Assembly: GCA_027603945.1 (NCBI GenBank)
Contig: JADIIU010000003.1
Span: forward strand, 248,001-312,000
DNA length: 64,000 nt
Source: Terramyces sp. JEL0728
Lineage: Eukaryota; Chytridiomycota; Chytridiomycetes; Rhizophydiales; Terramycetaceae
Direction: 5' to 3'
Shown: positions 1-64,000 of the stretch, piece after piece
Position numbering within the stretch: position 1 is the stretch's first letter
How the letters are laid out: every line of letters begins with the position of its first letter
The notes under the pieces: generated by a model
Told to the model about the DNA's origin: nothing
Seen by the model: the letters and a program-made list of their open reading frames with translations, nothing else
Database searches by the model: none
Program-made: the position numbers and the translations under genes

Positions 1-1222
1 GGTAATCAATCAGAGTCTTTTTCGCAGCGATATACCCGCCTGCAGCTCCAAATGATTTTGTAAATGTTCCCATTAGAATATCAACTGAGGATGGATGCAT
101 ACCATAATAATCGCAAATACCTCTCCCATTAGGACCCATAGCACCGACAGAGTGAGCTTCATCCAAGTACAAGTAAAACTACATTAGTGATCTTTTACCT
201 TGTACTTTTCTTTTAGTTCAACAATTTCTGGTAATTTGCAAATGTCTCCTTCCATGGAATACAATCCTTCAACGACAACTAGAATCTTTTTATAGGGACG
301 ATGAGTTCGAGGCTGGCCCTGAGAGATTGAGTCCCTAAGCACCATTTCAAGGTCAACGGGGTCATTGTGCTTGAATACTTTAATGGTTGCTCCAGACGTT
401 CTCGATCCGAAAACAATTGAAGCATGGTTTAACTCATCAGAAATGATCAAACACCCCTTGCCAGCCAAAGCGGGAATAATAGTAGAGTTTGTGCCGAATC
501 CCATCGAAGTAATTAGAGCGGCTTCTTGGCCCAAAAACGAGGCTACCAATTGCTCGGTCTCGTTATGCAAATCGCAAGAACCAACTTCCGCACGAGAAGA
601 ACAAGTAGATATCCCTCTTTCCTTTACAATTTCTTCAACATTGTCGGTACACCGTCCATTATTTTCGCCAAACCCTAAATAATTGTATGAAGATAAATTC
701 AGCAGCGAAATTAGTTTTCCGGTATGTCTCGTCAAAAAGCGCTTACCTAAATGTCATGTTGAAATCATCCGAAACCCTTTCGAACACAGTAACCCTGCCG
801 CCAGCTACGCCAGTAACAGTTCTGAAGAAGGAATCTCTGATACGCATATACAAATTACGGTGATAAAAAGTATCGAATCCAGTGGTAATAGGTGCAAGTC
901 CATTTTGTGGATACAAGTGTTTAACCGCTTCGGGATTAGTCCACTTGATTATAAAATCCTTAATGTGTCCTACGCAAATCAAAATAAAGTAGGATAGATA
1001 AGTGGTAATTAAATGAACTAGCGGAATACTGTCTTCGGTTACTGGGGGTTTTTTTGGTGCACTGTACAGTGCGGGTGATTCCAATAATTCCTCTTTTGAA
1101 GCCAAGGTATCAAATGAAGTTTTCGGGACTTTGAAATTCTTGTGCGCTCGTTGACCTCTTCCCATTTCCAACTGCAAATTGTCAAATTCTTTCAACTTGA
1201 AAATATGCTTTGGCTCAGCCAC
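1..1222 (-). CDS. LCB2: Serine palmitoyltransferase subunit 2 (3' end beyond window)
   Basis: Condenses serine with palmitoyl-CoA, the first step of sphingolipid synthesis, at the ER membrane. The N-terminal part has a hydrophobic helix at about residues 68-90, as in fungal LCB2. It is followed by the aminotransferase fold with [10 protein letters not shown], the DELNHAS motif, LDEAHS and the PLP-lysine motif GTFTKSFGA close to the window edge. Two introns are needed: 728-746 (19 nt) and 179-198 (20 nt). They restore FNMTFRHTGKL and [13 protein letters not shown] respectively. The ATG at 1222 is the first in frame. The last codons lie outside the window. The gene diverges from the isomerase gene across about 250 bp. 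Family assignment is firm; the choice of the LCB2 rather than LCB1 subunit rests on the intact PLP lysine. Confidence 0.95.
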
Positions 1223-1474
1223 ATCTGATGTGATTTGAATGGGGAAATAGTCAAATATAGTCTGTATAATAATCGAATTTCAATCGCATTCACTAGCGTG
1301 CATTCCCGAAAAGCCCGTCTTACTTTTTCCTCTTGTAATTTGAAAGGGAGATATCATGTGTCTGGCTAGTTAAACTTACCGGTCCTCCCGTTGTCAAAAT
1401 GTCAACAATTGCATATGGCATATGATCATGTGTTCTTGGGGTATTTAAACTCGTCGGTTCGCCCGTTCTCAAAA

Positions 1475-2285
1475 ATGTCAAAACAAATCGTCTTTACTGA
1501 AATCAAGAAAGGGTACGCAATCCTCACAATCAAAAGGGATCCAGTCAATTCAATGAATTTGGATTTATGGGAACAACTGGATGCAGCAGTTAAATCCCTC
1601 GAAAACGATAACAGTGTGCGAGCAGTGATTTTCAAATCTGGATTAGAAAGACCTATTTTCACTGCAGGAAATGATATTTTGGAATTGTATGCTCCAAAAT
1701 CTAGCAAAGAGAGATACACTAAATTTTGGAAATTGCAAAATCAATTCTTGGCAAACGTTTACAATTCCAGACTAACTACTGTCGCAGCCATCAACGGAGC
1801 TTGTCCTGCTGGGGGTACTTGTCTATCTTTGGTGTGCGATTACCGTATTGCAACTCCAGATATGTCTATGGGACTGAACGAAGTTGCATTAGGAATCACT
1901 GTTCCGGAATACTGGATGAAATTGCTAGTTAAGATCGTTGGACAAACTCACGCAGAGAAAATTATCTTGTTTGCTCAAATGGTTGACGCAAAGAAAGCTA
2001 TTGAAATCAATTTAGTCGACCAGATTGTTGAATCAAGAGAAGCCCTCTTACCTGCTGCTGAAGCTACAGTCAGACAAGTAATTAATACTAAACTAGTTGT
2101 TGAAGACTCCAGATACAGGACGAGTCATCTGCAAAAACATTTTGCGTCAAGAGTTGGCAAGCGAATGGGGAGATGATGAAAGACTTGAGGCAGAAAGTGC
2201 CATGGGATGGGGAATGTTGTCGCTTCCAAAAACTGTAAAGAGTTTGGAAGGTGTCATTGCTCGCTTATCAAAGCCAAAGCTGTAG
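1475..2285 (+). CDS. Delta3,Delta2-enoyl-CoA isomerase (crotonase fold), probably peroxisomal
   Basis: A 263-residue crotonase-superfamily protein. It shows the oxyanion-hole segments (FTAGNDI, AAINGACPAGG) and the DYRIATP and LNEVALGI segments typical of ECI/DCI isomerases, which shift double bonds during beta-oxidation of unsaturated fatty acids. A 19-nt intron at 2078-2096 must be removed; splicing joins ATVRQ to LLKTPDTGR and gives a C-terminus ending in Pro-Lys-Leu, a PTS1-like tripeptide. I chose the ATG at 1475. An in-frame ATG at 1415 would add 20 residues, but that extension shows no conserved segment. An AATAAA lies about 10 nt after the stop. ECI is the best fit; a 2-enoyl-CoA hydratase is less likely because the usual hydratase glutamate pair is not evident. 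Confidence 0.85.
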
Positions 2286-2388
2286 ATTGTTTGAATAAAG
2301 CATTCGTTTCTGGTGAGCATAAGTGCAGTTTTGCAAGCTAAAACTCTGAGTTGAATCATAGGAATTCTAACGTGTAAATCCATATGTT

Positions 2389-3007
2389 TTATTCTCTTTG
2401 AATCCTCATTGACAATTCTCTAATCTTTCCATCCTTCAATGTCAGCAATTCCTCCAGTTTGGATACTTTTAACTGCAGGATTTTTATCGTCTCGTTCATG
2501 TCATGTATAACCGGATTTATCATTGGATCTGGTTGATATTCATGGACAATCTTTTCCTTGGCAGTTGGTTTGGGTTTCTGTACTGGTTCTGGTGACTGGA
2601 CGGGGGGATGGTGAGGAGTTGGGTTGTGAAAACTCTCAATCTGTATTATCCAAAAGTTACCTTGAACCGAAGCTCGTACAGCAAATATTCCACGTATCCA
2701 GGCCGCATGGCTACAATACAGTGAATTATCTCATCTGAGGTTACGTATCCCAACTTTTTGAAAACTTTAACTACTATTAAAATAAAGTACAGTTGAGTGT
2801 ATTCCAGTTGTAAAGCTTTTGAGACATTGAGTTTGCAGGAGAGTAGTTGTGTAGGTCGACTATCTTTGGAATAAAGTGATGAATTAACTCTGCGCATGCC
2901 ACTCCATCGCTAAAGTCTCGAGTTATATTTCGTTTCGGACGACTAAATTTCGCTTGGTCTATCCAGTCATACAAGTCCTGGATTTCCTGCTCGTTCAGTT
3001 CGTACAT
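2389..3007 (-). CDS. SPEF1: SPEF1/CLAMP, calponin-homology-like microtubule protein of cilia
   Basis: Sperm flagellar protein 1 bundles central-pair microtubules of axonemes. The 192-residue product opens with the CH-like domain, including LYDWIDQAKFSRPKRN, DFSDGVACAELI, FIPKIVDLHNY and LYNWNTLN. A proline-rich linker (about residues 115-135) leads to a C-terminal coiled coil, the usual SPEF1 architecture. Two 20-nt introns, at 2771-2790 and 2641-2660, are required; the first restores NFKVFKKLGY, the second joins the CH domain to the linker. It is convergent with the isomerase gene. This protein is normally found only in organisms that build motile cilia, so it argues that this organism has a flagellated stage. 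Confidence 0.9.
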
Positions 3008-3075
3008 ATTGCGTGAAAATTATGATGTCACTCGCAACAAGATGGAATAGAAATAACACGTATAGAATGGTTATA

Positions 3076-4641
3076 TTAAACTAGAGCTGCAATTAGAGCT
3101 GCACCTTGGCCGGAACCATCTCTCGCTTGTTCCAGTAAAATGTTCTGGGCGGTAATTCCAAGCAACTCGCGTAAAGCATCTCTCATTCTATTACCAAAGT
3201 GAGGATAGTGTTCAAATAGGGATCCATCAATTGCAACTGTACAAGCATCTAGTCTGTTGATCTTTGTAACTAAAGCTGCAACACCTGCTGCAGCCAATCT
3301 TGCCGCTCTTGTTCCAACTAATTCGCAAACATGCTTCACAACCCGACGATCTTCAAGATTTGAATTTAAGACACCCATTACGTCTTCTAATACTTGCTTG
3401 GTATCTGATAAAGCTAAAGAGTGATCTCTAAGATTAATTCGGAATACCTTTCAATACGAGACATGTACGCGGTATCGAAATGGTATGGTTCTTCCAATAA
3501 TGATGAGCCAACACCGCTAAATAATTCCCCTGATTTGATTAATTCAAGGATGATTAAACGAACAATTTCGCCCAGGTACATTCCAGAAATCATTTTTTCA
3601 AAAATTTGCTGCTTAGGATTGGTGGTTTTGCGGTCAAGAGCATTATCCCAATGAGTAATTGGCAGGATTGAGGCTTCTTTGTAGGCACCCCATTCGGTGT
3701 TGATAATTACTTCGCCAGATCCAGTTCCCCATTTGCGAATATTGGCAATCTTTTCAACATAGGCAGCATTCGTTCCAGTACCAAGAATAACAGAGATATA
3801 AGTTTGTGGATCTGTGTACGCGTGAGCAATTAAAGTGCCGACAGTGTCGTTGACAATTGCCTGCCATTATACCAACAGTACCTTAATCTGAATGTTGAGC
3901 CCCTTCTTTTTAAATTGCTCTTGTAAAAACGCGACAACATCTTTTCCGATAACCCCGTCGCAAACAAATCCTTTACTCCAATTCAATAGAATTCCTAAAT
4001 CAACAAGATGTACCCTTATCAATACCAGTTTGTTTACATGGGAACGAAAATGTGAATCCCATGGGAATCGAATCCCCGGTCGGATCCAAATTGTAATCTT
4101 TGCAAAACGCGGCAACGCAGTCAGCCAAGAATTCAAACAGCTTTTCACCAGGGCCTGCTTTCAATTCTTCTGATATTGTATATTTTGCAGAAGTTAGTCT
4201 CATATTTCCATAACCTTCGAGATTGACTCTGCACACTCTGAAATTAGTTCCTCCTAAATCCAAAGCCAAGTACACACCAACTTCATTTCCTGTCGGTCTA
4301 TTAAGTACATACGATGGTAACATGGGAATAACCTCTCCGTCATTCGCTAATCCTTTTTTAAACTCTGTAACCATATGTAAAACAATCTTTTGCAATTTTG
4401 CAGTAGATACTACAAGTTGATCATCAAGAGAAGCAAGTACTGCACCTGAATTTGATGGCGGAGTTTGTGGACGTGAGATGGCATGCTGAAATTGGTCAAC
4501 AATTGGCTGGACGATTGGTGGTTCGTATCCGTCTGCTGGCCTTGCAAGGAATCCGACAAGGTATTGAATAGTTGCTACTAGTGCAATCCCAGTTGTTACT
4601 CCAAATAAAAACGTTTCATTTTGAACCAAGTTCGCAAGCAT
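3076..4641 (-). CDS. Hexokinase with N-terminal membrane segment
   Basis: Phosphorylates hexoses with ATP, the entry step of glycolysis. The 501-residue protein has the phosphate-1 loop LALDLGGTNFRV, the sugar-binding segments FTFSFPCKQTG and VNDTVGTLIA, the adenosine segment ILGTGTNAAYVE and NTEWGAY. Three coding introns (3995-4013, 3861-3881, 3428-3447) are removed. The ATG at 4641 is used because the upstream in-frame stretch carries a stop once the 5' UTR intron is spliced. Unusually, residues 9-33 form a hydrophobic helix ahead of the catalytic part. Yeast hexokinases start soluble, whereas plant type B hexokinases are anchored this way. Attachment to the mitochondrial outer membrane is an inference. 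The gene lies head-to-tail with PUS1, only about 115 bp upstream. Confidence 0.95.
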
Positions 4642-4685
4642 TTTTCTGATTGCAAAGATTGCTAAAAGTGGTGATTTTAATGTTC

Positions 4686-4705
4686 CTGCAATCAAAGATA
4701 TTTAC
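4686..4705 (-). other. Probable 20-nt 5' UTR intron of the hexokinase gene
   Basis: A GT...AG segment with the same form as the coding introns (GTAAAT at the donor, TTGATTGCAG at the acceptor) lies 45 bp upstream of the hexokinase ATG. Removing it does not open a longer reading frame; an in-frame TGA forms at the junction. I therefore read it as an untranslated-leader intron. Support is by resemblance only. Confidence 0.5.
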
Positions 4706-4757
4706 AATTACTTGAATTTATTGGATGAAATTCGACGTAGCTAGTTGGATAAACACG

Positions 4758-6341
4758 CTATTCTTCGCCGTCCTCCCCTTCAGCTAGCTCGACTTCCTCT
4801 GCAGATTTCCCTCCTTTTTTGAAGAGGTTTTCCGGTTGCAACTCCAAATCAAATTCACTCTTTTTGTTCAAGAACCAAGAATAATCGTCGCTGCATTGAT
4901 CTACCAACCGAAGCCAGTCCGCAAATCTACGTTAATTCAACCCCTACTGCCCTTCTTCTTTTTCCGTATCTGAAATAGCTTTGTAGATCCACTTTTCTTT
5001 AAATTCGTTGATCGTTTTTTGGAAAGGAGTAAAGTCAATAGCATCGCGATCTTCGTTTGAACCTTCTTTTTCGTTGTAATGATCAAATATGGGCTTGGTT
5101 AACAAAATATACTCTTTCTAATAGCAATCCCAAGGCTGGAGCTTTTGGGATATTCACCCTTTCAGATCCAAAACAGTGCTGAATCAAATCTTTCTTTGTC
5201 CCAGTTCTAACCATCAATATTGCTAATCCAATCATTTTCCTAATTTGATGAAGCATAAATGCCTGTCCCAGCACTTTGCAGCTGATCCATTCTATTCCAT
5301 CTCTTACAAATGGCTCTCCAGATTGGAAATCAATGATAAATCGTTTCACTGATTTATCTTTATACGATTTACCAACTGTGAAATTGTGATAAAGCTTGGT
5401 TCCTTTATATTCTGCTAAAATTGCTTTCAGCTCTTCCAGTTTTTCAGGTGTGGCCCTATAGCCTTGCAGTTCATTTAGTGTATCTTTGTCAACAGGCTCT
5501 AATTCTTGAGGTTCGTTTAATTCCCTAGTCAGAGTGCTGATGTCAAAGTTATTTTGTGCAGCAACATTGGAGTAAGGATAAAAGGACGGGTCTACATCTC
5601 CCAAACAGTATGTAGGCAGCAAGTATTCATAAATGCGAGAGTCACACATCACTTTGGCGCTGAATTTGTTTGGTACCCTGGACCACGACCATACCCGAAT
5701 TTGCGGAGGCAGTTTTTGATTAATCATATCTATTATCCCATCCTCCAAAGTCATTTTCAAAGACACGACATTACCAGCAGCATGAACTCCTTTGTCTGTT
5801 CTTGCACATCTTACAAACGAAGACTAATTAATCAAATGTTACTTTGTTTGGATCCATTGCGTTATCTTGGGAAACTGCACCAGAAGCCGCTAATGCTTTG
5901 TGTAAGTCTAATTCGATTGAGGACGCCAAGGGATTACTGATTAATAATAAAGTACATTTGCATTCCGTGATAGCCTGTTCCAGCGTAGCTCATCAATAGG
6001 GCTACCTTCTTTTTTGGCTTGCGGGTTGAATTTGGGTTTGGTTCTCTAGGACCGCGCTCTTCGCCAGAGGTTTTATATTTGCGTTGTGAAGCTATGTATT
6101 TCTTTTCAAATCCAAGATTTTCGTTTTCTGAAATTGCACCACACTCTACTGGCTTGAGAGACAATGCGACCAAATGTTCCGCAATTGGTTCGTCCAACTT
6201 GACTTGCTTTACTGCAAAGTCTTTCTGTTTGTTCCTTCTTTTCATATTACTGAATAATTTTCTACCAATAATTTTTTTTGTCAACTGGAATTGGCTTGAG
6301 GGGAATATTTCTGTCTTATTGTCGAATGACTCTTTAGACAT
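4758..6341 (-). CDS. PUS1: tRNA pseudouridine synthase Pus1 (TruA family)
   Basis: Isomerises uridines in tRNA and some mRNAs and snRNAs in the nucleus. The 501-residue product has a basic, low-complexity N-terminus, the TruA start YAGTGYHGMQ, and the catalytic-aspartate motif CARTDKGVHA. Later come RVPNKFSAK and CKVLGQAFMLHQIRKMIG. Four introns are removed: 5937-5955, 5824-5842, 5094-5112 (all 19 nt) and 4927-4947 (21 nt). The second lies just before the catalytic motif, and without it the ARTD segment is out of frame. The acidic tail ends at 4758. Splicing yields an exon sum divisible by three, which supports the whole model. Confidence 0.95.
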
Positions 6342-6546
6342 ATCTGGCTGCCAGATAAACCAGACGGCGGCAAACGATCCAGAAAACTACTTGGAAACCC
6401 GACTTCCACGTTTACCGGCTAGGTTGCTGTAAAAAGTATAATCAAGTGAGATTACAGTGATTTTTTCTAGCTAGCAATGTAAATTAGTCTAGTAGACATA
6501 CTCGAAAAAGCAATTTGAAAATCTTGCATCACAAAAATTAATCAAA

Positions 6547-9449
6547 ATGGAAGCAGCGTACACGCTAATACAAAGCAATGAAGAAAAAGAGATTCCAGTT
6601 AATGAACTAAAGAAGCAACTGGAATCTGGAAACGAACCCCAAAAAATCCAAGCAATGAAAACAATCTTGGCGATGATGTTGAATGGCGAATCGCTGAATG
6701 GACTTTTGATGTCTGTAATCAGATTCGTTATGCCGTCCAAGAACAAGCCATTGAAAAAGCTTTGCTTTTTATACTGGGAAATCTGCGCAAAACGAAACTC
6801 TGATGGTACACCAAGACCCGAAATGGTGCTTGTATGGTAATTGTTTTCTAATCTAGCAATGCTTTGCGTAACGATTTACTCCATCCAAATGAATTTATTC
6901 GAGGTCAGTGCTTGAGATTGTTGTGTAAATTAAAGGAAGCAGATATCCTAGAACCATTGGTTCCTTCAGTTAGACAATGCTTAGAACACAAGCATCCTTA
7001 CGTCCGTAAAAATGCAGTGTTGGCAATTTATTCAATTTTCAAAATCCACCAATACCTGATCCCGGATGCAAATGAATTAGTTGAAGCATATCTTGGTGCC
7101 GAAGCAGATCAAAGTGCAAGAAGAAATGCCTTGATATTGCTGATGAACACTGCTTTGCCAGTTGCGGTTCAATATTACCATACGGTATCTGGCCAAATCA
7201 CCAACTTTGATCAGCAATTACAACTAGTTTTCATTGAAATCATTCGCAAGGATTGTAGGTCGCCATCAGCAGATAAGGCACAGTATATTCAAACGGTCAT
7301 CTCGCTTTTAACCGTTGCATCTCCGTCAGTCAGGTACGAAGCTGCAAATACCTTGGTGTACCTTTCTAGCCACGTATCTGCAGTCAAAGCTGCAACAAGC
7401 TGCTATATCGAACTTGCCGTAAAAGAGTCTGATAATAACGTGAAATTAATTGTGCTCGCAAGGATCAACGAACTACGCGAAAAGAATGACAGAGTCTTGG
7501 ATGATTCAGTCATGGATATTTTACGAGTTATTTCTAGTCCCGATTTGTCAGTCCGCAGAAAGTGCCTGTCTATTGCAATGGATATGGTCTCTGGAAGAAA
7601 TGTCGACGAAGTCATTACATTCTTAAAGAAAGAGCTTGTCAAGACTCACGACCAGGAATACGAAAAGACTAACGAATACCGCCAATTGCTTATCCAATCA
7701 ATTCATTCTTGTGCAATCAAATTCCCTGAGGTTGCAGACTCTGTAGTACACGTTTTGATGGAATTTTTGAACGATACAAACAAACTTTCTGCTGTAGATG
7801 TTGTTACGTTTGTCAAAGAAGTAATGGAAAGATTTGAGCATTTGCGTTCCAGCATTACATCCAACTTGCTCGACTCTTTCTTGGAAATGAAAACAGGAAG
7901 AACTTTACGTGGAGCTCTGTGGGCGATCGGCGAATACGCAAACGACGAACATCTCATTGAACACAGTTTGGAAAAAATTAGGGAATCAATTGGCGCAATA
8001 CCAATTGTAGAGCATGAAGAGCTACTCCAAGATCCGCTCTCTCCAACTGCCCCAGAAGAAAAGGCTAAAGCTGCTCCGAAAAGAATCTTGGCTGATGGAA
8101 CATATGCTACCGAAACTGTTTACTCTACTGTTACAAACGGACTTCAAAATGGCAGCGCGGGCCATTCGGTTAGACCTCCATTAAGGACTTTAATCTTTGC
8201 CGGAGATTTCTTTGTAACCGCCGTACTTGGGACTACTCTTACAAAATTAGCTCTTCGCTATGCTGAAGTCGCGCAAAATCCTGCCAAGGTCAATGCTTTC
8301 AAAACTGAAGTTATGCTGATTATAACCAGTATCATTCGTGTTGGGAAATCTTCATTTGTCGCTGCCCAAATTGACGAAGATTCATATGGACGCCTTGTAA
8401 CTTGTGTTAGAGTCTTGGCTTCCAACCCTCTGGAGAATGCTCTGGTGCAGTCATTCTTGAGTGATTCAAGAAAAGCATTTGGAAAGATTATCGAATCAAG
8501 AGATGTAGTTGTCATTAACAATAGAAAATCAATTCAAAGTCGATCGGGACCAAGATTAAAGCGCAAGTGGACGATGTGGTCAGTTTCAGATTATTAAAGA
8601 GCAAAAAGGCTGGTGAAAATGTTGCGGATGAAGACGTTGCAGATTTAACCAGAGCAACTGGGACCGGATCTGACCAAGAAATATATGTGTCAAAATTGAA
8701 CAGAATCATGCAACTTACAGGGTATTCTGATCCTGTATACGCCGAAGTCTATGTTAATGTACATCAATTTGATATTATTCTAGGTACGATTACTTTAATG
8801 TAGAAATATTAATTATCAACCAGACCCCACAGACATTGCAAAATTTGACAATTGAATTTTCAGCTTTGGGCGACTTGAAATTGGTCGAAAAGCCAACTCC
8901 ACAAACTATTGGGCCTCACGGCTTCCACTCAATCAAGGCCAACTTTAAAGTTTCTTCCACCGAAAACGGGGTGATCTTTGGAAATATTGTATATGACGGA
9001 GCTGTTTTGTCGGATTTCAACTCTGTCGTATTAAATGATATCCATATCGATATCATGGATTATATCAAGCCAAAAACATGTTCAGAAACTAAATTCCGAG
9101 GTATGTGGGAAGAGTTTGAATGGGAAAACAAGGTTATTGTTACAACCTATATCAAAGACTTGCGCCAATATCTCGATTTTGTCCTCAAATCAACAAATAT
9201 GCATTGTCTGACTGCTGAAAACGCACTCTCTGGCGACTGCGGTTTCCTTGCCGCTAATATGTATTCCCAATCGATATTTGGTGAAGATGCCTTAGCAAAT
9301 ATCTGCCTGGAATTAACCAACAATGTTATTACCGGCCATATTCGCATTAGATCTAAAACTCAAGGTATCGCATTAGCACTTGGAGAAAAGGTAACCTGTT
9401 TTAACCTTAGATTTCTTTGACCCAAAAACGTCCTCCAATTACTGCTTAA
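6547..9449 (+). CDS. SEC26: Coatomer subunit beta (beta-COP)
   Basis: Subunit of the COPI coat that forms retrograde Golgi-to-ER vesicles. The 940-residue length equals the family norm. An N-terminal HEAT/adaptin repeat region ([40 protein letters not shown]) is followed by the appendage region ([52 protein letters not shown]). Four 20-nt introns are spliced at 6837-6856, 8505-8524, 8784-8803 and 9391-9410. The 8505 intron replaces a misleading in-frame read with [11 protein letters not shown]. The last exon is only 39 nt. All joins restore segments conserved from yeast to human. Confidence 0.97.
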
Positions 9450-9486
9450 ATAAAAAATTCTCCTAATTTCTTTGTTTACCCTATCC

Positions 9487-10269
9487 ATGACACCGTCTGG
9501 ATCCAACGATACCGGACAACTGATAAAAGAAATTGATCCACCTAAAATACTACCTGATTCAGAGTTTAGAGCAACAGTAACATCGCGAAAAGTAGAAAAA
9601 TCGTACATTCGATTATACTGCATCACAAAAAAAACCCACAGAACATTAAGAATTACAATAATTGATCCTAATACCAATGTAGACGATTTGCCAAAGAAAA
9701 GCGATAAAATAAAAATAATAAATGTGGTGGAAGCGCAACTGAAGGAAGACATCATATACATATCCACTTCAAAAGCCAATATCATATTCGATGTCGATGA
9801 ATCCAAACAGCCCGCAGCCAAGACGGTTGTTCTTCCCAATATAACCAAAAATGATGACATCCATATTCCTGATGGAAAGACTAATGTAAAAGAGAATAAC
9901 TTGGAAGCTGACGAATCCAAACTTCCAAAGCTGCCCACAATCGAGACTAAAATAGCGGCCGCGGAAGAAGCAAAACATCAACACAACCAACGGAAACAAA
10001 ATACCAACAAAGCTACTGCTCGTCCAAAAAATTCCAAAGAAAAGAGAGCCAAGATGGTAGATGAAATAGAAAAAGACTTTGATTTGATACTGAAGGAAAT
10101 CAACAATGGAGGAAAAGACAGTTCAAAATGGGAGGCGAGTAACCAGTTAATGCAGGCGAAACTTGTTCGAGAAACAATTAGAAACAAAATCGAAATATTA
10201 AAGGCACGTCAAATGATGAAAGATTTAGGGTATAGTAAAGAAGAGGTGGAGCAGGCGTTCCCTTTGTGA
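9487..10269 (+). CDS. Hypothetical charged protein, intronless
   Basis: I do not recognise this 260-residue protein. Residues 1-105 look like a beta-rich globular part. Residues 105-180 are low complexity, rich in Lys, Asp, Asn and Thr with two DESK(Q/L)P boxes. Residues 195-260 are strongly helical and charged, ending in KDLGYSKEEVEQAF, which could be a coiled coil or a small helical module. The ATG at 9487 is 37 nt after the beta-COP stop on the same strand. The uninterrupted 783-nt frame and normal local composition favour a real gene. It contains no TM segment or signal peptide. An OB-fold in the N-terminal part is conceivable but not demonstrated. Confidence 0.6.
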   Translation: MTPSGSNDTGQLIKEIDPPKILPDSEFRATVTSRKVEKSYIRLYCITKKTHRTLRITIIDPNTNVDDLPKKSDKIKIINVVEAQLKEDIIYISTSKANIIFDVDESKQPAAKTVVLPNITKNDDIHIPDGKTNVKENNLEADESKLPKLPTIETKIAAAEEAKHQHNQRKQNTNKATARPKNSKEKRAKMVDEIEKDFDLILKEINNGGKDSSKWEASNQLMQAKLVRETIRNKIEILKARQMMKDLGYSKEEVEQAFPL

Positions 10270-10443
10270 TCATTAATATATTCAAGTACCGATCGTTTTT
10301 CAAATAATCGGGACTTTCCATTCTTTCATGAAATATTGTAAATGGCTGTGCCCGAGTGAACACGTTTATCAAAACGTGGGAGCCATGTGCATCACACTGA
10401 TGATTGCGGCAAGAATAAAAAGTCGCGGGTTTACGAACCTCCA

Positions 10444-11238
10444 ATGAACTTTAGATTTCTATATCTCGCTGCAGCAGCATATGCCACAATTGATAGATTT
10501 TTCGTTGTGCTCCTAGAAAATACCGATTATGACACTGCGATGCAAGATCAATACTTGGGCACCACCCTAACTTCACAAGGAAGATTATTGACCAACTACA
10601 AGGCGGTAGCTCATCCATCCCAGCCAAACTATGTTGCGATGATTGGTGGTAGCACTTTTGGCGTTAATTCAGATGGGACATTTAATGTTAACCAAAAGAG
10701 CGTTGTTGATCTCTTGACTGCCGGTGGAAAGACTTGGGGAGCTTACGAGGAAAATTATCCTGGAAACTGCTTCTCTGGAGACAGCTCTCCATATAGAAGA
10801 AAACACAATCCATTCATCTCATACACTACCGTCGCAAAAAATAGTGGACGCTGTTCAAAAATTGCACCAGCTACGCAGCTTGCTACCGATATCAAAAACA
10901 AGAGTGTTCCAGATTATGTATTTTACACTCCAAACATGAACAACGATGGACACGATACTTCTGTAGGATACGCATCCAACTGGCTTCAAACCACGATTGG
11001 TCCGCTCTTCACCAACCCATACTTTGCCAACACGTTGTTTTTGGTTACTTTTGACGAAGACGCATCCTACACCACCAATCAAGTGTATGCGATCTTGCTA
11101 GGTGGTGGTGTCACTCCAGGCTCAACAGACAACACTGCCTACACGCATTACTCTCAATTAGCAACTGTTGAGATGCTGTTCAACCTGGGCAACTTGGGGC
11201 AGAATGATGCCAAAGCCGCTCCGTTCAAGATTCAATAA
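10444..11238 (+). CDS. Secreted phosphoesterase (acid phosphatase PHOA type)
   Basis: A 264-residue member of the phosphoesterase family (PF04185), which includes fungal acid phosphatases and bacterial phospholipase C. It starts with a short signal peptide (about residues 1-14, MNFRFLYLAAAAYA). Family landmarks are FVVLLENTDYD, AHPSQPNYVAMIGGS, PDYVFYTPNMNNDGHD and LVTFDEDASY, holding the metal-binding Asp, Glu, Asn and His positions. The ATG at 10444 fits the signal peptide. It has no intron, unlike most neighbours, as do the secreted aspartic protease and the universal stress protein in this window. The likely role is extracellular phosphate scavenging. It directly precedes the six-cysteine surface-protein cluster. 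Confidence 0.85.
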   Translation: MNFRFLYLAAAAYATIDRFFVVLLENTDYDTAMQDQYLGTTLTSQGRLLTNYKAVAHPSQPNYVAMIGGSTFGVNSDGTFNVNQKSVVDLLTAGGKTWGAYEENYPGNCFSGDSSPYRRKHNPFISYTTVAKNSGRCSKIAPATQLATDIKNKSVPDYVFYTPNMNNDGHDTSVGYASNWLQTTIGPLFTNPYFANTLFLVTFDEDASYTTNQVYAILLGGGVTPGSTDNTAYTHYSQLATVEMLFNLGNLGQNDAKAAPFKIQ

Positions 11239-11337
11239 ACATTTTTCCCTTTCCAGTTGATCAAATGCTCTGACCATGGCTTTTTTGAAAGGACACAGAC
11301 GACATCTGTTTTCTTGGAAAAATTGTAAATAAGAGAA

Positions 11338-12019
11338 ATGAAGGTATGGAATGGGCTATATACAATTACAGCAGCCAATGGGTTATGTACTATTGAAAAC
11401 ACTACTGTCGATATAACTCTGTTTGGCCCTTCTGCCCCGCACTGTCAAATTATAATATGCGTGCAACCAGAGAATATTGTCGTTGGACTCCGGAATACAA
11501 CAGCGGAATACAATTGCACTTCAGATCTATGTAATCAATTATTAACAAGGCATGACTCATGAATCGCAGGATATATTCAACCGCTTTTATCCACATAGCC
11601 CAAACACAACTATCGAGATAGAGTACTCTCCTGGGTATTGCAATCAGTCAACGCAGAGCTCCAAACTTGTTCTCGATAAACCACCACCAGTGCACACGGC
11701 TCCGATGCTCATTCCTGTTGCTACAGACCCTGTTGATGCCCCTTCGGTGCAAACAATCACACAGGTGCCGTTCAATAGCGTACATTTAGTTAATAGCATT
11801 GCAATCCCCAAAGACTCGAGAGGCCAGCTACTACAGCCCACAAAAACAGAGAATTTCACCACAATTACCACAACTGCGTCAATTCAAACCAATGAAGGCA
11901 ATGCAGTTCCGCAGTTAAGCATGAGTACGACATCCAATGCCGCATTCTGCAATTGTTCAAGCTGCACTATCAGTAATTCGTTTCTAGTCCTGTTGCTGCT
12001 TTATTTTCTACAGATATAA
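11338..12019 (+). CDS. Six-cysteine GPI-type surface protein, paralog 1
   Basis: First of four tandem paralogs. The 220-residue product has six cysteines in the order C, C-x4-C (CQIIIC), C-x4-C (CTSDLC), C. Next comes a Ser/Thr/Pro-rich stretch of about 100 residues and a hydrophobic C-terminus (FLVLLLLYFLQI) typical of a GPI-attachment signal. A 19-nt intron at 11531-11549 interrupts the second CX4C motif; splicing creates CTSDLCMTHESQ, matching the paralogs. The first residues form a weak, short signal peptide, so the true start is uncertain. Several NxT/NxS sequons suggest glycosylation. The family is unknown to me. The CX4C followed by a helix faintly recalls elicitin-like domains, but the overall cysteine spacing differs. 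Confidence 0.7.
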
Positions 12020-12182
12020 TAAACATAATCCGCTCAGTACAAGAATGCAGTTCGCTTGTACCTCCATGTGGTATAATGGTTCAATGAGTCTATCGTGGGC
12101 GTTCATGAAACAAAACCAACCTATTTTGGGAATCATTAGCCAGAAAAAGAAGGCACTCGAAAACTTTCCATTACATCGAAAG

Positions 12183-13049
12183 ATGCTCTACTTGTTTACC
12201 ATGATGGCAGCAGTCATGGCCGACTCTTGTCCAAGCACAGCGACCAAACCGATTCCAGTTTATGTACACTTTTACTAATCTCAGGGACCACTGGCTAGTC
12301 ACTGGCAATGCCCAACAGACGTTTGCTTTACCAAATACAATTTGACTGTAACTTTTTCAGCTTCCAACGAAACCGCAAAGTGCGCATCAAAGCTGTGTAT
12401 ATCAGACGACTCTTCGCAGCAACTGTATCAGATGATTATAGACAGTAATATCCCGACTGAAAACTTTACTGCCCGTTTCAATGTCGAAAATTGTGATTCT
12501 GTTGGGATAAACTCATTTGGTGGCGGCCTTGGGTACATATTGGGACTGTCTCCCTATGTTACTGTCCCTAATTTTAAACCGCCGCCAAGTACAACTGCGG
12601 CTCCAACAATTGATTTGCCAAGTGGAAATGCTCCAGATATTACTGTGATTACAATTAAAGGCAGACCCTCCCCGTCACCAAACGGACATTCATTTTCTGC
12701 AAATTCAGTGAATACCAATTCAAAGCCGGCACCGTTAAATTCTGCCAATTCGAATTCCATATCATCTATTAATACTAATGGAAGTGATAATAGCCTCAAT
12801 ACAGATACCACATCCAATTCAAACCCGGTTCAACCCCAAGGTTCCGGCAATTCAGTTACAAATTCTGGAAATTTAGTAACCTCAAACAGCGATGGAGGGA
12901 CAAATGCAGCTGGTTTAAATCCCTCACGAAATACCAATCAAAATAGCCCAGCAGACAACGCGGATTCGCAGCAACCGCAAAATAATTCTGGGACAAACAA
13001 CTTTTCTTTCATGAATTATTTGGTTTCTTTATCTATACTAATTTTTTAA
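12183..13049 (+). CDS. Six-cysteine GPI-type surface protein, paralog 2
   Basis: A 281-residue paralog. Signal peptide MLYLFTMMAAVMA, then the six-Cys domain (CPTDVC, CASKLC, final Cys in VENC), then about 130 residues dominated by Asn, Ser, Thr and Pro, ending in a hydrophobic tail (NYLVSLSILIF). A 21-nt intron at 12264-12284 lies after the codons for PVY; without it the domain is interrupted by a stop. I chose the ATG at 12183 because it starts the signal peptide; an upstream in-frame ATG at 12045 would bury it. The Asn/Ser-rich stretch looks like a cell-wall or surface stalk. The role is unknown; adhesion or host contact is a guess. Confidence 0.75.
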
Positions 13050-13118
13050 TATATATTTTTTCCAATTGCGGGATCGTTGCGTCTCACTCGATATTGTGAC
13101 CACTCATTTTTTTCTGTA

Positions 13119-13828
13119 ATGAAAGCGCTGTACTTGATAATCAGTACGGCTTCTGGGTGCTTGCCAACAGACATTGATACCAGGCTGTTGCAATTGACCG
13201 TCTATGTAACTTGGATTAATCTTAGACAACTGACCCCACAGACGGGTGCTTGACACAGATATGCTTTCCCACATTCCATAAATCAATTTATATCTCTCCA
13301 AGCACTACTTATGAAAAGCTTTGTAATGCAACAATGTGTATCACAGAGAAAGAGGAAGAGACTCTGGATAAATTCCTGACTACAGCGAGACTATCTTCTC
13401 ATTTGGGAAAGTTTGAATACACCGTAGGTAACTGCTCTCAAAGCTACAACAAGAGTTTGCCCCTCTTTGTAGGCAAGAATCCGCCAACACCAACTACCAA
13501 TGCTGCAGCCATTCAAATTCAAACTCAGACGGACGGAGTACTTGTGCAAACTATACAAATTACCAATCGGCTACTGCAAACTGCACGAGCAACCATGCAG
13601 TCCCCACAGATACAGACTATGGCGCCAAGCAACAATTTGTTGAATAATGGAAAACTCCCCACAAGCACTCTGGCTTCCATTACAAATCAACTGCCAACTG
13701 AGGCTGTAATGAATCCAAACACACTGCAACAGAATTCGCAAGCAGCAACAACCACAAGCGGTACACCTCCAAAACTCCGCTGCACGGCTCGCTACTCCTC
13801 AATTATCCTGCTACTGTTAATAATCTAA
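13119..13828 (+). CDS. Six-cysteine GPI-type surface protein, paralog 3
   Basis: A 229-residue paralog. Signal-like start MKALYLIISTASG, six-Cys domain (CLTQIC, CNATMC, final Cys in VGNC), a Gln/Thr/Asn-rich stalk and hydrophobic C-terminus (SIILLLLII). The 20-nt intron at 13206-13225 sits at the same place as in paralog 2, after LTVY, so this intron predates their split. The joined exon reads VYTTDPTDGC. The Gln- and Thr-rich stalk (IQTQTD, VQTIQIT) differs in composition from the Asn/Ser stalk of paralog 2, which indicates fast divergence outside the cysteine core. Confidence 0.75.
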
Positions 13829-13955
13829 GGAATGTTTAGGCAAAACTATATTTAAATACATCTTAGCTTGCTCTTTTCTATCATCTTGAAACGGTCAAGT
13901 GGTACAACGCTTGGCCACTTCCAAATCGGGACTGGCAAGTCTTTTCACTTTTTCA

Positions 13956-14775
13956 ATGAAGCTGCATTGGCTGGTGGTTGCACAGGCACTTGCAAATAAA
14001 AAGAAGACTTGTCCTATACCTACCGACGATTACTTTGTTATTGTGTACGGAGAAAAAGTCAAGGACTTGCCATGTGGGTCAACGCTGTGTCTGAATTTCA
14101 TGGGCAGCTCATTCAATGTTCAAGCGTACAAGGAAAACGCTTACTGCAATTCAGATTTATGTACAGATCTCGACTCATTCCTATACTACTTTAGCGACGA
14201 TAACAATGAAAAGTCTAGTGTGATTGAATGGAAAATAGGAAGCTGTGACGAATCAGGTTCAGGAACAGTATCAAGGCTATTCCCAATGGGCGGAAGCCCC
14301 AAACCACCGCCAGTTCAAACAACGCAGATTGCACCACAAATCGGCGGCGGTCAGGGCGGTGTAATTATAGATACAATTACAAGGCCGCAGTTGCATCCTG
14401 GTGGATCTTTCAGAACGGCACCTGGTAGCCTACAACCCACTGCTGCAGCTCAAGTAGATTTCTTGGCCGGACCATCTGCTCTACCCGCAATGAATGTCGG
14501 CCCAACCCCAGTTCCAGCAGCTGTAGGAGAGCCTGGACAATCGCCTTTATCTCAACTAAATGCTGCCAATTCGGTTTCAACTGGATCTATACCTAGCAGC
14601 CTTGCTCCTGGAATTACAAACCTGACTGATTTAGGGGCAAAAGCATCACAAACGGATTCTAACACGGCTGCTGTAACAAATACAAAATCAAATGCGCAAG
14701 GTATCCCTTACTAACTTAGCAATCTTTTCAACACTGCAATTATTAATATTATTGATCCTGGCATTTATCATTTAA
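13956..14775 (+). CDS. Six-cysteine GPI-type surface protein, paralog 4
   Basis: A 266-residue paralog. Signal peptide MKLHWLVVAQALA, six-Cys domain (CGSTLC, CNSDLC, final Cys in IGSC), and a Pro/Gly/Gln-rich stalk. A 19-nt intron at 14701-14719, with a perfect TACTAAC box, precedes a 56-nt last exon. That exon supplies the hydrophobic tail (LQLLILLILAFII) that all four paralogs share; the unspliced frame ends without it. This paralog lacks the introns of the other three, so intron positions in the family are labile. The likely product is a GPI-anchored surface protein. Confidence 0.75.
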
Positions 14776-14876
14776 AACTATTAAAATAAACTACATTATA
14801 GACTACCTTATATATTGTGCGATGGTAGCCAAACTACTTTTAACCAATCGTAATTAAACCACATGAAAACTTAAAT

Positions 14877-16176
14877 TTATTCATCAGCATCAGCATTTCC
14901 TTCAGTATCGACTTCTTCTTCAGGTAAATCCTCTTCGCTTTCAATCAATTTGTTGGCATTACGAGCATCAACATTCATTTCGTGATCAGGAATTGGGTGC
15001 AATCCATTAGATTTATGTGTTTCGATCCAATTCTTTACAAAGATCGCTCCTTTCATAAAGTTGCGACGGCTATATTTTTTGAAGAGGCTGTTTTGAGGGT
15101 TCTTCAAAAGGTATTCAAGATATAATTGGACAGTGGAGGACATTTCCTGTTCTTGATATCCAGAGTAGTGAACCAAGTTCTTGTTCTATTGTTAAGCAGG
15201 CGAATACCCATGGGCCTCTGTTCAACATGTGTCTGGCAAGATAGTGTGCCGACGAAGCTACGAGAGAAGCAGGGGTAACAAGGAAGCGGTGATCGACCAA
15301 AGAGATTTCCATCAAGTACTTTGCCAAAGTACGAGTTTGAATATCATAGTCGTCGGCTTTGCTACTTCTTCGCAAAAACGACATTGGGGTAGGGTATTGA
15401 AGACCAAACTTTAGCACTTGCAGAACGTATCGCTCGGCTTTTACAATTTCATCTTCGGTATAGCCATCTTCGGCCATATATAAAAAGTTTTGAATGCTTG
15501 GCGAAACTACTTCTTCGTATTTCGATGCGATAAACAAAGAAGTAACGCCAACCAATTGGAGTTTTTGTAGAGCAACTACACGGAGGGACAGGAATCGGTC
15601 AATAATATTAACGGCCAAATATAAGGTTTCTGGCAAGAGTCTAAACTTTACATGGACTTCAATGAGCCAATCAATGAGAATTGAGCGCATTTTCCATTGC
15701 AATTCCTTTTGCATATCCATATAATCGGCATTTGGCAGGCATTGTTTCTGCGTTAGTTTCAAAATACTTCTAATTCACGCAGATACTCAAAAATGTCCTC
15801 GACATATTCAGACACCATCACTGGATCATGTAAATCTTCGAGATCCAAGTCGTCATGATCAATGGTACGCGCTTTCTTTTGAACCTGGACTTCAGGTTTA
15901 TCTAATTGCTCTTCAGTCTTGCGCTTCTCTACATCTTTTTTTACAACCTTCTTTTTCGCAACTGGCTTTACCACTGGCTTCTTTTTGGCGGCTTGCTGCT
16001 ACAATGAGAGAGAACAAACCTTCTGTACGTTACTCAAATCGCCAAGAGCAGCTCGCTTAACTGGTTTAACAGCTTTCTTTTCCTTTTCTTTTTGAATTTG
16101 AACGTTTTGCTGTTGAGGACGTGCTCGCAATACTCTGCTCTAAAGTTAAAGCGATAGCTACTTGAGTGGTAAACAT
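14877..16176 (-). CDS. G2/mitotic cyclin B
   Basis: A 404-residue B-type cyclin that activates Cdk1 at mitosis. A destruction box RAALGDLSN (RxxLxxxxN) lies near residue 40, followed by a Lys-rich linker. The cyclin box starts at MRSILIDWLIEVH and contains KYEEVVSP, and the C-terminal cyclin fold contains RGPWNKNLVHYSGY. Four introns are spliced: 16140-16161, 15999-16019, 15748-15767 and 15186-15207 (20-22 nt). Exon 1 codes for only five residues (MFTTQ). The 15186 intron carries CTTAACAATAG, the clearest branch-acceptor combination in the window. The acidic C-terminal tail ends at 14877. Confidence 0.95.
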
Positions 16177-16631
16177 GGTGGGACTGATTTGGATTGCTGT
16201 CCTGAAAGTGGACATTTTTTCAATTTATACTGTACCAGGGTTAGGGTTAGAGCGCGTGTTATTAGCAACATTACATTGTATACAAATTGGTGGAAAAGCT
16301 GGAGACAGATCAGTTAACAGCTTCCAATACAGGCTTGTAGTGATTGGTTTATATCAGATCTACTATTACCACACTTGCACACTAATGGAGCACAGACATT
16401 AGATTTTTGGTCTTTGTTTCGCGCGAGTCTGGTTTATAATTGCTGCGAAGAATACTATGAGATAAATTTGCTTATTTCCTCTTTACTGCGTGCAATAATT
16501 GCTGGCCACCATCTGGACTAATTATTCACAGTGGCTCAAGTGGTAACCACACCTTTGATTTTCTAGAACTGCTGCTTATGAGATTATTTTTGGTTTGGCG
16601 TGTTTACTTTTTTTCTTTTTTTTTTGGAGAA
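16177..16631. other. Intergenic region between cyclin B and RPF1
   Basis: This 455-bp stretch is among the longer gene-free ones in the window and presumably holds both divergent promoters. It contains a tandem TTAGGG element (annotated separately). A short open frame at 16166-16402 shows no recognisable protein. I see no RNA gene. Confidence 0.6.
16237..16250 (+). promoter_or_regulatory. Tandem TTAGGG (telomere-repeat-like) element
   Basis: The sequence AGGGTTAGGGTTAG lies about 65 bp upstream of the cyclin B start. TTAGGG is the usual fungal telomere repeat, and internal copies serve as binding sites for TRF-like/Tbf1 general regulatory factors in fungal promoters. Use as such a site is inference; a chance or relic telomere sequence is possible. 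Confidence 0.4.
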
Positions 16632-17579
16632 ATGAGGGATATCAAAAACAAGATTAAAAGAAGCCAGATTTACCAAAAGCTGAAAAAAGAAAAGACCACG
16701 AATGACATTAAGGAAAGGAAGGCAAGGAAAAAGCAAGAAGAATTGCAGCCGGAGCTCAAGGAACAGAGACTGCAGCAAAACCAACAGAAAACATTGGAAA
16801 ATTTAAGAGAAGTGGATGAGACTATTGTGCTAGGAGATGAAGAGGTTGAGCAAGCAGAAGACGAATTCGACGGTAGGTAGTCCTAATACCAGGTTATTTC
16901 AAACAAGGAATAGAACCAAAGATATTAATCACAACTTCCAGACGTTGCCCAGGACCAGTGTATGAATTTGTTGATGAATTCGTCGGCATCTTCCCAAATG
17001 CAGAGTTTGTCAAACGTTCGAGTCAATTTGAAATCAAAAAGATTATTGAAATTGCAAACTCACGGAATTACACTGGTACAAAATGGCTGACTTTAGATTT
17101 GATTATTGTTAACCATGACAAGAAAATGCCAAATGCAGTGACGATTATTCATTTGCCAGAAGGACCAACCGCCCACTTCAAACTATCGGGGATCAAATTA
17201 AATAATGACATTAGAGGACACGGAAAGCTACAGGACTACAAGCCAGAACTAATATTAAATAATTTCACAACGAGGTGATTCTAGCTAACGTAGATTGGGC
17301 CACACGGTTGGCAAAATGTTTTCCACTCTATTTCCACAGCAGCCAGATTTCAAGGGGAGACAAGCTGTCACTATACATAATCAGCGCGATTTCATATTCT
17401 TTAGAAGACACAGATATGTATTCCGTAACGGTGAAAAGGTAGATATTCAAGAAATTGGTCCAAGATTTACGTTGAAGCTGCAATGGCTGCAGAATGGATT
17501 ATTTGATACAAAATATGGTGCATTTGAATGGGTGCACAAACCTGAATTAGATACTAGCAGAAGAAAGTTCCATTTGTAA
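16632..17579 (+). CDS. RPF1: Ribosome production factor 1 (Brix domain)
   Basis: Nucleolar protein needed for 60S subunit maturation. The 295-residue product has a basic N-terminus ([15 protein letters not shown]) and then the Brix domain: [44 protein letters not shown]-like [15 protein letters not shown] and [12 protein letters not shown]. It ends [13 protein letters not shown] as in human RPF1. Introns are 16873-16892, 17076-17096 and 17275-17293. The middle one is 21 nt with no stop and in frame; I call it an intron because removal gives [11 protein letters not shown], matching the family without insertion. The ATG at 16632 is preferred over an upstream in-frame one that would add hydrophobic residues. 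Confidence 0.95.
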
Positions 17580-17598
17580 TAAACTAGTTACATTAAAT

Positions 17599-19093
17599 TT
17601 ATTCTTTATCAACGTAGTTCGCCATGGGGTCGTCATGTCTTTTTCTAGTAATGCGATACGCTTCAAGTTGTTCTGGTGTCATATGGTCTCCATCAACGAA
17701 TTTATTTTTACGCATCTTTTCAACTTCTTCTCTGACCTTTTCTTGATCCAATTCACCATCATCTGTCCGAACCTTTTTAGTTTGTCTGTTTTCAATCTTT
17801 TGTTCCTTGTTTTGCTCAGCAAGTGATTTCGTGGTGCGTTTCATCGAAGAGCGAGTTATTTGGTTCTTTTCAGCGTCAATAGCCGCCTGTCCACCACAAT
17901 AAGAACCCTTTAATAGAGAGTGGCAGCACTTATAGCCCCATTCCCCACCTCTCCAAAAACTGCCCCATATATTAGTGTGGTTGCCAGTCAATCTAATATT
18001 ATAAAGCTATTACATGTCTTCAGGATATCTGGATTTAGGTATATTGATTTGTCCTTTTATAACTTCGCCGGTAGCAGAGTATTCAACATACTGCTCTGTT
18101 TGCGCGAGCAACAGCTCTTGCGGAACAGATTCCAAGTGCTCTTTTCCGCCGTACTTTTCTAATAGAGACTCGCGCTCCAATTGAGATTCGATATTAGGCT
18201 TGTCTGCATATTGTTTAAACATCAGTTCGTCCTGGGTTGGATTGATATTAGCCAAGGTTTTTTGACCTCGTTTTTCAGCTTCCCACGCAAAAGACTGCAT
18301 TTTTGTAACCTGCCATTAAAACAAATTACCTCTGCATATTGCCCAGTGTATCTTGTAAAGTTATCTCCCGCGTACATCACTTGAGTCGGATCTAGCTTAG
18401 TAATAACGCACCTTTGCCTTCGTATGGGTTATCTCTCATGGTACGTGTTTTAGGGTCGTAGTAGGCCGATTCCAAGTCCAAGTTACGAAGGTATTTCGCA
18501 GTATCTTCTCTGATACGCAGGTTACGCACTGTAACTCTTGTTTTGTCATCCACACGCTGACCGACAGCCTCTCCTCTTTCTGCATATTTTTCTTCGTCAT
18601 CACTATCATCTAATTCTTTGGAATCCTTTGATATCTCCTGTCGTTTTGCTTTCCTTTTTTCTTCGACCAACTCCCACTCCTCAACTTGTCTCAGCTGCTC
18701 TTCAGGATTATACCCATTCCAGCGATCTCGTTTCGCATCAAATCCGAGTTCAAGTTTTTGTACAACTTCGTCCGGCTGAATATCCATTCCGGTCCATTTG
18801 GCTCCTTTCTTTCTTGGTCTTTCTAGACATTCTTTTGTTTTATGGGACATTGCTCCACAATTTTCACAAGCGCCTTTTCTGTATTTTGTAGAAGCCGGTC
18901 CTTGAAACTTTCCTCTCTCATACCATTTATCAAACTTGTCAATTTTCTCTGGTTTGAAGGAGGTTGCTAATTCCCGATCCAAGTACCATGGTTTCTTGGC
19001 AATGAATAACGGAATATGGGGATTCAGAGGCTTTTCTTCTGGTTCTCCTGTCTTTGCCTTCCTCTGTTCTCTGACGATCTCTTCCGTTGACAT
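17599..19093 (-). CDS. SLU7: Pre-mRNA splicing factor SLU7
   Basis: Second-step spliceosome factor involved in 3' splice-site selection when the branch-to-AG distance is long. The 477-residue product shows KKPWYLDRE, the CCHC zinc knuckle [45 protein letters not shown], the C-terminal [17 protein letters not shown] and the ending DDPMANYV. Introns: 18392-18411, 18310-18329 and 17993-18013. Length and motifs look complete. Its presence is notable in a genome whose introns have almost no branch-to-AG spacing. It is convergent with RPF1, with 19 nt between the two stop codons. Confidence 0.97.
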
Positions 19094-19367
19094 TTTGTTT
19101 TTTCAAAACAAAAAGTGTGGCAAATATTATCTGGGAAAATACAAAGATAATTGAAAGGTGAAATGGGACGAATTCTTAGTGAATGGACGCACAATTTACC
19201 GCATCAAATAAACTTTGGTAGTTAAAAGTACAAAGTGAGTAATAGCATCCAACTCCAAGAAAATCAAACGCAAAGTTATCCCAGCTCTTTGCTTTTGTTG
19301 GCTATAAAATTATTTGTCTTTGCCCAATAAAATTGGCCATTATGTCGATGACGTTTCTTCTCTCAGA

Positions 19368-20417
19368 ATGAGCTCGCCGCAGCCTGATGTAGCAGATGCC
19401 AGCAGCTACGTATACGGATTTGGATGGGTATTTATGTGTCTTAGCATTCTTTGTTCGAATTATGTTGCTTTCAGGATTGGATATACGTACAAAAAACGCG
19501 GGAGACTGCCAGTTACTCTTCGATTTCCATTCTACATCGCATGTACAGATTTGATGCTATCTTATTCGCTGATGTTTGGCCAGTCACATAACGTAGTGTA
19601 TAATGAAGATTGGGATGGCGTTATGTGTCACTTTACAGCTACATTGGTGAGCATTGCTGTGTTCTCTAATATGATATTAATCTTCTGTATCACATTAATC
19701 ACATATTTCTCGGTGGTAAAGAATAGACCGCTCGACTTGGGGTCTAGAGATTGGAAACTGGTCTTGACGGTATTGGGGTGTTCACTTTTTTTGGCTGGGG
19801 TTAGTATCCCGTCCACAGGAAAGTCCAGATATTGGGTAATCATTTACTAATCAAGTGCTATGGAAAGGATTATGATCCGCAGAAACTTATCCAGATTCTG
19901 TCAACAGGTTTGGAAATCTTGATGTTTATCGGAGTCCTCTACTTTTCAGCTAATGTATATCTAGTGATCAACAAAAATATTCAGCTGCTCAAAGCTGCCA
20001 ACAGCAAGCTAGACAATATTCCCATGAGCACACTTCCCGAAACGAAAATATCAATAGCACAGAGCAGTACCTTTGAAAAAGCCTCAAATACTGAGAAAGA
20101 GGTGTCGTCTCCAACCAAAAAGTCGCACTATCAAGCCAAAACTGAAAGGATTAAGAAACTTTCTGACGCCGCAGCTAGAAAGATTCTCATGTTCATTTTA
20201 AACTACTTTATACAGTGGTAAATCTACTTTGATAACAGGACGTCAGTGGTTCCTTATTGCCTAGGTTCATTATTCAACTACTATGCAGACTGGGTGTACA
20301 TTATTTGTAATATTGGCATGAATTGGTAATTTAACTTAATGCAGTGGAGGGATACTGAATTTAATTGCGATATATATAAATCAAGGTTGGAGGGATACCA
20401 TCGAGTCGGATAACTAA
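19368..20417 (+). CDS. Seven-TM receptor (cAMP-receptor/Git3-like), paralog A
   Basis: A 329-residue polytopic protein with seven hydrophobic segments. Between TM1 and TM2 is PVTLRFPFYIACTD; TM3 contains MCHFTATLVSIAVFSN; a charged loop (about residues 225-275) separates TM5 from TM6; the end carries NYYADW and IGMNCGGILN. The pattern resembles fungal/dictyostelid cAMP-receptor-like GPCRs, but no ligand can be named. Introns: 19836-19855, 20218-20238 and 20326-20344. The ATG at 19368 gives a short extracellular N-terminus. Paralog B follows in tandem, and a truncated third copy lies 8 kb downstream. Confidence 0.8.
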
Positions 20418-20824
20418 ACTATTCACGCTTGATGGAAATCAATAAACTCGGACTGTAATTAGTTGAAACAGAGCTAAATTATTAGCCTTATGATTCACTG
20501 ATTTTCCCTCGTGTTTCAATTTTTTAGATCGCGTAATTAATCTACCAGAATGATAATTTACAAAATATCCAAAAGAGATACAAATTAGCTGAATATAGCC
20601 AGATATGCTTTTTTGTATTCTCTGACCAATGCCTTGGTCCAGTTCGACTCCTATTGACGATGGCTGCTAATAAATTAGCAAGGTGAATCGACCTTTATAT
20701 CCCTCTCTTTTATAGACTATACCTTCATTCCAAAGCATTTCCCTAGTTGGCTGCTATGCGAAAAGTCAAGTCGGACAATTTGATCACGTCAGCTACTGCC
20801 GACTTTTCCCTTCTATTATAATTA
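20418..20824. other. Intergenic region between the tandem 7TM genes
   Basis: About 400 bp, AT-rich, without a convincing open frame, RNA gene or repeat. It presumably holds the terminator of paralog A and the promoter of paralog B. Confidence 0.6.
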
Positions 20825-21805
20825 ATGAGCAGTATAGACCCACAGGATGAAGGATATCTAGTTTACGGAATTGGATGGTCGTGTATGTTTGTCAGTATTC
20901 TATGCTCAAGTTACATTATTGTTAGAGTAATCAGGAGATGGAAGAAAGCTGGTGCGCTACCACTCACAGTACGGTTCCCATTCTACATTGCATTCACGGA
21001 TATCTTTCTTGCATTTGCATTATTTCTGGACCAAGTGCATGATGTGTTATATGGTTCAAACTGGGAAGGGATAATGTGCAAAGCAACTGCAACACTAGTG
21101 GGGATAGCGGTATTTTCGAATATGACTCTTATTCTGTGTATATCATTTTTCACATATTACTCGGTAGTTCTAGGAAGAAATCTGGATTACGGGACAAATG
21201 ATTGGAAGTTGTTTATGATTGTTCTGCTATTCGCATCTACTGTTGCATTCGCAGGATTACCATCGGCAGGACCTTCTAGATATTGGTATTCCTCTATTGA
21301 CCCAGGTGTTTTGACGAAAGCTACACAAAAGATAAATCTCTTAGCATAATGGCTCTGTGCGTGGAATGCACCATCTTCATGTCTGTATTCTTCTTTTCGT
21401 CTCAGGTTTACCTCAAAATTATGTTGCTGATGCGCCAATCGCTCATTTTGGATAATAAATCAAGCGGAATAGACCCCCAGTCAAGCTCAATAGCATCGAA
21501 ATCGCAAGTACCAACTGCAAAAAATGGTGTGCCAGTCAAAGCTGAAAAAAGTAAGAGATATACAAAGATGACAAGGACAGCGAGCAGAAAAGTCTTGAGC
21601 TACATATTGAATTATTTCATACAGTGGACATCAGCAGTCCCGACAACGGTGGGGAATTTATTTGATTACTATGCGGATTGGACTGTGGTATTGGCAAATA
21701 TCGGAATGAATTGGTAGTTGACTGTTAAACTTTAGCGGCGGCATGCTGAATTTGGTTTGGTTTATTCACAATGAAGGATGGGTAGACAGGGAAGAGGAAG
21801 AATGA
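20825..21805 (+). CDS. Seven-TM receptor (cAMP-receptor/Git3-like), paralog B
   Basis: A 312-residue tandem paralog of the preceding receptor: LTVRFPFYIAFTD, MCKATATLVGIAVFSN, YFIQWTSAVP, NLFDYYADW, IGMNCGGMLN. Introns at 21286-21305 and 21714-21735 match two of the three introns of paralog A. The third site (TG|G in the TFIQWTS-like segment) is uninterrupted here. The first splice restores RYWCFDESYTKDKS in place of a shifted read. The C-terminus is short and acidic (VDREEEE). The receptor class call rests on topology and a few motifs only. Confidence 0.8.
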
Positions 21806-21912
21806 TCTTCTGTTTTAATAAAGATATCTCTCATTAGCGGCGCCGTAGTCTCCGTCAATACTGCCTGGTTATGCATAATATCGGCATCTTCCAAGATTAG
21901 TTCCATAATTTA

Positions 21913-22810
21913 TTATTTATGATATGATCCTAGAACCATGAAATCCAAGACTTTGGCTTTAAAAATCTTCATCGCTTGCTGAACCTTGACATCGTTCATA
22001 TGCCCATCAAATTGCATAAAAAACATGTAATGCCATAACCCTTTTCCACTGGGACGACTGTCAATTTTCGTCAGATTGAAGCCATGATCTTTGATGATTG
22101 CCAGCGCGTCGCATAGACTTCCGGGCTGGTCATGGTTCAAGGTGAACATTACCAATGTTCCATCGCTTCCAGTTGGTGTTCCAGCTTTCTTTCCTATCAC
22201 AAAAAACCTGGTAGTATTGTTTGCCAAGTTTTCAATATCTCTCACTACTACTTTTAAATTAAATAAATCTGCGCATGCTATAGGAGAAATTCCAGCTGAA
22301 GTTGGTTCGGATTTAGCTCTTTCTGCAGCCTGCGCGGTTGAACCAACCGGCACTCGACTTGCATGTGGTAAATGCTCATCCAGCCATTGAGAACACTGCC
22401 CTAACGCCTATATTAAATAAATATACTTCCGGATGGCTATACACTTTTTCAATCCGTTCTAAATCAGTTTCCAAACCAAGCAGGTTATGATGCACAGTGA
22501 GATAATGCTGGTTTAAAATGACAAATCCATCTGGCTGATCAGAGTCCTTTGAATGCTTTGTATTTACGAAATAGTCTAATGATTGTAATACGGTTCCGAA
22601 CGTGGAATTTTCAAATGGGACAATCCCATAATCTGCCTTGGATAATTGCACTGTCTGTAAAACTTTGGCTATCGACTGGCAAGGGACAAACTCTGCATCT
22701 TTGAACACTTGCGCTGCACATTCATAAGAAAAGGTTCCTTTTGGCCCTAAAAATGCTACTTGCGCTGTATGTTTCGTTTTTTTCGCTGGTTGCATTTTAC
22801 AAGAAATCAT
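21913..22810 (-). CDS. PHA2: Prephenate dehydratase
   Basis: Converts prephenate to phenylpyruvate in phenylalanine biosynthesis. The 292-residue protein has VAFLGPKGTFSYECA at the start, the catalytic segment NNTTRFFVIG (TRF motif), and a C-terminal ACT domain with LAIIKDHGFNLTKIDSRPS, the Phe-binding ESRP-like motif. One 19-nt intron (22408-22426) joins KVYSHPE to ALGQCSQWL. The ATG at 22810 is the first in frame; one at 22795 is also possible. Retention of this pathway suggests the organism is not an extreme auxotroph. Confidence 0.95.
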
Positions 22811-22884
22811 CACCACCTCAAAATGGCTATTCTACCGCGAGAGAATTTAAAGTATTTTATTAATACAAAAAGATTTAACAGCGT

Positions 22885-24117
22885 CTAATCCAGGGATACT
22901 TGATCAATGTTAAACTCGTTGCGATTTCCACCAGAATTATTCCTGGTTGAATGACGGTAAAGAGTCGTCATTACATCTGTGTTACTCCTGCCACTAATTG
23001 ACCCAATCAGAGACTCGATTTCTGAAATAAACGGCTGAACTTCAAATCTGCCGTGCTCGGGTTGTATTGAATTTCTGTATGCATCTTGATACAGCGAAAT
23101 GTTTGTTTCCACTGAACTTTGCGGGTCATTTGAGTCAAGAGAATAGCGAGGCTCATAGTCCGTTTGAGTAGAATGATCTATCGATACGCGATAGTTATTT
23201 TGGACCGTGTTTGTCGATTGGCGGTTCTCAGCTGGTTCGATAGCATCAGCGGTATCTTCTCGATTAACATCCGTTGAGAAAGAATTCAATTGGACCACCT
23301 TTGGAAGCAAGTCAACATTGGTTGGCGTGTTGTGGTTTAGATTCTTGAACGATACTTGCTGAGAAAGGTAGCCATCGTCGTCATCTTCGGGAATTTCCTA
23401 CCGTTACTTGTACTTACATCTTTTCTAGTGCATAAAATGTAGACGAGTGAAATAAATAAGATTACAAAGAGCATCGCTACTATACTTCCAAATACAATAA
23501 ATATCTGTGGTGAATTAATTTTTACCGTGTTGTTTGCAGTTGAATCGTCAGTCGGGTTTGACAGAGTGGTAGCAGCCAAAGTGCGATTTGCGGTTAAAGT
23601 CACCGGATTAGTTGTAGATACACTTGAACTTGTAATTGCATCTGTGCTAGTTGTGGTGAAAGAGGTAGTAGGGGGTGCTGTAGTGGTGTCAGCCGCGGTT
23701 GTGGTTGTTACCACTGGTACAGGAGCCAATAAATTACCAAAATTAAAGGCAGAAGCAGAGTAATTAGGCAAGTTGTAGATTTCTGGCGGAACCGGTCCAG
23801 ATAACTGATTATTTGAGAGATCCAGTCTATTCAGACTTGCAAGTTTTCCGATTTCCGCTGGAACAGTTCCTATTATTGAGTATCGACTTACCAGTCAATT
23901 TGTTATTGGATAATACTAATACCTGTAGCTGGGTAAGTTGCGCAATTTCAGGCGGAATCTGTCCTGTCATTTGCCTCCAATCTAGTTGAAGACCCGTAAT
24001 CGAGTTGCTGTTATCACAATAAAACCCATACTGGTAACAACAACTTCCGGAGCTGGTCGTCTGCAACCCCAGAGCTGGAGCTATGGTGTTGTAGAACAAA
24101 TCACAGTCTGAATTCAT
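22885..24117 (-). CDS. LRR single-pass membrane protein, receptor-like without kinase (type 1)
   Basis: A 396-residue protein. A cysteine-capped N-terminus (SDCDLF, CCYQYGFYCD) precedes about three leucine-rich repeats of the plant-like type (LSNNKLTGTVPAEIG, LSNNQLSGPVPPEI). Then come a Thr/Ser-rich linker (about residues 125-190), a TM helix (IVFGSIVAMLFVILFISLV) and an acidic cytoplasmic tail of about 180 residues. Introns: 23870-23891 and 23398-23417. There is no kinase domain. The ATG at 24117 gives no classical signal peptide, so a short upstream exon may be missing from my model. It shares architecture and the M-x-S-D-C start with the gene at 38819-40785. Confidence 0.8.
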
Positions 24118-24453
24118 GAAAAGTTAATCGCCGACAATTCCGAACGCGGCAATTGGCATATCAACAAACCGGATAATCATATGGTTATGTTTGTTTAATA
24201 CAGGCAGTTAAGCCTACCATAAAATATCGTTAACCACACTCTTGTCGACAGGATTTCTGTCTATTGAAGTTGGGAGACTGCACTCAAGATTCAGCTGGAT
24301 AGATAGCACAATAATTTGCGCTTTTATATCCCCATTTCTCTCTGAATAGAATGGAAATAATATCTCGATATATTCGCATTGTATTGCATCATTAAGCTTA
24401 CACTTAATGCAACAGAAAGCACAAAACATGCGGAAAAAAGTTTAGAAAAAAGA
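24118..24453. other. Divergent intergenic region, LRR gene / thioredoxin
   Basis: About 335 bp, AT-rich, without a supported gene. It should contain both promoters. I looked for an exon supplying a signal peptide to the LRR gene and found none that splices in frame. Confidence 0.5.
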
Positions 24454-24788
24454 ATGTCGCTTGAAATCACCTCCGCTCAACAATTCGAAACCATTTTAAA
24501 GGAAAATCCACTCGTAATTTGCGATTTCCATGCTACCTGGTGTGGTAAGACGATGTTAACCAAGGTCCTTGCAAAATGATTTCACCAAAATTCAAAAAAT
24601 TCGCCGAAGTTTACACCAAAATGAAATTCATTTCTTTGGATGTCGATGAAGTGCCTGAAATTGCTGAACAAGCCGAAGTTTCTTCCATGCCAACTTTCCA
24701 TATTTTCAAAGATGCCAAGATGGTTGAAGAAGTTATTGGTGCAGATCCAGTTAAGTTGGAAGCTGCCATCAAGAAATATGCTCTTTAG
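24454..24788 (+). CDS. Thioredoxin
   Basis: A 104-residue cytosolic-type thioredoxin that reduces protein disulfides. It shows VICDFHATWCGPCKMISP, DVDEVPEIAEQAEVSSMPTF with the cis-proline, and a normal C-terminal helix. The 20-nt intron at 24545-24564 splits the active site between WCG and PCK; without splicing the frame ends 15 codons later. The length is exactly that of fungal thioredoxins. Its stop codon is 17 nt from the stop of the convergent methyltransferase gene. Confidence 0.97.
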
Positions 24789-24805
24789 TTTACAATTGAA
24801 TATAT

Positions 24806-25485
24806 TTATTCACAGTATGCGTATTGTCCCTTGTAGTCTTTAATCTCCAATGGAAGGATAATGTCCTTTACAATCTGGTAAATCTCAGCTTTTGGGGTAT
24901 ACGAGATAATAGCAACAAAGCAGTTTACAAGTACTCCCGCTTGTGTCTGTACATTCTTTGACTCGACTAGTTCAACGATAAATCCCTATCGTTAATGAAA
25001 AATACAGATTCAACCAGCAACTCTTGAAAATCTGCAAAATACTGCCTCCCTGGATCAACAATAATCGCCGTTCCTTCTTTATCTAATAGTTGCTGAATTA
25101 CACTGACCAGCGGCTTCACCATTCTATAGCTATACAATATTTCCGAAGCAATAATCAAATCCGCTTTGATTTCAGTTGGTTTCGTCCAGTCTAATTTTAA
25201 AGCAACGGCGTTTTCCAGATTATTGAGTTTAATATTCTGCGAAAGCAATTCTATACATTCATCATTGACATCTGTGATTACATGCTGGCCACCAGAGGTT
25301 TTGGAAGCAAATAACGAAGGAATCCCCAATCCTGCTCCAAGTTCCAGGGTTTTACTGAACACTGGAAGCTTTAATAATAATTTTGAGAGTATAAACGAAC
25401 ACGACCATAAGCGTTTCCAAATATCTGGTCCTGTTGGCAAAACAAGCGTTATTTCCGTTTCGTCAATTTTGTATGTTGTCACCAT
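24806..25485 (-). CDS. Class I methyltransferase (METTL20/21, EFM-like)
   Basis: A 219-residue SAM-dependent methyltransferase of the Methyltransf_16 type. Visible motifs are the pre-motif LPTGPDIWKRLWSCSF, motif I LELGAGLGIPSLFAS, ADLIIASEILYSY (post II) and a DPGRQYF segment. These proteins methylate lysines of translation factors or mitochondrial proteins; the substrate here is unknown. One 20-nt intron (24986-25005) is spliced near the C-terminus. The ATG at 25485 is 23 nt from the divergent FAD synthase ATG, so they share one tiny promoter region. Confidence 0.75.
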
Positions 25486-25508
25486 TCAATTTTTTTGAAC
25501 AAGAGAAA

Positions 25509-26235
25509 ATGTTGGATTGGGAGAAATTACCACCAAGGCTGCAAGAAAAGACTAGGAAAACAATTCAAATAATTGAAAACGCAATTGCGCAGTTTGGAGT
25601 GCAATCCTTGTCGCTGTCATTCAATGGGGGCAAGGACTGCACTGTTCTTTTATATTTAATCCACCATGTTATCGTAAGTTCTTTTAATCTCAGAAAGCAA
25701 AGACCCTGATTCCAGTCAAAGCTATTTATATTGCTCACCAGGACAGGTTTGAGGAGGTGGACAAGTTTGTAGACGAATGCTGCCAAGTGTAATTCAAATT
25801 AATCCAGTTACAACATGGATTTAGCAATGTACTTGGGGAATATGAAGAGCACACTCAAAGTATTTTTGGATAGCAACCCTACTGTTCAATGCGTATTTAT
25901 TGGAGTGAGAAAGGATGATCCTTACGGTAATATAATGAAGGAATTTCAAGAAACTGATGGAGACTGGCCAAAAGTAATGCGGGTACACCCGCTATTAGAT
26001 TGGGAATACTCTGATGTATTTGATTTCTAAATTAGATTTGGGATTTTATGCTGCCGCTTGGACTCCCGTACTGCTCGTTGTATGATATAGGGTAGCTGTA
26101 TTGTAATTTAGTTATACTTCGTTAGGCGGAACTACAAACACGAAGCCAAACCCTGAATTACTGAAAGCTGACGGAAGCTTTGAACCGGCTTACAAGCTAA
26201 AGGATGCTTCAAAAGAAAGATGCGGAAGGTTTTAA
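25509..26235 (+). CDS. FAD1: FAD synthase (FMN adenylyltransferase)
   Basis: Adenylates FMN to FAD. The 215-residue product belongs to the PAPS-reductase-like fold. It has the PP-loop variant SFNGGKDCTVLLYL, VFIGVRKDDPYG, a [21 protein letters not shown] segment and a C-terminal YTSLGGTTNT...PAYKLKDASKERCGR, all typical of yeast FAD1. Four introns are needed: 25674-25693, 25789-25807, 26016-26035 and 26092-26111. One exon is only 56 nt. The length is shorter than yeast Fad1 (306 residues) but no core motif is missing. Confidence 0.92.
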
Positions 26236-26280
26236 TATATTATTTCATTCATAATGCCACTTGGTGCATTCGAAATCAAA

Positions 26281-26332
26281 GTGCAAAGCGGTGATAAATA
26301 CAGCGTGCAAAGCGGTGATAATACAGCGTGCA
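26281..26332 (+). repeat. Short tandem repeat, 24 + 23 bp and a partial third unit
   Basis: Two near-identical units starting GTGCAAAGCGGTGATAA abut each other (26281-26304, 26305-26327). They are followed by the first bases of a third. They lie about 120 bp upstream of the BAR-SH3 start. They could be a 5' UTR or promoter element or simple slippage. Confidence 0.8.
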
Positions 26333-26452
26333 AATTATTTCCCGCTAGTACTGCCAGTCGATCTACAGCAGTTGCCTTCCCTTCGGCATCTACCATTCAA
26401 ACCTTGTGGCTTGCGCATTCCACGAAATTTGCTCCTAAAAGCACAATCACCA

Positions 26453-27926
26453 ATGGGTATTGGAAAGAAATTAGGACAGTTTGCACAGGTATAATATTGC
26501 TAATCGTAGTGGACTGGTAATAAGGAAACTAAATTCAGGTGAAAAATTCGGCCAATCCCAAAAGACAGGTACTGGAGATTTAATGTAGAAACGAGTGAAG
26601 AATTTAAACGCCTACAAGATGAAACCATCGTTCGAAAAGATTGCGTAGACCGGATTGCAGCTCCCTTGGAAGGCGTACAGAAGCAGCTCAGTAATTAAAC
26701 TTTTATCATAGCAAAAACAAAGGAAGATCCCGAAGATAAAGTGCAAAGGGTGTTGTACGATGTATTAGGCCACGCAATGACGCATTTCGCAGATGTATTG
26801 CCAAGCGATTCGTTTTACGGTGCCGATTATTTAATGCTAGGAACTACGTTGCAAATGGTTGGTCAGGCGCACACACAAATCGCCGTGGAACAGAAATTAC
26901 TCGTAACTTTCAATTAATCCAGGCATCAAATATACAAGAAGGCTATCTTTTGAGTTTGACTGAAGATTTGGCTGCGCACAAGGAATATGCACGGTTGGAG
27001 GTAAAGCTGCAGAATAGAAGACTGGATTTTGATGCCAAATTGAACAAGGTCCAGAAAAGCAAAAAGGAAAACACTGTGCTTGAAGAAGAAGCCCGAGTGT
27101 GCCAAGCAAAGTACGAGGAAACCTTGGAAACCATTACACAACACATGTTGAACTTGTCTTCCAACGACGACGACCATGCAGATAAATTATTAAAACTCGT
27201 TGATGCGGAATTGACTTACTTTACCCAATGCGCTCAAATAATGGCAGATTTGAAAGAATCACTTTCGCAGTAACTCTTACTAATTGTAGACAAACTCGCC
27301 CTGCTCCTAAAGCCACACAATTCAGAGTTCCAAAGTCTTCCTCTGTTGGAAGAGTCAGCAGCATTACCTCTTCCTCGAATCGGCTCTCTGATACGGAAAA
27401 GAAAGAGCCAGTTTCATATATTTCCAGCAATTCTACCGTAGGAAGAGGTCCGCCGCCACGTCCAGTTAGTTCCAATGCTCTTAAGCAGGTTAAAGCTTTG
27501 TATGACTTTGATGGGGAAACGGATCAAGAATTAACTATTAAAACTGGCGAAATCATATCTGTCACCGAAGAAATTGATTCCGGCTGGTGGATTGGGACTG
27601 TAGTAGGCAGCAATAGGTCAGGAATGTTCCCAAGCAATTACACAGAAGTATTGAAATCTACACCGCCTCCAGTCAGACCTAGAGCAACATCGCACACTCC
27701 TTCAAGAGATTCTACCTACCGCGATTCTATTAACGACCGAAACAGGACTGCTAGTAACCCGCTTGCAAATGCAGTCGCCAGCCATGTCGCTAGACAAGTC
27801 GAATCCACAATTACGGCAGGTACTTGCGAAACTTGTAAGAATGAATTAACGTTAGGTGGTTGTAGAGATTTCGTTCCTCATGCATTCAAGGCTGGGCAAT
27901 GCAACAACTGTTATCATAAACATTAA
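26453..27926 (+). CDS. BAR and SH3 domain protein with C-terminal zinc ribbon
   Basis: A 449-residue endocytosis/actin type scaffold. An N-BAR-like start MGIGKKLGQFAQWTGEKFG leads into a BAR domain (about residues 20-235). A Ser/Thr-rich linker follows, then an SH3 domain (about 290-350: ALYDFDGETDQELT, SGWWIG, GMFPSNYTEVL). The end holds four CxxC-type cysteines (CETCKNEL, CNNC) forming a probable small zinc-binding module. Six introns: 26489-26509, 26517-26538, 26569-26588, 26691-26711, 26903-26922 and 27270-27289. The first two enclose a 7-nt exon. BAR domains of this kind bend membranes at endocytic sites; the terminal zinc module is unusual. Confidence 0.9.
26510..26516 (+). other. Seven-nucleotide microexon of the BAR-SH3 gene
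   Basis: TGGACTG is flanked by a 21-nt and a 22-nt intron. Including it gives the N-terminal join AQ-WTG-EKFG, which resembles the start of related BAR proteins (QW-x-x-EK). Skipping it shifts the frame. The exon is a third the size of its flanking introns. Confidence 0.75.
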
Positions 27927-27975
27927 TTTTTTAATTTTTCATTTTTCAGACTTTTTCATCACAACAATCTTGGAA

Positions 27976-28660
27976 ATGCTCGCCAGAATTCAAAGACAAG
28001 CCAGAATCGTTAGAATTTCAAAACTCAATATCCGAGGATTAGCATCTCACCATCACCATGACGACCATATTGCAGGACCGTCCGTCCACAAAGATGAATA
28101 CCTCAAAATTGCAAACAAGTAATTAAAAGCTAACAAACAGTTGGCCACACGAACACTTTGCCCCTGAACACTATTTGCAAGGAGAACAAGCAGAATACGA
28201 AACCACTCCAGAAATGTTGGATTTAATTGCAAGCAGTCACGCCGAAGCAGAACCAGAAACATTCTTTACTCCATTCTTCCGCAATTTATTGTTATTAGGC
28301 GCCGTTGGACTAGGTTTATACAGGGTAAACGAATACTACACTCATGACAAGGAAGTACATCCAATTACTGCATTTATTCAAGACTATCAGAAAAAACTCA
28401 ATGATATTACAGAAAATGATCGTCAAGTTGCTATTAATATGAAGAAAGCTCAGCAATATGCTGATGACCAGCTGATTTTCAATTCTGCACCAAAAAAACA
28501 AAGTCCAATATATCGCTGGAATTCGCCAGTATTCGAAAGAGCCAGTGATTTTATTGTCCCATTGGGCCAAGTTGATGTGAGCGATGTCAAAATCAAACAC
28601 CATTGGCAAGTAAACGATGATGTACTAGGCGTACCTTACCCAGAAAAAGATTTGGAATAA
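27976..28660 (+). CDS. Mitochondrial complex I accessory subunit (fungal 17.8 kDa / NUXM type)
   Basis: A 220-residue protein with an Arg-rich, acid-free presequence (MLARIQRQARIVRISKL), a single TM helix (about residues 100-118, NLLLLGAVGLGLY) and a C-terminal part. In that part DNxx-like ADDQLIFNSAPKK and PVFERASDFIVPLGQ echo the DRNLFQS...PEIFNTGS pattern of Neurospora's 17.8 kDa NADH:ubiquinone oxidoreductase subunit. One 22-nt intron at 28119-28140. The call rests on architecture and weak motif similarity. If correct, it implies a respiratory complex I. It would otherwise be an unidentified inner-membrane protein. Confidence 0.6.
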
Positions 28661-28717
28661 AAAGATGAAATCCATTTTATGGTTGCTAATTCGGGTATAA
28701 ACCTGAGCACATCTACC

Positions 28718-28906
28718 GACTTTAGTCGTTCCGTACTGTATTGGATCGGTGTTTAACTACTACGCAGACTGGGCTGCAATTCTCTGTAACATGGGAATGA
28801 ATTGGTAAATTGCAATAATATTAGCGGAGGCATCTTGAATTTTATCGCAATTACCATCAACGAAGGGTGGAAAGACACCGTTCAAAGTGAAGGATCTACA
28901 AAATAA
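28718..28906 (+). pseudogene. Truncated third copy of the 7TM receptor family
   Basis: Immediately after the complex I gene lies a fragment whose translation (VVPYCIGSVFNYYADW, CNMGMN, then CGGILNFIAITINEGW) matches the last TM and tail of the receptors at 19368-20417 and 20825-21805. The homologous mini-intron is preserved (28805-28824, 20 nt) with both splice sites. Similarity starts abruptly at about 28718, near the site where paralog A has an intron, and no upstream receptor sequence is present. It is a 5'-truncated duplicate; the surviving reading frame is still open to its stop. Confidence 0.85.
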
Positions 28907-28959
28907 GTTTCATTGCGAATAATGAGAGTAAAATAATTTGAGAAACCAAAAGTGATTTA

Positions 28960-30441
28960 TTAAGCTTGGTTGGATACAGCAAATTTGACTTGTTTGTTAT
29001 CTACATCAAACACAGTGTAGAATTGTCTCATAAAAGTATCACCGAAAATGATTGGTTCACCATTGGAAATACCTCCGCTAACTCCAGAGAAGCATTGGTT
29101 TCCAAGGTCTCGGATATAAATGGTTGGTGGGATACTGTAAGTATGTCCGCCAAAGTTAAGGACGAGAGGAGGAGCAGTTTGGCGTTTCTGGCAGTCTACA
29201 ACAAAGATTCCATTTTGCTGTGTTGCACCAATAGCACCATTGATTGCTGCTGCAACATCGTCAGTCATAGCAAGCAAAGTAGTACCGGAATCAGCAATCC
29301 CGTCAGTGAGGCCACCAGTAGCATCACCTTTTTGATCCCCGATTTGGAATGTCATTCCAGATACATCAAACTGCCAGAAAGTTTCAGAGTTCAATGGGTG
29401 GGAAGTAAATTCGCCTTGGAATTTAGATGGATCAACACCGCCAAGAGTGAATTGACCTGCTTTGTTGCCATCAGGAGAGTCAGACAAGAAGAAGGAGAAT
29501 TGCTGTTTTCCTTGTGGTAGTCCCAAACCACCGAAAAAGTTGGCAGGCTTTCCGGTTTGTTTATGAATGTTGGAAATAGAGTCAAATGCCAGTCCCAAAA
29601 GACCGTCAGTAACAGCATCTCCGAATCCTTGTTCTTGAGAAGAAACACCGAATGGTAAATCTTTGGCTACCAATCCGGCAAGTTCAACTGGACCTTGGAA
29701 AACGTCTCCTTGAACAGCTCCAGAGCCGTATTGAACGTTGAATTGCACATCAAGCGGGCTGATCGATTTGTCGCTTGTATCCAAAGCAGCCTGTCCGTTT
29801 CCACAAGAGTTGTCGTTTGATTGGCAATTGTTTCCTCTTACCCAAACGTCAGCAGAACCAGTATCCAGATCAATGTTGAACTTTTGAGAGCCAAAAGTAA
29901 CTTGAGCAATGTAAAGATCATTGTTATGGTTTGCTAGAGAGGCGGATTGTCCTGACCCAGCATTTGTGGGTGGTGCTGGAGTGCCCTGAGTTGGAGCTGG
30001 TTGTTCAGGGGAATCAGTTGGTGCAGGGGAATCAGTTGGTGCAGGAGTATCCGTGGCAGTCGCTGGTTGGTCGCCATTGCCAGCATCTGGTTGACCAGTA
30101 GAACCATCACCGCCATCAGATTGACCAGTAGAACCATCACCACCATCAGATTGGCCAGTAGAACCATCATTTCCAAACGGATCAAAGAATGGGTCAAAGA
30201 ATGGATCAAATGAGTCAGTTTGTCCAGTAGTTGCAGACAGAGTACCTTTACCTTTGGAGGACTTTTTGTTCTTTTTGTTTTTCTTGTGAGTTCTAAATTT
30301 AAGCAAGGTATGTTGGATACCAGTCAATACTCTATCCAACTCGCTGCTAAAATCTTTCTGCATAATAGGAACGTGGATAGGTTCAAATGGTTTTGGTGCG
30401 GCCAGCGCGACGGAAGTTAAAACAATAGTGGTAAATTTCAT
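28960..30441 (-). CDS. Secreted pepsin-type aspartic protease with repetitive prodomain
   Basis: A 493-residue A1 aspartyl protease. Signal peptide MKFTTIVLTSVALA; a basic prosegment (HKKNKKNKKSSKGKG); then a low-complexity region of about 110 residues with DPFF repeats, three DGSTGQSDGG-like decapeptides and PAPTDSP repeats. The catalytic domain starts near residue 180 and carries both active-site aspartates (DLDTGSADVW and IADSGTTLLA). The product ends FAVSNQA without a GPI signal, so it is probably released. The gene has no intron over 1.48 kb, unlike nearly all neighbours. The linker placed between prosegment and enzyme may keep the mature enzyme at the wall. Confidence 0.95.
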   Translation of the reverse strand: MKFTTIVLTSVALAAPKPFEPIHVPIMQKDFSSELDRVLTGIQHTLLKFRTHKKNKKNKKSSKGKGTLSATTGQTDSFDPFFDPFFDPFGNDGSTGQSDGGDGSTGQSDGGDGSTGQPDAGNGDQPATATDTPAPTDSPAPTDSPEQPAPTQGTPAPPTNAGSGQSASLANHNNDLYIAQVTFGSQKFNIDLDTGSADVWVRGNNCQSNDNSCGNGQAALDTSDKSISPLDVQFNVQYGSGAVQGDVFQGPVELAGLVAKDLPFGVSSQEQGFGDAVTDGLLGLAFDSISNIHKQTGKPANFFGGLGLPQGKQQFSFFLSDSPDGNKAGQFTLGGVDPSKFQGEFTSHPLNSETFWQFDVSGMTFQIGDQKGDATGGLTDGIADSGTTLLAMTDDVAAAINGAIGATQQNGIFVVDCQKRQTAPPLVLNFGGHTYSIPPTIYIRDLGNQCFSGVSGGISNGEPIIFGDTFMRQFYTVFDVDNKQVKFAVSNQA

Positions 30442-31185
30442 TGTGTGTATCTTTGATGATCATTCATCTTTTCTGATATTTATATGTGAGTTGTTCCGCC
30501 AATCTGGGTCCTATTATTTTTATTTGGAAGGTAACGACTCAAAATCTACTCTTATGGAAGGAGGTGTAGAGCCTACCGCGCGAATAATGTGGGCTGCAAC
30601 AAGTACCGTGACGCTGGACTTTTGTGTCTGCATAATAATAGTTGGGAGTAGCAAGTTAACGTGCGCAGATTTGGATGAGATTCATCTCTATTAAAGTGTA
30701 TCCTTTTACTTTTCGCAAGTATTTATTTCGTCTCGCTCCCTGATGTTTCCAGTTTCAGGCTGTGTCTTCCTGGATTTGACAGTCGCGGAAAGCCGTTTGG
30801 AACAATTGCGACCAAAGCCAACAAACACCAAACAGAAACTGCGCATGGTCTGTTCAATGCATCTGAAATTGAGCCTCGACAGAAAGCAGATATCATTATA
30901 ATAAATTATTGGATTGCTGTTGGAATTACTCTCATGCAGAGCCAGCACTAACTGGTGAAGCCAAAGGCAGAGCAAAGTAGCCATATGGCGACCTACCCGG
31001 CATACAATATTGTAGGCATGATTGCAACTGAGCCATCCAGGTTTCGAGCGAAAGGCGAACCATCATTCACCTCCAGCTGATCGGCTGTGGTATCCATACT
31101 ACTTTAATTGCAAGCCCATATGAAACCAATCTCATTCTTGGTTTGCTGTGCGAAACTTTCCACAGCAAAAAAGCAATCTTGAAGT
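30442..31185. other. Unassigned 744-bp region
   Basis: The longest gene-free interval in the window. A frame at about 30755-30953 on the plus strand reads plausibly (LPGFDSRGKPFGTIATK ... IIIINYWIAVGI) but has no start codon or matching upstream exon, and I do not recognise it. A 21-nt intron-like segment with GTTAAC occurs at 30651-30671. It may hold a decayed gene or one with unresolved splicing. Confidence 0.4.
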
Positions 31186-32419
31186 ATGAAATTTTCATTG
31201 CTGGTGTTGAGCGCAGTAGCTAAAGTTTACTTCAAAGAGTCATTCGACAGTAATTATTAGATAATTAAAGATCTTGACAGATGGGTAGTGTCTCAAAGCA
31301 AAGATGAATATGGGAAATGGGAAATTTCAAGCGGTAAATTCCATGCCGACAAAGAAAGATCCAAGGCATTAAAAACAACTCAAGATGCGAAATTCTATGC
31401 CATCTCTGCCAAATTCGATGAAGTGTTCGATCACAAAGATAAAGACTTTATAGTTCAATTTTCCGCCAAATTCGAGCAGGTTACTACTAATTGATGACAG
31501 AACATTGATTGCGGTGGTGGCTATGTTAAAATTATGCCTCCAGGATTCAATCCGGAAGAGTTCAACGGCGACACTGTTTACAATATCATGTTTGGACCAG
31601 ATATCTGTGTACACTAGAATTAACTCAGGGAAACACAAAGAGAGTTCATGCCATTTTGAACTACAAGAATGAAAACCATTTAATCAAACACCAAGTGCTG
31701 CCAGGATCTGACCAGCTCACTCACTTGTACACTTTCATTGTCCATCCAGATCAAACCTATGAATTGTTAGTGGATCAAGAATCAAAAGCAAGCGGAAACC
31801 TAATTGAAGATTGGGACTTGCTTCCGCCAGCAAAAATCAAGGATCCAAACCAATCCAAGCCTAAAGATTGGGTTGATTCACCAAAAATGGACGATCCAAA
31901 GGACAAGAAACCAAGCGGCTATGACAATGTCCCAGCAACTATTGCCGACCCAGAAGCAAAGAAACCAGAAGACTGGGACGATGAAGATGGTATTTATAGT
32001 TTGATATAGATGGTATTTGGGAAGCACCTTCAATTCCAAACCCAGAATATAAAGGCGAGTGGAAACCAAAGCAAATTGATAACCCTGATCACAAAGGGCC
32101 TTGGGTTCACCCTGAAATTGATAATCCAGAATTTGGTAAGAGAGAATTAATCCTAGTTGATGATGATTCCATCTATGCTTACAAGTCTGAATTTATTGGA
32201 TTTGATCTCTGGCAAGTAAAATCTGGAACTCTATTCGACAACATCATTGTCACCGATTCTCTTGAAGAAGCAAATGAATTTGCTGCTAAAACCTATGTTG
32301 CTGATGCTCCGCTTGAAAAGGCTGCCAAAGATACATTAGATGAAGAAGAAGCTGAAAAGCTCAAGCAAGATCTTGAAAAGGAGGAAGCCAAGGAAGAAGA
32401 TGGACATGATGAACTTTAA
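31186..32419 (+). CDS. Calreticulin
   Basis: ER-lumen lectin chaperone that binds monoglucosylated glycoproteins and calcium. The 383-residue product has a signal peptide (MKFSLLVLSAVA), an N-domain with IDCGGGYVKIMP and TYNIMFGPDICG-like segment, and a P-domain with three repeats of the type IKDP...KPKDW and IADPEAKKPEDW. These are followed by the partner repeats (GIWEAPSIPNPEYKG, WKPKQIDNPDHKG). A short acidic C-domain ends in the retention signal HDEL. Introns: 31250-31270, 31480-31500, 31609-31628 and 31990-32009. It lacks a TM helix, which separates it from calnexin. Confidence 0.97.
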
Positions 32420-32591
32420 TAAAGCAATTGATGAGATTTACATGTTCTGAAATGCGATTTCAAATAGATCATTCTCAATGTACTGGCAACCCGAGATCTT
32501 CAAGATTAGCTACTCTTTGCATAGTTATGCTGTCCACAATTGTTTCAAGTGACTGGACATTTTTGACAATCTTAATTTGCTGATCTCCTAA

Positions 32592-33943
32592 ATGAATGAC
32601 ACACCAGTACAGAGAGTAATCCATAGTTTAAACCAGGCCCATCAATTCGCAACAAATGCCGAGGAGTATATGGAGAGAGGCGACTTGGCTAACGCATGTA
32701 CTGCACATTTTCGAGCGGCAGGTAATTCTGCTCCTAACAGTAGAGCAATATTTATTGGCAATGAACGACACTACTGATCCTGAAGTACAAAATACTAATG
32801 TAGGCTGTAAAAACATTGAAATTACTGTACGCTAATCACACAAGGAGTGGGAAAGAATTGCAGCGTAGATTAAATTCACCACCAACTATACGTCACCAGC
32901 AATCAGCTCCGGTAATGACTTCAAAATCTAGCACAAAAGAAGAACGGCGAATATCATCGGAATTTGGAAAAGGAGCTGTACATTTATATTCCAACCCAAA
33001 AAAGACGCAAGATAAGGAGGCAGAGTTAGGTTCAAGGCAGTTTTTCATGGGACAGCCAATGGAAAGTATCAACCTGCAAGCACAGCATATAAACCCATCG
33101 TTAAATACTAGCGTAGCTCAGGTTCCAATCGAAAACTCAGACCTGTTGAATTCCGAATTTAATTCTTACCTGGTCTTGGATCAGGATGCTAAAGAAGTCA
33201 AATCAAACGAAGATGATCCGTTTGATAAGTTCTGGGATGCCGTTGAAGGTCTGGTGCAAAAGATATCAGGGCCAGTAGCATTTACCACAGCTCCTATCAC
33301 CAAGTCTGATGAACATAAATTTAAAGTAATGGACTCCAATATGCCAGCCAGCACATTTCTGAACTCGTATATGATTATACCACCAAATTCAAAGACTAAA
33401 CACGATCCCCATACCAACCCAGCATTTACTACAAACGTTAGAACAAAAACAATAGAAGAATATCAAATTGAAAATGAGCAATTAAAACACACTGTAGATC
33501 AACTTACTAAAAGGGTTGCCGAATTGGAAAAGACTCAACACGAAAATACAATGTTGCGTAGTTCAATTATCCAATTCCGACAGGATGTGCAAAAGCATGT
33601 AATTGGTTATTAATAATAGCGCCAACTCAACCAATCCATCCCTCCCGGACGGCCGCAGCGATCGAAGCTATCCATGTCTGTTATGCCTTCCGCTCCGACA
33701 ATCCAAGAGTCTCCTTCAGACGTTGGTGTATTACAATCGCGCATTAATCAGCTGGAAACACAGCTGAAAATAGTTGGTGAGCAGCACCAACTGCAACTTC
33801 GCAAGTGGGAAAAACTCAAAGAAACTGCCAAGAAAAAGCGAGAGTCCAAATTAGAACAGTCTGAAATTGATAAAGGTAAATCACCCCGGCCATTCTCGCC
33901 TTCTGAAGAATCCATGTACTATAGTGTCCATTCAAAGAATTAA
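32592..33943 (+). CDS. Atg38/NRBF2-like autophagy protein (MIT domain, coiled coil)
   Basis: A 429-residue protein. An N-terminal MIT-like three-helix segment (LNQAHQFATNAEEYMERGD, ACTAHFRAAEQYLLAM) is followed by a disordered middle. A conserved-looking block DPFDKFWDAVEGLVQKISGP then VAFTTAPI comes near residue 205, then a leucine-zipper coiled coil (about 290-330) and a second coiled coil near the end. This order recalls NRBF2/Atg38, the regulatory subunit of the autophagy-specific PI3-kinase complex. Introns: 32722-32743, 32785-32803 and 33599-33619. The assignment is tentative; any MIT-domain coiled-coil adaptor would look similar. Confidence 0.55.
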
Positions 33944-33989
33944 TTCCTTTTCAAAAATTGCTAAATAATATATTGCTAATAAAATGAAA

Positions 33990-35230
33990 TTAATCCAAAA
34001 AAGTAGTCTGGGCTTTTGATTGCCTGTTATCTTTCATTTGTTTTGATCGTGCTTTACCAACTGTAATATCAAACAACCTTCTGTCAATCTTAACTGCATC
34101 AGAGTTAGTAAATTCAAATTGGGCTTGCAAAATTGGGTTCTCGTGCACATGAACATTGAGACCTTCGCCAATAATCTCCTTGTAGGAATTTAGCTGGACA
34201 ATTTTTTTCCAAGTATCAAAATCTAGCGTTTCATTCCTGAATTTAAGTTTAACTGACGGATTCGTTCCATCAGATACAGTTGCTAGGATATCTCTGAATG
34301 ATGATTTTTGCAAAGCCCGATTCTTTTTTCCTTGGTATCTGGACGAATCTTGTTAATATATTTTTACCTTTGGACAATTCCTCAAGAGTGCGGATTATTT
34401 CGTACTTGTTTTCAATAAATAATTCGGGGTCTTTGTCACTCTCCATGAAATGAAAGGATAAGTCTTCAATAAATAGCGCAATATTTTCACCAGCTGCAAT
34501 GCGGACATCCACATCCTCATGTTCCAGCAACTCTACGTGTTTTCCCAATATGCTTTGATTAGTAAACACTTACGTATTAAAATCATCCCTATCTGGCCGT
34601 TCTGATATGATACTATACAGCAGTCCGTAAGAGTTTAGTGCGGATTTCAATACTCCTTTTTCTGCATCTTCGAGTATCGAATAAATAAAATCCAAAACTT
34701 CCCATCGAGATTGGTCGTCGACATCCTGAATAAAAGTAACCATTGCTAATACAAGTAAATACACACTTTTTTGGTCTTCTTTTCCGTTCTTGATTCCTTC
34801 TTTTAAAATAGTCACTGCTTGTTCGTAGAATGGACAGCGAGAAATAGTAATTGTGATGAGTGCAACAACTTTGGCTGATAAACATCCTTCAGTTCCGCCC
34901 CTTTTTGTATTTCTTAGTAACGCTCTTGTCCATGATTCTGCTTTCGCTTCAACGATATCTGGAATATATTTGTAACACAAGCTACGGATGGATCTAATCA
35001 AAGCTGCTTCCCTAATACTGGATTAATAACTATTACCTGGATCTCTTTTCTTCCAATTCTTCAATACACGTTTCAATTTGTTGGTCAAGCGGCTCTTCTA
35101 CTGATCTTATGGATGCGTTCCTTGACATTGCAATTGAAGAGCGTGAACTTGTGGTCATGTTGGAGTCGTCAGAGTCTCCATCGTCGTCAACCGTTAAAAA
35201 TTCTTTTTTGTTCCTGCGTTTCGGTGGCAT
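33990..35230 (-). CDS. Interferon-related developmental regulator (IFRD) homolog
   Basis: A 393-residue armadillo-like protein. An acidic/Ser-rich N-terminus (MPPKRRNKKEFLTVDDDGD) precedes a helical repeat region with ALNSYGLLYSII and EDVDVRIAAGENIALF. The C-terminus carries the diagnostic IFRD_C module: KDSSRYQGKKNRALQKSSFR, DILATVSDG, LDFDTWKKIVQLN, GLNVHVHENPILQ. Metazoan IFRDs act in transcription co-repression and, more recently, ribosome-related stress responses; the role in fungi is not settled. Introns: 35018-35036, 34553-34573 and 34350-34368. The last splice creates the KDSSRYQG segment and is well supported. Confidence 0.88.
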
Positions 35231-35469
35231 GTTTTTTATTTCTCCTGGTAGTTTATAAACAAAATCATGCTGTGGCTAAGGTATTAGTCATTCACGTGAC
35301 TGTATGTCATTTTTGAAAAAGATGCTAACCTGTATTCATCTCATTGCATTTTGCTATGCTGCAACTGGCATTCGCCAGCATGCGAGTCGCCAATTCCTAG
35401 CACCAAACAATTGGACAAGCGCGACAGGATTGATTTGATTTATTAATTGTGAGATGCTATTAGTTGCTA

Positions 35470-36055
35470 TTAGTTGGATATAATTTTGTACAATTCAACT
35501 CCTTCCTTCAGTTTGGAATAGCGCAGACAGAACGCGCTCATTTCGACCGCGAATAGCCGAACATCAATATCGTTCCTTTGTAAGCTTAATACAAACAATA
35601 TAATCTTGTTAGGATTGATTTACCATTCTGGCAATATTCTCCCTCCTCTGAATATCAGCGACTAGTTCACACTTTGAGCAGCAGCGTGATAAATACAAGG
35701 CCAAAAAGTCTAAATCGGTTATTTTGCAGCATATTTCCATTATTAGCATGTCTATTGGATTATTTAAAAGCTCATTGTAAAATAATTGTAGTTGCTGGCC
35801 CGTGGAAATCGAAATGCATATTAGAGCAACAGAAGGATTATTTTCTACCATACCAGGGTATAATGAATCCTGTAATAATACAGATGAAAGCAATCCGGGT
35901 TCATTTACAAGGGTATCCGCCAATCGATCTTGATCCTGTTTCCTTAACGGTACTTTTGAAGACTTGACCAACAACTCTATCATATCCGCATCGTATATTA
36001 TTGAATCGTCGAATATGTAATCTTGTAAAAATAAAGGGGGATGTCGCCATTGCAT
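35470..36055 (-). CDS. CNOT11: CCR4-NOT complex subunit 11 (CNOT11)
   Basis: Accessory subunit of the CCR4-NOT deadenylase, binding CNOT10 and the CNOT1 N-terminus. The 188-residue product contains RKQDQDRLADTLVNEPGLL, NNPSVALICISI, YLSRCCSKCELV and FVLSLQRNDIDVRLFAVEMSAF, matching the PF10155 domain. One 19-nt intron at 35605-35623. I prefer the ATG at 36055 (MQWRHPP). An in-frame ATG at 36121 would overlap the divergent TLDc gene by 32 bp. The protein is much shorter than the animal homolog (about 500 residues) and consists almost only of the conserved domain. Confidence 0.88.
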
Positions 36056-36089
36056 CGAAGGTGGAGACGAATTTGACCAAATTGGAGAA
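36056..36089. promoter_or_regulatory. 34-bp bidirectional promoter region, CNOT11 / TLDc gene
   Basis: Only 34 bp separate the two divergent start codons. Core promoter elements must lie inside the opposite gene's transcribed or coding region. No TATA-like element is seen in the gap. Confidence 0.6.
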
Positions 36090-36760
36090 ATGGGTGCGAA
36101 AAAAAAGGAAGTGTCTCCCAAACGACAGACATCAATTGATCCCTCACATTACACTCCACACAGGATTACCTTGCAGAAACGAGCAGCGGAAATCCAACAT
36201 ATTCTTACATCCAAAACTGCTGAAGAAGTACCAGTAACTAACATAGTTGCGGCCATTCTTGCCTGTAATTCAAAAAGAATCAAATTACTGGGATTTACTG
36301 TATTCCACTGAGCAGCATGGCATATCATTGACGACAATGTACCAGCGAGGGTCTACCAGTTCTAATCCTTGCGTACTGGTGATTAAAGACAACCACGACA
36401 AGATTTTTGGAGCGTATTTATCAGAACCATGCCAACATCATAAAGGCTACTATGGAAATGGAACAAGGTAATGATTGGTTTACAAGTTTTTTGTGGAAGC
36501 AGTATACCAATGGACACCTTGGAGTGTATTTGTCAACCGGGGCGAATGAACATTTTATACTGTCTGAACACGGTGCCAGCTTGGCATTTGGAGGAGGGTA
36601 AGTAATTCCTGATTGCAGTGAAAATGGATTTGCTTTATGGATAGACGAGCGATTGCTGAAAGGATCTTCAAATACCAGCACTACATATAATAATCAGCCA
36701 TTAACGGACCCTAAAGATTTTGAAATTGTAGGGCTGGAACTGTGGGAAATTGTAAGTTAA
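36090..36760 (+). CDS. OXR1: TLDc domain protein (OXR1-like)
   Basis: A 203-residue protein that is nearly all TLDc domain, associated with oxidative-stress resistance and V-ATPase regulation. Motifs: LRPFLPVI, WDLLYSTEQHGISLTTMYQR, VLVIKDNHDKIFGAYLSEP, YYGNGTSFLW, FILSEHGASLAFGGGENGFALW and the C-terminal FEIVGLELWEI. Introns: 36228-36246, 36468-36486 and 36598-36618. Without the first, the LPV-WDLLYS join is out of frame. The gene diverges from CNOT11 and its stop is 10 nt before the end of the convergent hydrolase gene. Confidence 0.92.
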
Positions 36761-36770
36761 TAAATGGAAT

Positions 36771-37585
36771 TTATTGGAGATGGGTCTTGAAGAATTCGGT
36801 AGCGTGTTTCATTGCCAATTTGGATAATTCGGGGTCAAATGGATACGCTGGAGCTTCTTCATTCATGAATGCGTGATTTCCATTAGTGTAGCGGTGGAAT
36901 TCTGCTACTGCAGCACCCTTCTTGCGCTCGATTGGAGTGTATACGCCATTGTCATGTCTTACTTGAGAGACATTTAATTTTGCGGCTTTCGAGAGAGTAT
37001 CCTTCAAGTCATCAGCAGCTTTGATGTCGCTAAATCCCGGAGACATATCCTTGTCGCCAAAGTGGAATTGAATAGGGATTTTGATTTCTGCCGGGTTTGC
37101 AAGCTTAGAAGGCGGGATTCCGTAGAAGCAAGATCCTGCATTGATTGCTGGAACATGAACAGCAGACGCAATAGTCTAAATTAGTAAGATTTACCAATGC
37201 ACCACCCATGCAGAACCCAGTAATACCAATCTTTTCACAGCCCTTTTCTTTCAGGTATTCGCAAGCGTCTTTGTTAACGAATTATTACTCTTGACATCCA
37301 CAATAGCATTCGGCCAATCCAATGAGCTCATCAAGTGATTGGCTTCATCAGCAGCAGTCGCAACTTTACCGCGATAAAGATCTGGGGTGATTGCTAATGC
37401 GCTCAATTCCTTTGCGAATCTTCCAGTCATGTTCTTGATGTGATTGTTCAGACCCTACGGTGAGAGTGGCATTACCCACCATTCCTGAATGACAATAATT
37501 CCGATCTTTGATCCTTCGTTTCCTTCAACATAATAAGGGACATCTGCATTAGTGTTACTTTACCTTTGTAGATTACACTTGACAT
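36771..37585 (-). CDS. Dienelactone hydrolase family protein
   Basis: A 244-residue alpha/beta hydrolase. The DLH triad is visible: nucleophile Cys in GFCMGGAL, Asp in FGDKDMS and His in GNHAFMNE. IVIQEWWGLN near the N-terminus is the oxyanion/substrate segment. Introns: 37544-37563, 37455-37475, 37269-37288 and 37176-37194, which break the gene into five exons of 22-405 nt. Each join restores family sequence (QEWW|GLNNH, DVK|NACEYL, GGAL|TIASAV). Physiological substrate unknown; in fungi such enzymes hydrolyse lactones or small esters. Confidence 0.92.
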
Positions 37586-37711
37586 TCTCCGAATTGAGGA
37601 AAATTGTTCAAGCCCTAATTTGAACATTTGCATGATTTAAAGCCTTAGGATATTCAATTGATGAAAGATATTTAGGAACAAAAATGACAATGCTTGAATT
37701 TATTTTTCAAA

Positions 37712-38702
37712 ATGCAAGATCCTCAGGAAACAATCCGTGGAACAAACGACGACGCATTGCAAAGCAAACTGTAAATTCTTTGTAACCCAGTTCGGCCATC
37801 AATACCGGATACATAGATGATAAATATGCCTCTGTATTTCTAAAGAGAGGACAAAAACGTGCACCGATTATTAATAGAGGGACGTATACCCGTACATATT
37901 CCATCAACAAGCTCATATCATCATTTATAAAGCAAAATCAAACATCCCAGATAATCTCAATCGGCGCTGGATCTGATTCAAGATATTTCTGTTTGAAGGA
38001 AAAGGGTGAACAGCCAACTTTATATATTGAAATAGACTTTCCGCAGATCACTGGGAAAAAAGCAATGAGCATGTACAAGAACAAACAGACTAAAGCCCTG
38101 ATAGGAGACTCTGTCATTGAGAATGGCGGGCAAGAGTTGATTGCCAGGGATTATTGGCTAATATCAGGGGATTTGCAAGATTTCAAATCAAAAATATTAC
38201 CGCACCTTGTCGCTAAAGGGTTGAATATTAAGTAGCATATACTAATTTAGTGTACCTACCTTAGTGCTGTCAGAGTGCGTGATGATTTACCTTGAACCTA
38301 ACATTAGTGATGAAATCATTACCGCTGTATCCGAATCTTTCAAAACAGCTTATTTTATCACATTTGAACAAGTCCTGCCGAATGATGCTTTTGGCGAACA
38401 AATGTTGCACAATCTGAAGCTCCGTGGAATTGAATTGCTAGGCATTTCGGCATACCCCACCATTCCAAGCCAGATTAACAGGTTTGAAGATCGCAATTAC
38501 AAGAGCTGTGTAGCGTATGATATGAGCGTTCTCTATGAATCGCATGTCCCTTTGGACGAAAAGCAAAGGTAAGTCGAAACTAATTAGACTTGCAAAATTA
38601 GAGATCTTTGATGAATTGGAAGAGTGGAGATTGTTGGCTGCTCACTACTTTGTGCTGTTCGCAAGCAATATCGATCAAGACCTTGAATCATTTCTGAAAT
38701 AA
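37712..38702 (+). CDS. PPM1: Leucine carboxyl methyltransferase 1 (PP2A methyltransferase)
   Basis: Methylates the C-terminal leucine of the PP2A catalytic subunit. The 310-residue product opens IRGTNDDALQSKLSAINTGY, has the SAM site SIGAGSDSRYFCL, then YIEIDFPQIT, ISGDLQDF, and LVLSECVMIYLEP, the hallmark post-I segment. Introns: 37771-37790, 38232-38250 and 38569-38587. The first exon is 59 nt. The length matches yeast Ppm1 (328 residues). It is divergent from the dienelactone hydrolase gene across 126 bp. Confidence 0.95.
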
Positions 38703-38818
38703 AATGTTCTTGCAGCAAATTCTAATGCTTGCCTGTATTTCCTGGATAGAAAGTACATTTATCACAATTGTTGCTACAACCCGTCGATTGGATAAAAATC
38801 AAGTTTATTAATCAGTGG

Positions 38819-40785
38819 TTATTTCTTTTCCAATGCTTCAGGTGGAGAATCAGTTTGATTTCCAAATGGATTTTCAGGTAGAGATACAAACGAGTCCAAA
38901 TAGTACTTTGGAAATTCAGAAAGATTTGGTTTTCCTTGACCTGATATTTCACCCAGCTCCCTTTCGTTTGCATCAACTTCTCCGCCAATATGGTGCTCCT
39001 TTTCAAAAGTCGTTACTTTTAATTGTCGCTCTGTTTCCCCAGGTAGAATATTATCTTTGGGTTCTTCATCGAGCTGCGAATCACCGGTTGTTGGGGGCTG
39101 TGGTTGGAAATCACTGCAATCTGCAATTGAAGTTTCAGTTGATTTTGCATCGTCAGTAATTTGGATCCGATTAAAGAAGCCATAATCTTGGAATTCAAGC
39201 GCATTGCTGTAATCTTGCTGGCCGTGAATATTGGAAGGGTCTTGAACCAATGATTCGTTCAAATTCTGGTTCGTACTAATTGACTCCAACCAGTTCATAC
39301 CAAAGTCATCCGGTTCAGACATTGGCAGTTCAAATGTATTTGAATTTGATAGCATTGTTGGATTAGGATCGTTTACGGGAGTGGTACCATCTCTAGTAGA
39401 TTCGTTGGTGCCTATTGAGGAAGATTTGTCAATTGCTTTTCGACTGATTTTGTTGAAAATCTGTCCCAGGTTAGCATTGTCGTCATCGGAGCTATCTGAA
39501 GATTCGGACGGACTATCAATTAAATTCTCCCTTTGAACAGGCACTGGTGGGACAATATCCTGTTTTGCAGTACTTGGGCGTGCTGATTCATAGCATGTGT
39601 CTGTTGGATCATCAATACTAAACCTAACTGACCGGTGTTTTCCATCTTCCAAACTTCTTTTTTCCGTTCGCTTACATTAACAAAGGTTACTTTTCTCCTC
39701 ATGTATAGATAGACTAGAATCCCGATAAACAAGACTAGCACGGGGAGAGCGATATATAGCCCCAGCAAAGGCGTCGACGAAGAACTTTCTGTAGGGATGG
39801 CCGTTGATGTCCCATAAGCTGTTGGAGTGGTGGTTATAACAGCCTGATCATTAAAACTAATATTAAAACAGTGTACTTGAAGTTGGAGAAGCTTTTCATA
39901 TTCTGAATGCTGGAAGGAATTAACCTTGCATTCAGTTCATTATAACTAAGATCCCTAATTCAGTTGAAAAGTACATTTGTTGTAGATTAGCAAGGTTTGA
40001 AAGTTCCGCTGGGATAGATCCTGTCAATAAATTGTGATCCAAGTATAATACGCGCAAGTATTGTAGTGTCGAAATATTTGCATTGATTGGACCTGAAAGT
40101 TGGTTACTTCCCAGATATATCGTTTGAACCTTTGGCAGCATCGACAAGTAGGTGGTCGTTCCTGTAATAGATGTATTTGGCATTGCTCTAATATTACATT
40201 TACTTACAATGATTGAAGATTCGCCAATCTGCGTTAAATTACGATTACTTTGAATTTTTTAGCACTGAATCGAGATTCCAGTTCAATGCATTATTTGATA
40301 AATCCAGTAGCTGTAAGCTAGATATACTGAATATTGCAGACGGAGGCGCATTGTTGACATTAATACCCTGCAGAGTTCAATAGTTAGTAGATAATTACAA
40401 TATTTGTAGTTTGGTGGTTTTAGAGAAATCCGGTAATAGCCCTTCCGTGAAATTATTGTATCCCAGTCCACTACAGATTAGTTTTAGGTACAGATAAGTA
40501 AGTTGCGTTAGCTGCGAAATAGAAGGGGGGATGGTTGCTTTTAGTCCACACTGACCAAGATCTAGCTTTGTTAGACTCGACAGCTGCCCAATTTCACTCG
40601 GAATAATTCCGCCAAGATGTATGCCCAGGAAATTGCTGTCGATTAAAGCAGTTTTACATTTCTGTGATTCTTTTGCTTGTATCACACCGCACCAATGAAC
40701 TGGTGCAACATAAGCTCATGGTTCCATTTCCACTAGTCAAAGCAGGATAAATCTTTTGATTAAACAGGGTACAATCGCTGGACAT
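38819..40785 (-). CDS. LRR single-pass membrane protein, receptor-like without kinase (type 2)
   Basis: A 600-residue protein. The cysteine-capped N-terminus (SSDCTLF, LCCTSSLVRCD) is followed by about eight plant-type LRRs (GIIPSEIGQLSSL, LDLGQCGLKATIPPSI, LLDLSNNALNW, IYLGSNQLSGPI). Then come a Ser/Thr linker, a TM helix (LYIALPVLVLFIGILVYLYM) and an acidic, Ser/Asn-rich cytoplasmic tail of about 280 residues. Eight introns: 40636-40657, 40471-40491, 40378-40398 (noncanonical), 40229-40248, 40188-40207, 39955-39974, 39857-39876 and 39671-39690. One exon is 21 nt. No classical signal peptide follows the ATG at 40785. It shares its design with the gene at 22885-24117. Confidence 0.82.
40378..40398 (-). 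other. Probable noncanonical GT-TG intron, 21 nt
   Basis: In the type 2 LRR gene, the segment from GTAATTATC to CTAACTATTG has normal length, donor and branch box, but ends TG instead of AG. Removing exactly 21 nt gives LQILTLQGINVNNAPP, a good LRR continuation. Using the next AG (31 nt) shifts the frame into a stop, and leaving it in hits TAA at once. Confidence 0.65.
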
Positions 40786-40981
40786 TATTTAATGGTTTTG
40801 GAAAGCAGGTTAAATTAATATTGAAAATTTAATATTTGGACACGATGACATTACTATGGGAAAGAGTCCAACTCCGCCGACAATGAAACTATATTACCAA
40901 CAGGATTATCTCTGGAATGTCCCTCGACGTTGCAGCCAAGGCTATGTGCCGAGATACTTCAAAGAAAGCAAATGTAAGGTC

Positions 40982-42024
40982 TTATTTCTTTTTATTTTGA
41001 TTCAATTTGTCGATTCCATCAATCAATTCTTGTTCTCTCTTGCCAGTGAAAAACATGAAAGCTGCAGCAGGCCCAACAACAACAGACTGAATCAAAAAGT
41101 TTTTGACGGCATTAAAGTCGCCTTGAGAAGCGATATACAACAATGACGAAATAGACATGGAAAAATATTCTAGATACAGGAATGCTGCGCAGCCTAGTTT
41201 TAAGATTAAATACCTTCGGGTCCAGGGTTGGCGGTAGTCAACAATTTAAAGAAATCCTTGAATGTAATGAATGGGAATTGAGAAATATATAAACAGGTTC
41301 CGATATGAGTGACTGCGAATGCTAAAGCGCTGAGCTGGTACACCTTCTTGACAATTTTAGACCCTTGTCTTGATTCATCCAAGTCAACATGATGGCTATC
41401 AAAATGTAGGTAAACTGGCAGAGTGTAAAAGATGACAGGAGCTATTTGAAAGACGGCAATCAACAGTTTTCTAGTACCCTCTGCCTTGAACAGTCCTAAT
41501 GAAGCACTAAACAAAACAAAGGCGGCATTGGAAATAGCCGCAGTATAAACACCAGCAGGCTTAACGTATGAGGAATCGTCAATCTTCATTTTTTCATGGA
41601 GGCGATAGTAGAAAAAGCTTGACAGCCATAATAATGGAAATGATACAGATATGCCAAGCAATTGACCAATCAATCCAACAAGAGCGACCTGCTTTACTAA
41701 TCCTTTAGATCTGTCACGTAAACTTTCAATCGAAGCAAAAGTGAACCAAGCAGTAGCCGTGGTAAATATTGCAATCAAACTGGCAATTCCAAGAGCTCCA
41801 GTCTTGAGCAACACCGCATCAAAGAATGGCGTGATGAATGAGAGGAATGTATCGACAGATCTGAATCCAGTCCTGTGAAATGTGTCCAAGACATATGGGT
41901 TGTCGATTCCTTGTTGAATTAGCGGATCCAGGAATTTAGAGCATGATTTTCCTAGCTGTTTAAAAGTCCCGAATGCTAAACCGACGGATGCCAAGGTGTA
42001 GTAAGTTGAAGCCTGGAATACCAT
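40982..42024 (-). CDS. Unidentified polytopic membrane protein, about 8 TM
   Basis: A 340-residue protein with about eight hydrophobic segments, including IASLIAIFTTATAWFTF, VALVGLIGQLLGISVSF, SNAAFVLFSASLGLF, LIAVFQIAPVIFYTLP and LIQSVVVGPAAAFMFF. Charged loops (RLHEKMKIDDSSYVKP, DSHHVDLDESRQGSK) separate them, and the tail is lysine-rich. A 20-nt intron at 41194-41213 joins NPGPEG to CAAFLYLEYF; without it the last two TM segments are lost. I start at the first in-frame ATG (42024). I do not recognise the family. It is not an obvious transporter with known signature motifs. Confidence 0.75.
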
Positions 42025-42104
42025 ACCTAATTCCAGATTGTGAAAATGCGGCACTTCCGCCAGCACAAGGAATAGTGGCTATGAAGACAATGGTTCAAAG
42101 GTAT

Positions 42105-44118
42105 TTATTTGGTAAATACTCCCAACGCTACCAACACATTACGGCTTGTAAAACCAACATTATAAACAGGGGTACGTTTTGTTGTGAAGCTCTTTACGCA
42201 CTCTTCTCCACTATCAGCGATAGTTGAACTCAATGGCAGAGTCTGAGCCTTCTTTGCATCCCATATTTTTACAGTATCATCATCACTTGAGCTGGCAAGC
42301 AGGGTAGAGTTTTGTGAAAAATCTAATGAAGTAACGGTGGATTCATGGCCAAACATTTTCTTTACCAGCTGCCCACTGTTGATATCCCACAATCTAATTG
42401 CATTATCTCCACCAGCACTGGCCAAAAGTTTACCATCCGGCGAAATTGAAAGTGCAGTCACTGGACCATTGTGTTTTGGGAATATACGGACGCAGTTTCC
42501 TTTCTGTATATCCCAAAGTCTGCAAGTCTGATCACTACTTGCAGTAACAACATAATTACAGTTTGGATGGAATTTGACATACTAAGTTAAAGAGGTTTTA
42601 CATCAACATCTGATAAATGGCCGACAAATAGACGCAAAGGGAAAATGTGATCTAGAGACCAAAGTCTTGCTGTTTTATCAGCACTAGCGGTCGCAAAATA
42701 AAATCCTTGGTTTGCAAATGCAACGTCGAATATTGGGTAATTATGGCCTTTGTAAGAAACTAGAGCAGACTTTGTTTCAGTAGACCACAGTCGCACTACA
42801 TTAATCGAATGTACCAGACTTGTCTTCGGAAGCAGATAAAAGATACTTGCCATCACTACTGAAATCTAGCCCATAAATCGGACCAGAATGGCCAATCAAA
42901 TTGGCTGGCGGAGGGGCTATGGTTAGTTGCAATTACCAGGAATTTCCGGTCTATTGGCTACAACATTCCACAGTTTGATAAAGGAATCGCTGAGTCCAGC
43001 CGCAATATATTCAGCATTCTTTGAAGTTTTGAGACAATTTAAACTAGGTTAGTGATAAAATACTGATTTTCAGTGTTGTGGAATGTATAACAGACAATCG
43101 ACGGCAAGTTGTTGGAAGTCAGATTCACTCGTAATCTTAAATCGCGAAGGTATTCGATTTCAGCTTGTATATCTATGAGTTTCTTTGGAGGGAGGGGAAC
43201 ATCTTCTGGAGAAGGTCCAAGCTCTTGCGATGTGACTACTTTTTGAACCTGTTCCAGCAATTCAGGTGCATCAGAATGGATTTGAGTGGCAAGCGCTCTT
43301 TCAATATCCCCGTAAAAGGCTGCATCTGGTTGGATTGGCCCCAATTGCACCTGCTGTTGGTTAAACGCAGTTAAAGAAATATCTGTCCCGATCAATCCAG
43401 TCCCAGTATCAGACTCCTGTAATTGCCCTGGCTTATCGTTGGTAGCTAAATGAACAGCTAAATACCTTGAATTGTAATGTACTGATTCATTAATCGCAAA
43501 ACCATCATAAACTTGTTGTCTTGAAGGAAACTCAATAGCAATTCAAAAGAGTATTTGCACATCTTGATTCCATACTTATTTTGTCTGAAATTGATGCACA
43601 ACTCATCCTCCTGCAAGTGGAGCGGATCGTTAATTGCCGACAAACAAAATATTTCATTTGCATGAGTTTCCAAATGATCTCCTTTGTATTGTTCAAAAAA
43701 TTGAGTTGCTGCTTCTTGAGACCCTTTTTGAACCAAATCCAAATAAGCATGAACAAATATAGGAAATAAAATACGTTTCAGTTCAAGCTGCGTTATTTGT
43801 TGGGTACCTTGTATGTATCTATAGAATCATCAACCCATTTCACTAATCGAGCGTAACTCTGCTCATACGCTTTAGGATTGTTTGCTTCTTCCTCATTATA
43901 AAATAATACGAAATTTGCTATTGAATCATCGTCCACTGGTTCCGGCGCATCCTTTAATCTGGCTTCCTGGCGAAATGAGTGTTCTGCACTCTTGAATCCT
44001 TAAATGAACACAAATTTACCTGAAATTAATATTATTTGTACCTAGCGATTAAAATGAGAGAACCTCTCTTTGCGAGATAGTTTGCCACGATTCTATCACT
44101 GGTTGTCTGATCTCCCAT
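42105..44118 (-). CDS. TAF5: TFIID/SAGA subunit TAF5 (WD40)
   Basis: Scaffold subunit of TFIID. The 609-residue product has an N-terminal LisH motif ([22 protein letters not shown]), the TAF5 N-terminal domain ([25 protein letters not shown]), and the linker ending FHNTENHLNCLK. WD40 repeats follow ([58 protein letters not shown]), with the end [18 protein letters not shown]. Seven introns: 43999-44063 (65 nt, composite), 43788-43807, 43446-43465, 43044-43063, 42917-42936, 42796-42814 and 42582-42601. The exon sum is divisible by three. The gene diverges from mS45 with 26 nt between start codons. Confidence 0.96.
43999..44063 (-). other. Composite 65-nt intron made of three abutting mini-introns
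   Basis: Read on the minus strand, the TAF5 first intron divides exactly into GT...AG units of 22, 22 and 21 nt (44042-44063, 44020-44041, 43999-44019), each of standard local intron length. The donors are GTTCTC, GTACAA and GTAAAT; the acceptors are CGCTAG, TTTCAG and TTTAAG. The LisH sequence is contiguous only when all 65 nt are removed (AKRG joined to FKSAEH). Confidence 0.8.
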
Positions 44119-44144
44119 TCCAACTTTTTTTTTGAAATTCAAAA
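44119..44144. promoter_or_regulatory. 26-bp bidirectional promoter region, TAF5 / mS45
   Basis: Only 26 bp lie between divergent start codons, largely a T/A-rich tract. Both 5' UTRs and core promoters must overlap each other or the opposite coding sequence. Confidence 0.6.
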
Positions 44145-45024
44145 ATGATGTTGCTCAGACGAACTCCTAAAAGACAATTATTTCTTCGATATAGTACACA
44201 AACCGAGCCAGCTGTCGCTGAGGAATCTGCTCAGGAAACTCAGGAAATAGTGCAAGAAACTGTCAAAGAAACTGTCACAGAAACAGCAAGTGATGACCCA
44301 CTGCATCAATATCTAGAGCCAAAGCTTCGCAATTTCGTAAAGAAGGATAGAGTAATTTGAATTGATGATTAGCCATTCCCAATGAATCCATATTTTAAAC
44401 CACAACCACCACTTTCAAACAAAACGAGACAGGAAATATTTGACTTGTATGAAGAGGATAGCACAAAATGGACTCTGCGACAATTGGCGGACAAGTTTGG
44501 AATTTCAATTGTCAGAACTGAAGCCATCCTAAGACTGAAAACATTGGGAAAGAATGTAATTGATTCTAATGGTAGATGAATTTGAAACTTACAGAGCCAT
44601 TGGTTGAAGGAATGGAACAAATGCTTGGTAAAGCCTCTACCGAGTCTCGTTTGGAACCGCTGAAAGAAACTGTATTGGCTGCTAACAAACCATTTATCCA
44701 GCTGCTAGATGAAGAAAAACACTTGTCTCCAGAGGTAATTTGAAATAACACCAGGATGCAGCCGTATTGCTGAAATTGAAACCACAGGAAAATTTTGACA
44801 AGACTCTCAACAAGAAATTCAAAGTGTTTGAAGAGTCTGCAAAACCATCACCAATGGAAACTGATACATTCAAAGGTGGCAAAACGTCTTTCATGATTAC
44901 CGATACATCGAGTGGTCAGTTATTTATAAGAGAAAAGAACGGCGATTTCAGAAAAGCCAGCACAAGCGAAGTCTGGCTGAAACGTAATGGCAAACCAAAA
45001 GGATTTGCTATGGGCCCTAGATAA
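44145..45024 (+). CDS. Mitochondrial small ribosomal subunit protein mS45 (Bot1/MRPS35 type)
   Basis: A 271-residue protein of the eukaryotic mitochondrial regulator family (PF12298), a component of the fungal mitoribosomal small subunit. The presequence MMLLRRTPKRQLFLRYS is followed by a Glu/Thr-rich stretch. The domain then has NPYFKPQPPLSNKTRQEIF and LRQLADKFGISIVRTEAILRLK. The C-terminus contains SGQLFIREKNGDFRKAS. Introns: 44352-44372, 44572-44594 (23 nt) and 44735-44754. Its stop is 15 nt from the stop of the convergent TBC gene. Confidence 0.85.
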
Positions 45025-45038
45025 ATGATTAAAATATA

Positions 45039-48000
45039 TTAAGGTTGTTCCAAGTTCATCTTTTCGACTTCAAGCGATACTTCATCAAGTTCCCCAAACC
45101 CGCTTTCTCTCAACAAATCATCAACTACGATTAGTATCAAAAACCTTCGTCTAGCAGTGCCTTGTCATCGATATGTTCTGCTTCCACAGGCTGTTCTACC
45201 TGTTTAACAGAAGGCACAACCCCACCTTCAGGGCTGTCATCGCCCACAGCTTTCTCTCCAGGAGTCTTTTTGCCAACCATTTTATCGCCTAACCCTGTTG
45301 CCCATTTTATGCTTCCAGTGAAAATAGACTCGGTTATTTCTCTCGCTGGCACAGTCTTTACATTTGTGTATACTCCGCTTTTAGTTTCATTCAGCACAAA
45401 GGTGGAATTGAACGTCGCAAAGTATTCCACTAAGAATTCATCTGAAATAACCAATTCTTGAAAGTCGGCAAAGGTCAGAGCAAATGAGTCGCCTGGTTTT
45501 GAAGCAAATGCCCTATTCAGCAGGGCAGATACTGAAGATAACGGAGCATCCCCTTGCATCTTGCGGAAGAGGAACAGCAGCGATTCAGATAACTGTATTG
45601 TGTCTTCTCTAGTTAGTTTCCCATCTTGATCAGAATCGTGAAGGGTAAAAAACATCTGAAGGGTTCCACCAGAATGCATAATATCAGATAATCCAGTTAC
45701 AATGTCCTGTAAATCAACTAGACCATCTCCATTTTTGTCAAACACTCTTTTAAAGAGCAGTGATAGGAAAAACGCTCCTTGGACTGAGGTGGTTGCAAAC
45801 TGTCTGGTGTCATCGTCTTCCTCTGTGTCGACAGCCCAATTGCATATATGGCTCATAAATTTATTGAATTCGTTGGTGCTGATTTTGTCTTGGGCTTTTT
45901 TGGAATTGTTATAATACTGAATGGTTGAAAATGCATCGCAGACATACAGCAATTCATCCTTGGAAAATTTGTATGTAGTTTTAAGTTGTCTAATGGTAGA
46001 TTTCTTGGAATATAAATCCATTGATTGAATGACTTCCAATTGAATGGATTTTCGCAGAGACACAATTAAATCTGTAGTGACATTCTGGAATTCTTTATAG
46101 GCACAAAGCATTAATTGATTGAATTTGGTTGATTGGCGTGCAACTTTTCCATTATTTTCCACTGGCTGGGTTTCGCCTAGCTTTGTAAAATACGTCTTTA
46201 AAATATTCCTAGCTTTAACTTGTGCTTACATGAATTCTCCTTCATCTTTGATTTTAAGAATTTCTTCGCCATTTACTTTGAGAATCGCCAAACCCATTTG
46301 GAACAGGAACTTTGCCCCTTCCATGAAAAAGCAGTCGAGCACTCGCAAAGCATAAGGCAGCGGGAATGAATTTACATATAGGGTTAAAAACCACGGTAGA
46401 CAGGCAACAGAGAGTTGAATCTCGTATTTCTGCAGATGATCACCTAAAACTGGCATGAACTGCTTCACTAGTTTTTCAAAAACATTGTTGTCAATGACGG
46501 CCCCGACCATGTTTACACTAAGTTAGAACAGACATACGTATAATAATTTGGCAGCATCTTCTCACATAGCACCGTCAACAACCAGAATGCCTGTTCTTCG
46601 GTCATGTAGATCAAGAGAACACTCACAATAATGTTCATTGCTTGACAGTACCCAATTTCAGGATCATGGAATGAATAGGCATACAGCACTCTTCGCAGAG
46701 AGTCTATACCTTCTGGATTTTGATATGCTTTGTACTCTGGCAGACTCCTATTTAAATCCTTTTCGATCTCCTCGATCGACAAAGACTTGTATCCAATATG
46801 ATCGGCATGCAGTTTCTCATAGTACCCTTCTCTTGCAAACCGTTTGTGAATTGCTCCAGAACAAACTTCCCATAACTCCCCTCTCAGGGAATTAGGCAAC
46901 CCGACACGAACAAGCTTGATAAAGGTCGGCAGTCTGACTGTGGTTAAATTGCGGCCAAATTCTCTAAAGTAGGACAGCCAAAATCTGATCTTTTGTTTTT
47001 CATTTGTCCTAAGTTAGTAAAAGATACTTTTTCTGATCAACAGGGTACTCGAAAACTGCTCCTAAACCCTTTGCAACATTTTCTTTTCCTGCGAGCAGCT
47101 CTTCGGAGGGACAGGTGGCTAAAAACGGCTTGAGCTTTTTCATGGATGCAACATGCTCCTGCAAGCGATCTTTGAGGATTCCACAAAACTTGTCAGATGT
47201 AGCTTTGTCAGTGGTGAATTGGAATAGCAATTTTAGATTGTGTCTGGCGGTAATTGCAACAGTTGAGTTTTGCGTATTAATTCTTTCTACTCTCATTACT
47301 GCAAAAAATGGTAGGGTTAGCTGGCATTGATATTTGGCTGTAGAAATAAAGCAAATAAAGTTTTGAGAAAGGTATATCATTCCGTGGAAATTGTTGTTTG
47401 TTCCCGAGATTGAGCAAATACATATTGTCTCCTCCAAAATTTTGTCTGTTGTTGGAATTGAAAATAACGACTGAAAAGCTTCATTTTTCTTTTGGGCTTC
47501 AAACAAGTGTTTTAGCGGTTTGTGATCTGGGTTGTTCAAAAACTCCACCACGGCTGTAGGTTGCGCACGTATTTCGTCTGATTCATTCTGGGTGGATTGT
47601 CCTGGTGCTGGCTCGGTAGCAGTTGAGTGCAGCAGTTTCATCATCGCCAAGTTCAACAAATACTCAATTAATTCAAAAGTTTCATCTCTCTGGAACAAGT
47701 TTGAGAAAAAGTGCTGTTGGTAAGTCGAGAATTACATTGATCTTGTTTTTTGTTACTATTTTGATAGCATCCGAGACCATTCCTCTTTTTGATCTTTCTT
47801 TGGATATTTCGGTGATTTGCTTTAGCTCAATCACGACTTTGGTTTCAGCACCAAGGATTGAAGAGTAAAAGCAAATATACGACATTGACATATAAAGCCA
47901 TCCTTGATTCAGTAATTTTTGGTGATAAGAGCAGGAATAGAAATTCACAAATTTCTCATCTTCAGGCATCCTAAACAACTGCCTCCACGATCTCGCTGCA

Positions 48001-48254
48001 GCTCTGTATTTTGCATCGGTTGATTTTTCATCTGAGCCTCCATCTTGGTCAATTGGAATCTACCTGGATTATGGACCAACGACATGAATTTTGACATTCC
48101 ATAAGCTTCCTTGTCTGATTCATCTTCCAACTCATTTATTTCATTCAACACGTTTTCTGGTTAAATGTTATTCTACCTTCTATCCATTTCCAATCTTGCT
48201 GAATTTCCCGCAGGGTTTCTGCCGCCTATTTTAAGGAGCGATTACACTAACCAT
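45039..48254 (-). CDS. GRAM-TBC-EF-hand RabGAP (TBC1D8/9-like)
   Basis: A 1017-residue Rab GTPase-activating protein. After an acidic N-terminus with WKWIEENVL come two GRAM domains (about residues 90-190 and 250-370), then the TBC domain. The TBC domain carries the arginine-finger motif IEKDLNR and the glutamine-finger motif GYCQAMN, so it should be catalytically active. Near residue 800 two EF-hands are seen (DKNGDGLVDLQDI, DSDQDGKLTREDT). Eight introns of 19-22 nt: 48226, 48157, 48044, 47714, 47009, 46518, 46209 and 45125 (lower ends). The first exon codes for MVS only. The exon sum is divisible by three. Confidence 0.93.
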
Positions 48255-48785
48255 CTTGCCATTGTTTACATCTGGAGTTTTTACTCTGAATATAATTCTA
48301 TATGGCGGCTGTTTTGTTTCAAATCTACGTTATCTGGGGCTTACACATTCTGTACTGTAGCCCATATGTTTTTCAGCATTGTCTTGTTTTCATTCCCTTG
48401 ATATTTTTGCAGCAAAAAACAGCTGCTCTCCTGATATTAGATGATAATAACCATCTCTGTTTGCCAGAGCGAAGACGGTTCAACTGCTGTCGGAAAGGTC
48501 CACATTTCACGATTTCGCGCCTGTTTTAAAAATTGGCAAAGCCTGCGTGAACATAATTGGCTAATTACAATCCACAAGCGAGCAGATATTTCGATTTTGA
48601 TGTGTGCTACTCACATTTTGATCAATTTGTTACAGATGGAGCTCATGTTTACTGTTGGTGCCAATACATGGAACACCATTGCGCATATGTGATACGATTC
48701 TTCAGCCTCGATGTTAGAATAACTTGGCCGCAGGGAAAGCAACAATTAGGCTCGAAAATTTAGCTTTCGCGACTTTCAATCTCGA
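48255..48785. other. Intergenic region, TBC gene / LRR protein
   Basis: About 530 bp between divergent genes. An open frame at 48557-48763 lacks an ATG and any recognisable motif. I see no RNA gene or repeat. Confidence 0.5.
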
Positions 48786-50180
48786 ATGGAAACATTTTTG
48801 GATTCGTTAAAGCGGAAATACCAAACAAACTATCCAGAATATGTAGAATTTTACAAAGAATTCCAATCCAAAGTCCAAGTTATTTCGAAAAAATACACAC
48901 ACCAACGATTTTTAACTTTTCTGCAAGAAATAGAGAAACTTGTAGAGTTACTTGAAAATGAAACTGGAATTGGGCTATATGGAGAAGCGGATAAAGCGAC
49001 CCTATCTCTTCTCTGCTTGGCACTGCAGAAAAACTGCACTGTTAAAGAAATTGGATTATCGGATTGTTTGCCTGATAATTTAGACCTGCTTGTTGATACG
49101 CTAAATGTAAATAAGAATATATCCGTTCTAGATATCGACTGTAAACCTTGACTAACTGGAGTAATCTTTGATTCCGCGCATGCTGACATGCTGCTCACTA
49201 GAGTAAATTGGTCCAGCACAAATCTAACTAAAATCTACTTTGGATGGGTCAAATGTGGACCTGGTGGACTTGGATCTTTATTCAAATCTCTGGCTAGTTT
49301 ATGTAGCTTGAAGGAGCTATCATTAGTCGGATGTGATTTAACTGATAGTGCTGCATTGGAGATGAAGCTATTACTAGAAAAAAGCAAATCGCTAAATGAG
49401 CTTGATATATCAAATAACAAGTTTGGAACGCTTACAATCGAATCTATAGTAGATGGAATCTTATCCTCCAATCGAATCGCAATGCTGGACCTGTCGTCCA
49501 ACTGTATCAACGATGCTGGAATTACGGCTATTGGGAAATTGCTGGCACATGCAAAGTCCGTGAAGGAGATAAAACTAGATCATTGCGATATTAGCGCGGC
49601 TGGAATGGCAGTATTTGCAAATAGTATTTCTCAAAACAGTACTTTGAAATTTCTATCGCTCGAAGTGCTGAATTCTGACATAGACGCTGTCCGATTGCTA
49701 TTGAATGGTATATCTCAAAACAGATTTCTCACTGAATTAGTATTAAACAGAAAGGAAGATTATGACGGGGTATTGTTCTGCAAAGCTATTGGGAACATGC
49801 TAGCCAAGAATCGGGGATTAAAGACCCTTCATATTTTCAAACAGACAAAAGAAAACGAGCGGTATATACTAGAAGGGCTGCAAAAGAACTTTTATTTGAT
49901 TGATCTTCCTGGGTTCGAATCGTTTAGGCAAATTCAAAGTCGCAATATAAATGTGCAAACCTCTCGAGCAAGACAAGCACTGCTAGCAGCCCGGCTACTG
50001 CAGCTGCTACCATTGCCAAACGAAATTATTGAATTAATTTTTATCTGGAAATGCACAGAATGTCTTTTACATCCATCAGATATTGAAAAGATGCTCCTGT
50101 TATTAAATACAGAGACAATTGGCAAATTTGACTTTAAGACTGCATTTAATGTGGAAAATTTATTGAATCAAATAAACTGA
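48786..50180 (+). CDS. Intracellular leucine-rich repeat protein (RNI-like)
   Basis: A 457-residue protein without signal peptide or TM helix. The N-terminal 60 residues are helical. The rest holds about nine ribonuclease-inhibitor-type LRRs (LKELSLVGCDLTDSAALEM, LNELDISNNKFGTLTIESI, IAMLDLSSNCINDAGITAI, VKEIKLDHCDISAAGMAVF). The C-terminal 100 residues are helical and contain LLPLPNEIIELIFIW, which resembles a short F-box-like segment. One 21-nt intron (49141-49161). This LRR type serves as a protein-binding scaffold; a ubiquitin-ligase adaptor role is only suggested by the F-box-like stretch. Confidence 0.75.
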
Positions 50181-50538
50181 CTATTGTGCAATTACTGTTT
50201 CGGTTTTAAATGCTGTTTTAACAAGAGTTTTTTTATAGTTCAGGGACATTTTGATTGTTTCGTTAATCATTGAACTTTGAATAATATGCAGAATCATAAA
50301 GAATGTTATAAATGCAGACATGTCTTGATAAACTATATCACTACCCAGTAGAGCGGTTTCGTTCCTGATATATTTCACCAAAAGGTAGCCGGCGATCAAT
50401 TTTAAATAATTGTGAAAGCTCTCCAAGTTGGATAGATCGTTTGAGTTTAGGGAATGAAACTTTAGCTTTACAAGATACAAGGATATCAAAATAGGCGGGG
50501 TAGAATTCCAGATGAACATCCAAAAAACTGGCGCATCA
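50181..50538 (-). pseudogene. 5'-truncated, frameshifted relic of the adjacent 7TM gene
   Basis: The translation (DAPVFWMFIWNSTPPILISL, later AGYLLVKYIRNETALLGSD, IVYQDMSAF, INETIKMSLNY) matches the C-terminal third of the protein encoded at 50562-52143. In the middle, the matching ELSQLFKIDRRLP segment is in another frame and about ten residues of the next TM helix are deleted. No upstream receptor sequence remains. It lies 24 bp downstream of its parent in the same orientation, as expected of a partial tandem duplication that decayed. Confidence 0.85.
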
Positions 50539-50561
50539 TTAATTTATTCACATTCTCGAGA

Positions 50562-52143
50562 TCAATTCTTTGAATCAGCTACCGTTTTAAACAAACTTTC
50601 CGGCTGCGCAGTAGTTTGAATAGTTTGGGTGAATTGATACTGCAAAGAAATCCTGATAGTTTCGTTAATCCTTGAAGAAAGAATTACATGCACAATCATG
50701 AAAAATGTCCCAAAAGAAGTTACATCTTGGTAGACTATATCATTTCTCAATATCGGTGTTTGTAGTTTCAGGTATTTCAAAATCAAATAGCCAGAAATCA
50801 CCGCAATTTGCCCAGCGAGTAAAAGCGGAAGATGTCTATCAATTTGAAACAGTTTTTTGATAACCTCAGCATGCGATTTGTCGTTTTTGCTTGCAGTCAT
50901 GTATTTCAAAGTAATGAGTTTAAGTGAAATTAATAATGGGGGTGTGCAATTCCAGACAAACATGAATATGATCCAGAAATAACTGGCGTTATCCCAGCTA
51001 TTGAGAAAATTTGCGGTATTAGGGTCAACACTCAAAATATAATTGTTGTCGCCTCCATTTGCAAGATATTCATTGTAACTCGATCCCATACAAACCGCAT
51101 GCACAACAAATACAAAAACATGCAACACGTAAATCATATGCCTGGTCAGCTCAAAATTACTTTTGTTTTTGAAAGAAAGCAGCGTGGATGATATACCCAG
51201 TCCGCATAGTAAATAACAGTGAAGCGATATTGAAAAAGTTTTGCCGAAATTCTGCGAATATCGCCATTGATTCAATAACTGGAAAGGTTAAACGCCAAAA
51301 TAGCATTACCATAATTGACCAGAAAAAGAAGAAGAAATGGCTTATTAGTACTATATAATTTACGATTTTTAGTCGCTTTTTGTCTTTCAGGTATTGCATT
51401 ACTGTTGATACTGGTAGCGAAAGTGCGAGGGTAATCGCGATACCGAATACTACTGCGGCAATATAGTCTATTGCCGTATCGAATTGTGGAACTAGATCTA
51501 CTGTTGGTACATGCTGGTTCCATGAATAAAATTCTTGGGCAGTGGTAAACGTCTTTAGTTGGACAGTAATGTTTCCCAAATGAGGAGATTCAAGAACTTG
51601 CGCAGTTGTGTTGATTCCAATTTGGTCTAGAATGGCTCCTGTACAACCTTTTGACTCATAGTGACTGAAATCCCCATTTGTATCACATTTGAAGTAGTCG
51701 TCATAACATTGCTCTTTTTTTTCCAGCAGCAACATTGCTTCGTAGCCTAACAACGCGCTGCTATCTCCAATATTGGCAGCAAAAAGTAAGCAGTAGGTGA
51801 ATCCATTAGCACCAGTAGGAACAGATGCTTCCAGGTTGTCAATATCTTGGAACCAAGTGGTACTTCCGCTGAGGTATGGAAGTGACAGTGATGGATCCAG
51901 TGAATCTGTACACGCAATCCCGGGAATAGGGACATAACAATTTGCAGCATCGCCAACAGTTACATCGCCAAAGTGAAATCTAAAATACGAGGGAAAAGTT
52001 TCATTTAGTGTGGGATCATACGCAAATGGGTCGGATACATTAAACACGTATATTGTATCTGGTGGTCCTGCACAATGATGTTTAAAGTATTGATTTTCTA
52101 CGAGCAAGGTTGCGCTACATATTTCTATTAATAGCGGGAGCAT
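50562..52143 (-). CDS. 7TM protein with large cysteine-containing ectodomain
   Basis: About 515 residues. A signal-like start (MLPLLIEICSATLLV) leads into an ectodomain of about 240 residues with some ten cysteines and NxT sequons. Seven hydrophobic segments follow (AAVVFGIAITLALSLPV, YIVLISHFFFFFW, FWIIFMFVWNCTPPLLISL, LLLAGQIAVISGYLIL). One frame change near TM3 requires an intron: either 51252-51279 (28 nt) or 51160-51196 (37 nt). Both preserve the frame, and the 28-nt choice gives the better TM3 (CYLLCGLGISSTLL). I do not recognise the family; topology suggests a GPCR. It is unrelated in sequence to the 19-22 kb receptors. Confidence 0.7.
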
Positions 52144-52255
52144 TGGAAAAGAAAACCATTTATGTGGATGACATCACCCAACGCATTGCAGGACTGCAAA
52201 CAGCATTCGCAAAATGCTCTTTATAATTGAGATGCGTTTATTGAAAGAGTTTACA

Positions 52256-52696
52256 TTAACGGATGACCAACACAGGAGCTTGCACATGGTCCAAAAGGTA
52301 CTTTGACACAGAACCAAGAATCAATTTCTTGATGCTTCCCATTCCTCTTGACCCAACAATAACGAGCGAAGGATCAACTTGAGCAATCTTTGCCTCCAAT
52401 TCGGTTCTGGCATCACCAACCATAGTTGAAGTTTCCACTTTGTTATCTGGGAATTGGGCTTTTGATACAGACAAGAGGTTTTGTGCTGCCAACAGTGATT
52501 CGGCTTCGATGACTTTCCTGTGTTCTTCCAAGTCTTGGCGACTGATAGAGGGTGCTTGGTGTGCAGCGCGAACAGTGACAATTATAATGTGATCTGACGG
52601 AGTAATCATATTTGTTTTTGCCCATTCCAATGCACATTTGGAGGATTCTGAGCCATCAACAGCGATAAACACCTTTCTTTTATTTTCACCAGTCAT
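52256..52696 (-). CDS. Universal stress protein (UspA family), ATP-binding type
   Basis: A 146-residue single UspA domain: VFIAVDGSESSKCALEWA at the start and the nucleotide motif GSRGMGSIKKLILGSVS (G-x2-G-x9-GS) near the C-terminus, ending APVLVIR. Such proteins bind ATP and rise under stress. The gene has no intron. USP domains are common in bacteria, plants and many fungi, so origin by transfer is possible but unproven; base composition does not stand out. Confidence 0.93.
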   Translation of the reverse strand: MTGENKRKVFIAVDGSESSKCALEWAKTNMITPSDHIIIVTVRAAHQAPSISRQDLEEHRKVIEAESLLAAQNLLSVSKAQFPDNKVETSTMVGDARTELEAKIAQVDPSLVIVGSRGMGSIKKLILGSVSKYLLDHVQAPVLVIR

Positions 52697-52889
52697 TTTC
52701 TTTGATATGCTGCGGGGAATGTGTTGTATTTATACCATCGATTTCATCTCGAGTTTTTTATTGTAATCTTGACTCATCGTTTATGCAAGTTTCATCAATG
52801 GGAAATTGGAAATAATCCGGCGCATTAAATGTCTAGTACAATGATTACTTCACGAGGTTTAAATGCGGGTTGTCCAAGTAAAGTCTATT

Positions 52890-53569
52890 TTATTCCAATT
52901 TGGATTTCTTTAGAACCATATGATCGAATACCATTAAATTGCCGATATGTCTGGTATCTCTGATAAGCAATAGATTCCCAATGAATGAATTCAAAATCAT
53001 GGGCGATAAGAGATCCAGTATCCTTAAAGATAGATACCACACCGATCCCGTGAAACAACCGACAAGACCGCCAATCACTACTTGTTCGTAAGTGTGGTAC
53101 AACAAATGGACTCTGGAATAGGAAACAAGGAACCCAGCGGCTAGTAATCCAAGCATTAGACACGGTTTCATTATCCTGAATCTGAACTGCAGTTTGTACA
53201 ATGTGTACAGGATACAAAATGAACTGAAGAACCAGATGAATTGCGAATGCGATGAAGGCATCCCATATCCATGCCTCTTTGCTGATGGTCTGGGTAAACC
53301 AAAAAATACCTTGGCTGCTTGAAATACTGCTTCAAGAAATAATTCAGCAATTCATTAAGCAGCTGTCCAGCAAAGAAATAGATGGTTACAAGGTTCCTTT
53401 TCATTAAAACTAGGGTGGTAAAAGAGACGATTAATCCAATAGGAACAAGAGAAATGTAAGCCAATGGTTTCCCCAATATATCTGACGGGTCGTATTCTAC
53501 ATGAGTAAGAGATATGGACTTTAACGGCTGGGAACATGTACTGTCCTGATTTTGAAAAACTGGGTTCAT
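52890..53569 (-). CDS. CAX4: Dolichyldiphosphatase (DOLPP1/Cax4)
   Basis: Hydrolyses dolichyl diphosphate in the ER lumen to recycle the N-glycosylation carrier. The 219-residue, four- to five-TM PAP2 protein shows the phosphatase motifs KQYFKQPRP (KX6RP), GMPSSHSQF and SRVHLLYHTYEQV. The last has the DOLPP1-type ending rather than the usual H-x3-D. One 20-nt intron at 53290-53309 falls inside the first motif, between KQPR and PSAKR; splicing is needed to complete it. It pairs functionally with calreticulin in ER glycoprotein handling. Confidence 0.93.
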
Positions 53570-53611
53570 TTCAAAAAGCAAAATTCAAATTCAAAAATTA
53601 TATTTCAAAAT

Positions 53612-54706
53612 TCAAGCTTTACACTCTTCATGTGCTCTACGCAATGCTTCCAACCATATATTCTGATCTCCAACGCTGTCAGAGGATAATATCCAACTTC
53701 TCTTTGCAAGAACTAACTTTATACAATGCTGATCGCCCTTGTGTTTGTTTAGGATTGGGTCGATATCCAAAATGTCAATTACTGTTGCCAGCGGTAATAT
53801 CCTACGGACTTCGTATTCCTGCGTTAGAAAATATTACTTGTTGGTCTTTGTAGTATAATAATTTGCCTTTGCGCAGCACAAACCATCTCTTTTTCCAGCT
53901 CTTTACTCCTCCAATATTTTTTAGTTTCTGCAAGTAACCTTGACAGGCAATTGTATCTGTTTCCGGCGATACAGGTGACATTGGACACTCTTCATCTGAC
54001 GAATCTACACTTGGATTGGATCCCCAAGATTTGGAGAGTGGGCTGGTAACTTTAACTTCAACTACAGACGGTGATTTTTCCACAAATTTTACATGAGTGT
54101 CGCTCTTCTTTACTATAGGTATGGCTGCACTCTCTTCTATCACGATTGGCGATGGTTGCGATGCTGAAGATGCAACAGTTAGCACTGATACTTGGGTGGT
54201 AGTGGAAGGCTTCCTGCTAATCTGTCCGTCATCATGATGCGATGGATTTCTTGATAAAGGATGCTCTATAATTTGTTTAATATGGCTGACCCATTTCTCC
54301 ATCTGTACTTGATCTACTGCTTGCAAATAAAACACTCGTTCCCTGGTAACAATCCCAAATACAAATTGCTTCTTTTTGAGCTCAATTGGTGCAACCGAAT
54401 GTATTTTGTTTGTTGGTATTATATTCAGAATTTCATATTCCTTGTTAATTAATGCGTACTTTATCGTTTTGGTAGTAGCAGAGTCTGGTTGGGCGAAGGA
54501 CAAACCATCTGCGCTTCCAAGACTAAATTAGAATCGATTACTCTGCTGCGCTCGCCCTTCTTTTTCAAGTAATCGCTAATTACTGGCTGTTCATTAAACT
54601 GTTCAAGCTTTGCAACCTCCTCCTTTTCATCAGAATCATGATCGTCTTCGAGCACATCGTCTGAATCTTCTGTATCTGAGAAGGGATAATTTATCGGCTT
54701 ATTCAT
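53612..54706 (-). CDS. Tandem PH-domain protein
   Basis: A 345-residue adaptor. An acidic N-terminus (DTEDSDDVLEDDHDSDEKEE) precedes PH domain 1 (about residues 40-145: SDYLKKKGERSRSWKRRWFV to VQMEKWVSHIKQ). A Ser/Pro-rich linker carrying SPVSPETD sites for proline-directed kinases follows. PH domain 2 covers about 235-340 (GYLQKLKNIGGVKSWKKRW to NIWLEALRRAHEE). Introns, all 19 nt: 54523-54541, 54441-54459 and 53819-53837. Each restores a PH core segment. Phosphoinositide binding is likely for at least one domain, given the KKRWFVLR motifs; the partner is unknown. Confidence 0.88.
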
Positions 54707-54866
54707 CTTTGTTAATTTGATTTTACATCCAGCATTTTATTGGAAAGGTTTCAAGTTTCTGGCGCTGGAGTCACGTTATTGGGTGAAAAAAGAACACGAT
54801 GTGCACACTTATGAAGAATACAGATTGCGCTTTATTAATCGCAAATCGATTACACGATCGCGGCTA

Positions 54867-57676
54867 TTAATCGTCATCTTCGGTGAAATCACCATATCTC
54901 CAAATATTGTGTCTGGACTTTTTGGCAAGTTCTTGGGCATCCATCAATAATTCCAAGTCTGTTGGAGCACTCTTGGTTAGCAATGCAGCCTTGTTCTTTA
55001 ATTTTTCTCGTTGTTCGCGCAAGTAGCGTTTTGAGTGAACTTTGGACACATAGGCGAGACTGCTTTCAATCAACTGTTGATTAACAGAGATGATCTTTGA
55101 ACCAGCAGGTTTCTTGACATACAGCAAAACAGATTGGACAGGGCCATTTAAAGTATTGTTCACACCAAGTAACTTTGCATATATAGTCTGCCCACTAATA
55201 ATGGAGCAGAATTCTGATGTGGCATCTTGGAGATAGTCAGATTCATCAGTTGGGAAATCAAGGTAAGCCAATTGCGTTTCAACTGCTTGTGGTTTTAATG
55301 TTGTAACTGAAAATTGGGAAGGGAGCGGTCTCAATCTAGATCCAGGAACTGTTTCAGAGTTGCCATAATCAACGTACCAAATATTGTAAGAGTTGGCTCC
55401 ATTGATTTTTCGAACTCTTGCTCTGTACCATTGTTTATCAGCAGTGAATTGGGCACTGCAGTATTCACCAATCTTTGGCGTGAACGGCGCAATTAATTGC
55501 TGCCCAGCACCGCTGTGATATTGAGCGAATTCAGTCATCAGATTCTCCAATTTTTTCAATTCTAATTTAATGCAAACATACCTGGTCCGCTAACTTGTAC
55601 AAAAAAGTTTCCATTTGATGACACTTCTGTTACCAAAACTTCAGTGATTTTAGCTTCAGTAACTTGCACACTAGCGATTTCTTCAACTACTTTGTCAGCG
55701 GGATCATAGTTTGTCCAGATATTCTTTCTAGCAGCTTTTGCAGAAGTTTCGGCATCCATTAACTGATTGGCAAATGGCGATTGTGAAGCTGAATATTCAT
55801 GAATGGTGGCCAACCCTTGCTCAAGGATTAGTTGAGCATAGTTTGTTGGTTGTCCATGATGTACCGGAACAAATACGGTTCCAATGAATCCACCAACTTT
55901 ATCCACACCTTCAATGGATACTTCCACATCTCGTTGGAATAGCTTACCATTTGCAAACGAAGCTGCTTCATTTCCATATGGCTCAGCTTTTTGAGCTTCT
56001 GTCTTGCCAGCTTTTGGAGTTCTAATTCCAGATAAAACAAGCGTCAAGCGAAGGTTCTGAGGTGGTACGTAGACTCGAAATCTCGATCCAGATGCAACGT
56101 ACTCAACGACACACTTCAATTTCCCTCCTCTTTGTAACTGGGCTAAATAGTTCTTTGCCTTTGTTGCATTTTCAGAAGCATCAATGGTTCTGTGCACTGG
56201 AGCTTCCTTTGTGGAATGAATACCTTTGTTTGCAGAAGTTGCCTTTTCTTCAGCTTCCAAAAGTTTGTCATATGCAGAAGATCTATTGTGATCGTCTTTT
56301 TTGTGTTTGATTACAGAGGCGTATCCTCTTGTAACTAGCATTTCGGCAATATTTACTTCACCTTTCAAAACAGAAGCACAGTCTCTCTTTTCGTACTCTC
56401 CTTCGGCAGGCTTGGTATAATCAATTTTGACAGTAACTTTTTGGCCAATGAGTCTAGCTCGCAAGTATTCAACAGCATCAACGTAGTATCCGATATCAAA
56501 ATCTTGTTCATTCTTTTGTCTTTTAGGGCCACGAATGCTGGAAAATCCAATTTTGCGTTCTTTTCCACCTACTTCAACATTGATAAGATCTGGACCGATT
56601 ATTTTCGTAACTACAGCCTGGAAATTGCTTGCATTTGTTGCTGTTTTAACAAACCCTTTCCATAATCTGAGTTGCTTGGCTTTAGCTGCTGCTTCACAGG
56701 ATTTGTACTTTTCAGGGTTAGTTACAGAGGCCAAGTTCCAATCCAAGATTTTGGCGTAGCCTTCAGCAAGTAATAATTCAGCAATATTGCCAGCAGGATG
56801 CGAAATAGAGCCAAAGAATGCCAATCCTTGTCCTTGCCCTGAAACTGATTCGAAAAGGATTTTAATAGACCGTTGTAATAATCTGGCCTCGGTGAAATAT
56901 TTTGCTTCTTCTGATAAAGGTTCAATAAGATCAGGAACCCCTGGAATATCTTTGCGATACACAGGAGCTTTGATGCCAGAGATTTGAACAGTTAGGAATT
57001 GATGCACTGAACCAATAATAGCGACAACGCGGAGTGTAGAGCCGTCTCTCACTTGCTCAACGATTGCTATGATTAGGAAAAAATACCATCCACAGGAACA
57101 TTCTTGTATTTTTCAAGAAATTGGCGCGGATCACTTTCAAAGCTGTAAGCGATTTGGCGCTTGCATTAAAAACGCATTACCAATGTATACGGTTCGTCTG
57201 ACCAGATTCCTAATCTCTTGGATTTTGCGTGCTCTTCAAGCCCCAACAGATATTCTTGTTCCCTGATTGAGATAAATACTTACTCTGTAGGAATCCGCTT
57301 TCCATCAGCTTGCTTGACCTTGACAAACCCATTCTTTGCCAATAATCTGGCGATATCGGTTTCTCCATCAATTGGATGCTGAACTTCCAAGGATCCAAAT
57401 TGCCTGTTAGGGGATGCGTATTCCAATTTATATCTGACTTGCTTGCCAACTAAGAGGTTGCGCAAGTATTCCCTGGAGTCATAAGCAAATGCCTACGTTA
57501 GTAAAATTTACCTCTTCTTCCACAGATTTATTTCCCAATCTTGGAGCATTAACGTTGCTCAAAGACAAGATCAATTCTGGAGGTGGACCATTGGTTGGTT
57601 TACCTCTTAGGATAACTGAATCGCCGGAAATGATGGATTTAATTGATGCGAAACCAACATTTGGAAATGCTGACAT
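54867..57676 (-). CDS. SND1: Tudor staphylococcal nuclease (Tudor-SN/SND1)
   Basis: A 902-residue protein with four SNase-like domains, then a Tudor domain inserted in a fifth, partial SNase fold. Landmarks: VQAIKSGD-like SIKSIISGDSVILRG, VEQVRDGSTLRVVAI, GYASVIKHKKDD, VEYVASGSRFRVYVP, and the Tudor core WYRARVRKINGANSYNIWYVDYGNSE. It acts in RNA metabolism and stress granules. Introns: 57493-57511, 57263-57283, 57160-57180, 57067-57086 and 55562-55581. The first four crowd into the first 600 bp, where exons are 73-209 nt. The length equals that of animal SND1. Confidence 0.96.
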
Positions 57677-57907
57677 TTGAAAAAGCAACAAAATTTTGCC
57701 ACTGGACTAAAATATCCTAGCAACCAGGATTGCAAATGAAATTGGAATAGTATAGCCGGCAATCTATTCATAATGATATGTGGATCCAACGTGCGCGACA
57801 AACCACACGGTTTCTTATGGTTCAATACAAGAAATCCGAAAAGTATAAATCTATATCTACTTTTATTCTCCATCATTATCAAATTTTAGGTTAGAATCCA
57901 CCTGATG

Positions 57908-60327
57908 TTAATGTAATATTACGTTATTTGGAGGAGTGCTCCAACTCTGGGCGAATAGTTTGTCCTCCTCAGTTTTCCATCCAGACTTTGATTCTGCAAT
58001 ATCCCCATACATGTCATTAACCACGATTTTCAACAATTTCTGGACATCTTTGAAAGAACTGGTATGGATGTTAACTTGAGGTGGTTCCACTTTCTCTGTA
58101 ATTTCGTCTTCTTTCTTTCCACGGCGTTTTCCCTTCTGACTATTCTGTCTGGGTTAATCCATTTTACTTTGCTTGGATAGAAGTCCTTCGATTCAAGATG
58201 GCTGGAGGCATTGTTTTGTTTACAGAGTTCATTGCTTCTCGTAGCATACACCCTCTCATAGCATATCGGGGATTGATAGTTTTTAGGCTTTTTTGTCTAG
58301 CTTGGTCTTCCTCAGCCAGTGCTTGAGTTGATTTTCTCTCATTTGGCAATTGCGCAATCAACCTTGTGCGATACATGTGTGCCCAGTATTTCCACTGGCT
58401 TGCGATTTCATCCAAAGAAGGAAATGGAAGTGGTTCAATCCCTGGACGCTTTGGAGCCTGGATTTGTGGGATTGGCGCTGGTTCAGCAGCAGTTTCCTGG
58501 CCATCTTCGGCTATGGACGGCAATTGAGTAGAATTATTGTCTTTTGTGGGGTTGGTTGGAACTACAAAACTCTCTCTGTTTAACCTTTCATTTTCGGCTG
58601 CCACGTACATTGCATCTTCTTTTCTTAAAGTAGCCAAAGATTTAAGAAGCAATCCCAAGGTATTTGCAGGCTCAGAGGACAATAAGGCTTCTTCACTGTG
58701 TATTCCTCCTGGAAGGTATGAAATTTCTTGGGAATACTTTACATCGCTACATCCAAAATTGCAAATAGACCGGAAAAAAAAAGTGTAGTCAACTCCGGTC
58801 GCAGCTAATATTTCCAACAGAGGATTGATTATCTGGTCGTAATCTCCCTGCTCAAAGTGATTGATTCCAAGTTTCTATATCAGTCTATGCTTACACTACA
58901 CATTAATTCTCCAAACGTTGCCAAGAATTTGGTGTCATACTCTCTTAGCAGTTCCCGAACAATATTTTCGGCTTTTGAAGCGTCATATAAGAATCCTAGG
59001 GGCAGTTTTCTTTGTGTGGGAATACCTGGTGTTGTAGCTGGTCTATTTTCCTTCCTTGGAGGTTCGTTAGCACCTCTGGTATAAGGCCTGGAAGTTGTGG
59101 AAGTGTAAGTATCTCCAATCAACATAGCAAGCGTTTGCCCTAATCTTGATAATGCCCATTTTGCCATTTCAGGCTGCTTTTCAAAAGAATAGCGTCCTTT
59201 CCTATCTTTTTTGTTTGGTGTCCATTCTGGATCATACGTATCCATAAATCCCTGTATTATTGATTAATTACGCTAGATTCAAAATGAATTGTATCCCCTA
59301 TTATTGAGAAATTTTCAGTGTTTAAGCATCCCTGTACGAATCCAATTGCCTGCCAATTTGCAACCAAAACCGCAGTCTTTTCAATAATTCTTCGAAACAG
59401 AGCGCCGTATCTATTCAGTGGGATTTTCAAAGGCGTTCCAGCTGTATCTAATTTATCTGCAATGTCTTTTTCTGGTGCTAAAATCCCGCCATCTAGGATA
59501 TCTTGATTTTTGTCAAAGAAATCTCCAGAAATCAGTTTAGACGTCGTGATTGATTCATTAAACTCGAACGATTTTACATCCGGATAAAATTCTTGAATAA
59601 CATGGTCAGCTAGTGATTTCAGTTCTAACGTATCCCCCCTGAAATACAGATATTCAAACGTGCCGAATCTGATGCATGTCTTTGCGAATTTGGATATTAT
59701 ACCTGTGGTATGCATCTTTTCTTCGGCCCCGCGATAACAGAATGATGGCGACCCAACCACAGCTAAACTACGCGATGTCGGTATATTCAATTGTGCAAGT
59801 GTCTCAGAAATCAGAAACTCATATATACAAGTAGATAATTCCATTAACCCATCTTGATTTGGGGCATATGGAGTTGGCCCTATTCCTTTGTATTGCAGAA
59901 TATGTCTGTGGCTATTGGCGACTTCTCCAACTGTCATTGTCCTTCCGTCTCCCAATATATTATAGATTCCGTTTTGGTATCCTCCATAGTTAAATGCAAT
60001 GTGATAAGCGTTTGGTTGGAATTGAGCAACATTAAGATAATCCAGGTTTTGCCAAAATTCCAGGGAAGAAGGTTCAACTCCCAGTAATACAGAGGCTTTC
60101 GGCGATGTTACAACTAATACAGGTTTTGTTAGCGGTGTTGCTATCGTGTGTGTATACAACTCATTGTCAATGATTTTCGGTGGTATTATTAATTCTGGAT
60201 TTTGGTTTTCATCTGTTTCATTTGGAATATCAGTATCTTTGGAGATAAAATCCCCTATTTTGTCAATAAATGAAAGAGTGCGATGATTAAATTGCAAATC
60301 CTTAAAGTCGACTAGTCGTTCGTTCAT
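57908..60327 (-). CDS. SELENOO: SelO/YdiU family protein, probable pseudokinase with altered active site
   Basis: SelO proteins are mitochondrial or bacterial pseudokinases that transfer AMP to proteins. The 786-residue product retains the fold markers (NYGGYQNGIYNILGDGRT, ILQYKGIGPTPYAP, LNIPTSRSLAVVGS, LNTENFSIIGDT, GFMDTYDPEWTPN). However, the metal-binding DYGP-type motif reads HFES, and the arginine-rich DGRxxLRSxIRE motif reads DGLMELSTCIYE. No C-terminal selenocysteine/Cys motif is present. A long insert (about residues 540-640) is rich in Pro and Gln. Introns: 59252-59271, 58875-58894 and 58149-58167. The ATG at 60327 lies 21 nt after the upstream chitinase stop. No clear mitochondrial presequence. 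Confidence 0.9.
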
Positions 60328-60348
60328 CTGCTGAACGCGAAAATATTT

Positions 60349-61595
60349 TCAATATGTTTTATTGGCCAATCCATTGTACAGAGCATTGATTAAAGACCTT
60401 GGGTCTGATACAGGAACATCGCCCGCAGACTCCCAGACAATTACACCCTTCAACCCTTCCCTCCACACATACTCGCATTTTGCTTTTACAGATCTAACAG
60501 AATCATATGAATTCAAGATTTTCCTCTGTCCATCATAAGAATAATGGGCTTGAGCAGCCTCGTCGTAGTATTCCTCCGCACCAGGTCTCGGTAAAGTCCT
60601 GTAATCGCACACTCCATCTTCCCAAGACTTGTCCGCAACAATTCCAAATGAAGGCTTGCCAAGGCCATCAGTATTTGCAAATCCTCTGGAATAAAATGCT
60701 GCTCCAATCACAATCTTATCTCTTGGGAAGCCAAGCGAAATATATGCTTTTACCGCTTGATCGATAGACGTTGGGCTATACGGAGTTGAATATAAATTTG
60801 TGTGGTGCCCTGCTGAACATTGTCCATAGGACGAACTTGCCATGTCATAGGTCATAATATTAATGGATTCCAATAATCTTGCCATTACTGTAAGAGGCAG
60901 CGCAGTCATGGCACTTGGCACACCAGTGACGCAGGCAGTAAGAGTAACTTGACTGAAAGGAGAGTGATCCAAATGATTCCGTAACAATTCCAGCAACAAT
61001 CCAAAATTTACACCTAATTAAGGTAAAATACCATCATTCGGCGAGGCTGAATTCCCTTCTTTTCCATAGTTAGTTCCAGGAGGACTAATGTGCTCCCAAT
61101 CAAAATCTAATCGGCTAATTAACCCAGGGAATTGGTGCAGTATGGCCATACAAGTTGCGACAAAAGCCAATCGGCTTTCTGGAGTACTTACTGCCTCTGA
61201 AAAGTGAGTAGAGAAGCTCCAACCACCAATACTCAATCCGAAATTGAATTTCCATCCAGCTTTCTTTAATTTCATAAACTGTCCTAGGTTCCCAAAGTAC
61301 TCTCCTTGGCTTGCAGGCTGCTGATGATCAAGTGGCAGTACTGACTCTGCTTCGTTTGTATAACGCTTATCGGTATCAGACCATGGATCCGAGAATGCTG
61401 GAACATAATATCCTTGTGCATTCTTCTTTAAATCTAAAAATGAATAGTTTATATCGCTAATAAAGTTCACCGGCAACTCCTTGACTTGATAATTCCTTCC
61501 GTAGCAGGCCCAATTCGTATGGTATACAATTAGTTTCTTTCCAGAGTCTGGGTTAATCAATTCGTACTCCAATTTTCTTGAAGTTTAGATTGCAT
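60349..61595 (-). CDS. GH18 chitinase-like protein without signal peptide
   Basis: A 402-residue TIM-barrel glycoside hydrolase. Barrel strands are visible as KLIVYHTNWACYGR, FNFGLSIGGWSFS, the catalytic ISRLDFDWEH (DxDxE retained), INIMTYDM, KIVIGAAFYSRGF and LKGVIVWESAGD. Introns are 61548-61567 (20 nt) and 61014-61031 (18 nt). The first supplies the start exon, MQSKLQENW. No signal peptide is encoded, and the only other in-frame starts are downstream. The enzyme would be cytosolic or exported unconventionally; it may act on its own chitin or, in a parasite or predator, during invasion. The substrate call (chitin) is by family. Confidence 0.9.
61014..61031 (-). other. 18-nt intron, the shortest in this window
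   Basis: GTATTTTACCTTAATTAG in the chitinase-like gene. Its removal joins SPNDG to VNFGLLLELL and keeps the GH18 frame to the end; retention terminates the protein after three codons. Confidence 0.85.
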
Positions 61596-61713
61596 TTAAA
61601 AAGCTAAATTTCAAGAGCGCTAATTCATTTGTGCTTCATTCGCAGTAGTAATAAGCTCACTGGCAATAGCAAATTCGAAAAATGACGTATCTATCTTTTT
61701 TCACTCCTTAAAA

Positions 61714-63351
61714 ATGATAGTACTCATTGCTAATATTAGAAACAAAAATCTGCGAATTCTATAAAGCTTGAAGTAACAGAATAATTTTGATTGTAGAAAC
61801 CAATTACTGTGATTACGAGAGACAATATTCGGAAACTCCGTCCACACCTAAACAATGAAACTGAAGTCAAAAAGAATAAGCGCGCAATTGTAATAGGAGC
61901 CGATGAATTGAGTAAGATTAAAGTAAGCGGATTCTAAAGTAGAATGCGGCGAATTTCTTGACTGCCAGTGATTTGCAAGAGCGTGATAAACAATTGAACG
62001 AACACAAGAACGAACAATTAGCAATTGCAACCAACAGAAAAGTCGGAATGAAGCTAATGATAGATAAAGATGGAGAAGCATGATGTTTTACGCGCCAAGA
62101 ATGCCAAGCTGTCAGAGCTGGACAGGGAAACTTTGGAAAAGGCAAACCACTTGCTATCTAAGGCTCAAATGCAAATTGAAGAACAAGAGGATGATATTAA
62201 ACATCTCAACGAATTGATGCTGTATGCAAAATGTGTGTCGATTAGAGATAACCAAGTGGACCAAAAGGCAATCCATGTTTGACGCTAGAAATATATCCAA
62301 CAGCAAAAAAAAGAAGAAGATTTACGATTGGATGCAATAATGGAAAGAGAAAGAGTAAACGAATTGGCGAAATTGGAAGAAAAGGAACGCAAACGGATGG
62401 AAAAGCTACGAAAAGGTGCTGCCAAGATCAGACAGCAAATAGAAGAACGAAGAGAAGCCGCGCTCTTGGATCAGGAAAGAAAAGACCAGGAAACAAAGCA
62501 AATTCTAAAAACAATTGCTGAAAACGCTGAGCAAGAAAAAAGAGAGAAAGAAGCCAAAGTCAAAGCTCAAAGAACATTGATGCAAGGAGTAACAGCTGCC
62601 AACCAGGAATCAATTGAATTGAAAAAAAAGGAAAAACTATTGGAAGAAGAAGAAGATCGTAAAGTCCTGCAATACATTTTGGAAAAAGAAAAGAGAGATT
62701 TAGAAAATGATCGTATCCAAGGCCAAAAGAAAGCAGAAAGAGAGCAAGAATTGGCAAGATTGAGAGCCGCTCAAGAAAAAGTAATTCTCTCTAACGGCAG
62801 ATGTCTGATAAACAAGCTCAGCAAGACGCTGTTCGTGCCCAAAGAGCATATGAAGCGTATGAACGAGATTGGAGACGTAAGGAAAAGGAAGCCGCTGAAA
62901 AGCAGTTGCAAATGGAAAGAGAGCTTCGTGAAGAACGCTCGAGACAGCAACAGGCAAGAGAACAAGCAATTGCAATTGAATCGCACAAACTCAAAGAAGA
63001 ATTCGTAGCCTCCCTTCGACAACAAAAAGATATTGAAGCTCGAATCAAGCAAGAAGAGGAAATCAGAGCACAAAAGAACAGAGCTTATGCACTGGAAGTC
63101 AAGGCGCAAATAAGAGAAAAAGAACTGGCTAAACAAAAAAGCAGGGATGAATTCTTTTTGGAGGGTGTCAGACTTGGGCAAGAAAGAGCTGAAAAGAAGC
63201 ACAAGATTGATGCTATTAAGAACCGAAAGATTGAGGTGCGTATTACTAATCATAGGAATTACGCAACATGGGCGTTCCTGAAAAGTATTGCAGCGAAATT
63301 GAACGCCAAGTTCATATGACAAACAAACATTCCTTTAGTATGGCGAAATAA
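61714..63351 (+). CDS. CFAP45: Cilia- and flagella-associated protein 45
   Basis: A microtubule inner protein of axonemal doublets. The 496-residue, almost wholly coiled-coil product matches the family in order: LRPHLNNETEVKKNKRAIV, IGADELSKIK, MEKHDVLRAKNAKLSEL, EDDIKHLNELMLYAKC, MERERVNELAKLEEK, AYERDWRRKEKEA and the ending GVPEKYCSEIER. Seven introns: 61720-61739, 61773-61796 (24 nt), 61924-61943, 62042-62063, 62268-62288 (GC-AG), 62781-62800 and 63237-63256. The first exon codes for two residues. The exon sum is divisible by three. Together with SPEF1 this shows that the organism builds a motile flagellum. Confidence 0.95.
62268..62288 (+). other. GC-AG intron, 21 nt
   Basis: In CFAP45, removing GCAATCCATG...GACGCTAG gives QVDQKKYIQQQKKEEDLRLD, the same spacing (15 residues) as I recall for the human protein between the matching landmarks. 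It also puts the typical TTTGAC-GCTAG acceptor in place. A GT donor eight bases inside would make a 12-nt intron or, with the next AG, a 27-nt intron; both give poorer alignments. Confidence 0.7.
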
Positions 63352-63510
63352 GAATGTAGAAATATATTGTTTTTGTGTTAATCGGCTCTCAAATTTGATT
63401 TTCCTGCGGTTAGTCCGAGTTATTTGCATCCACTGACTAGCGGTCCTTGGAGTTTACTTGTACTGCAAAGTTGAAGTGAATTTTTTCCATCCAACAAAAA
63501 AAGAAAAATA

Positions 63511-64000
63511 ATGGTTGTAAGAATTAGGTTAGCAAGATGGGGAGCAAGGAATAATCCCTTCTATGGAATAGTGGCAGCAAATGCAAGAGCGCCTAGGGAT
63601 GGAAAGCATCTTGAAAGATTAGGAACTTACAATCCAATGCGAGATGAGAATGGACACAAACACTTGGAATTGGCCACAGACAGAATAAAATATTGGTTAG
63701 GAGTGGGTGCGCAGCCATCAGATAGAGCCGCCTGGTTATTGTCTAAAGTAATTCAGTAGTTAATGTAGGCAAATTTGATGCCAGTACTTCCCAGGAGACT
63801 ACAGGATTTAGGAATGCTTGATTTAAATGATATCGATACATGGAGTGTCCGTCTAACTGACGAAAGCGGCAAAGAATTGGGAATAGTTACCAGCGAAGAA
63901 GCAAGGCAGTACAAACAAGAAACAGTTGTGGTTTTAAACAGATTGGATAGGGAAAAGATCCAGTTTGACAAAAAGAGGGATGCTGTTCTTAGTCCAGAAG
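63511..64000 (+). CDS. MRPS16: Mitochondrial ribosomal protein bS16m (3' end beyond window)
   Basis: Homolog of bacterial S16: VVRIRLARWGARNNPFYGI, GKHLERLGTYNP, and IKYWLGVGAQPSDRAAWLLSK at residues 2-78. A 21-nt intron at 63748-63768 splices LLSK to ANLMPVLPRR and opens a C-terminal extension of at least 75 residues that runs off the window. Bacterial S16 is only about 80 residues, so the extension is lineage-specific; it is charged (LDREKIQFDKKRD) and has no motif that I recognise. A cleavable presequence is absent, as in yeast MRPS16. Confidence 0.92.

What the first reader, a model, noticed from the sequence alone, without database searches (positions are those of the whole stretch)
1..64000. 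About 125 introns, almost all 19-22 nt, with a compact branch-acceptor module
Every multi-exon gene here becomes a full-length family member only after removing GT...AG segments of 18-24 nt. In all complete models the exon sum is a multiple of three (for example TAF5 1830, LRR type 2 1803, GRAM-TBC 3054, SND1 2709 nt). The consensus seen is GTA at the donor and TTAAC, CTAAC, TTAAT or TTGAC about 2-5 nt before AG. Introns this short are known from ciliates (Stentor 15-16 nt, Paramecium about 25 nt) and chlorarachniophyte nucleomorphs, but fungal introns are usually over 45 nt. A whole genome of about 20-nt introns in a flagellated, fungus-like organism would be remarkable and challenges the minimum distance that U2AF, SF1 and U2 need.
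Basis: partly seen in the sequence, partly recalled or inferred. Interest (0 to 1): 0.95.

Follow-up and report, generated by a model that had tools for sequence, protein, structure and literature searches.

The report
Twenty-nucleotide introns in a chytrid fungus
This chytrid fungus interrupts most of its genes with introns only about 20 letters long, near the smallest size known in any organism, and its ordinary-looking splicing genes make it a promising place to learn how short an intron can be and still be cut out.

Summary
A motif scan without gene models gives a sharp excess of GT...AG segments at 19-22 nt, on the sense strand of genes: 243 sense against 12 antisense. With a flat 12-120 nt length prior a gene finder puts 94 of 114 window introns at 19-22 nt; trained, 130 of 137. 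Twenty other stretches of the 15.0-Mb genome behave alike. Against profiles of distant fungi the predicted splice is the best GT-AG choice in 15 of 15 testable introns; 4 of these had no competitor. Two near-identical gene copies differ by 1-nt gaps only inside introns, never in exons. The organism is Terramyces sp. JEL0728 or close kin, a true fungus (Chytridiomycota). New here: intron length follows from two nearly independent distances, donor-branch 14-15 nt and branch-acceptor 5-6 nt. U2 snRNA, U2AF65, SF1 and Slu7 are present. Such introns are known in Stentor, mikrocytids and nucleomorphs; I found none reported for a chytrid in the papers searched. No RNA evidence was available.

The parts
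54867..57676 (-). SND1 (Tudor-SN) gene, 902 aa, five introns
   Evidence: 100% identity to Terramyces sp. JEL0728 HDV01_004185, which lacks 4 residues
57493..57511 (-). SND1 intron 1, 19 nt
   Evidence: 0 of 447 alternatives better (only one GT-AG choice in the grid); retained 52.7 against 1144.0 bits
57263..57283 (-). SND1 intron 2, 21 nt
   Evidence: 0 of 468 better; retained 1133.2
57160..57180 (-). SND1 intron 3, 21 nt
   Evidence: 6 of 468 better, by at most 0.3 bit and of the same length; best GT-AG choice; retained 1136.1
57067..57086 (-). SND1 intron 4, 20 nt
   Evidence: 0 of 458 better; retained 189.0
55562..55581 (-). SND1 intron 5, 20 nt
   Evidence: 0 of 458 better; retained 913.3
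42105..44118 (-). TAF5 gene, 609 aa, nine predicted introns
43999..44063 (-). 65-nt removed stretch at the start of TAF5 that parses as three abutting introns (22+22+21 nt) with no exon between them
   Evidence: the only triple parse among 13,599 GT..AG segments of 60-68 nt
43788..43807 (-). TAF5 intron 4, 20 nt
   Evidence: 3 of 458 better by 0.2 bit, same length; only one GT-AG choice; retained 75.2 against 839.9
43446..43465 (-). TAF5 intron 5, 20 nt
   Evidence: best GT-AG; 3 of 458 others better, by up to 0.6 bit, shorter; retained 247.0
43044..43063 (-). TAF5 intron 6, 20 nt
   Evidence: 5 of 458 better by up to 1.2 bits; 20 nt is the best length; only one GT-AG choice; retained 367.1
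42917..42936 (-). TAF5 intron 7, 20 nt (poorly conserved stretch)
   Evidence: best GT-AG by only 0.1 bit over a 32-nt one, and 124 of 458 others score up to 3.5 bits better; retained 414.3
42796..42814 (-). TAF5 intron 8, 19 nt; the deposited Boothiomyces protein has 7 extra residues exactly here
   Evidence: (0 of 447 better; retained 446.9)
42582..42601 (-). TAF5 intron 9, 20 nt
   Evidence: best GT-AG; 3 of 458 others better by up to 1.6 bits; 20 nt is the best length; retained 596.3
4758..6341 (-). tRNA pseudouridine synthase 1 gene, four introns (upstream start codon uncertain; deposited protein starts 32 aa later)
5937..5955 (-). PUS1 intron 1, 19 nt
   Evidence: 0 of 447 better (only one GT-AG choice); retained 44.9 against 615.1
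5824..5842 (-). PUS1 intron 2, 19 nt
   Evidence: best GT-AG; 8 of 447 others better by up to 1.7 bits; 19 nt is the best length; retained 108.8
5094..5112 (-). PUS1 intron 3, 19 nt; missed in the deposited Terramyces protein
   Evidence: 0 of 447 better; retained 510.3
4927..4947 (-). PUS1 intron 4, 21 nt
   Evidence: 0 of 468 better; retained 603.4
17599..19093 (-). SLU7 gene (second-step splicing factor), three introns of 20, 20, 21 nt
   Evidence: Pfam Slu7 289.2 bits
6547..9449 (+). large beta-adaptin-like gene (name by eye), 940 aa, four introns all 20 nt
   Evidence: introns rank 1-4 of 52 GT-AG candidates
45039..48454 (-).
   Evidence: ranks 1-10 of 89
26453..27926 (+). gene with eight introns of 20-22 nt, two of them separated by a 7-nt exon

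Best explanation
These are U2-type spliceosomal introns of a chytrid fungus (Terramyces sp. JEL0728 or very close kin) whose introns have shrunk to a near-fixed 19-22 nt. Each is read as one compact module: GTA(A) donor, a T-rich run of about 8 nt, branch site YTAAY, then 2-3 nt and YAG. Shown from sequence: the segments, the fit of their removal to conserved proteins, the motif, and two nearly independent distances (branch A at intron position 14-15; 5-6 nt from it to the last G) whose four combinations give 19, 20, 20 and 21 nt. Inferred: U1 pairs with the short donor, SF1 and then U2 bind the branch, and U2AF has no downstream tract, so it reads YAG or the T-rich run upstream of the branch. 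A lariat loop of about 15 nt with a tail of about 5 nt then forms. The two distances would be set by the geometry of the catalytic core and act, with the motif, as the recognition signal (intron definition). Retention would shift the frame in about three quarters of cases.
For: Motif peak at 19-22 nt. Sense 243 against antisense 12; control lengths 19/15, 34/17 and 19/16. Flat-prior gene finder: 94 of 114 at 19-22 nt. Profile test on 15 introns: predicted splice best of the GT-AG choices in 15 (11 had more than one choice), its length the best-scoring length in 13, retention costs more than 100 bits in 12. Two gene copies 99% identical over 3,092 aligned bases: both 1-nt gaps inside gene models fall in introns (142 nt), none in exons (2,220 nt). 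Branch A at 14/15 in 278 of 314 and A-to-G 5/6 in 279 of 314; joint 63/64/63/58, r = -0.10. With weights trained without the gene tested, 42 of 42 introns in 8 genes are the top-scoring GT-AG 18-24 nt segments among 386 (partly circular outside the three homology-tested genes). U2 snRNA 140.2 bits with GUAGUA intact. U2AF65 model 334 bits spliced against 251.7 unspliced, cut-off 310.3. SF1-HH 113.5 bits spliced against fragments of 66.2 and 42.9. Slu7 289.2 bits. Deposited Terramyces proteins match 4 of 5 SND1 and 3 of 4 PUS1 junctions.
Against: No transcript data. U1, U4 and U6 snRNAs were not detected, so the donor-pairing part is untested. 18 of 446 introns in good models are longer than 24 nt and unverified, and the strict motif at 43-46 nt is twofold on the sense strand. 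TAF5 intron 7 is not resolved by homology, and 4 of the 15 tested introns had no rival GT-AG in the grid. The deposited annotation differs at SND1 intron 1 and PUS1 intron 3, where the profiles favour the tiny intron. The two gaps lie in short homopolymers, where assembly errors are also likeliest. PWMs and the gene finder were trained on the same loci.
Confidence: 0.95

Rival explanations
1. The segments stay in the mRNA and frames are rescued by programmed frameshifting or translational bypassing.
For: 328 of 428 segments are not multiples of three, so frame rescue would be needed if they stayed.
Against: Requires a GT start, YTAAY branch and AG end at fixed distances, a U2-branch-like signal irrelevant to ribosomes. 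If retained, 76 of 100 segments whose length is a multiple of three would carry an in-frame stop (inflated because the finder misses stopless ones). Homology mostly demands deletion of the exact number of nucleotides. A copy pair differs by 1-nt gaps inside two of the segments.
Confidence: 0.01
2. Artefact: indel errors in a draft assembly, or a gene finder forced to bridge frames.
For: The gene finder was trained on this genome; assembly of 231 contigs.
Against: The gene-model-free scan shows the peak. Antisense counts are at background. Errors do not make 19-22 nt GT..AG blocks with a branch motif. A deposited SND1 protein of the same family, Boothiomyces, has the same length and 89% identity.
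Confidence: 0.01
3. Excision by a non-spliceosomal route (tRNA-type endonuclease/ligase, HAC1/XBP1-like, or DNA-level elimination).
For: The segments are far below the usual fungal intron size.
Against: GT-AG, YTAAY and Y at -3 (373 of 428) are spliceosomal signals. U2 snRNA with GUAGUA, U2AF65, SF1 and Slu7 are encoded. The segments are present in the genomic assembly, so elimination in the same DNA is excluded.
Confidence: 0.02
4. Mixed architecture: most introns are tiny, but a real minority of ordinary 40-120 nt introns exists.
For: 18 of 446 introns in models scoring 15+ exceed 24 nt. The strict motif at 43-46 nt occurs 34 times sense against 17 antisense. TAF5 loses a 65-nt stretch.
Against: 31-34 and 55-58 nt show 19/15 and 19/16. 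The 65-nt TAF5 case parses as three tiny introns.
Confidence: 0.3

Closest known systems
Chlorarachniophyte nucleomorph introns (Bigelowiella natans, 18-21 nt)
   Same: Same length range and narrow spread (PMC10245619 section 7 read; PMC5014332 passages, which say 18-20 nt are removed efficiently and 21-27 nt poorly).
   Different: A relict endosymbiont nucleus with over 800 introns in about 300 genes. Here an ordinary fungal nucleus of 15.0 Mb with an extrapolated 25,000 introns.
Stentor coeruleus introns (15-16 nt)
   Same: Branch A at a fixed place with a 5-nt tail; U2 GUAGUA and nearly all U2 proteins conserved (PMC9505925: abstract, section 4 parts 1-2 and section 10 read).
   Different: Stentor branch A is at position 10-11 with a weak branch consensus, and 18% of genes have introns. 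Here position 14-15, clear YTAAY branch, 111 of 124 good models have introns.
Mikrocytid introns (Mikrocytos mackini 16-17 nt)
   Same: Tiny, near-uniform spliceosomal introns.
   Different: Only 224 introns in a rhizarian parasite with a highly reduced spliceosome (17-19 proteins identified); here dense introns.
Ordinary chytrid and other fungal introns
   Same: GT-AG and a YTAAY-type branch (the latter recalled for fungi); density 2.31 per kb CDS is of the order of the 3.93 mean for two Chytridiomycota (PMC8476143 passages).
   Different: Length is about a third of the 63-bp mean that paper gives for Cryptococcus neoformans.

Membership tests
U2-type (major) spliceosomal intron | GT-AG termini | tested here: met
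   Required by the finder and by the scan, but the scan's length peak and the profile test support them: predicted GT-AG best in 15 of 15, 11 with competitors
U2-type (major) spliceosomal intron | Branch site complementary to U2 GUAGUA near the 3' end | tested here: met
   314 of 428 introns have exactly one strict YTRAY at 1-6 nt before AG; U2 snRNA GUAGUA intact
U2-type (major) spliceosomal intron | Donor complementary to U1/U6 (GTAAGT-like with +5G) | tested here: inconclusive
   GTA conserved (374 of 428) and +4A 0.53, but +5G only 0.21; U1 and U6 not found
U2-type (major) spliceosomal intron | Core factors encoded (U2AF65, SF1, Slu7) | tested here: met
U2-type (major) spliceosomal intron | Removal from RNA as a lariat | not testable with these tools
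   No RNA data
Ultrashort-intron genome (nearly all introns under about 25 nt) | Narrow unimodal length distribution under 25 nt | tested here: met
   420 of 446 introns at 19-22 nt in 124 good models from the window and 20 other stretches, 264 kb of 15.0 Mb
Chlorarachniophyte nucleomorph intron | Located in a relict green-algal nucleus | tested here: not met
   Proteins match chytrid fungi; 15.0-Mb genome
U12-type (minor) intron | RTATCCTT donor | tested here: not met
   +3..+6 ATCC is not among the 20 commonest of 428; rare cases not excluded, and U12 and U6atac were not searched for

The most novel reading that the evidence does not exclude
A fixed-geometry spliceosome: in this chytrid lineage (Terramycetaceae and, judging by defects in deposited Globomyces proteins, also Globomyces) introns are accepted only if two separate distances, about 15 and about 5 nt, fit. 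Longer stretches would then be removed stepwise as abutting ~20-nt introns at AG|GT points, a miniature form of recursive splicing, as the 22+22+21 stretch of TAF5 suggests.
Probability: 0.25. Interest if true: 0.9.

Novelty: new variant of a known kind. Interest (0 to 1): 0.78.

Why it matters
Genome-wide introns of about 20 nt or less were known from a few remote lineages: heterotrich ciliates, mikrocytids and nucleomorphs. A chytrid belongs to Fungi, close to the systems where splicing is best understood, keeps recognisable U2AF65, SF1 and Slu7, and carries introns in 111 of 124 good models. That makes the long-standing question of minimum intron length testable: which distance limits it, how U2AF works without a downstream tract, and how a ~15-nt lariat fits the active site. 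It also warns that public gene models of this and related genomes are wrong at some of these introns.

Tried and rejected
U6: the two Rfam hits (27 bits) lie over a gene end with a 21- or 20-nt intron in two near-identical gene copies and lack the U6 AGC triad; I take them as false. A consensus DNA query found nothing. A core pattern with 2 mismatches found two sites, as many as its backwards control. A 3' pattern found one site in what reads as coding sequence and no U6 match there. U1 and U4 gave nothing; no eukaryotic control genome was searched, so absence is not shown. The SSU rRNA search failed by machine error and was not repeated. U2AF35, U5, U12 and U6atac were not searched.

Rejected idea: that the deposited annotation simply forbids introns under 20 nt. 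It skips the 19-nt introns SND1-1 and PUS1-3, but splices the 19-nt PUS1-1 and PUS1-2 as I do.

Rejected idea: multiples of three are avoided. 21-nt introns are not depleted (88/188/95/49 at 19-22 nt). The excess of in-frame stops in multiples of three (76 of 100, against 58% in the other frames) is confounded, because the finder can absorb stopless ones into exons.

The branch-distance correlation of -0.38 used a scored branch choice; with strict single motifs it is -0.10. Dropped rows: 32 of 156 models scoring under 15; 114 of 428 introns without exactly one strict YTRAY in the distance analysis. Zero-length exons: 3 of 335 internal exons, about 1 expected if introns were placed at random (my estimate, no call), so not clearly enriched. 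The triple-parse rule was written after seeing the case. The 15-nt intron predicted in SF1 I do not trust. A first copy of the profile script stopped on TAF5 and its stored scores were read. My notebook's '95 of 115' for one search is a miscount; the list gives 94 of 114.

Literature: ten searches listed no report of tiny introns in Terramyces, Boothiomyces or other chytrids. Some lists were capped (25 of 1,316; 15 of 179), I judged most papers by title and abstract start, and PMC11210171, which mentions Terramyces and introns, was not opened. Passages only of PMC8371127 (sanchytrids) and PMC12862383. Only CC-licensed PMC papers were searchable, so an existing report elsewhere is possible. Searches failed on term length and one search was not held.


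Full report
WHERE IT IS. The window is G000:C3:248001-312000 of a 15,016,339-base genome in 231 contigs. My SND1 model is 100% identical over the alignment to hypothetical protein HDV01_004185 of Terramyces sp. JEL0728 and 89% identical to a Boothiomyces sp. JEL0866 protein. PUS1 again hits Terramyces JEL0728 first, at 97%. The NCBI taxonomy puts both in Fungi, Chytridiomycota, Rhizophydiales, Terramycetaceae. The P0001 and P0241 records give a contig of 367,593 bases, which fits C3, whose length should lie between those of C2 (384,731) and C4 (313,492) if contigs are ordered by size.

IS IT REAL. Without any gene model, segments GTA ... YTRAY N1-6 AG are in excess at 19-22 nt: window 29/46/22 at 19/20/21 nt against about 5 each in Markov resamplings; 200 kb elsewhere, 75/97/52/40 at 19-22 against 13.4-17.4. 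The stricter motif falls on the sense strand of genes 243 times, on the antisense strand 12 times and outside models 33 times; three control length ranges give sense/antisense 19/15, 34/17 and 19/16, the middle one (43-46 nt) twofold for reasons I did not follow up. After retraining it gave 137 introns in 45 window models (130 at 19-22 nt) and 342 in the other 20 stretches. Over the 124 models scoring 15 or more: 446 introns, 420 of 19-22 nt, 111 models with introns, 2.31 introns per kb of CDS, phases 187/143/98 for the 428 of 18-24 nt. Scaled to the genome, 446 per 264 kb means about 25,000 introns (extrapolation).

DOES REMOVAL RESTORE PROTEINS. Profiles were built from 70, 70 and 60 homologues of SND1, TAF5 and PUS1, taken by length from the 120 listed for each, leaving out the Terramyces, Boothiomyces and Globomyces rows. 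For each intron, deletions of 10-36 nt starting within 9 nt of the predicted donor were scored. Of 18 introns, the first three of TAF5 abut each other and the grid cannot resolve them. In the other 15 the predicted splice was the best of the GT-AG choices every time; 4 of these had only one such choice (SND1-1, TAF5-4, TAF5-6, PUS1-1), and TAF5-7 led by only 0.1 bit. The predicted length was the best-scoring length in 13. The two exceptions are TAF5 introns 5 (beaten by 0.6 bit) and 7 (124 of 458 alternatives better, by up to 3.5 bits). Retaining one intron costs more than 100 bits in 12 of 15; the other three, all 21 nt and so in frame, cost 8-12 bits (SND1-2, SND1-3, PUS1-4). The U2AF65 gene itself gains from splicing: 251.7 bits in the raw six-frame match with four stops inside, 334 bits after removing four introns of 19-20 nt, above the curated cut-off of 310.3.

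A NATURAL TEST. Two loci on different contigs, L010 and L011, are near-identical copies (3,072 of 3,092 aligned bases). Inside the gene models they differ by 15 substitutions, all in exons (2,220 nt), and by two gaps of one base, both inside predicted introns (142 nt), each turning a 21-nt intron into 20 nt. No gap lies in an exon. A second pair, L005 and L006, has no gap inside the model, and 31 exon and 3 intron substitutions. Both intron gaps sit in short homopolymers, so assembly error is not excluded, but errors should hit exons too.

ANATOMY. GTA in 374 of 428; +4A 0.53; +5 is T 0.44 and G only 0.21; T-rich up to the branch; branch motifs TTAAT 106, TTAAC 66, CTAAT 65, CTAAC 38; -3 is T or C in 373 of 428. 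For the 314 introns with exactly one strict YTRAY, branch A is at position 14 or 15 in 278 and 5 or 6 nt before the last G in 279. The four combinations occur 63, 64, 63 and 58 times, r = -0.10 over all 314. The 19:20:21 peak is therefore explained by two nearly independent two-valued distances. With donor, branch and acceptor weights trained without the gene in question (the length weights came from all genes), all 42 introns of eight genes outrank every other GT-AG 18-24 nt segment in their genes (386 candidates). The finder uses similar weights, so this is independent only for the homology-tested genes, but it suggests that the compact module carries enough information to be recognised without exon signals.

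MACHINERY. U2 snRNA scores 140.2 bits, with the branch-pairing GUAGUA intact. U2AF65 (arginine/serine-rich start by eye, two Pfam RRM_1 stretches), SF1 (SF1-HH 113.5 bits, KH, zinc knuckles) and Slu7 (289.2 bits; encoded in the window) are present. Usually only 2-3 nt lie between the YTAAY motif and AG, so U2AF65 must bind elsewhere, perhaps the T-rich run upstream of the branch, or act through U2AF35 at YAG (inference; U2AF35 was not searched). Slu7 is kept although branch and acceptor are 5-6 nt apart; from memory, yeast Slu7 is dispensable in vitro at short distances. U1, U4 and U6 were not detected, which these searches cannot distinguish from divergence, interruption or an assembly gap.

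PUBLIC ANNOTATION AND RELATIVES. The deposited Terramyces SND1 lacks four residues at the 19-nt intron 1, which Boothiomyces has. The deposited Terramyces PUS1 lacks 15 residues at the 19-nt intron 3. The Boothiomyces TAF5 protein carries seven extra residues, GIEISNV, exactly at Terramyces intron 8. Read back in the intron's phase, they fit a retained 21-nt GT...AG intron without stops (the DNA was not seen). Globomyces proteins show eight extra residues at the TAF5 intron-1 site, losses next to TAF5 intron 9 and PUS1 intron 1, an early end at PUS1 intron 3 and an SND1 start close to intron 4; several other intron sites are undisturbed. This suggests tiny introns there too (inference from proteins only).

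TANDEM CASE. The first 65 nt removed from TAF5 parse as three introns of 22, 22 and 21 nt with no exon between. No other GT..AG segment of 60-68 nt among 13,599 examined (sense, antisense and outside models) parses this way; the rule was written after seeing the case. Chytrid TAF5 proteins run through this point without extra residues in Boothiomyces and several others. It may be one 65-nt intron, or three removed stepwise. Double parses occur by chance (9 sense, two of them within this triple; 5 antisense; none outside), so L030's 21+20 pair carries little weight.

KNOWN RELATIVES. Stentor 15-16 nt with branch A at position 10-11 and a 5-nt tail (PMC9505925, named sections read); mikrocytids 16-17 nt and chlorarachniophyte nucleomorphs 18-21 nt (PMC10245619, section 7 read); Trichomonas down to 23 nt (PMC12316389, passages). 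The 644-genome fungal survey (PMC8476143, passages only) describes no tiny-intron class in what I read. It works like these and belongs to the same kind, but in Fungi, at high density and with a different donor-branch distance. I call it a new variant of a known kind.

LIMITS. No RNA. DNA of one genome, 264 kb of it modelled. Gene models from a self-trained finder. Literature limited to the held library.

Noticed in passing
window 43999-44063 (-): TAF5 begins with a 65-nt removed stretch that parses as three abutting introns (22+22+21 nt) with zero-length exons; unique among 13,599 comparable segments. Possible miniature recursive splicing.
   Followed up: partly
window 42796-42814 (-) and protein P0121: The deposited Boothiomyces TAF5 protein has 7 extra residues exactly at this intron site, as if a 21-nt stopless intron had been left in by the annotation.
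   Followed up: partly
proteins P0122, P0007, P0292 (Globomyces sp. JEL0801): Insertions, losses, one early end and one protein start lie at or next to Terramyces intron sites, suggesting tiny introns in Globomyces as well.
   Followed up: partly
G000 whole genome: U2 snRNA is found but U1, U4 and U6 are not, by Rfam models and, for U6, also by DNA query and two patterns. Gap, interruption or divergence is undecided.
   Followed up: partly
window 26510-26516 (+); L017 813-820 (-): Exons of only 7 and 8 nt between tiny introns in predicted models.
   Followed up: no
window and L012-L031, strict motif at 43-46 nt: 34 sense against 17 antisense matches, a twofold excess not seen at 31-34 or 55-58 nt; possible rare 45-nt introns or tandem pairs.
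   Followed up: no
all introns, donor +5: +5G, usually a strong donor position, is at 0.21 while T is 0.44.
   Followed up: partly
window 61714-63351 (+): Coiled-coil gene resembling the axonemal protein CFAP45 (by eye, not searched), which would fit a flagellated zoospore; it holds one unverified 33-nt intron call.
   Followed up: no
L010 and L011, around 1501-1606: Two near-identical copies of a VMP1-like gene (name by eye) on different contigs gave the false U6 hits; their introns differ by single bases. Recent duplication or allelic contigs.
   Followed up: partly
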